From Pleurocapsaceae cyanobacterium CSU_1_1 (GTDB lineage Bacteria; Cyanobacteriota; Cyanobacteriia; Cyanobacteriales; Xenococcaceae): a DNA stretch of 34,097 bases. Below, piece after piece: positions 1-34,097 of the stretch. The position numbers and the translations under genes were made by a program. Where the stretch lies: the NCBI GenBank assembly GCA_012034765.1, contig JAAUOU010000045.1, positions 1 to 34,097 on the forward strand, written 5' to 3'. Within the stretch, counting starts at the first letter, position 1; every line of letters starts with the position of its first letter. The notes under the pieces are model-generated. The model worked only from the letters and a program-made list of their open reading frames with translations, had not been told where the DNA came from and ran no database searches.

Positions 1-114
1 AAAAAAACCAAAAGAATTTAGCTCCGTTTGCGGTCGGTGCGCCCGTCAACGTTAAACAAACAGCCCAGTAACGGCGTTCTGTCGGGGACTACTTTAGTCT
101 AGATAAGAGTCTAT

Positions 115-172
115 ATGGGAATCCCTCTGCTCCGCAGATTGGGAGATAGTTATCGGTCAAGATCATCTCCCA
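115..172. repeat. Nested short inverted repeats downstream of cruP
   Basis: Two inverted repeats lie close together. TCTGC (126-130) pairs with GCAGA (134-138) across a 3-nt loop, flanked by CCC (123-125) and GGG (141-143) that could extend the stem. TGGGAGAT (140-147) pairs perfectly with ATCTCCCA (165-172). The two structures share bases and are alternatives. The position is about 125 bases beyond the cruP stop codon. It may be a dispersed palindromic element or a transcript-end structure; there is no T-tract to make it a standard terminator. Confidence 0.35.
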
Positions 173-295
173 TAAGCGCATCGAGTCATGCAGAATTGGA
201 GCAACGACTTAAACAAGTAAGACAAATTAGTTCCCAACATCAAAAAGTAAAATTTAAAAGACAATAAATTGAGTTGCTGTTACTGTAATTTAAAA

Positions 296-1843
296 CTAAT
301 CAGTTTTTTTATAATCACTACCTGAACCATATTTCCAAGCATCTAACCAGCGCTGATAATAATATTGCTGAGTTGAGGCTAAGTTTTTAACTAGTGGTTG
401 AGCTAACTTTCCTCCACGATATAAACCGCTATATAACGCTAGGTTAAAATAATGAACCAGCCAACTAATTAAAGAGACAAAGCCGATTTGCGGTAGTAAA
501 GGCAAGACTAGCTTAGGATTAACTAGAGGCAAAGTTTTCGCTAAAGGTGCGAACTGAATTACATCCTGTAAAAATGGTTTGAGTACATCATCTCCCAAAC
601 GATCCATTACGGCAAAAACTCCATCCATCAGGTTATTAATCTGTTCGGGATTAACTTCTTTCCCTATCTCGACACTCATTGTTTGCTGAAATAGCCAGGT
701 AACAGAAATGTTCGGTTGATATGGTTGCAATAAAGCTAAGTCTTGATTGTTTAACTTGTCTAGAGTCAAAGCTTCGTCAATTCCTTGGGTCAAACGTTTT
801 AAATGCCTAACCATTGCCCCAAAACCACCAAAGCTAACGGGAGACTGTCCACCTGCGCTATCACCTACAGGTAAAATTCGATTGAACGGTAATTTGATCG
901 GACTGTCTTTATAGGCAGGGAAAAAACCAAAGAGAAATCTTTTGAATTCTAGCTTTTCTAGTTCAACACCCTGATATTCTGGCAAGAGTCTTAAATACTC
1001 GCTCATAAAATCTTCTAAACTTGGTCTGGCGGGGTCAGCATCGAGATAACTAAACATATAGGTGGTACGACCATCTTTAGCAGGGAACGCTTCCCAAAAA
1101 TACTGACAGCTATTAATGATCGGCGTAAAAGAATAAATCAAATCTCCTGTATTGTTCTCAGGAAAACCTGAACCACAACTACCAACTACCATACAAACTG
1201 CATCAGGCTTCGCTCCGTTTCTTGCCTGTTTGATAATCGGCGAAAAATGACCCATCGCATCGATTAAAAGACGAGTTGTAATTGTCTGTTCCCCAGTTGC
1301 CACTACCACCCCATCAGGATGTACTGTAGCTGATTTAAACGCCGTATTTTCTAATAGCTTACCCCCTGCTTGCAGAAACTTTTGCTTGAGCTGCTCTAAC
1401 AGATATATCGGATCGACACCAATATTCAGCACATCCTTAACCCAAACTTCCGAACCTGCTTCAAAGCTTACTCTGGCGGGATTATATTCAGTAGCGATCG
1501 CTTTTTGTAATTCAGCCTCAGTCAATAATTCTAGGTCAACGAAAGTCTGCAACTCATTACGGGAAATATTCCATTCCTGTTCTCTACCCCGCAATACTCC
1601 CCGCTCAATTAAAGTCACTGACCAACCATGCTGCTGTAAGGCTGCACCGAGCAAAATACCTAGCGTCCCACCACAAATTACAATATCTGTATCAGCCTGA
1701 TGAATATCTGCTGCGCTATTGCTGACAACCTCTGGGGCATCGAGTTTTCCCTCTCGTAAAGCCGACCAAAACTGATCTGCACGACGCAATCTTTCTAGTA
1801 CGTTATCTGGCTGTTGAGACAGTATTTCTGACGTTAAACTCAT
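296..1843 (-). CDS. cruP: CruP-type lycopene cyclase homologue (FAD-dependent)
   Basis: A flavoprotein of the CruA/CruP lycopene cyclase family, 515 residues. A Rossmann FAD-binding segment spans about residues 52-82 (DIVICGGTLGILLGAAL, ending LIERG). It is followed by the family-typical GREQEWNISR block (86-95) and a second flavin-contact region with GDSAGG at 327-332. The length fits CruP rather than the longer CruA. In the family, CruA makes the beta-ionone rings of beta-carotene and CruP is the paralogue kept in cyanobacteria and plants; in plants it has been linked to limiting carotenoid epoxide build-up, so cyclase activity here is not certain. The ATG start at 1843 gives the usual N-terminus. 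It is transcribed alone, away from the regulator fragment at 2.1-2.4 kb. Family assignment is confident; CruP versus CruA rests on length and remembered motifs. Confidence 0.85.
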   Translation of the reverse strand: MSLTSEILSQQPDNVLERLRRADQFWSALREGKLDAPEVVSNSAADIHQADTDIVICGGTLGILLGAALQQHGWSVTLIERGVLRGREQEWNISRNELQTFVDLELLTEAELQKAIATEYNPARVSFEAGSEVWVKDVLNIGVDPIYLLEQLKQKFLQAGGKLLENTAFKSATVHPDGVVVATGEQTITTRLLIDAMGHFSPIIKQARNGAKPDAVCMVVGSCGSGFPENNTGDLIYSFTPIINSCQYFWEAFPAKDGRTTYMFSYLDADPARPSLEDFMSEYLRLLPEYQGVELEKLEFKRFLFGFFPAYKDSPIKLPFNRILPVGDSAGGQSPVSFGGFGAMVRHLKRLTQGIDEALTLDKLNNQDLALLQPYQPNISVTWLFQQTMSVEIGKEVNPEQINNLMDGVFAVMDRLGDDVLKPFLQDVIQFAPLAKTLPLVNPKLVLPLLPQIGFVSLISWLVHYFNLALYSGLYRGGKLAQPLVKNLASTQQYYYQRWLDAWKYGSGSDYKKTD

Positions 1844-2097
1844 CAGTTAGTTTTTCCTCATGGGCAAGGACAAGTAGTTTTTAGTTCTTAAGATTTTGAT
1901 TGTAAACGAAAATTAGGCGTTGCTGATTTAAGCAGAGTGATCTCTATGGAGTTAAATTGTAATATTTGAGATAACCCAAACTAAGAGTGTTAAAAACAAT
2001 GTTGCAAAGAAGGGACTGAAGATAGCATCTTGTTTCATCTGCTTTTTTCCAAATGACAATAAAAGTTAGGATAAAACTAATATCATATTCAGCCTAG

Positions 2098-2400
2098 TCC
2101 TCTTGCCTGCATTTATCTGTTTGGGCTGCAACAGTAAGATCGCAGCACCAACCTGCCAAAATCGATTTCTTAACGCCTCGTGAATTACAAATTGCCGAAT
2201 TAATTGCTTTGGGCAAAACAAACGCAGAAATTGGAAATGAACTTTGGATCACTACAAATTCTGTCAAGCAGGCTTTAAAGCGAATGTTTCGTAAACTTAA
2301 AGTTTCCTCTCGTGCAGAGATGGTTGCACAGCTTTTCGTGACAAAAACAAAACAACAGTCGCCAAGGGAAAAGCTATCTTCATTCACCTCTTTAGATTAA
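2098..2400 (+). pseudogene. Small LuxR-type HTH regulator (PedR-like), start codon missing
   Basis: The open frame from 2098 to the TAA at 2398-2400 encodes a complete LuxR-type helix-turn-helix. It begins IDFLTPRELQIAEL (from 2161), continues GKTNAEIGNELWITTNSVK, then ALKRMFRKLKVSSRAEMVAQ. Cyanobacteria have stand-alone HTH proteins of about 90 residues of this kind, such as the redox-responsive regulator PedR, and this one resembles them. No ATG, GTG or TTG lies ahead of the domain in frame: the only TTG (2209) would cut the HTH in half. The nearest in-frame ATG (2053) is separated from the domain by TAG at 2095-2097. So the gene is decayed, carries a sequence error, or starts at a non-standard codon such as CTG 2107. 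HTH identity is firm; functional status is open. Confidence 0.6.
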
Positions 2401-2565
2401 CAGTCTTCATTAATGCAATTCCCCTTCGTGAATTGACGTGACTCAAACGCGATCGCTTTTTAGGTTCATCAGGAGAGATCGAGATAATTAAGCTTTTTTA
2501 CCTACTGATTGATCTAAGATCTAAAAATAAATCTAAAAATAACAGAATTTTAAGCTACTCATTTT

Positions 2566-4974
2566 ATGGTTAAGTCTCTTCTACCTCCTTCAGATCGCGC
2601 ATCAGCAAATATATCCGATCCTGAAACTAAAACTGTTGCCCTCGATGTGGGAGGGATGAAATGTGCGGGGTGCGTTAAAGCGGTAGAAAGACAACTTGAG
2701 CAAAATTCAGCAGTGGTGTCAGCCTGTGTGAACTTAATTACCGAAGTGGCGGTAGTGAAGTATCAAGCTGCCAATATTACTCCAGAAACCTTAGCGGAGA
2801 AATTAACTAAAACAGGGTTTCCCAGTAAGTTACGGGAAAGCGATCGCAGTATCTATCAAATCGCTCAGTCAAATCAAGCCAAGCGGCAGCAGCAAGAGCA
2901 ACAGTGGACTCAAGAATTAATTACCGCCACGGTGTTGTTAGTTTTTTCCAGTATTGGTCACCTACATCATTTGGGGTTGCCTGTCATAGCTTTGTTAAGC
3001 AATATTTGGATTCACTTTGGTTTGGCGACTTTAGCTTTATTAATTCCAGGGCGATCGCTAATTGTTGACGGTTGGCGTAGTCTTGCTCAAGGAATGCCAA
3101 ATATGAATACCCTGGTGGGGTTAGGCACGGTTAGCGCCTATTTAGCTAGCTGTTTTGCCCTGTTTTTGCCTAGTTTGGGTTGGGAATGCTTTTTTGATGA
3201 ACCAGTCATGTTGCTGGGCTTTATTTTGCTGGGGCGTACTTTGGAAGGAAAAGCCCGTAATCGAGCTTCTACTGCTTTAGAAAAGCTGGTGATGTTACAA
3301 CCGCCTATTGCTCGTTTAATCGGCAAAAAAGAAAACTCCGAGACGATTGAAATACCTGTAGAACAGGTTAAACCTGGGGAATGGTTGCGCGTCTTACCAG
3401 GGGAGAAAATCCCCGTAGATGGCATTGTGATTACAGGGGAAACAACCGTCGATGAGGCGATGTTGACAGGGGAATCTGTAGCAGTGGTTAAAACAAGCTT
3501 GGATCTAGTGCGGGCGGGAACGATCAATCAGTCTGGAGTAATTACTGTTGAAATAACGGGTATTGGTCAAGATACCACTTTGGCTAAGATTATTAACTTA
3601 GTAGAAGCTGCCCAAACTCGCAAAGCCCCAGTGCAGCAGCTAGCAGACACGATCGCAGGTTATTTTGCTTACGGAGTAATGGCGATCGCTACTATCACTT
3701 TTCTGTTCTGGTATTTTCTGGGGACAAATCTTTGGGATTCGGTATTAACGAGTGACCTCCATTCCCTAAATATGCCCATGACAGGAATGGCAGAAATAAG
3801 CCTAACCACTTCTCCTCTACTGCTTAGTCTCAAATTGGCGATCGCAGTTTTGGTCATTGCCTGTCCTTGTGCTTTAGGTTTGGCTACGCCGACAGCGATT
3901 TTAGTGGGAACTAGCATCGGCGCAGAATCGGGCATTCTTATTAAAGGCGGTGATGTTTTAGAGCGAGTCCAGCAGCTAAATACCTTAGTGTTTGATAAAA
4001 CTGGCACTCTAACTATTGGTCAACCCCAAGTTACGGAATGCAGGCCTCTTAGTGAGCTTACTGCGCAACAACTACTCCAGATCGCTGCCTCCATTGAAAG
4101 CGGTAGCAATCATCCCTTAGCTAAGGCAATCATTACCGCAGCACAGCAACAAGATCTAACTCTACTCGACACCAGTGATTTTGCCACAGTCATTGGACAG
4201 GGAATGTCGGCGATGGTTGCGGGGCAACAAGCATATTTAGGTAATCGAGAATGGTTGCTTAACAACGGCATTAAAATCGATCAACAGCAAGAATCTCAGG
4301 CTCAATCTTTAGCAAAATCAGGTAAAACAGTGATTTATCTGGCATATCAAGGTATTTTACAAGGTTTAATCGCCCTTGAAGATAGTTTACGCCCTGATGC
4401 AGCAGCAACTGTTAAACAACTACAATCCTTGAATTTAGATACGGTGTTGCTCACAGGCGATCGCCCAGAAGTCGCCCAAGCGATCGCCCAAAAGCTCAAG
4501 ATTAGCCAAGTTTTCTCCGAGGTTAAGCCAGCAGAAAAAGCGCAGATAATTCAATCTTTTCAGCAAGATAACCAAACAGTAGCTATGATCGGTGATGGGA
4601 TTAATGACGCTCCAGCCTTGGCTCAAGCAGACGTGGGCATATCTCTTCAGGGTGGGACAGATGTAGCGATCGCCACGGCAGATATTGTGCTAATGCAGAA
4701 TCAACTACAAGACGTAATTAAATCCCTGGAACTAAGTCGCGCTACGGTTAATAAAATCAAGCAAAACTTAGCCTGGGCTTTAGCCTACAATGTCTTGGCA
4801 ATTCCCCTTGCAGCAGGGGTTTTGTTGCCTCAATATGGTGTGCTGTTATCCCCAGTGGGGGCAGCAGTGGCAATGGCATCAAGCTCTTTGATTGTCGTGA
4901 CCAATTCTCTGTTGTTGAATAAAGCAGGAGGCAGAAGGAACAATCATGAAAATATATCAATTACAGAATATTGA
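2566..4974 (+). CDS. ctaA: Copper-transporting P1B-type ATPase (CtaA-like)
   Basis: An 802-residue heavy-metal P-type ATPase that moves copper across a membrane at the cost of ATP. The N-terminal metal-binding domain has GMKCAGC at 30-36. The transmembrane metal site is CPC at 433-435, the phosphorylated aspartate is D477 in DKTGTLT, and the hinge GDGINDAPAL is at 676-685. CPC with an N-terminal CxxC domain indicates monovalent copper or silver. Cyanobacteria usually hold two such pumps: CtaA in the plasma membrane and PacS in the thylakoid, which together supply plastocyanin and cytochrome oxidase. The unusual metal-binding box MKCAGCVKAVERQL resembles CtaA as I remember it, but PacS is not excluded. 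The ATG at 2566 follows an AT-rich leader. Heptanucleotide repeats begin at the stop codon. Confidence 0.85.
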   Translation: MVKSLLPPSDRASANISDPETKTVALDVGGMKCAGCVKAVERQLEQNSAVVSACVNLITEVAVVKYQAANITPETLAEKLTKTGFPSKLRESDRSIYQIAQSNQAKRQQQEQQWTQELITATVLLVFSSIGHLHHLGLPVIALLSNIWIHFGLATLALLIPGRSLIVDGWRSLAQGMPNMNTLVGLGTVSAYLASCFALFLPSLGWECFFDEPVMLLGFILLGRTLEGKARNRASTALEKLVMLQPPIARLIGKKENSETIEIPVEQVKPGEWLRVLPGEKIPVDGIVITGETTVDEAMLTGESVAVVKTSLDLVRAGTINQSGVITVEITGIGQDTTLAKIINLVEAAQTRKAPVQQLADTIAGYFAYGVMAIATITFLFWYFLGTNLWDSVLTSDLHSLNMPMTGMAEISLTTSPLLLSLKLAIAVLVIACPCALGLATPTAILVGTSIGAESGILIKGGDVLERVQQLNTLVFDKTGTLTIGQPQVTECRPLSELTAQQLLQIAASIESGSNHPLAKAIITAAQQQDLTLLDTSDFATVIGQGMSAMVAGQQAYLGNREWLLNNGIKIDQQQESQAQSLAKSGKTVIYLAYQGILQGLIALEDSLRPDAAATVKQLQSLNLDTVLLTGDRPEVAQAIAQKLKISQVFSEVKPAEKAQIIQSFQQDNQTVAMIGDGINDAPALAQADVGISLQGGTDVAIATADIVLMQNQLQDVIKSLELSRATVNKIKQNLAWALAYNVLAIPLAAGVLLPQYGVLLSPVGAAVAMASSSLIVVTNSLLLNKAGGRRNNHENISITEY

Positions 4975-5012
4975 TTGTTGATTGTTAATTATTGAATGTT
5001 GAATAATAAATA
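4971..5012. repeat. Degenerate heptanucleotide tandem repeat (STRR-like)
   Basis: Seven-base units run TTGATTG, TTGATTG, TTAATTA, TTGAATG, TTGAATA, ATAAATA, starting at the stop codon of the copper ATPase and ending about 33 bases before the DUF751 start. Heptameric short tandemly repeated repetitive sequences are a known feature of cyanobacterial intergenic DNA. The reading of the last units is loose. Confidence 0.55.
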
Positions 5013-5045
5013 AATGAAATATACAATTTATTAGTATTTAAAATA

Positions 5046-5242
5046 ATGCAGGACTTTTTTCAGAACGTTTCTCGCTATCCCCGCTATCTTATTAGCTTTT
5101 CTTTAGGTATTTTTTGGTTTTTCCTCCAACAGCTAAAACCTTTTCTCAAAAATCCCGTGACAGCGATCGCTTTAGTGGGTTTTTTGTCGGAGGCTTCTCT
5201 CTTTTGTACCTAACTCTAGAAGCAATGCTGGGTATTAGTTAG
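5046..5242 (+). CDS. DUF751 family small membrane protein, apparent -1 frameshift
   Basis: A small single-membrane-segment protein starting MQDFFQNVSRYPRYLI at ATG 5046, a beginning typical of the cyanobacterial and plastid DUF751 (Ycf33-like) family, whose members are about 65-70 residues. Read straight through, it ends at TAA 5211-5213 after 55 residues with an atypical tail. Adding one T to the six-T run 5180-5185, or slipping back one base there, continues as VGGFSLLYLTLEAMLG and ends at TAG 5240-5242. That gives a normal 65-residue protein. The slip site reads T TTT TTG in frame. The restored stop lies 2 bases before the rhomboid ATG, implying translational coupling. The function of the family is not known to me. 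A sequencing deletion is the likelier cause, since four other genes here show the same defect. Confidence 0.75.
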
Positions 5243-5244
5243 TC

Positions 5245-5925
5245 ATGATTCCAATTCACGATGAGAATCCTACCTACAGCACGCCAATTGTAGTTTATGC
5301 TTTAATTGCCATCAACGTGGTGGTTTTTATCCACCAAATAACTTTGGGTGCTGGATTAGATGGTTTTTTTCAACTTTATGCCACAATTCCTCAACAGTTG
5401 AGCGCTAGTTTTGATGGTATACCTACTAATCAACCCGTACCAGAGATTTTAACTTTAATTACCTCCCAATTCCTTCACGGAGGCTTGATGCATATTGCAG
5501 GAAATATGCTCTTTCTCTGGACTTTTGGCGACAATATCGAACACGATTTAGGTCACTTTAAGTTTCTCTTTTTTTATCTAGCCTGCGGAGTCTTAGCTGG
5601 TTTGACTCATTGGTTTTTTGCCATGCAGTCAGGCGTACCTACGGTGGGAGCAAGTGGCGCGATCGCAGGAGTCATGGGAGCATACATAATCAAGTATCCT
5701 AGAGCCAAAATTGTCACTTTACTGCCGTTATTTATAATTTTTACCACGGTACGCATTCCCGCGATCTACTTCCTTGGCTTTTGGTTTGTTCAGCAGGCAT
5801 TTAGCAGCGTGGCATCATTAGGAATGCCCGCCTCGGCTGGAGTTGCCTACTGGGCGCACTCTGGGGGCTTTATCTTTGGCGCAATTTTGGGTCCGATGTT
5901 AGGTTTAATGAGCGATCGCCAATAA
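5245..5925 (+). CDS. Rhomboid family intramembrane serine protease
   Basis: A 226-residue rhomboid protease that cuts transmembrane segments of substrate proteins within the membrane. The catalytic serine is S137 in GASGA (135-139) and the catalytic histidine is H205 in AHSGG. The HxxxN element that stabilises the oxyanion (H83, N87) is present, so the enzyme should be active. About six hydrophobic segments follow a short N-terminus starting MIPIHDENPT, a beginning common in bacterial rhomboids of this subgroup. The loop between the first two segments is long (about residues 33-70). The gene starts 2 bases after the restored end of the DUF751 gene and is probably co-transcribed with it. Substrates cannot be inferred. 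Confidence 0.92.
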   Translation: MIPIHDENPTYSTPIVVYALIAINVVVFIHQITLGAGLDGFFQLYATIPQQLSASFDGIPTNQPVPEILTLITSQFLHGGLMHIAGNMLFLWTFGDNIEHDLGHFKFLFFYLACGVLAGLTHWFFAMQSGVPTVGASGAIAGVMGAYIIKYPRAKIVTLLPLFIIFTTVRIPAIYFLGFWFVQQAFSSVASLGMPASAGVAYWAHSGGFIFGAILGPMLGLMSDRQ

Positions 5926-5967
5926 ATTTATTATCTCCGTGATTAATTAGGTAGAAAATATAAAGTA

Positions 5968-6357
5968 ATGAAAAAAGCAAAATTAACCACTAAAGATGAG
6001 CAAATTGGTAAATGGCGATGTGTTTCAGGTTGTGGTGCTTGTTGTAACCTTGACCCCGAAGAACGACCAGATTTAGAGGAGTATCTCTCACCAAAGGAGT
6101 TGGAAACATATCTCAGTATGGTGGGGGAAGATGGCTGGTGTATTAATTACGACCATGACCATCGTCAGTGCCAAATATATGAGCAGCGTCCTCGTTTTTG
6201 TCGAGTGCAGCCAGATAACTTCCAATCCATGTTTGGCATTGAGCCAGTAGAATTTAATAAATTTGCGATCGCCTGTTGTCAAGAGCAGATTACTGGTGTT
6301 TATGGAGTAGAAAGCCCAGAACTAAAGCATTATCATCAAGAAACTACTCAGAATTAG
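5968..6357 (+). CDS. YkgJ-type cysteine cluster protein
   Basis: A 129-residue protein of the YkgJ/UPF0153 cysteine-cluster family, thought to bind a metal or iron-sulfur centre. The cysteines fall in the expected order: C18, C22, C25 and C26 (CVSGCGACC), then C58, C68, C78 (RPRFCR) and the pair C103-C104. No signal peptide is visible, so it is probably cytoplasmic. It follows the rhomboid gene by 42 bases on the same strand and converges with trpD, 19 bases away. The biochemical role of this family is not settled. Confidence 0.8.
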   Translation: MKKAKLTTKDEQIGKWRCVSGCGACCNLDPEERPDLEEYLSPKELETYLSMVGEDGWCINYDHDHRQCQIYEQRPRFCRVQPDNFQSMFGIEPVEFNKFAIACCQEQITGVYGVESPELKHYHQETTQN

Positions 6358-6376
6358 AATTCTGCCCTTAAACACT

Positions 6377-7423
6377 TCAACTTTTCAGGAAGTTGACCAA
6401 TTCTTCTAATTTAGACCAAGCAGCGCCACTACTGATAATTTCTTGGGCAATGGTAAACCCTTGAACGTAATTTCCCAAAGGTACAAGTTCTCCCACCTGT
6501 AGAGCGAGAGCAGCGTTGAGAGCAACTGCATCCTGCTGTGCCTTTGTTCCCTTCCCCTGAAGTACATTGCGTAAAATTGCGGCATTTTCTTCCACATCTC
6601 CACCTTTTAATTCGCTCAGGGATGCAGGTTTTAAGCCCAATGTTTGGGGATTAATGGTATCAAGTCTAATTTTTCCCTGGTTAACTATCATTAAATCGGT
6701 AAGATCTCCTAATCCTGCTTCATCTAGCTTTTCTCGACCGTGCAGAGCGATCGCTTTTTTAATCCCCAACAGATTTAAAGCTTCTGCCATACTATGAATA
6801 AACTTACTGTCATAGACTCCAATAACTTGTCCTGTAGGACAAAGAGGATTAACTAGTGGTCCTAAAAGATTAAAGATTGTCCTGATTTTTAGAGTGCTGC
6901 GTAAAGGGGCGATACTTTTCATGGCAGGATGCCAGCCACGAGCAAACAAAAAGGTAACTCCAACATTTTCTACTGCTGCGATGACTTTCTCTGGAGAAGC
7001 CGTTAAATCGACTCCTAGATATTCCAAAACATCTGCCGAACCCACTTTACTAGAGGCGGAGCGATTACCATGCTTAGCCACTTTAATACCCGCTGCTGCC
7101 GCCACGAAGGCAACGGCTGTAGAAATATTAAAGGTAGATGAACCGTCGCCTCCTGTGCCACAGGTATCGATTACAGGAACAGCATATTTGCTTAACTGTT
7201 GTTGCCGAGACTGATTTTTTAATACCTGTGCCATCCCTGCTAATTCGCTAGCAGATACTCCCTTAGCTTGAATAGCTGCCAAGATTGCCCCAGATATGAC
7301 TTCAGGAATTTGCGCTGTTAACCATCCCTCCATTAGTTGTGAAGCTTGAGACTGGGAAAGAGATTGATTATCTAGTAGCTGTTGCAGCAAACTACTGAAA
7401 TCTAGAGATTTTTGATTATTCAT
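6377..7423 (-). CDS. trpD: Anthranilate phosphoribosyltransferase
   Basis: A 348-residue enzyme joining anthranilate to phosphoribosyl pyrophosphate, the second step of the tryptophan branch. The PRPP-binding glycine-rich loop [17 protein letters not shown] lies at 86-102 and [10 protein letters not shown] begins at 117, as in characterised TrpD proteins. The length is typical for the family. The ATG at 7423 is the natural start. It is not in an operon with the trpG-like gene 1.4 kb away, which fits the scattered trp genes of cyanobacteria. It converges with the YkgJ-type gene and is divergent from the pentapeptide-repeat gene. Confidence 0.96.
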
Positions 7424-7532
7424 GATTGTTTTGGCGAATTTAACCGAATTTCTCGCACTAGATACAGAAGAAGATTTACAATTAGAAACAATATTCTTTT
7501 TAGCTAAATTTGCTGAAAAATAAATTTAATCC

Positions 7533-8033
7533 ATGAAACATTTTCTCCGACTAAGCGCACTTTTGTTGCTGCTAATTCTCTTAATTTTTCCTGTTCCTGC
7601 TATAGCTGGCAGTTCGTCTGCTGTAACTCCCTCCACCTATAGCGAATCTGATTTAATCAATAAAGACTTTTCGGGGAAAGTCTTGCAGAGCGTAGATTTT
7701 GCCCGAGTCGATTTGGCAGAAGCAAACTTCAGCAACGCAGATATTCGAGGAGCAGTATTTAATGCTTCTAATTTAGCAGGGGCTAATCTCTCTGGAGCAG
7801 ATTTTAGCTATGGTTTTGGCTATTTGACTAATTTTGATGGTGCAGACTTGACGAATGCCAATTTTCAGGAATCGATTTTGTCTTTCTCTACTTTTAAAGA
7901 TGCAATTATAAACGGAGCAGATTTTACTTTTGCTGTCTTAGAAAAGTGGCAGGTCAAACAACTTTGTGAAAAGGCAACGGGAGTAAATCCGCAAACTGGA
8001 GTAGATACTCGCGAATCACTAGGATGTAAATAG
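7533..8033 (+). CDS. Exported pentapeptide-repeat protein
   Basis: A 166-residue protein with an N-terminal signal peptide (hydrophobic run of about residues 8-22, likely cleavage after AIA) followed by pentapeptide repeats of the A(D/N)Lxx type from about residue 50 to 130 (for example [20 protein letters not shown]). These should fold as a right-handed quadrilateral beta-helix. The C-terminal part has two cysteines (in KQLCEK and SLGCK) that could form a disulfide. Small secreted pentapeptide proteins of this shape occur in the thylakoid lumen of cyanobacteria and chloroplasts; that location is inferred. Transcription is divergent from trpD. No biochemical role can be read from the sequence. 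Confidence 0.85.
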
Positions 8034-8101
8034 CTTTTGATGCGCAAATAGCTAACTAGATATAAGATATTAGCGATCGCTGTCCTGAAAAACAATCAGG
8101 C

Positions 8102-8875
8102 TTATGAGGTGTAATCTAATACTCTGACTAAAGTTTGATCATTTTTTAAGTAAGATTTTTTAACTTCAAAGCGATCGCTTCCTACCTGAGCAACTTTTAA
8201 ATCTGCTGCTAAGGTTAAAAACTCTTCTACGGGAGCTAAATCGCAGTCTTTTTTACTAGCTACAGCAGTACGATAGTGAGTAGGAATTACCATCCTTGGG
8301 TTGAGAATTTTGACGACTTTTCTTGCTTCTTGAGGATTGTAGGCTTTGATTCCCCCTCCTACAGGAGTTAACAGAATATCTGCACCACTTAGAAGAATTT
8401 TATCTTCTGTTTCTAAAGCCCCAGCAGCACCACCCAAATGCAGTATATCGACTCCTCCTTGAGTCCAGCGCCAGGCAATATTATTGCCAAATCTTCGACC
8501 AGCCTCGCGATCGTGGGCAAGAGAAAATCCTTGAAACTTAATACCTTTAAAGTTATGTACGCCTCGCTGGCTGATAACCTCAGGATTTCCTTTGACTGAA
8601 TTGATTGCTCCTTCATCTGTGAGAAAGCTACTAACCAAAACTACATCTGGCTGCAAGTCGGGTAGAGTGTATCCAGCAGTGCAGCCAGCAGCTTGATAGG
8701 GATTAACTAATATCTTTAAACCATTGCCTGTAAAAAGGAAGCAGGTGTGTCCTAGATATTGGATTGTGACTCCATCTGAATCTTGAGCCATAGCTGGAAG
8801 GCGATCAATCCAGCCTAAAGAAATCGCCGTTGCGATCCCGATCCCACCATCACGGATTAACTGTCGCCGTTTCAT
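8102..8875 (-). CDS. MBL-fold hydrolase-like protein with degenerate metal site, probable Tat signal
   Basis: A 257-residue protein with the overall order of UlaG-like metallo-beta-lactamase-fold enzymes: IQYLGHTCFLF (38-48), HDREAG (121-126), a GGAAGALE segment near 150 and PTHYRT (199-203). The usual HxHxDH metal-binding loop should follow PDVVLVS. Here the sequence is SFLTDEG, so the standard histidines are absent; H43, H146 and H200 remain. The N-terminus MKRRQLIRDGG, a hydrophobic stretch and an AMAQD junction look like a twin-arginine signal, suggesting export as a folded protein. Its ATG overlaps the trpG stop by four bases (ATGA), so the two are translated together. It may be a non-catalytic or differently liganded member. 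Family call good, activity doubtful. Confidence 0.75.
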   Translation of the reverse strand: MKRRQLIRDGGIGIATAISLGWIDRLPAMAQDSDGVTIQYLGHTCFLFTGNGLKILVNPYQAAGCTAGYTLPDLQPDVVLVSSFLTDEGAINSVKGNPEVISQRGVHNFKGIKFQGFSLAHDREAGRRFGNNIAWRWTQGGVDILHLGGAAGALETEDKILLSGADILLTPVGGGIKAYNPQEARKVVKILNPRMVIPTHYRTAVASKKDCDLAPVEEFLTLAADLKVAQVGSDRFEVKKSYLKNDQTLVRVLDYTS

Positions 8876-9474
8876 ATCTTTACTTGACCCAAAGATTTTA
8901 AAAAATTACGTAATAATGATTTGCCATGATCTGTCAAAATGCTTTCGGGGTGAAACTGCACTCCCTGAAGATGATGATAGTCTCGATGTCGCACTCCCAT
9001 AATGCTTCCGTCTTCTACCCAAGCAGTAATTTCTAAAGTGTCGGGAATAGTCTCAGGCTCAATTACTAAGCTGTGATATCTTGTGGCGGTAAAAGGTGAA
9101 TCTATCCCTGCAAATATTCCCTGATTTTGATGATGTATAGCGGAAGTTTTACCATGCATCAATACTGGCGCTAAGATAATTTTCCCCCCAAAAACTTGAC
9201 CAATACTTTGATGACCCAAACAAACCCCCAAAATAGGAATTTCTGAACCAAATTTTTCAATTAACTGAAGCGAGATCCCAGCATCTTCGGGACGACCTGG
9301 GCCTGGAGAAATTAAAATACCGTCAGGTTTTAATTGAGCAATTGTCTCAATGTCGATCGCATCATTACGATAAACGCGAATATCCGCTGCCACTGGCAAT
9401 TCTTGAGCTAGTTCACCCAAATATTGCACCAAATTATAGGTAAAGCTATCGTAATTATCAATAACTATAATCAA
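8872..9474 (-). CDS. trpG: Glutamine amidotransferase subunit of anthranilate/aminodeoxychorismate synthase
   Basis: A 200-residue class I glutamine amidotransferase that releases ammonia from glutamine for anthranilate synthase (TrpE) or aminodeoxychorismate synthase (PabB). The start IVIDNYDSFTYNLVQYL is diagnostic. The catalytic triad is C85 (GVCLGHQS), H175 and E177 (VQFHPES). Many cyanobacteria use one such subunit for both enzymes, so trpG/pabA cannot be separated by sequence alone. It lies 12 bases after the dgkA-like gene and overlaps the next gene by four bases, indicating an operon. Confidence 0.93.
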   Translation of the reverse strand: MIIVIDNYDSFTYNLVQYLGELAQELPVAADIRVYRNDAIDIETIAQLKPDGILISPGPGRPEDAGISLQLIEKFGSEIPILGVCLGHQSIGQVFGGKIILAPVLMHGKTSAIHHQNQGIFAGIDSPFTATRYHSLVIEPETIPDTLEITAWVEDGSIMGVRHRDYHHLQGVQFHPESILTDHGKSLLRNFLKSLGQVKI

Positions 9475-9486
9475 GTTAAATCTCCA

Positions 9487-9939
9487 TTACATCATAAGCA
9501 TAATACGCTGAAACAATGGCGGTAGCAAGATGCAGGTGGCAACAATAACCGCGGCGATCGCACTAATCAAAACTGCTCCAGCAGCACAATCCTTAGCTAT
9601 CTTAGCCAATTCATGATAGCTTTGCTTAACCGTTAAATCTACTACCGCTTCAATTGCTGTATTAATTAATTCTAAAACCATAACTACAGCACAAGTCATG
9701 GCGATAATTGCCATTTCCACAGCTGATACCTGTAACCAAGCCCCCATGCTTAAGGCGAAGATACCGACAAAGGTATGAATCCGAAAATTTCTTTGAGTAG
9801 CAAAGGCGTACGTCACCCCCGCCCAAGCATATTTAAAGCTCAAAAACAAGTTGGGAGCGACCTGCCAGGCTAAGTCACGAATTATTTTTTGATTCGATTT
9901 AGATTCTGGGGCAGTAGGAGCAATAGTAGAAGATTTCAT
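9487..9939 (-). CDS. dgkA: Diacylglycerol/undecaprenol kinase family protein
   Basis: A small integral membrane kinase of the DgkA family, which phosphorylates diacylglycerol or, in many bacteria, undecaprenol. I place the start at ATG 9937-9939 (MKSSTIAPTA), giving 150 residues; an upstream ATG at 9993 would add 18 residues of unlikely sequence. The signature LELINTAIEAVVDL is present (glutamates 90 and 97 in this numbering), followed by KDCAAGAVLI. Three hydrophobic segments are visible. The N-terminal extension before SFKYAWAGV is common in cyanobacterial versions. It is downstream of ybeY and 12 bases before trpG, an order I recall from other cyanobacteria. Confidence 0.88.
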   Translation of the reverse strand: MKSSTIAPTAPESKSNQKIIRDLAWQVAPNLFLSFKYAWAGVTYAFATQRNFRIHTFVGIFALSMGAWLQVSAVEMAIIAMTCAVVMVLELINTAIEAVVDLTVKQSYHELAKIAKDCAAGAVLISAIAAVIVATCILLPPLFQRIMLMM

Positions 9940-10086
9940 AGTTATATTTAATATAAACTGCGTTGGATTGGCTCTTTTGCTCGATTCAATCATGGCGACA
10001 GATACAATTGTAGTCCGTATATGTACTTAATTTATAACGTCATCATAACTCAAGGTTTATAAATTGAAATGTTCAGATTAGACAGT

Positions 10087-10635
10087 CTAAAATTGTGTAA
10101 AACTTGGTAATTCATCGAATTTGAGAGCATTTAAAGAATAAATTAATTCTTTTTGTTGACTTAACATTTGCTGTAAACTCTCATCATCAGGGTGATCCCA
10201 GCCGAGCAGATGTAGCAACCCGTGGGTCGATAACCAAGCTAATTCCACTTTTAAAGGATGTTTTTGCTCTTTGGCTTGTCTCATCGCCGTATCTAAAGAT
10301 ATGATTATGTCTCCTAAATATAAAGGCTCTGTCAACTCGGCAGGAAGAATTATATCTGTCTCGGTACTGGCAAATGCTAAAACGTCAGTTGGTTGGTCTA
10401 GGCGACGATATTGATGGTTATATTGTTGAATTTGGCGATCGTCTGTTAATTTTAAGCTCAGTTCGCAATCTTGAGGTATGTCAATAGTTTGATTTAAAAA
10501 GTTCAGCCAATTTTGAAACCAACCGACCCAATCAACTGATTTCACCTGATTTAAGTCTGCTGGGGCTAAATTACCCAGATAATCATTTTCGACATAAATC
10601 TCGCTATTTATAGATTGTCCTACAGCTACATTCAT
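10087..10635 (-). CDS. ybeY: Endoribonuclease YbeY (16S rRNA maturation factor)
   Basis: A 182-residue YbeY, a zinc-dependent single-strand RNase involved in 16S rRNA 3'-end maturation and ribosome quality control. The metal-binding motif HGLLHLLGWDH supplies H138, H142 and H148. Tryptophan in GWDH is a variation on the commoner tyrosine. Upstream are the family elements RQIQQYNHQYR and PTDVLAFA. The N-terminal 50 residues are longer than in E. coli, as is usual for cyanobacteria. It starts 7 bases after the DUF3285 gene, so the two are probably co-transcribed. Confidence 0.95.
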   Translation of the reverse strand: MNVAVGQSINSEIYVENDYLGNLAPADLNQVKSVDWVGWFQNWLNFLNQTIDIPQDCELSLKLTDDRQIQQYNHQYRRLDQPTDVLAFASTETDIILPAELTEPLYLGDIIISLDTAMRQAKEQKHPLKVELAWLSTHGLLHLLGWDHPDDESLQQMLSQQKELIYSLNALKFDELPSFTQF

Positions 10636-10642
10636 CTTGTGG

Positions 10643-10837
10643 TTATGGTTTGGTTAAATAAGCTAGTCCGACCAAAAGACCGACTAAACCGACTGTAGTG
10701 AGGAAAAAATGCCACAGGGATTGTCTTCCCTTGCGAACCATGTTTCTCATTGCCAATTTAATATAGCTATCTTTTGGCTTAGTTTCTCCTGATTCGGGTA
10801 TTTCATTTTGTCTCGGTTTAGAGGTAGATTCTGCCAT
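10643..10837 (-). CDS. DUF3285 family small membrane protein
   Basis: A 64-residue protein with a polar, proline-rich N-terminus (about 25 residues), a conserved YIKLAMRNMVRKG segment and one C-terminal membrane helix (about residues 42-61). This layout matches the small cyanobacterial DUF3285 family as I remember it. The function is unknown. It precedes ybeY by 7 bases, and this pairing is the only functional hint. The family name is from memory and was not searched. Confidence 0.72.
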   Translation of the reverse strand: MAESTSKPRQNEIPESGETKPKDSYIKLAMRNMVRKGRQSLWHFFLTTVGLVGLLVGLAYLTKP

Positions 10838-10893
10838 GTTTAAAATAATTAAAATAGTTTGAGTAGTTTAAGATTTGTTTCGGTAATTTAAAT

Positions 10894-11598
10894 TCATGAT
10901 AGTACTTGAACACCCAAAAAACACAGAAATCCACTAGCTAAAGGAACAGTCAGATTGTCTATTCCTAGCTTAGAAAAAGCCTCAGCAACTGTGGCGACGA
11001 AGGCAACCACTACAGCAATTGTCCATGTCTGCCAGTTATTACCCTCTACGGGCAAAAGAATTGCTCCTGTAACGATTAAAGCTGCTCCTATCATCGCCCC
11101 AGAGCCTTCCCAACTTTTAGTAATTTCACCGATCTGATACTTGTGTTGACCAAAACGTTGTCCAATAATTGCAGCCATCCCGTCGCCCCACGCCATCACT
11201 AAGATCCCGATGACTGCGTACTGGGGGGTATCGACCCAAAAATAAGCAGCTAAAATACCCATACTGAGGGCATAGAATAAAGTGCCAAAGCTTCTGCGTC
11301 CCACACTTTCAATGCTAGGAAGGATGGGGATGAGATAAGATAGAATGGCGATCGCCGCAGCGATGATTGCAGCAGTTACAATTACTGCACGAGAAATATC
11401 TAGCCACCACGCCAGCAGGATAACGTTGCCACTGCCGATATGAACCACCTTGCGAGTTAGTTCAGGATCGTTGGTAATGACGCGGCTCAATATTTCAGCG
11501 ACAAACACAAGTAGCGCCAGATAAACAAAGACAACTCCTAAAGGAAGGGCAAGATTAACTAGAGTATGGTTCAACCAAAGCGATTCTGGGTAGCTCAT
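10894..11598 (-). CDS. Phytol/polyprenol kinase family membrane protein (VTE5-like)
   Basis: A 234-residue multi-spanning membrane protein of the CTP-dependent dolichol/phytol kinase group related to phosphatidate cytidylyltransferase. It shows ELTRKVVHIGSGN near residue 43, the acidic AWGDGMAAIIGQRFG region near 140, and SWEGSGAMIG, all features of the VTE5/FOLK kinases. In cyanobacteria the homologous enzyme phosphorylates phytol released from chlorophyll so that it can be reused for tocopherol. Substrate specificity here is inferred only. About six or seven hydrophobic segments are present. It is divergent from the MscS-type gene and upstream of the DUF3285-ybeY operon by 56 bases. Confidence 0.82.
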   Translation of the reverse strand: MSYPESLWLNHTLVNLALPLGVVFVYLALLVFVAEILSRVITNDPELTRKVVHIGSGNVILLAWWLDISRAVIVTAAIIAAAIAILSYLIPILPSIESVGRRSFGTLFYALSMGILAAYFWVDTPQYAVIGILVMAWGDGMAAIIGQRFGQHKYQIGEITKSWEGSGAMIGAALIVTGAILLPVEGNNWQTWTIAVVVAFVATVAEAFSKLGIDNLTVPLASGFLCFLGVQVLS

Positions 11599-11785
11599 GA
11601 ATATTGCTCATACATATAGAGAATAGAAAAAATAGTTAGGCTAGATAGCTGAAAATCTAGTAGTCTGACCAATAGTACCAAAGAGCAATTCTTAAACTCA
11701 AAAAATTTCTCCCAAGGAATTTAACTTTCCGAAACTATGATTAGCGGTGGATTTTGCTAATTGCCACAAAACTCTTGTCAGTTAT

Positions 11786-13422
11786 ATGCTCAGGAAAAAA
11801 CTCTGCATCATCTTGATCGTAATTATAGGAATTACCTCAACTGTTTTGCCCGTTAGCGCAGCACAGCTGCCCTTTGTTCAAGATATAGCAATCTATTCTC
11901 GCTTGCTCCGTCAGGTGCAAGAAAACTCACTTAATTCTGCCTGTATTCGTTTAGATGGACGCTGTTTATTTAAGCTATCTGCCACCGATTCTGAATTATT
12001 GGGTGACAGAATTAATGAAATTCAAAAGCGTTTTGCCCAAGTAAGTGCCGACTCTTTAGCCGTTCCCGATAGCCAAATCGAAGTTACTGTCAAACCAAAC
12101 GGCAATTTACAAGACTTATATATAACTGTTGGCGATCGCTCTGAACGTTTATTTACCGTTACAAATATTGATGCTGAGGCTAACGATGTTGGTGTTCCCG
12201 TAAGGACGCGACAGCTTGAATTTGCCATTGAGCAGGGTTTACAAACAGCCAAAAAGAGCGATCGCCCCAATATTTGCGCCAGCAGGTAGTTATTGGATTT
12301 TGTATTTTGTTTGTTGTCTGGCTGGTTAATTTTCCTCTAGATCGAAAAGTTAGAGCCTTACGCAAGTCAGCGAAAAAACTTGCCCCCACCTCAAAACTGA
12401 AAACTCTCTCTATTACAGATCAGTTAGCTCAACGTCAAAAATGGAATCTAACTGAAATTCAATTTCGGCTGCTGCAACTAACTCAGATCTTAATCTGGAG
12501 TGGTGGAGCTTTAGGAATTTTGAATCTTTATCCTCAAACGCGGATCATTCCTTTTTTACTGATTGCTAGTTTGCGAATTCCTTTTCGGATCGGCATGATC
12601 GTCTTTATTGTCTATTTTTTGGTTCGGTTGACCTATTTTCTGATTGCCAAAATCAGCGCAGCAGCAATTGATACTCAGTCTAGCGATCTAAAAGTTAATC
12701 AGCGAGGTAAGTTACGTATCAATACTACCACCAGAATTTTGCGTAGCACAGTAACTATTATCTGGGTGGGAGTAGGTATCCTCGCAGCTTTTTGGATCAA
12801 TGGGGTTAATCTAGCACCATTATTAACTGGCGCAGGTATTTTTGGCTTAGGTCTATCCTTAGCTTCTCAAAACTTGATTAAGGACGCGATCAACGGTTTT
12901 ATAATTATCTGGGACGATCGCTATGCTGTGGGCGACGTAGTTGATATTGGCACGGTTGGTGGTCTGGTAGAAAATATTAATTTACGCATTACTCAGCTAA
13001 GAGATGCGGAAGGGCGATTGATTACTATCCCCAATAGTGCAGTGGAGATTGTGTCAAACCGCTCTAGTCAGTGGTCTAGAGCAGATCTGATTATTCCTGT
13101 AGCATATCAAACAGACATTGACTGCGCTTTAGAAGTAATCGAGCAAGTAGCTCAAGCCCTAACTGAAGATTGTCAATGGAGCGATCGCATTTGGGAGTTT
13201 CCTCAAGTTTTAGGTGTAGATCAATTTAGCGATCGCGGAATTTTAATTCGAGTCTGGATTAAAACCGAACCACTACAGCAATGGGATGTCGCCAGAGAAT
13301 TTCGTCGTCGAGTTAAAATTGCTTTTGATCGAGCGGGTATTCCAATTCCCATTCCCCAACAGCAAATCTTATTTGACCAGAAAAAGGCCTTGAACAAGAT
13401 TAACAATATCGAGCAAAATTAA
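11786..13422 (+). CDS. MscS-type mechanosensitive channel, apparent frameshift
   Basis: Two frames form one gene. The first (from ATG 11786; a GTG at 11747 would add 13 residues) has a signal peptide (MLRKKLCIILIVII, cleavage near VSA-AQL) and a periplasmic domain with a C...GRC cysteine pair. It stops at TAG 12287-12289. The second, open through 13422, carries membrane helices, the MscS pore helix (GAGIFGLGLSLASQNLIKD) and the beta domain (GDVVDIGTVGG). Adding one C to the run 12265-12268 joins them as DRPQYLRQQVV and gives about 545 residues, the normal length of cyanobacterial channels with this extra periplasmic domain. MscS channels release solutes during osmotic downshift. The break is probably a read or assembly error. 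Confidence 0.85.
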
Positions 13423-13559
13423 CTTTATTTACCCAATCTACAAATAGGAGCGATCGCTTTTGATTGAGATAATAAATATTTGGCAACTTAATCATCTAGT
13501 TTGCCGTCATAATCCACATCACACGCTATTTATCTTTCCTAAATTTTTGTCACTTCGAT

Positions 13560-14419
13560 ATGTTTCAGCAATTATTTAGCTTATTTAATATACCTAAGAC
13601 TTATTATCGTCGGTTTATCTACGCATTTACTGCTTTTCTCGTCAGCATCAGTATTAATCTAGTTCAGGCTCAACCTAGCTTTGGTATTTCTTGGATTGAC
13701 TTAATTAAAAGCGGGATTCAAGTTGTCCAAATCTCAAATATTTCCAAGGCTCAGGAAGTAGAATTGGGAAATCGATTAATCAAGAGTTAATTAGCTCTGG
13801 TCAGGCAACAATATACCGTAATCAATCAATTGAAGACTACGTTACTCAGATTGGTCAGCGACTAGCAAAAACCAGTCAGCGTTCAGACATTCCTTATACT
13901 TTTCAAATAGTTGATGATGATGGTATTAATGCTTTTGCCACGATGGGTGGCTATGTCTACGTTAATAAGGGATTAATTGCAGCAGCAGATAATGAAGCAG
14001 AATTAGCTAGTGTCATTGGGCATGAAATTGGACATATTGCCGCTCGTCACAGTATCGAACACATGCGGGAGAGCGCTGTCAAACAGGGATTGCTCTCCGC
14101 AGCAGGTTTAGATCGTAGTGATGCTGTACAGATTGGTGTAGAACTAGCTGTTAGTCGTCCTAATGGTCGCTCTGATGAATTGGAAGCCGATCGCTTTGGT
14201 TTAAATAATATGACCAAGGCACAATATGCTCCTGTAGGCATTTTGGGCTTCATGCAAAAATTATTACAAGTTGGTGGCTCTACTCCTAGTTTTTTAAACA
14301 CCCATCCTGCTACTTCAGAGCGAATTAAAATCTTGAAAGAGCTGATCGACCCTCAAACTGCCAATATAGGGGATGGCTTGGATAATCGAGCCTATAAAAG
14401 TCGGATTAGTTCCTTATGA
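13560..14419 (+). CDS. M48 family metalloprotease, apparent frameshift
   Basis: A zinc peptidase of family M48 in two frames. The first (ATG 13560) has a signal or membrane anchor (RFIYAFTAFLVSISIN) and the family segment AQEVELG, ending at TAA 13788-13790. The second frame continues INQELISSGQATIY and holds the active site HEIGHIAARH (H155, E156, H159 in the joined protein) and DELEADRFG, which supplies the third zinc ligand. One extra G or A in GGGAAA (13766-13771) joins them as ELGKSINQEL, giving 286 residues, normal for secreted BepA/LoiP-like members. Such enzymes degrade misfolded envelope proteins. The end lies 19 bases before the KDPG aldolase start. Confidence 0.85.
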
Positions 14420-14438
14420 TCTTTATGAAATCACCTTA

Positions 14439-15098
14439 ATGGATACCTGGGTCAAGCTATTACGCCAACATAAAGCGATCGCGATCATTCGTTGTGATGA
14501 TTTTGACTTAGCTTATAATATGGCTCAGGCGGTAGCAGCAGCAGGCATGAACCTGATTGAAATTACTTGGAATAGTGATCGCCCAGCACAGTTAATTAGT
14601 CAACTACGAGAAGAGTTACCTCACTGCACGATTGGCACAGGAACTATTTTAGACGCAAATCAGCTCGCTGCTGCGGTTGATGCTGGGGCGCAGTTTGCTT
14701 TTTCTCCTTGTTTTGATGCTCAACTATTAAAAACTTCTTTGTTGTGTCATAAAATTCCTTTTATTCCAGCCATATTTACTCCCACCGAAGCCGTAACTGC
14801 TTGGCAACAGGGAGCAAAAGTAGTCAAAGTTTTTCCCATTAAATCTTTGGGGGGCGCGGAGTATATAAAATGTTTACAACGTCCTTTGGGTCATATTCCG
14901 CTGATTCCTACTGGTGGTGTTACCGTAGAAAATGCTGTCCAAATGATCGATGCGGGAGCGATCGCCGTAGGTATTTCTAGTAGTCTATTTCCGAGTTTAG
15001 CGATCGCTAATCAACAATGGTCACACATCACTGAAAGAACTAGGATTATGCTAACTCAACTACAAACAACTAAATTATCATCTTTTGGCGATCGCTGA
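14439..15098 (+). CDS. eda: KDPG/KHG aldolase
   Basis: A 219-residue class I aldolase that splits 2-keto-3-deoxy-6-phosphogluconate into pyruvate and glyceraldehyde 3-phosphate (and/or 4-hydroxy-2-oxoglutarate). I start at ATG 14439 (MDTWVKLLRQHKAIAIIR); a longer frame back to 14373 would overlap the protease. Catalytic-site features are R18 (AIIR), E41 (LIEITW), GTGT near 67-70, Schiff-base lysine K130 in VVKVFP and the phosphate-binding PTGG at 157-160. Presence suggests an Entner-Doudoroff branch, reported in several cyanobacteria, but edd is not in this window. Confidence 0.92.
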   Translation: MDTWVKLLRQHKAIAIIRCDDFDLAYNMAQAVAAAGMNLIEITWNSDRPAQLISQLREELPHCTIGTGTILDANQLAAAVDAGAQFAFSPCFDAQLLKTSLLCHKIPFIPAIFTPTEAVTAWQQGAKVVKVFPIKSLGGAEYIKCLQRPLGHIPLIPTGGVTVENAVQMIDAGAIAVGISSSLFPSLAIANQQWSHITERTRIMLTQLQTTKLSSFGDR

Positions 15099-15112
15099 TC
15101 GAATTAGAGCTT

Positions 15113-15658
15113 TTAAGCCTTAGCCTTAATTAAAGCTACATCAATGCGAGATTTATCTGGTTGAGTAATTTCGGCTTTAATATCAGGACCAAAAAACTTT
15201 TCGATTTGTTCGTGTCTTTCTTGCCAATCTGATAAGGAGAAAAAAGGTGAATAATATTCCATCAGCAGAGTATAAGCACCATCTCTAGATTGCTCTTGAA
15301 TACCTGACAAGATCGGTCTTTCTTCATCTGTAGGGCTAAGACCAAACTTGGCTAAACAATCGTCTAAATGAGCTTCTTGTCCATAGCGAAAACGAGTTAC
15401 ATCTTTACGTAATTGCTCTTGAGTTGGGGTTGCTTGCGATCGCAATTCCTTCACTTCTGGAGTAGTTGGCACTGTATAAGGTACGGGCTTTAATTCTGAT
15501 GCTTTAAGCGCCAAACCACCTAGCAACAGGGGAATTCCGTAAAAGAACCCTGCTAAATTAAGAGTATTCATCCCCACTGCATAAGCATAAAAGCCAACGA
15601 TGGTTAAGATTCCCCCGACGGTTAAACCAACAGCAGCTAAGGGTATTTTTCGCAACAT
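15113..15658 (-). CDS. DUF2854 family membrane protein
   Basis: A 181-residue protein with two N-terminal hydrophobic segments (about residues 7-28 and 35-52) joined by a short turn, then a soluble domain rich in charged residues (RSQATPTQEQLRKDVTRFRYG, SLSDWQERHEQIEKFFGPDI). This matches the DUF2854 family found in cyanobacteria and plant plastids. The function is not known to me. It is convergent with eda, 14 bases apart, and divergent from the small acidic protein gene. Confidence 0.78.
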   Translation of the reverse strand: MLRKIPLAAVGLTVGGILTIVGFYAYAVGMNTLNLAGFFYGIPLLLGGLALKASELKPVPYTVPTTPEVKELRSQATPTQEQLRKDVTRFRYGQEAHLDDCLAKFGLSPTDEERPILSGIQEQSRDGAYTLLMEYYSPFFSLSDWQERHEQIEKFFGPDIKAEITQPDKSRIDVALIKAKA

Positions 15659-15738
15659 ATTTAAAAAATTGTTTATATTTATCGATATTGTCTATTCTAA
15701 AGCTAATGGATACTCGAAAAAAATAAAATTAGCAAATT

Positions 15739-15918
15739 ATGGACAAAGCAGATATTAAAGCCAGAATCGCCCAAATGAACTCTAAACGAGATTCTTTAGT
15801 TGAACTTTTGGAAAGACCAAATTTGGGAACATTAAGAATTGATGTCGATCAAGCTCTAGAAGAACTAGATGAATTAATCGAAGAATTTAATGAAACCTTT
15901 CCTGAAGAGAAGGTTTAA
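15739..15918 (+). CDS. Small acidic coiled-coil protein, unknown function
   Basis: A 59-residue frame starting MDKADIKARIAQMNSKRDSL and ending FPEEKV. It is strongly charged, with a heptad-like LEELDELIEEFNE segment at about residues 40-52, so a helical coiled coil is likely. Codon use and HIP1-free composition look like the neighbours, and it fills the gap between DUF2854 and the GNAT gene. I do not recognise a family. Real-gene status rests on composition and protein-like sequence. Confidence 0.6.
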   Translation: MDKADIKARIAQMNSKRDSLVELLERPNLGTLRIDVDQALEELDELIEEFNETFPEEKV

Positions 15919-15960
15919 TCTGTATTTATTGTCAGTCTGGTTAACGAGCAATTAACATCG

Positions 15961-16407
15961 ATGAAAATTTATCAAGCAACTATTAAACAATTAGATCAAG
16001 TTGCTTTTCTCTTCAATCAATATCGCATTTTTTACCGTCAGCCAGCGGATTTAAAATCCGCCCAAAAATTTATTCGCGAACGTTTACAGCAGCAGGATGC
16101 AGTTATCTTTTTAGCCAGAGAAAATGAGCAGCCTGTTGGCTATACTCAGCTATTTCCTTCCTGGTCTTCTGTCTCAATGCAGCGAGTCTGGATTCTAAAT
16201 GATTTGTTTGTGCTAAGGGAAAAGAGAAATCAGGGCATCGCCAAAGCTTTAATGAATAAGGCTAAAGATCATGCTATATCTACCAATGCTGTGAGAATTA
16301 TCTTGGCGACGGAAGTAACCAACCAAATAGGGCAAAATCTATACGAATCAATGGGTTATCGTCATTTTGATGACTTCTATCACTACATGCTGTCGCTTGA
16401 CTCTTAA
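15961..16407 (+). CDS. GNAT family N-acetyltransferase
   Basis: A 148-residue acetyltransferase using acetyl-CoA to acylate an amine. It has the central strand VGYTQLFPSWSS, then WILNDLFVLREKRNQGIAKALM, where RNQGIA is the coenzyme-A pyrophosphate loop (Q/RxxGxG/A), and a C-terminal LYESMGYRHFDDFYHYML. The length equals one GNAT domain. The start MKIYQATIKQLDQVAFLFNQYR is typical. The substrate cannot be told from sequence. It starts 42 bases after the small acidic protein gene and may be co-transcribed with it. Confidence 0.88.
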   Translation: MKIYQATIKQLDQVAFLFNQYRIFYRQPADLKSAQKFIRERLQQQDAVIFLARENEQPVGYTQLFPSWSSVSMQRVWILNDLFVLREKRNQGIAKALMNKAKDHAISTNAVRIILATEVTNQIGQNLYESMGYRHFDDFYHYMLSLDS

Positions 16408-16498
16408 TTTAATTTGTGCAGCAATTCCCACCTGTTCGCCCTAATAGTCATAACTTGTTGAGAAAACCTAATAAAACTTGAATATTACAGCCTACATA

Positions 16499-16547
16499 GT
16501 GCCAAATTTTGCTAACTTCAAATTTAGCAATAAATAACTATTGGCAC
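16499..16547 (+). promoter_or_regulatory. Nested inverted repeats abutting a GTG start
   Basis: GTGCCAA (16499-16505) pairs perfectly with TTGGCAC (16541-16547). Inside it, TTGCTAA (16509-16515) pairs with TTAGCAA (16524-16530). The right outer arm ends one base before the GTG start of the next gene, so in RNA the structure would cover the ribosome-binding region; in DNA it could be an operator. Confidence 0.45.
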
Positions 16548-16548
16548 A

Positions 16549-16875
16549 GTGAAATACTTTTTTCTGAGTGATGGCTGGAATTACGATCGAGTTTGGGAAT
16601 TTGGCGGATTATGGGATCAAGTTGACTGGGGACGCAAACCCGAAATTAAACGCCTTGATTGTGGCATTTTACAGCAGCAGGAAATCCTCTGGCTCTATGC
16701 CGTGGAAAATGAAGTGATCATGGTGGAAGTTAAGCCTAAACAAGAGCTACAGGAAAGCTCAAATATTGGGCAGGTAGTACTTAAAAGACTTATTAGCGCC
16801 GAACAAGTGATTGAAATTTTGCACCAGGCTGAATCAGTTTTTAATTCTGCTACTAGAAAACATATAACAATCTAA
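16549..16875 (+). CDS. Conserved cyanobacterial protein of unknown function
   Basis: A 108-residue soluble protein starting at GTG 16549 (MKYFFLSDGWNYDRVWEFGG). The tryptophan-rich start and GQVVLKRLISAEQVIEIL near the C-terminus resemble a short hypothetical family I have seen in cyanobacteria, but I know no function. No Shine-Dalgarno sequence is evident, and the start is flush against an inverted repeat. It stands alone between the GNAT gene and psbB. Confidence 0.68.
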   Translation: MKYFFLSDGWNYDRVWEFGGLWDQVDWGRKPEIKRLDCGILQQQEILWLYAVENEVIMVEVKPKQELQESSNIGQVVLKRLISAEQVIEILHQAESVFNSATRKHITI

Positions 16876-17185
16876 CTACAAATATTCAGAACCACTATTT
16901 TGTTACAAAATTTAACTTTTGTCGATAAAACAAGATAGTTCTTGCAATAGTTTCTAACAATAGTTACACTTCTTTAAATAACAGTAATTTCAAGGAACTC
17001 CTGAACTAGCTCAATTTTTTGCACCACTATTATCAGATTTTTCTATAGAAGGGCAGAGATTGTGGCGTACATACAAATTACAAAATAAGAGTCAACTTTA
17101 GCATTACTATTTTATTAGTAATGTTGACCAACATTATTTGGTCTTACCTAAACAAATTATTTAATCAATAGGAGGGGTGTAGTCT
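16876..17185 (+). promoter_or_regulatory. psbB upstream/leader region with bulged stem-loop and strong RBS
   Basis: No gene is present in this 310-base stretch. In it, GTCAA (17091-17095) plus CATTACTA (17102-17109) pair perfectly with TAGTAATG (17116-17123) plus TTGAC (17124-17128), making a 13-bp stem with a 6-nt bulge (17096-17101) and the loop TTTTAT. A strong ribosome-binding site, GGAGGGG at 17171-17177, lies 8 bases before the psbB ATG. I could not fix the promoter. Confidence 0.6.
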
Positions 17186-18717
17186 ATGGGACTACCTTGG
17201 TATCGAGTTCATACAGTCGTCCTGAATGATCCAGGCAGACTAATATCGGTTCACCTAATGCACACTGCTTTAGTAGCAGGTTGGGCGGGTTCGATGGCTT
17301 TATTTGAGCTAGCAACCTTCGACCCTAGTGATGCTGTCTTGAACCCCATGTGGCGACAGGGAATGTTTGTTTTACCTTTTATGGCACGTTTGGGCGTTGA
17401 CACCTCTTGGGGTGGTTGGAGCGTAACTGGTGAAACTGGTGCAAGTGCAGGCTTTTGGTCTTTTGAAGGTGTGGCGATCGCCCATATCGTGCTTTCTGGC
17501 TTACTGTTTTTAGCAGCAGTATGGCACTGGGTATACTGGGATTTAGAATTATTTGTCGATCCTCGCACTGGTCAGCCAGCCTTAGATTTACCAAAAATGT
17601 TCGGGATTCATTTATTCTTATCTGGATTACTTTGCTTTGGTTTTGGAGCATTCCATCTCACAGGCTTGTGGGGACCAGGAATGTGGGTTTCCGATGCCTA
17701 TGGCTTAACTGGTCACGTTCAAGGTGTTGCGCCAGAATGGGGACCTGCGGGGTTTAATCCCTTTAATCCTGGTGGTGTTGTAGCTCACCACATTGCTGCT
17801 GGTGTAGTTGGTATTATTGCTGGTTTATTTCATCTCAGCGTTCGTCCTCCAGAGCGACTATACAAAGCATTGAGAATGGGGAACATTGAAACTGTTCTAT
17901 CCAGCAGTATTGCTGCGGTATTTTTTGCTGCTTTTGTGGTTACAGGAACTATGTGGTACGGAAATGCAACAACTCCTGTAGAACTTTTTGGTCCAACTCG
18001 TTATCAATGGGATCAAGGCTATTTTAAACAAGAAATTCAGCGTCGTGTTGAAACTGCTATGGACGATGGTTTAACTCGTTCTGAAGCCTGGTCGACAATT
18101 CCTGAAAAATTAGCCTTTTATGACTATGTTGGTAACAGCCCCGCTAAAGGTGGTCTGTTCCGTACAGGCTCAATGGATAGTGGTGATGGTATTGCTCAAG
18201 AATGGTTAGGACATGCAGTATTTACTGATGGTGAAGGTCGTGAATTAAGCGTTCGTCGGATGCCCAATTTCTTTGAAACCTTCCCTGTTATTTTGACTGA
18301 TGCTGATGGCGTGGTTCGCGCTGATATTCCTTTCCGTCGTGCAGAATCTAAACTCAGTGTTGAACAAGGCGGTGTAAACGTCGCCTTCTATGGTGGCGCA
18401 TTGGACGGTCAAACCTTTGATGATCCTGCTACTGTCAAAAATATGCACGTAGATCTCAATTAGGAGAAGCGTTCGATTTTGACACTGAAACTTTAGATTC
18501 TGATGGTGTATTCCGTACTAGTCCTCGTGGTTGGTTTACTTTCGGTCATGCTGTGTTTGCACTCTTCTTTTTCTTTGGTCATATTTGGCATGGTTCTCGT
18601 ACACTGTACCGAGACGTATTTGCTGGAGTTGACCCTGATCTAGAAGAAGAACAAGTAGAGTGGGGATTCTATCAGAAAGTGGGTGACAAATCTACTCGTG
18701 CTACAAAAGGAGCATAA
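17186..18717 (+). CDS. psbB: Photosystem II CP47 chlorophyll-binding protein, apparent frameshift
   Basis: CP47, the inner antenna protein that passes excitation from phycobilisome and chlorophyll to the PSII reaction centre. The start [19 protein letters not shown] is diagnostic. Six membrane helices with chlorophyll-ligating histidines (for example [13 protein letters not shown]) and a large lumenal loop follow. The frame meets TAG at 18461-18463 after an atypical ending. Adding one A to the five-A run 18437-18441 gives [16 protein letters not shown] and continues through the last helix to TAA 18715-18717, for 510 residues, the family length. The 3' part is perfectly conserved in type ([15 protein letters not shown]), so the gene is surely intact in the cell. 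Confidence 0.96.
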
Positions 18718-18748
18718 TAACGATTAACTAGCTATTTTCTAGCTGGGA

Positions 18749-18793
18749 ATTTCAGGGAAGACAAATTGCTTATTTAATTACCTTCCCTGAAAT
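18749..18793 (+). terminator. 12-bp inverted repeat between psbB and psbT
   Basis: ATTTCAGGGAAG (18749-18760) is perfectly complementary to CTTCCCTGAAAT (18782-18793) across a 21-nt AT-rich loop. It starts 32 bases after the psbB stop. There is no T-tract after it, so it may be an mRNA 3'-end stabiliser or processing site rather than a standard intrinsic terminator; psbT probably also has its own promoter. Confidence 0.55.
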
Positions 18794-18874
18794 CATTGAG
18801 ACAATGTAACTGGAAAACCACTTCAGTTCTTTTGTTGGTAAAATATTAAGTAAAATACTTTAGGAATTTCAATT

Positions 18875-18970
18875 ATGGAAGCTGTTGCATACATTTTGGT
18901 TTTAGCTATGGCAATTTCAGTTCTTTTCTTTGCGATCGCTTTTCGCGAACCACCTCGGATTGAAAAATAA
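18875..18970 (+). CDS. psbT: Photosystem II protein T
   Basis: A 31-residue single-helix subunit of photosystem II (MEAVAYILVLAMAISVLFFA, then FREPPRIEK). PsbT sits at the PSII dimer interface beside D1 and CP47 and helps acceptor-side recovery after photoinhibition. The MEAxAYxxxL start and charged stromal tail are typical and the length is exact. It lies 157 bases after psbB, the usual partner in cyanobacteria and plastids. HIP1 occurs inside the gene. Confidence 0.96.
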   Translation: MEAVAYILVLAMAISVLFFAIAFREPPRIEK

Positions 18971-19124
18971 GCTTAAGAAAATAATTAAGTATTATTAAGA
19001 ACTATACATTTCTGAGTCTTTTTTAATTATGGTCTGTTGCAAGACAAACTATGATATTAAAAATGGCTCAGATTTGTTGTTTATAAACAATTTATTGTCA
19101 GTAACCATAATATTAAAAAAATCA

Positions 19125-19658
19125 ATGCACTGTCCCAATTGCCAACATACAGAGAGTAGAGTACTAGAATCTCGTTCTACGGAAAGTGGGCAAAGTATTC
19201 GTCGTCGCCGAGAATGTTTGAATTGTAAACAGCGTTTTACAACTTACGAGAGAATTGAATTAATTCCCATTACTGTTATCAAAAAAGATGGTAGTAGAGA
19301 ATCCTTTGATCGAGCAAAATTGCTGCGGGGAGTCTTGAGGGCTTGTGAAAAAACTCAAGTTTCTTATCAGAAGGCGGAGGTGATTATTGATAATATCGAA
19401 GCCAAACTCCAGCAAAATTCAGGTAAAGAATTTAGTAGTAGCGAGATTGGGGAATTAGTTTTACACAATTTGCGTTACGAAAATGAAGTAGCTTATATAC
19501 GCTTTGCCTCTGTTTATCGAAAATTTCAAGGAATTAAAGATTTTGTTGAGACTTTAAATCATTTGCAAAATGAAAATGCGCAAGATTCCGAGCCAAAAAT
19601 CTGGAATGGTTCTCAAGGCGCAAGTTCATCTACAGCTACTGCTGACTGCATTTCCTAA
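19125..19658 (+). CDS. nrdR: Transcriptional repressor NrdR
   Basis: A 177-residue NrdR, an ATP/dATP-sensing repressor of ribonucleotide reductase genes. I start at ATG 19125 ([17 protein letters not shown]), since the zinc ribbon is always at the very N-terminus; a longer frame from 19029 adds 32 implausible residues. Zinc cysteines are C3, C6, C31 and C34. The ATP-cone begins at about residue 48 ([16 protein letters not shown]) and runs to [10 protein letters not shown]. The last 30 residues are polar and variable. It lies between psbT and rpsA, an order I recall from other cyanobacteria. Confidence 0.95.
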
Positions 19659-19709
19659 ATTAATACTTAAGTAAAAAAAATTTCCGCTCAGACCAATAAA
19701 AAGTTACAA

Positions 19710-19718
19710 TGGTATAAT
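19710..19718 (+). promoter_or_regulatory. Extended -10 promoter candidate for rpsA
   Basis: TGGTATAAT reads as an extended -10 (TG, one base, then consensus TATAAT at 19713-19718). No clear -35 is seen, which is acceptable for extended -10 promoters. It lies about 200 bases before the rpsA ATG, implying a long leader. The leader contains a 22-codon frame (ATG 19779, MTSDSFLVTR) and an AGGAGG at 19866-19871 with no standard start codon after it. Confidence 0.5.
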
Positions 19719-19919
19719 GCTATCTTGCCCACAAAAAAGAAGCGTTTCAGTAGCAAAGTGTTTAATTGAGGTAATTTTATGACCTCTGACTCTTTCTTAG
19801 TTACTCGAATATCTATCGAATGTAGGTACAGACTGCACGATAAGTAGGTGAGTGTACATTAAACAGGAGGCTCATCCCATCAAAAAAGTAAGGAAATAAC
19901 ACAAGGACATCTAATCCAT

Positions 19920-20960
19920 ATGGTCAATCAGCAAGCAAACAGCACTAAAGATATTGGTTTTACTCACGAAGATTTCGCTGCACTCCTAGACAAATACGAT
20001 TATCACTTTAGTCCAGGAGATATAGTTGCAGGAACAGTTTTCAGCATGGAACCAAGAGGAGCTTTGATTGACATTGGTGCGAAAACTGCTGCTTACATTC
20101 CGATTCAGGAGATGTCTATTAATCGAGTTGACAACCCCACAGAAGTTCTCCAAGCGGACGAAACCAGAGAGTTTTTCATCTTAACTGATGAAAACGAGGA
20201 TGGACAACTAACTCTTTCAATCAGACGTATTGAGTACATGCGTGCTTGGGAAAGAGTCAGACAACTACAGCAAGAAGATGCTACTGTGCGCTCCAATGTT
20301 TTTGCTACTAACCGTGGTGGTGCTTTGGTTAGGATTGAAGGACTACGAGGCTTTATTCCAGGTTCTCACATCAGCGCCAGAGAAGCCAAAGAGGATTTAG
20401 TAGGAGAAGATCTACCGCTAAAATTTTTAGAAGTTGACGAAGAACGTAATCGACTTGTTTTAAGCCATCGTCGTGCTTTAGTGGAGCGCAAGATGAATGG
20501 TTTAGAAGTAGGTCAAGTAGTCAAAGGTTCTGTACGCGGGATCAAGCCTTACGGTGCGTTTATTGACATTGGTGGAGTTAGTGGATTACTCCACATCTCG
20601 GAAATCTCTCACGATCATATTGATACACCTCATAGTGTATTTGGAGTCAATGACGAATTGAAAGTAATGATTATTGACCTAGATGCAGAAAGAGGTCGGA
20701 TCTCGCTTTCTACGAAGCAATTAGAGCCAGAACCAGGTGACATGCTCAAAAATAGAGATATAGTATTTGAGAAAGCTGAAGAGATGGCAGAAAAATATCG
20801 TCAGAAGCTACTAGCCGAAGCTGAAGGTGTCACTTTAGAAGAGATACAGGCTGAACAAGCAGTATCAGATGAAGAAACAGAAACATCAGCAGAATTTGTT
20901 GATGAGGCAGCAGATGAATCCGTAGCTGAAGACTCATCTGATTCATCTGAAGAATGGTAG
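19920..20960 (+). CDS. rpsA: 30S ribosomal protein S1
   Basis: A 346-residue S1 with three S1 RNA-binding domains beginning at about residues 31 (GDIVAGTVFSMEPRGALIDI), 118 and 196 (GQVVKGSVRGIKPYGAFIDI). It is the short cyanobacterial and plastid form rather than the six-domain enterobacterial one. S1 brings mRNA to the 30S subunit. The acidic C-terminal tail (about 305-346, rich in E, D, S) is typical of the cyanobacterial form. The ATG at 19920 follows a long leader. An intrinsic terminator follows 49 bases downstream. Confidence 0.95.
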   Translation: MVNQQANSTKDIGFTHEDFAALLDKYDYHFSPGDIVAGTVFSMEPRGALIDIGAKTAAYIPIQEMSINRVDNPTEVLQADETREFFILTDENEDGQLTLSIRRIEYMRAWERVRQLQQEDATVRSNVFATNRGGALVRIEGLRGFIPGSHISAREAKEDLVGEDLPLKFLEVDEERNRLVLSHRRALVERKMNGLEVGQVVKGSVRGIKPYGAFIDIGGVSGLLHISEISHDHIDTPHSVFGVNDELKVMIIDLDAERGRISLSTKQLEPEPGDMLKNRDIVFEKAEEMAEKYRQKLLAEAEGVTLEEIQAEQAVSDEETETSAEFVDEAADESVAEDSSDSSEEW

Positions 20961-21009
20961 GAGCGACATCGGAAGAGTAGAGCGAAAGAAACTCTATTAA
21001 GGGATGTTC

Positions 21010-21039
21010 TAGAGAGAGTCAAACTCTCTCTATTTTTTT
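21010..21039 (+). terminator. Intrinsic terminator after rpsA
   Basis: TAGAGAGAGT (21010-21019) and ACTCTCTCTA (21023-21032) form a perfect 10-bp stem with a 3-nt loop, followed at once by a seven-T run. This is a strong factor-independent terminator separating rpsA from the HAD phosphatase gene. Confidence 0.9.
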
Positions 21040-21071
21040 AGTTAGTTACTTGAGCGAAAAAAAATTGATCT

Positions 21072-21830
21072 ATGTCCATTGCGATGCCTTCGGCTAGTTT
21101 CACAATCGCCTGTAAAGATGTAAGATTCGATGATATAACTGCAATTATCTTTGATAAAGACGGTACTCTGGAAAATTCTGGAGCATATTGGCGCTTAGTT
21201 GGCTCGGAAAGAGCGCGCTTAATCGATGCTCAAATTCCTGGGGTGGGTGAGCCTTTGATGATGGCGTTTGGGATCATGGATGATATTTTAGACCCTCAAG
21301 GCTTAATGGCAGTGGGCAGTCAAAAAGAGAATGAAATTGCTGCTGCTGCTTATATTGCCGAAACTGGTAGAAGCTGGTACGAATCTAGAAAAATTGCCAA
21401 GTCAGTTTTTAGCGAGGTATCTGAATCAAAATATCTGACTAAAACAGCAAAATTAGCGCCTCTATATGATGATGTTCAAGAAACTCTAGATTCTCTTGGC
21501 AACAAAGGATTGAAAATTGGTATTTTGTCTGCGGACTCAACTAAGGAAGTAAAAAACTTTGTTAGCAATCATCAGTTGCAGGATTATATTCAACTTTGTT
21601 TGGGAAGCAACCAAGAAATCAGCAAGCCAGATCCCAGACTTTTTAGACAGGCTTGTGAAGCTTTAAAAGTAGCTCCAGAACAAACTTTGATGGTGGGAGA
21701 TACTGAGGTTGATATGGCTATGGCAAAAACCGCTAAAGCCGCTGGCACAATTGGTATTCGCCGTCATCAAATACGACTAGATTTAGCAGACGTTGAAATT
21801 GACACTTTACTTAAAATTCAAGCTTTATAA
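21072..21830 (+). CDS. HAD family hydrolase (phosphatase-like)
   Basis: A 252-residue haloacid dehalogenase-type phosphatase. Motif I is FDKDGT with nucleophile D28 and acid/base D30; motif II is S153 (ILSADS); motif III is K185 (SKPDP); motif IV is D210 and D214 (MVGDTEVDM). A helical cap lies between motifs I and II (about 45-130). The layout resembles phosphoglycolate phosphatases of photorespiration, but HAD substrates are not predictable from motifs. It sits between the rpsA terminator and metK and appears to be its own unit. Confidence 0.88.
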   Translation: MSIAMPSASFTIACKDVRFDDITAIIFDKDGTLENSGAYWRLVGSERARLIDAQIPGVGEPLMMAFGIMDDILDPQGLMAVGSQKENEIAAAAYIAETGRSWYESRKIAKSVFSEVSESKYLTKTAKLAPLYDDVQETLDSLGNKGLKIGILSADSTKEVKNFVSNHQLQDYIQLCLGSNQEISKPDPRLFRQACEALKVAPEQTLMVGDTEVDMAMAKTAKAAGTIGIRRHQIRLDLADVEIDTLLKIQAL

Positions 21831-22073
21831 TTCTTAAAATAACTTGTATGATGTTCAGGGTGAGGGCAAGAATCAGGAGCTAGCGTTTTCTGTATTAAGA
21901 ATAATTTTAGTAGTACTGACAATCAAGACTCAATCTGGTTATAACGCTTTGGAAATATCATATTTTTGACTCAATTTTTCTTACTTACCCTGGTATTATG
22001 TTTTTTAACGATTATAATGCTTGGTTTGATTGATCGCTTCGTTTGACAAAGTTTCTTAGAGGATTGCAAAAAA

Positions 22074-23326
22074 TTGTCTAATAATTATTTATTCACTTCC
22101 GAATCAGTTACAGAAGGACATCCAGATAAAATCTGTGACCAAATCTCTGACGCTATTCTGGATGCTATCTTGGCTCAGGATTCTGCTAGCCGAGTGGCAG
22201 CCGAAGTGGTTGTTAACACTGGTTTGGTTTTGGTTACAGGAGAGATTACAACCAAAGCTCAAGTCAATTACGTAGATTTAGTTAGAAGCAAGATTGCTGA
22301 AATTGGCTATACCCATGCCGAAAATGGCTTTTCTGCCGATAGCTGTTCGGTATTAGTTGCACTTGATGAACAGTCTCCAGATATTTCTCAAGGTGTAACA
22401 TCTGCCCAAGAACAAAGGGAAAATCTGAGTGACAGTGAGCTTGACCAAATTGGTGCTGGCGATCAAGGACTGATGTTTGGTTATGCCTGTAACGAAACTC
22501 CAGAATTGATGCCTATGCCCATTAGTTTGGCACATCGTATTTCCCGTCGGTTGGCTGAAGTACGTAAACAAGGAGATTTAACTTATCTGCGTCCTGACGG
22601 TAAGACGCAGGTTTCAGTTCAGTATGAAGATGGTAAACCAGTCGGAATTGATACTATTTTAGTCTCAACGCAACATACAGAGACTATTGATGATTTGTCC
22701 GACAATACTGCTATTCAAAAAAAGATTAAAGATGATCTTTGGTCTGTGGTAATTCAACCTACGTTTGCCAATCTTGATTTAAAACCTAATGATTGCACTC
22801 GTTTTTTGGTTAATCCTACAGGTAAATTTGTGGTCGGTGGTCCTCAAGGGGATTCAGGCTTGACTGGACGTAAAATTATTGTAGATACCTATGGTGGCTA
22901 TTCTCGTCATGGTGGCGGTGCTTTTTCGGGAAAAGACCCTACAAAAGTTGACCGTAGTGCTTCTTATGCCTGTCGTTATGTTGCTAGCAATATTGTGGCA
23001 GCAGGTTTAGCCGATAAGTGCGAAGTACAGGTAAGTTACGCCATCGGTGTTGCTCGTCCTGTGAGTATCTTTATTGAAACTTTTGGCACAGCTAAGATTG
23101 CCGAGGATAGTTTATTAGACTTAGTTAAACAGCATTTCGAGTTGCGCCCTGCGGGTATCATCCAAACTCTTAATTTACGCAATTTGCCCCAAGAAAGAGG
23201 CGGGCGTTTTTATCAAGACGTAGCTGCCTATGGACATTTTGGTCGTACAGATTTAGATTTATCCTGGGAAAAACAGATAAAGCAGAACTGTTGAAAGATT
23301 TTGCTCTATCTAAAAGTGCAGGTTAA
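22074..23326 (+). CDS. metK: S-adenosylmethionine synthetase, apparent frameshift at 3' end
   Basis: Makes S-adenosylmethionine from methionine and ATP. The TTG start at 22074 gives [20 protein letters not shown], the expected N-terminus, and follows an AGAGGA ribosome-binding site. Signatures are GHPDK (15-19), [12 protein letters not shown] (127-138) and the glycine-rich loop [15 protein letters not shown]. The frame as given ends at TGA 23292-23294 after KQIKQNC. Adding one A to the five-A run 23269-23273 yields [20 protein letters not shown] and a stop at 23324-23326, for 417 residues as usual in cyanobacteria. The gene is essential, so the break is probably an error. It has about 240 bases of leader with no gene; I recognise no known SAM riboswitch in it. 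Confidence 0.95.
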
Positions 23327-23822
23327 CAATTACTGTTTGGAAATTAGAAAATAACTTGATATTTTGCCCTCTGCTTATCAATGCGGGGGGGTGATTTATT
23401 TATTAATAATTAAGAATTATTGCCAAAGAGAGTGAAGCTTGGCTGTTATTGCAGCAAGTCTTTCAATCGTTAGTACTCATTTGAACATCCGAAATAGCTT
23501 ATGGATGGAATGATACGCAGGTTTTGATTGCCAAATAGTGCGATCGCACTTTAAAGATTGTCCAAAAAGATGTTTGTCTACTAACATTTCTTGTCAAACA
23601 GATAAAACTGCTTTTAATTCTCTGTTTAATAACGCTCCTAATTTTAAAATCAGACGTTTCTTGTCAACAGTTCTAAAATTTTCATTTCAACTGACTCACT
23701 GAAACCTCATTGCTCCATAATTGTGTTAGGAGTTCTAAGCTCCTTGAAAGTTGTCTAGATTAGAAATCAAAATAATTACAGTGTAATTACTTTGATTGAA
23801 CACTATAAAACACCAGTTATTG
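23327..23822 (+). other. Gene-free stretch between metK and methyltransferase
   Basis: I see no supported gene in this roughly 496-base stretch. It contains a run of seven G (23385-23391), an extended HIP1 palindrome AGTGCGATCGCACT near 23537, and at its right end the inverted repeat described separately. Short open stretches here have no start codon and no recognisable protein. Confidence 0.6.
23765..23797. promoter_or_regulatory. 16-bp inverted repeat ahead of methyltransferase gene
   Basis: AATCAAAATAATTACA (23765-23780) faces TGTAATTACTTTGATT (23782-23797) across a single central base, with one mismatch in 16 pairs. The right arm ends 25 bases before the ATG at 23823. Its symmetry with a 1-nt centre suits a dimeric regulator's operator better than an RNA hairpin loop. 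Confidence 0.5.
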
Positions 23823-25031
23823 ATGTCTGATTCACAAGCGATTAACCAAGCCGTTGCCAATTTATACAATACCTATCCTTTCCCGCCCGATCCTCTTTCT
23901 GACTTAGAACCCCCTGGCTATAACTGGCGCTGGAGTTGGACAGCAGCCTATAGTTTTTGCACAGGAAAAAAACCCGCAACTCAAGATATTCGGATTCTCG
24001 ATGCTGGTTGTGGCACAGGTTCTGGTACAGATTATCTGATTCATCAAAATCCTCAAGCAGAAGTAACGGCGATCGATCTAAGTGAAAAGGCGTTAGCAGT
24101 GGCAGAAGAACGCTGTAATCGTTCAGGAGTGATTGCTAAACATTCTAAGACAGTCAAGTTTTTCAACCTGAAACTAGAAGAGGCAATTCAGCTAGAAGGG
24201 GAGTTCGATTTTATCAACTGTGTGGGGGTGCTACATCATTTACCTGAACCTGACAAGGGTATAAAAGCATTGGCTCAAAAGTTAAAACCAGGCGGTATTC
24301 TACATATTTTCGTTTATGCTGAATTGGGACGCTGGGAAATTAGCCAGATGCAAAAAGCGATCGCACTTCTCCAAGGAAATAAACGGGGAGACTATCGCGA
24401 TGGGGTAAAAGTAGGTAGGGAGATCTTTGCTAATTTACCTGAACATAATCGCCTTCTTCAGCAAGAAAAAAAACTATGGTCGCTGGAAAATCATCGGGAT
24501 GAATCCTTTGCCGATATGTATGTCCATCCCCAAGAAATTGATTACAACGTAGAAACCCTATTCGATCTGATTGCCGCTTCAGGGTTAGATTTTGTTGGCT
24601 TTTCTAATCCTAAATATTGGCAGTTAGATAGACTCGTTGGTGAATCTGAAGAATTAATGTCTAGAGCAAAAGGATTGAGCGATCGCGCTTTATATCGTTT
24701 AATTGAATTACTAGACCCTAGTTTGACCCACTATGAGTTTTTCTTAAGCAAGCCATCTTTAGAACAAGAAGATTGGTCAGACGACACAGTATTGAGTCAA
24801 GCAATTCCTGGATGTAGTCCCTGTATGCAGGGTTTTCCTAGCCAAAGTTTTCTCGATTTTGAATATCAGATGGTGCATCTAACAGATGCCGAGTATCAGT
24901 TTATGCTGGCTTGCCACCAAAATATCGAGCAACAAGCCAGGGTTAGTGAGATTTTGACAAATTGTGAATTAGATTTAGCAGGAGTGCGATCGCTTTTTGA
25001 GCGACAGTTAATTATCTTAAGCAGTAATTAA
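23823..25031 (+). CDS. Class I SAM-dependent methyltransferase
   Basis: A 402-residue methyltransferase. I start at ATG 23823 (MSDSQAINQAVANLYNTYPF); a TTG 27 bases upstream is inside the inverted repeat. The SAM-binding motif I is ILDAGCGTGSGTD (58-70), followed by the acidic ribose-binding D in VTAIDLSEKAL and motif IV region FDFINCVGVLHHLPEP. The C-terminal 180 residues are an extra domain seen in a cyanobacterial group of such proteins. The conserved YNTYPFPPDP start suggests that same group. The acceptor molecule is not predictable. It follows metK, the SAM source, with a 0.5-kb gap. Confidence 0.85.
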   Translation: MSDSQAINQAVANLYNTYPFPPDPLSDLEPPGYNWRWSWTAAYSFCTGKKPATQDIRILDAGCGTGSGTDYLIHQNPQAEVTAIDLSEKALAVAEERCNRSGVIAKHSKTVKFFNLKLEEAIQLEGEFDFINCVGVLHHLPEPDKGIKALAQKLKPGGILHIFVYAELGRWEISQMQKAIALLQGNKRGDYRDGVKVGREIFANLPEHNRLLQQEKKLWSLENHRDESFADMYVHPQEIDYNVETLFDLIAASGLDFVGFSNPKYWQLDRLVGESEELMSRAKGLSDRALYRLIELLDPSLTHYEFFLSKPSLEQEDWSDDTVLSQAIPGCSPCMQGFPSQSFLDFEYQMVHLTDAEYQFMLACHQNIEQQARVSEILTNCELDLAGVRSLFERQLIILSSN

Positions 25032-25122
25032 ACTCGGCGATTAGCTTAAGGGATATTGACAAAGTAAACATAAAGAATATTTCTAGTGGATTGCACGTTA
25101 CTATTCCCCGTACAAGTGTTCA

Positions 25123-25401
25123 TTATGCTTGGTGTTGAGTATTTTTGCTTTCTATATATTGGCGTAAAACCTTGTTAATTAGGGTTTTATACTGTTCTCC
25201 TTGAGCCTGAAACCACTGCTTCACATCTGGATCCAACTGTACTAAGTTTTGAGCTTGGTTTGCTGGAACACGTAAAGTTGCTCGTTCAAAAAATTCATCT
25301 GTCAGCGGTGGAATATCTGAGTAGTCAATATTCTCTTCTGACCTGGACTCTAAAGCTTTCCAGTTAGTACGAGAGGTACTGTTCAAATCGTTTTTGCTCA
25401 T
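25123..25401 (-). CDS. brnA: BrnA-type antitoxin
   Basis: A 92-residue protein with a flexible polar N-terminus and a C-terminal ribbon-helix-helix-like domain (LDPDVKQWFQAQGEQYKTLI, then NKVLRQYIESK), the pattern of BrnA antitoxins. These bind and neutralise BrnT and repress the operon. The segment YSDIPPLTDEFFERA is also family-like. The start lies inside the 3' end of brnT, overlapping it by 38 bases, so production is coupled. It converges with the methyltransferase gene. Confidence 0.85.
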   Translation of the reverse strand: MSKNDLNSTSRTNWKALESRSEENIDYSDIPPLTDEFFERATLRVPANQAQNLVQLDPDVKQWFQAQGEQYKTLINKVLRQYIESKNTQHQA

Positions 25402-25642
25402 AACGGTTGGCTCTTCGTGCTGAAATGATTCGGATTACATCTTTTCGTCGTTCTGTCCAGACTACTACCGCTATCCCAAAACCGAGAAAACCGATCCCAA
25501 ACCAGCGATCTTCGCCATAATCAAAACGATCATCTAGTTCAATCAGCATCTCACCCTCAAACCTAGGAGAAACATCGGCAAAATCGATCTCATGTTTACG
25601 AATGTTTTCAAGATTTTTCGCTTCATCCCACTCGAATTTCAT
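25364..25642 (-). CDS. brnT: BrnT-type ribonuclease toxin
   Basis: A 92-residue BrnT toxin, a RelE-fold ribonuclease. The start MKFEWDEAKNLENIRKHEIDF is the family signature, and RRKDVIRIISARRANRYEQKRFE near the C-terminus contains the SAR motif and adjacent basic residues of the active region. Length and toxin-first order match known brnTA operons. No other mobile DNA signs are visible around it, so this looks like a resident chromosomal type II pair. Confidence 0.9.
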   Translation of the reverse strand: MKFEWDEAKNLENIRKHEIDFADVSPRFEGEMLIELDDRFDYGEDRWFGIGFLGFGIAVVVWTERRKDVIRIISARRANRYEQKRFEQYLSY

Positions 25643-26117
25643 GAATGATTAGAGATGCTAAATAAAACTAACTTCTTTAATTATCGCTTACTTGTCAAAG
25701 TAAACACAAAACGAATGTCAGTTTCCATAAGTAATTCGTCTACAAACTCTGCTTCCAGACCTTTTAAAACCTTTGGCAGAGTTATGTGGCGTCTAGAAAA
25801 TCTATTTTCGAGGGCGTGGCGATCGCTTCGAGCTTGAATCTAAAACTTCCAAACTCCAACCCATAAGTTCAACTAAATTCCTGGAGATTTATCATTTAGA
25901 AATTTTTAATAATTGGTTACAGTACCGTGATATGATTTCTGGGTACTGTGACTGAAAAGCATTACTGCAAGGTTCGTAGTATTGCCCAGTAGTGCCTTAG
26001 TAAACAATTATTGGGCTAAGGTAAATTCCATTATTTTAATGGATAAATAGCTGCTTAAATTGATTTACATTATATATATGTAAAAAAATTTAGTGGTAGC
26101 AGTAACCAAAAATAAGA
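25643..26117 (+). other. Non-coding region upstream of the atp operon
   Basis: No credible gene occurs between brnT and atp1. The left part (to about 25850) holds short open stretches on both strands without start codons or recognisable protein. The right part is a run of hairpins, listed separately, that probably lies in or near the atp leader. A promoter cannot be fixed; AT-rich TATATAT at 26071-26077 is inside a hairpin loop. Confidence 0.55.
25919..26084 (+). ncRNA. Series of five hairpins upstream of atp1
   Basis: Five inverted repeats follow each other. ACAGTACC (25919-25926) pairs with GGTACTGT (25942-25949). GCATTACTG (25959-25967) pairs with CAGTAGTGC (25987-25995), including one GU pair. 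CCTTAG (25995-26000) pairs with CTAAGG (26016-26021). CCATTA (26028-26033) pairs with TAATGG (26037-26042). TTTACAT (26064-26070) pairs with ATGTAAA (26078-26084). This could be the structured leader of the atp operon or a separate small RNA ending before it. I match it to no known RNA family. Confidence 0.4.
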
Positions 26118-26591
26118 ATGGATCCGCATTCGAGTAACGTACCTTTGTCTAATCAATCTCCCGAACCATTACTAGTTCAAGACGAGCAGATTACTCATCA
26201 TGATGCTAATGCTTTAGAAGTTCATGATTCAATGGCAGATTTTTATCAACTACAGCGATCGCTGTTGTTGACTACTCTGGTATTGATGGGAATCATTTTT
26301 TTCCCCGTGTGGTATTTTTGCTCCCTAAACACTGCTGGCAATTATTTATTGGGTGCAGCTGTCGGACTTGTATATTTGAGAATGTTAGCCAAAGATGTTG
26401 AACGTCTAGGTCAGCAACGTCTCGGTGGTAAAGGGTTAGGAGTTTTTGTCATCCTGATACTAGTTGCCAGTAAATGGCAACAGTTACACATTCTTCCTGT
26501 CTTTCTTGGATTTCTGACTTATAAGCCAGCGATCGTTATCTACACTGTGAAGTCAATCTTTTGGTCAGCAGAAACAGAAAATGACGCTTGA
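26118..26591 (+). CDS. atp1: ATP synthase subunit I (Atp1/CGL160-like assembly factor)
   Basis: A 157-residue membrane protein at the head of the atp operon. The first 50 residues are polar; four hydrophobic segments follow (about 50-70, 73-88, 110-125 and 130-145). Subunit I is not part of the finished enzyme; homologues, including plastid CGL160, help assemble the c-ring. The segment [20 protein letters not shown] and [13 protein letters not shown] are features I recall for cyanobacterial Atp1. A non-coding, structured 323-base gap separates it from atpB. Confidence 0.85.
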
Positions 26592-26914
26592 AATAAGAGA
26601 TTTTTAAAGAAACTACCAGAACAGTTTTAATAGAAGCTTTTAGCTCTTAGCCTCTAGAGTAGGAGTATTATTATTCTCACTCTTAGAAGCAGAATAAGCT
26701 TGGGAAACCTAAGCATTTCCTTCGCTGAATAAGTTAGTACCGCAGGGCTTGCGGGGAAAGAAATTGACTATCAAATAGTCGTACTGTCGGTGATTCAATG
26801 GTACTAATCATTGTTTTTAGATAAGTGGCTTGGGGTAGTAAGTACCTAATCGCGAGATTGGGGATCCTTTAGTTTACTGAGGGAGTATGTCACTGTTTTG
26901 TTCAATCTAGGCAT
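26592..26914 (+). ncRNA. Structured intercistronic region between atp1 and atpB
   Basis: There is no gene in this stretch. Inverted repeats are dense from 26698 to 26862. GCTTGGG (26698-26704) pairs with CCTAAGC (26708-26714). GTTAGTACC (26733-26741) pairs with GGTACTAAT (26800-26808), enclosing GACTAT (26766-26771) with ATAGTC (26775-26780) and an alternative CCGCA (26740-26744) with TGCGG (26750-26754). CCTAATC (26845-26851) pairs with GATTGGG (26856-26862) closing a GCGA tetraloop of the GNRA type. It could be an atpB leader or an independent RNA. It lies in a different gap from the published ATPC motif, which I recall between subunits a and c. Confidence 0.45.
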
Positions 26915-27658
26915 ATGGAAATTCTAGGTGCTTTGACTTTTCTAAATACTTATACCCTGGCAGAATTAGAAGTTGGCGAACATTTTCTTTGGAAAATTGG
27001 CAACTTTACAGTTCATGGACAGGTTTTTCTCAATTCTTGGATCGTCATAGGTCTTTTAGTAATAGCTTCTCTAGCTGCCACGCGGAACATTCAAAAAATT
27101 CCTAGTGGTATTCAAAACTTCATGGAGTTTGTCCTAGAGTTTATTCGAGATTTGGTGAGAAATCAGATCGGCGAAAAAGAATATCGTGACTGGGTGCCTT
27201 TCATCGGCACTTTGTTTTTGTTCATCTTTGTGTCAAATTGGTCAGGTGCGTTAGTGCCTTGGAAACTCGTTGAGTTACCATCGGGTGAATTAGCTGCTCC
27301 TACAAATGACATTAATACCACGGTGGCTCTAGCATTGCTTACTTCCTTGGCGTATTTTTACGCTGGGTTGAAGAAGAAAGGACTGAGTTACTTCAAACAC
27401 TATATTGAACCAACTCCTGTTTTACTTCCTATTGCAATCCTCGAAGATTTCACCAAGCCTCTTTCTCTAAGTTTCCGTCTGTTTGGTAATATTTTGGCTG
27501 ACGAATTAGTAGTTGCTGTACTAGTACTCTTAGTTCCGTTATTCATTCCCTTACCAGTAATGGCTCTAGGCTTATTTACTAGTGCGATTCAAGCTTTGGT
27601 GTTTGCTACCCTTGCAGGAGCATATATACACGAAGCTTTAGTAGATCATCACGATTAA
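26915..27658 (+). CDS. atpB: F0F1 ATP synthase subunit a
   Basis: Subunit a (atpI in older cyanobacterial naming), 247 residues, the proton channel beside the c-ring in the thylakoid membrane. The essential arginine is in the helix [20 protein letters not shown]. The late helix [20 protein letters not shown] holds the conserved glutamine. The N-terminal [17 protein letters not shown] is typical of cyanobacteria and plastids. A hairpin with a T-rich tail follows the gene. Confidence 0.96.
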
Positions 27659-27670
27659 ATTAAGAGGTGG

Positions 27671-27753
27671 AATTTAGAAGCAATCTAACTTCTAAATTTT
27701 GTTTGAGTGTTGAAGCATATTACTTTAATTTTGATAGCTTCACGCATTTTTTT
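27671..27753 (+). terminator. Partial terminators/attenuator between atpB and atpE
   Basis: AATTTAGAAG (27671-27680) and CTTCTAAATT (27689-27698) form a perfect 10-bp stem with an 8-nt loop, followed by TTGTTT. A second, weaker pair, TGAAGC (27711-27716) with GCTTCA (27737-27742), is followed by a seven-T run at 27747-27753. In an operon these could end part of the transcripts, or mark a 5' end for atpE mRNA, and so help set relative amounts of a and c. Confidence 0.55.
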
Positions 27754-27783
27754 AAGTTCTTTCAGTAAATTTAAAGTAGGTAA

Positions 27784-28029
<246 letters not shown>

Positions 28030-28110
28030 ATTTTTCTAAAAATCTGTTAGGGATACTCAAGAGAGTGTCTCTACAGGTTTGATTGTTCAATCCAATTTGC
28101 CCTATAGAAA

Positions 28111-28542
28111 ATGTTTGATTTTGATGCGACTTTGCCTTTAATGGCAGTGCAGTTTTTGCTCTTAACAGCACTGTTGAACGCAGTATTTTACAAGCCATTA
28201 ATGAAGGTGCTGGATGAACGAGAGGATTATCTTCGCAGTGGCGATACTGGTTCTAAGGATAAGCTAGCTAAAGCGGAAAGCATTGTCAAAGAATATGAGA
28301 GACAAATAGCCCAAGCGCGGCGAGAATCTCAAGATCTGATCCAAAAAGCCCAAGCAGAAGCCAAGGAAATTACGACAACTAAAATAGCCACGGCTCAACA
28401 AGAAGTTCAATCCCAAAGAGAAGCAGCAACTCAAGAAATAGAGCAGCAGAAAGCAGCCGCTTTTGCCACTTTAGAGCAGCAAGTAGATTCTCTATCTCGT
28501 CAAATCTTAGAAAAAATACTCGACCCAGAATTAGTTAAATAA
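28111..28542 (+). CDS. atpF2: F0F1 ATP synthase subunit b'
   Basis: Subunit b' (also named atpG in cyanobacteria), 143 residues, one half of the peripheral stalk found in phototrophs. One N-terminal membrane helix (about 8-28, [20 protein letters not shown]) is followed by [13 protein letters not shown] and a long charged coiled coil, with repeated A, Q, E and K. It precedes subunit b by 48 bases; the two genes are a duplicated pair that form a heterodimer. Confidence 0.94.
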
Positions 28543-28590
28543 AGATTAATTGCGGTCATAAATGAAAAAAATAACAAAACTCAACTGGGT

Positions 28591-29124
28591 ATGATAGAGA
28601 CCTTATTATTTCTAGCAGAAGCACACTCAGAGGTTGAAAGTGGTTTTGGTTTAAACTTAGATATTTTTGAAACAAACCTAATCAACCTTACTCTCCTCGT
28701 GGGAATACTAGTTTATTTTGGTAAACCAGTACTGAGCAAAATTTTGACCGAAAGACGTAGCAAAATTGCCGAACAGATTCAGGCAGTTGAGCAGAAGCAA
28801 AAACAAGCCGAAGTTACTCTAGCAAAAGAACAGAAAAAACTAGAGGAAGCTAAAGTAATAGCAGCCAAAATTCGCTCTGAAGCAACTACAAACGCTCAAA
28901 AAGCAAGAGAAACGATCTTAGCTCAAGGAGAAAAAGAGGTTCAACGCCTTAAAGAAGTTGCAGGTAAAGACCTGAGTTCTGAACAGGAAAAAGCGATCGC
29001 CCAGCTAAGAGAACGTGTCGTAGGGTTAGCTTTAGAACGGACAAGATCTCAAATGGAAAATGTGTTGAACGATGACGTACAGCGCAAGCTAATCGACAGC
29101 AGTATCGCTAAATTAGGAGGTTAA
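28591..29124 (+). CDS. atpF: F0F1 ATP synthase subunit b
   Basis: Subunit b, 177 residues. A membrane helix at about 29-48 ([20 protein letters not shown]) follows a lumenal N-terminus ([12 protein letters not shown]) that is longer than in b', as expected for cyanobacteria. The rest is a coiled coil ([20 protein letters not shown] onward) ending in the delta-binding region. The next gene starts 5 bases after its stop, so translation is coupled. Confidence 0.95.
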
Positions 29125-29129
29125 TCATC

Positions 29130-29681
29130 ATGAGTGGAACTCTAATCAATAGTGAAGTTGGAGAACCCTATGCTCAGGCATTAATGTCTCTAGCACAGCA
29201 ACGTGATTTAACTAATCAGTTTGGTGAAACTTTTCGTTCTCTAGATTCTTTACTTTCGGAGTCCAAAGAATTTAAAGACTTTGTGCTTAACCCAGTAATT
29301 AAAGGGGAAGATAAAAAAGCAGTCCTCAAGCAAGTGTTAGGTAGCAACGCAAACCCTTACTTAGTTAATTTCATGATGCTTTTGGTTGATAAGAGGCGGA
29401 TTGTCTTTTTAGAGCCAATTGTCGAGCAATATCTGAACTTACTACGTAAGCTGAATCAAACCGTTCTAGCAGAAGTCACTTCCGCTACAGAGTTAAGCGA
29501 TTCCCAAAAGCAGAACATAATTGAGAAAGTAAAAGCGATCGCTGATGCTCGTGATGTAGAGCTAAAAACCAGCATTGACTTCGACTTGATTGGTGGGGTT
29601 ATTATCAAAGTTGGCTCAAAAGTTATTGATGCCAGCATTCGCGGACAACTCCGTCGTATTAGCATCAGCTTAAATCAATAA
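29130..29681 (+). CDS. atpH: F0F1 ATP synthase subunit delta
   Basis: Subunit delta (OSCP-like; atpD in older cyanobacterial naming), 183 residues, linking the b/b' stalk to the top of the alpha3beta3 head. The helical N-terminal domain begins [14 protein letters not shown]. The C-terminal signature [20 protein letters not shown] is the family motif. Ribosome-binding sequence AGGAGG overlaps the end of atpF. 84 bases separate it from atpA. Confidence 0.96.
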
Positions 29682-29744
29682 ATCACAAACCAGACGCAGC
29701 AACTATCTTAGCGATTGCGTTGACAAAAATAAGAAAAAAACTAA

Positions 29745-31283
<1,539 letters not shown>

Positions 31284-31291
31284 ATTTTAAA

Positions 31292-31388
31292 GGTAATGGG
31301 TAATGGGTAATGGGTAAGCAGGACATAGGGAATCAATAATACTGACCTATTGCCTATTACTTATTACTTTATCCCTAACCCCTACCCC
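31292..31388. repeat. Facing heptanucleotide repeats between atpA and the gamma gene
   Basis: Three perfect GGTAATG units plus a partial fourth (31292-31317) are followed after about 29 bases by a complementary, degenerate heptad series from 31347 (CTATTGC, CTATTAC, TTATTAC, TTTATCC, CTAACCC, CTACCCC). The arms can pair in RNA. Such STRR heptamers are a known cyanobacterial intergenic repeat. It sits inside the operon without a T-tract. Confidence 0.8.
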
Positions 31389-31408
31389 CTATAACCTTTT
31401 AAAAAAAT

Positions 31409-32359
31409 ATGGCTAATTTAAAAGCGATTCGCGATCGCATCGCGTCAGTTAAAAATACGAAGAAAATCACCGAAGCAATGCGTTTGGTTGCTGCTGCTAA
31501 GGTTCGTCGCGCTCAAGAACAAGTTAACTCAACTCGTCCTTTTGCCGATAGTTTAGCGCAGGTGCTTTACAATATCCAGGGCAAACTTCAGTTTGAAGAT
31601 GTTGAGCTGCCTTTGCTCCAACAAAGAGAAATTAAAAAAGTTGCTCTACTAGTAGTTAGTAGCGATCGCGGTTTATGTGGTGGTTATAATGCTAACGTAA
31701 TTCGACGCGCCGAAAACAGAGCTAAAGAATTAACCGCTCAGGGTATTGAGTATACCTATGTTGTAATTGGACGAAAAGCAACCCAATACTTTGGTAACGA
31801 AACCCGTAATGCGCCGATCGAAAAAAGCTTTGTTGGTTTAGAGCAGATACCTACTGCTCCTGAAGCTGCGGAAATTGGGGATGAATTATTATCTTTATTT
31901 TTGTCAGAAGAAGTAGACAAAGTAGAGCTAATCTATACCAAGTTTGTTTCTTTAATTGCTTCTAAACCTGTAATTCAAACCTTACTACCTTTAACAACTC
32001 AAGGGTTAGCAGTCAAAGATGATGAAATCTTCCGTCTGACTACTAAAGGTGGAAAATTTGGTGTGGAAAGAGAAAGCGTCACTTCAGAAGTTGAATCATA
32101 TCCTCAAGATACAATATTTGAACAAGACCCAGTTCAGATTTTAGATGCTTTACTACCTCTTTATCTCAATAATCAGATTTTGCGCTCTTTACAAGAAGCA
32201 GCAGCGAGTGAGCTAGCAGCCAGAATGACGGCGATGAATAATGCTAGTGAAAATGCGACAGATCTGATGGGCAATTTAACCTTGTCCTACAACAAAGCTA
32301 GACAAGCTGCAATTACACAGGAACTTTCCGAGGTAGTTGCTGGTGCTAATGCTTTGTAA
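31409..32359 (+). CDS. atpG: F0F1 ATP synthase subunit gamma
   Basis: Subunit gamma (atpC in cyanobacterial naming), 316 residues, the rotating central shaft. The N-terminal helix starts [20 protein letters not shown] and the C-terminal helix includes [19 protein letters not shown] and [17 protein letters not shown]. The central region (about 195-235) carries the extra loop found only in phototrophs. As in other cyanobacteria, the plastid redox-cysteine pair is missing from that loop. It ends the operon, with a terminator 74 bases downstream. Confidence 0.97.
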
Positions 32360-32432
32360 TACGAGGTTGATTAGCTAGTTTTAAGCTTTAAGCTCTAAGA
32401 GAAATTATAAATTCATACATAAATTTAAGACA

Positions 32433-32462
32433 ACGTTCAGAGGAAATCTGAGCGTTTTTTTT
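32433..32462 (+). terminator. Intrinsic terminator of the atp operon
   Basis: ACGTTCAGA (32433-32441) pairs with TCTGAGCGT (32447-32455), a 9-bp stem with one GT pair and a 5-nt loop, followed by an eight-T run ending at 32462. It closes the atp operon before the convergent CHAD gene. Confidence 0.88.
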
Positions 32463-32516
32463 ATTGATTGGTTTAGCCGTAGTTTATTCAATTGAAAACT
32501 GCTACATTTTCTGATG

Positions 32517-33476
32517 TTAAGCTTGCTGTATTATCTGCCTGAATTCTGTGCGAGTTTTGTCTGCCAAGAATTGTTTCTGTGAAATTTGCCATTCTAGCCA
32601 TTTTTGAGATTGAGTTTTTAAGAGTAAACTAGCTAGTTCTGGTAATTTTTCAGCGATTGGCGAGCGCAATACTTTTTCTAGTACCTCGGTCAAAACATGA
32701 ATATCTTGAATCTGTCCCAAAATCTCTTGAACTCCTTCTATTTTTTTCAGGTAAAGATGATAAGATTCTCCGTAAAATTGAGAAAACAGTTCTAAACTGT
32801 AGCGGGTTTTCTTGGCTGATTTACGTAAATCATGTAACAAACTACCTTCTAATTTTAATAGTCGATCTATTGCATCCATATTCAAAATAGCCGAAGATTC
32901 AATTTCACCCTCTTGAAAATTTACTCCTACTAACCAGCCTGGATGAATTAAAAATTGGCAAACCTGGGGTAAAAGCAAGTCTGACAGTACAAAATCAAGA
33001 GAGTAATCGCCAGATACTGTATATTTTGGTTCTTCAAGCCAATCATTTAATTCCTGCTTGAAATTTAAATATAGTTTGCTGTTGAGAGTTTTGCGCACCT
33101 GTTTTAATTCATGTTGGCGTTTTTTACCCAGGGATTTGATTACTTTATCCAACTTCTTCTGCTCTTTGGCAGGCAATAGGGGTCTATAATTATCAGTTAA
33201 GACAGCTAGCAAAACATCTAAGTCTCTCAGTCTACCTATAGAATGCCCGATTTTAGCTATATTTTTAACCGTCACGTTCTTTGGTAAATCTATCGCTAAA
33301 GCCAAGCCAGCGATCGCACTTCGTAAGCGCCTCATGCCTACCCGCATCTGATGCAGTTCTTCTGGGTCTTTATCCTTAAGTACTCCTGCTTCGTGCTTAA
33401 ATATTCGCCGACTGTGTTTGGCGATCGCTCGTTCTGCCAGTTCTTTTAAAGTAATTACACTATTGCTATCGTTCAT
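32517..33476 (-). CDS. CHAD domain-containing protein
   Basis: A 319-residue all-helical CHAD protein. The conserved histidine and basic face are in LHQMRVGMRRLRSAI (H42), then GRLRDLDVLLAVL, and a second repeat has LHDLRKSAKKTRYSLELFS with LGQIQDIHVLTEVL. CHAD domains bind inorganic polyphosphate, and many sit on polyphosphate granules; this is inferred from the family. There is no attached CYTH triphosphatase domain. It lies 16 bases after the next small gene, so both are probably one transcript. Confidence 0.9.
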   Translation of the reverse strand: MNDSNSVITLKELAERAIAKHSRRIFKHEAGVLKDKDPEELHQMRVGMRRLRSAIAGLALAIDLPKNVTVKNIAKIGHSIGRLRDLDVLLAVLTDNYRPLLPAKEQKKLDKVIKSLGKKRQHELKQVRKTLNSKLYLNFKQELNDWLEEPKYTVSGDYSLDFVLSDLLLPQVCQFLIHPGWLVGVNFQEGEIESSAILNMDAIDRLLKLEGSLLHDLRKSAKKTRYSLELFSQFYGESYHLYLKKIEGVQEILGQIQDIHVLTEVLEKVLRSPIAEKLPELASLLLKTQSQKWLEWQISQKQFLADKTRTEFRQIIQQA

Positions 33477-33492
33477 CGTTTATCATCGCCCA

Positions 33493-33756
33493 TTAATCAG
33501 GGGTAAAGTTGTCATTGTCCAAAAATTCTTGTTTAGATTGCTCTAGCTGTCGCCAAAGCTGCTTAATTTGCCTATAAGTTTCTTCAGGAGTGATTTTGCC
33601 ATTGGTTTCCAAATTGCAAAGACAGGATGCCTGTTGGGCAAACTCTTGTAAATTGGCATTGAAAGCTAAGTTATTAGGAGTAAACTCGCCATGGTATCTG
33701 TCTAACGGGTTCAAAAAACCTTTTTTAAGGTTTTGTGGTTCTTGTGGCATGGTCAA
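33493..33756 (-). CDS. Small conserved cyanobacterial protein (DUF7219-like)
   Basis: An 87-residue soluble protein. The conserved-looking core is FLNPLDRYHGEFTPNNLAFN, then NLQEFAQQASCLCNLETNGK and ITPEETYRQIKQLWRQL. I recall this pattern as a short cyanobacterial family labelled DUF7219, but have not checked. The start could also be M3 (33750). Function unknown; coupling to the CHAD gene is the only context. Confidence 0.65.
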   Translation of the reverse strand: MTMPQEPQNLKKGFLNPLDRYHGEFTPNNLAFNANLQEFAQQASCLCNLETNGKITPEETYRQIKQLWRQLEQSKQEFLDNDNFTPD

Positions 33757-34004
33757 TTTTCTAGATACTTACTTTATTTATTTATAAATAAAAATATACA
33801 GGAGATAAGTTGAAGAAGTTGTGAGTCTTAAGATAGATTAAAAGTTTAAAATCTAAAATTACAAATAACTACAAACAATATTGTTAGCAATTTAATAGCT
33901 TTAATTAGCAAAGTCTACAAAACTAACAACTATATTGTCATTTATTAGTTATATTTCATAAAACTAGACGATTTTTGGCATAATTGAGGGGGGGGAAGAC
34001 AGGG
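33757..34004. other. AT-rich gene-free stretch with eight-G run
   Basis: No gene is seen. The sequence is very AT-rich, apart from a run of eight G at 33988-33995. It separates the DUF7219-like gene from the partial frame at the right edge. Confidence 0.5.
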
Positions 34005-34097
34005 CTATTTCATTCTAAAAAGAGACGCGATATGTTTTAGGCTGAATTGGCATTTGCGCTGTGCCTGAGCCATATTGTCAAATCCAGCATCTCGATA
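34005..34097 (-). CDS. Possible C-terminal end of a gene running off the window
   Basis: An open frame enters from the right edge and ends at TAG (34005-34007), giving the last 30 residues: YRDAGFDNMAQAQRKCQFSL and then KHIASLFRMK. It is protein-like but too short to identify, and a second frame is open for 19 codons over the same bases. The call is weak. Confidence 0.25.
   Translation of the reverse strand, partial: YRDAGFDNMAQAQRKCQFSLKHIASLFRMK

Follow-up and report, generated by a model that had tools for sequence, protein, structure and literature searches.

Five genes in the window, the whole stretch of 34,097 nucleotides analysed here, are each out of frame by one base, and the breaks are, with high probability, residual consensus indel errors of the draft assembly rather than a real biological feature, as judged from sequence comparison. 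The genes of the living organism are most likely whole, and we infer from the comparison that the raw reads would carry other run lengths. This reading is supported because the breaks are assembly-specific, occur on several contigs, and fall in genes the cell cannot do without (psbB, rpoB, rpoC2, and the C half of dnaE), with almost no other sign of decay. The window lies on contig C93 of a 4.6-Mb draft (G000; 196 contigs, 96% complete) of a Pleurocapsa-like cyanobacterium, and 11 of its 12 congeners are larger. The main reference was G005, the nearest relative in the comparison set, which is 94–95% identical to the draft over the window's main aligned block and 94–96% identical over the main blocks of contigs C93 and C82.

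The five genes, all on the + strand, encode a DUF751 protein (PF05421), an MscS-type channel, an M48 peptidase, CP47 (psbB), and MetK. Each is one base short relative to G005, where its counterpart is whole, so comparison with close relatives bears out the first-pass annotation's claim that each gene is out of frame by one absent base. The annotation also placed every loss in a particular run. This holds for DUF751, psbB, and metK, whose runs are one base longer in G005, but not for the C run proposed in the MscS gene or the homopolymer proposed in the M48 gene. The DUF751 gene (5046–5213) has a frame of 55 amino acids that shifts at a T run (5180–5185; T6 here, T7 in G005), and the G005 ORF has 65 amino acids. 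The MscS-type gene is divided into an upstream piece (11747–12289; 180 amino acids) and a downstream piece bearing Pfam MS_channel domains (12274–13422), compared with one ORF of 558 amino acids in G005. Its C run (12265–12268) is equally long in both genomes, and the frame breaks at an A run (12251–12255; A5 here, A6 in G005). The upstream M48 piece (13560–13790; 76 amino acids) shifts frame at about 13764–13768, and the downstream piece (13943–14419) covers PF01435 positions 46–185; the G005 ORF has 287 amino acids. The site at 13764–13771 reads TTGGGAAA in the window, TTAGGGAAA in G005, and TTAGGCACA in G002. Either an A was dropped, or a G was lost following a synonymous TTA-to-TTG substitution, so this is not clearly a homopolymer case. 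metK (22074–23294) shifts at an A run (23269–23273; A5 here, A6 in G005 and G002) and is barely affected: its frame has 406 amino acids versus 417, and only the last residues, after SWEK, are altered.

In psbB, the upstream piece (17186–18463) covers PF00421 positions 1–419 and the remainder, in another frame (18427–18687), covers positions 415–500. The break lies in an A run (18437–18441) that is A5 here and A6 in G005 and G002. Among the matches listed, 36 of the 39 other genomes have psbB as a single open frame spanning the full family profile; in G004 and G009 it is cut by contig ends, and G017 has none among the matches listed. Within the 12 congeners, psbB is whole in ten and interrupted by contig ends in the other two, and thus its break is not kept in relatives. 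The draft carries two psbB copies, on C93 and C100, and both are short at the same motif. Such a coincidence is rarely expected from independent chance errors and counts against the error view.

Core machinery outside the window is also affected, in genes that are essential rather than dispensable: rpoB and rpoC2, whose sites are on contig C116, and the C-terminal half of dnaE. rpoC2 is split in the draft and found as one match in all 12 congeners, that of G009 with an internal TAA. rpoB, also split in the draft, occupies one frame in 11 of 12 congeners and is spread over two contigs in G009. The C half of dnaE is shortened in the draft and full-length in 10 of 12 congeners. Alignments at 95% and 90% identity place one additional base in rpoB and leave the C half of dnaE and rpoC2 each one base short, with AAA reduced to AA in rpoC2.

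The alignment of the draft with G005 comprises 83 genes (78,343 nucleotides of coding sequence) and contains 15 net frame events. Three of these lie at most 36 nucleotides from the relative's stop, one is at a contig edge, and 11 are single-base events in gene bodies (10 deletions and one insertion), four of which belong to the window. The part outside the window, a non-random sample of 51 genes and 51,750 nucleotides of coding DNA, has seven single-base frameshifts in the draft (six deletions and one insertion). None of these 51 genes has a clear frameshift in G005, and in the reverse comparison no G005 gene was clearly truncated relative to the draft; in one short ORF pair, 102 amino acids on C115 versus 86 in G005 and one base apart, either member may be the whole one. 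The resulting sign test gives 7 to 0 outside the window (p = 0.016) and 11 to 0 with the window's own four events (p = 0.001). About one in eight sampled genes is affected, essential genes included, and the frameshifts occur on C25, C45, C82, C93, C100, and C116. Individual events may have other origins: those at C82:8548 and C45:32195, about 150 nucleotides or less from the relative's called ORF start, may precede the true start, and those at C25:464 and C45:22400 could be real pseudogenes.

Under the error reading, base calling or consensus building would miscount short runs, mostly of A or T, usually dropping a base and sometimes adding one, with an error that breaks the frame arising about every 7 kb of coding DNA. 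The first-pass annotation had named systematic homopolymer deletion as the likeliest cause. Assembly error is upheld; a purely homopolymeric deletion process is not, given the extra bases in rpoB and in apcE2 (on C100), the AAA to AA lesion of rpoC2, and the M48 site. Likewise, the shared direction of the shifts is real within the window, where all are deletions, but does not extend genome-wide, as the same rpoB and apcE2 insertions show. The draft's slips fit a long-read error profile. Long-read drafts have deletions after homopolymers, a few single-base deletions outside runs, and some insertions after A or T, as given in the available part of PMC12007338. The gene-fragmenting indels profiled there with Kastor resemble those of the draft in being single-base, dominated by deletions, located mainly at short homopolymers with a few outside runs, and numerous enough to split many genes (PMC12007338, in part). 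They differ in that the draft's indels were scored on the consensus sequence and, outside the window, gave no clear run-length trend (PMC12007338, same part).

Broken sites lie mostly at runs of three to six bases, one of them T6/T7, and the M48 and rpoC2 sites have no usable run. Shortened A/T runs in coding sequence outside the window, counted where flanks match, number 1 of 243 for length four, 2 of 73 for length five, 0 of 31 for length six, 0 of 5 for length seven, and 0 of 2 for length eight. None of 354 G/C runs of at least three bases in coding sequence is changed. A dependence on run length was considered from a first table (74 kb aligned), in which 3 of 38 A/T6 runs were shortened versus 2 of 1,250 A/T3–5 runs (p = 0.0002). 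The argument was dropped because each of those three A/T6 runs lies in the window, at a site given at the outset (3 of 25 in the window), against the 0 of 31 outside it in a larger set. The weakness of the trend counts against the error explanation. Inspection by eye revealed no plain context rule around A runs.

Real and recent decay, with genes lost by frameshift, carries only a small probability. Loss of a single base from a run is an ordinary kind of mutation, and the draft is smaller than most congeners. However, rpoB, rpoC2, and the C half of dnaE cannot all be lost in a living cell, and the mixed lesions expected of real decay, nonsense changes and indels of other sizes, are nearly absent from gene bodies. 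The codon comparison has six nonsense differences, read as one possible case and five that fall either at the end of an ORF or in a short ORF of doubtful status, and net frame-breaking indels of other sizes occur near ORF ends only. Coding sequence otherwise looks constrained, with 3,789 silent versus 1,373 replacement codon differences. Across nine broken genes, the ratio of silent to replacement differences is 329:105 upstream of the break and 281:150 downstream. This persistent excess of silent changes downstream is also compatible with a truly frameshifted lineage that restores the frame at runs by transcriptional slippage or ribosomal frameshifting; the first-pass annotation had offered a slippage-tolerant lineage as its alternative. 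Such a lineage would also account for the majority of events in A/T runs and the same motif being broken in both psbB copies. Transcriptional insertions within homopolymer runs of E. coli and Buchnera are all in A or T runs, according to the accessible part of PMC5574713, cases of rescue have been described from Blochmannia and Buchnera (PMC3017870, in part), and recoding has been shown in chloroplasts (PMC8254509, in part). A slippage-tolerant lineage is nevertheless very unlikely. Tracts of about nine or more bases would be expected, but the runs are short (and absent in usable form at two sites), and rpoB and rpoC2, subunits of the very polymerase that must slip, are themselves split. In addition, the directions are mixed, and congeners do not share the breaks for which they were compared. 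A more specific form, in which a particularly slippage-prone RNA polymerase or ribosome would correctly read genes widely frameshifted at short A/T runs, polymerase subunits included, with the psbB motif as a conserved slip site, is exceedingly improbable. The draft might instead be a strain mixture whose slips stem from bad joins. Block-wise identity to G005 does vary from 84% to 97%, the far-red cluster on C100 being at the low end (85–90%), but within blocks each slip is exactly one base, usually in a short run, and identity continues on both sides, unlike haplotype breakpoints; a mixture of this kind is likewise very improbable.

A 23S rRNA search found no match in the draft, G005, or G002, and the same search missed 4 of 14 control genomes; rRNA thus could not serve as an independent check. 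Bins built from short reads often lack 23S, and indels of this kind are rare in short-read data, which together count against the error explanation. Redundancy at contig ends was considered as an internal check, but C25 and C65 overlap by 1.1 kb at only 89% identity, which indicates different copies and makes the overlap uninformative. No sequencing method for the draft was found in the literature searched, including the available part of PMC10587186.

If the breaks are consensus errors, they have no biological significance, and their value is as a warning. Should the sampled rate hold, about 500 draft genes would be annotated wrongly, as fragments or pseudogenes (extrapolated from seven events per 52 kb of coding DNA outside the window). 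The far-red genes apcE2 and psbB2 would be among them, as would psbB, rpoB, and rpoC2. This draft genome is an unsafe basis for claiming that genes have been lost, and such claims should be avoided.

The draft invites comparison with the homopolymer frameshifts of Blochmannia and Buchnera, which are thought to be rescued by slippage and likewise consist of one-base indels at A/T tracts in otherwise constrained genes (PMC3017870, in part). Blochmannia genes hold many tracts of nine or more bases, and in B. vafer the frameshifts reach eight genes; the available part of that report does not cover tract length at the frameshifts themselves (PMC3017870). Unlike these systems, as far as they are described there, the draft has mostly shorter runs, some sites without a run, about one in eight sampled genes hit, and breaks unshared by the congeners tested (PMC3017870). 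Recoding at an oligoA stretch in chloroplast atpB is similar in that the frame changes within a stretch of A residues, the gene is related to photosynthesis, and the system derives from cyanobacteria (PMC8254509, in part). It differs in involving 11 A residues and an insertion, and in the available part of the same source a one-A deletion retained only about 5% activity in an E. coli assay (PMC8254509).

Each of the five genes that the first-pass annotation described as broken (DUF751, MscS, M48 protease, psbB encoding CP47, and metK) is one base short in alignments to G005, the closest genome found, and, wherever the alignment allowed, to G002 and further congeners. DUF751 has T6 vs. T7 and its frame stops at 55 instead of 65 aa. 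In MscS, the break had been assigned to a C run that proved to be unaltered relative to G005; the A run at 12251-12255 is short instead (A5 vs. A6). The M48 gene reads TTGGG where the relative has TTAGGG, an event that would be either a lost A or a lost G following a silent change. In psbB, A5 replaces A6, leaving the final sixth of CP47 out of frame while the remainder continues in another frame. The A5/A6 site of metK, a single-copy gene in the draft, lies close to the gene end, so only the last residues are altered. No further frame-breaking differences were found in the bodies of other window genes where these align to G005, small stretches being unaligned. The original observation was right in substance, with details corrected by the alignments.

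The breaks are specific to the draft. Of 39 other genomes, 36 have an intact psbB; contig ends truncate the gene in two, and the last has no psbB among the matches listed. A frame comparison of 40 draft sequences (736 kb) with 44 G005 sequences (814 kb), a non-random pairing because several contigs were chosen for matching, yielded 96 kb aligned at ≥84% identity, covering 78 kb of coding sequence from 83 genes. Fifteen net frame events were detected in the draft, from which three located ≤36 nt from the relative's stop codon and one insertion 12 nt from a contig end were set aside. The remaining 11 are all single-base events, namely 10 deletions and one insertion (apcE2, on contig C100). The window itself contributes four of them (in 32 genes, 26,593 nt), with DUF751 additional because it falls under the 100-aa limit of the count. 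The rate outside the window is about equal (seven events in 51 genes, 51,750 nt), and two of these seven, near the relative's called start, may lie outside the gene. The reverse comparison gave 14 events, which are the same sites mirrored or ORF ends and starts, and no clearly truncated G005 gene; in one short ORF pair (102 aa in the draft vs. 86 aa in G005), either could be whole.

Core genes are also hit. Among 13 genomes of the genus (the draft and 12 congeners), rpoC2 and rpoB are each spread over two frames in the draft, and the C-terminal half of dnaE is shortened; the ORF at the rpoC1 position (627 aa in both aligned genomes) and the N-terminal half of dnaE are whole. Alignments place one A fewer in rpoC2 (AAA to AA), one additional A in rpoB (AAAA to AAAAA), and a single lost base next to a T run in the C-terminal half of dnaE. 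In the congeners, rpoC2 is a single match in 12/12 (the G009 copy has an internal stop), rpoB occupies one frame in 11/12 (on two contigs in G009), and the dnaE C-terminal half is full in 10/12 (partial in G009, absent among the matches listed in G001). dnaE is split into two loci in the draft (contigs C122 and C25) and several congeners. In G002, G003, G004, and G010, its first part lies within one long ORF (1319-1766 aa) whose gap around position 364 of the profile resembles an inserted intein.

All but a few events fall in or adjoin an A/T run. None of 354 G/C runs of ≥3 in coding sequence with matching flanks is changed (0/459 in a larger set). An initial preference for A/T6 shortening (3/38) was dropped, as all three cases come from the window itself. 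Elsewhere in the aligned sequence, shortening affects 1/243 A/T4, 2/73 A/T5, 0/31 A/T6, 0/5 A/T7, and 0/2 A/T8 runs, and a single A/T3 run close to a contig edge is lengthened. These counts therefore do not demonstrate a rise with run length, and run shortening in the draft is not uniform. The loss of the run-length argument leaves the central evidence for draft error intact and the odds the same.

A far-red light cluster at C100:12412-24601 (L059, L060), presumably of the FaRLiP type from its gene content, carries second psbC-like, psbB, and apcE copies and is 85-90% identical to G005 contig C136. In the draft, psbB2 and apcE2 of this cluster carry frameshifts. Both psbB and psbB2 have A5 at the same codons where the G005 copies have A6; the second psbB copy of G002 has AAGAAA at this site. 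psbB2 was left out of the run-length tables because its flanks differ. Independent random errors would have produced the same break in both copies only by coincidence, and an error dependent on local context would explain it. A run of similar context on contig C45, CGCTAAAAAATATG, is retained in the draft, so no simple context rule is demonstrated.

Real gene decay in the organism would be expected to leave nonsense changes and indels of all sizes. However, codon differences between the draft and G005 comprise 3,789 silent, 1,373 replacement, and only six nonsense changes; judged by position, the last few codons of a gene account for three of the latter and a doubtful 115-aa ORF for two, leaving one possible case on contig C86. 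Apart from single-base events, net frame-breaking indels (11, 8, and 13 bases) were seen only ≤36 nt from a stop, and the gene-body lesions are thus single bases. Nine broken genes have 329 silent and 105 replacement differences before the break, and 281 silent and 150 replacement after it, where a single in-frame stop also occurs, close to the end of a gene. The downstream parts remain constrained, somewhat less than upstream, an observation given little weight because different genes contribute.

Restoration of the frame by slippage at the runs is also argued against. Transcription insertions are reported to increase with run length and, within runs, to be limited to A/T runs, which favors such rescue (PMC5574713). 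However, most of the draft sites are 3- to 6-base runs, and some have no run, whereas the Blochmannia genes for which rescue is discussed are described as having many tracts of ≥9 (PMC3017870), and a chloroplast recoding case involves an 11-A stretch (PMC8254509). Moreover, the breaks combine deletions with insertions, are not common to the congeners tested, and include two RNA polymerase subunits themselves. The mixture resembles the error profile described for long-read drafts (PMC12007338). The earlier interpretation of the five breaks as probable errors of the draft assembly stands, given draft-specific breaks, affected core genes, and single-base gene-body lesions. If the rate holds genome-wide, some 500 genes would be broken, a figure extrapolated from a non-random sample.

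The draft, in which the window is contig C93, totals 4.61 Mb in 196 contigs and is 95.9% complete. G005 is 94.5% identical over window positions 8067-23463, 95.0% over 5952-8049, and 87-91% in other parts; a 4,440-nt G005 piece is 100% identical to a Pleurocapsa sp. CCALA 161 contig. The top named-record matches of the window's heavy-metal ATPase are from Myxosarcina, Pleurocapsa, and Waterburya, in a search that may omit records of its own genome. By our count, 34 window genes have Pfam matches, including ATP synthase subunits a, c, b', b, delta, alpha, and gamma (26915-32359), every one unbroken. A BrnT/BrnA toxin-antitoxin pair (25123-25642, minus strand), with both ORFs open, sits between a methyltransferase gene and the ATP synthase genes. 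The alpha and gamma genes are separated by a 26-nt stretch (about 31292-31317) that represents a short repeat family, with dozens of near-exact matches in G002, several of them in tandem with a spacing of 14 nt. An interspersed repeat of roughly 73 nt (L071:5639-5711, draft contig C82) recurs many times in G002 and several times in G005.
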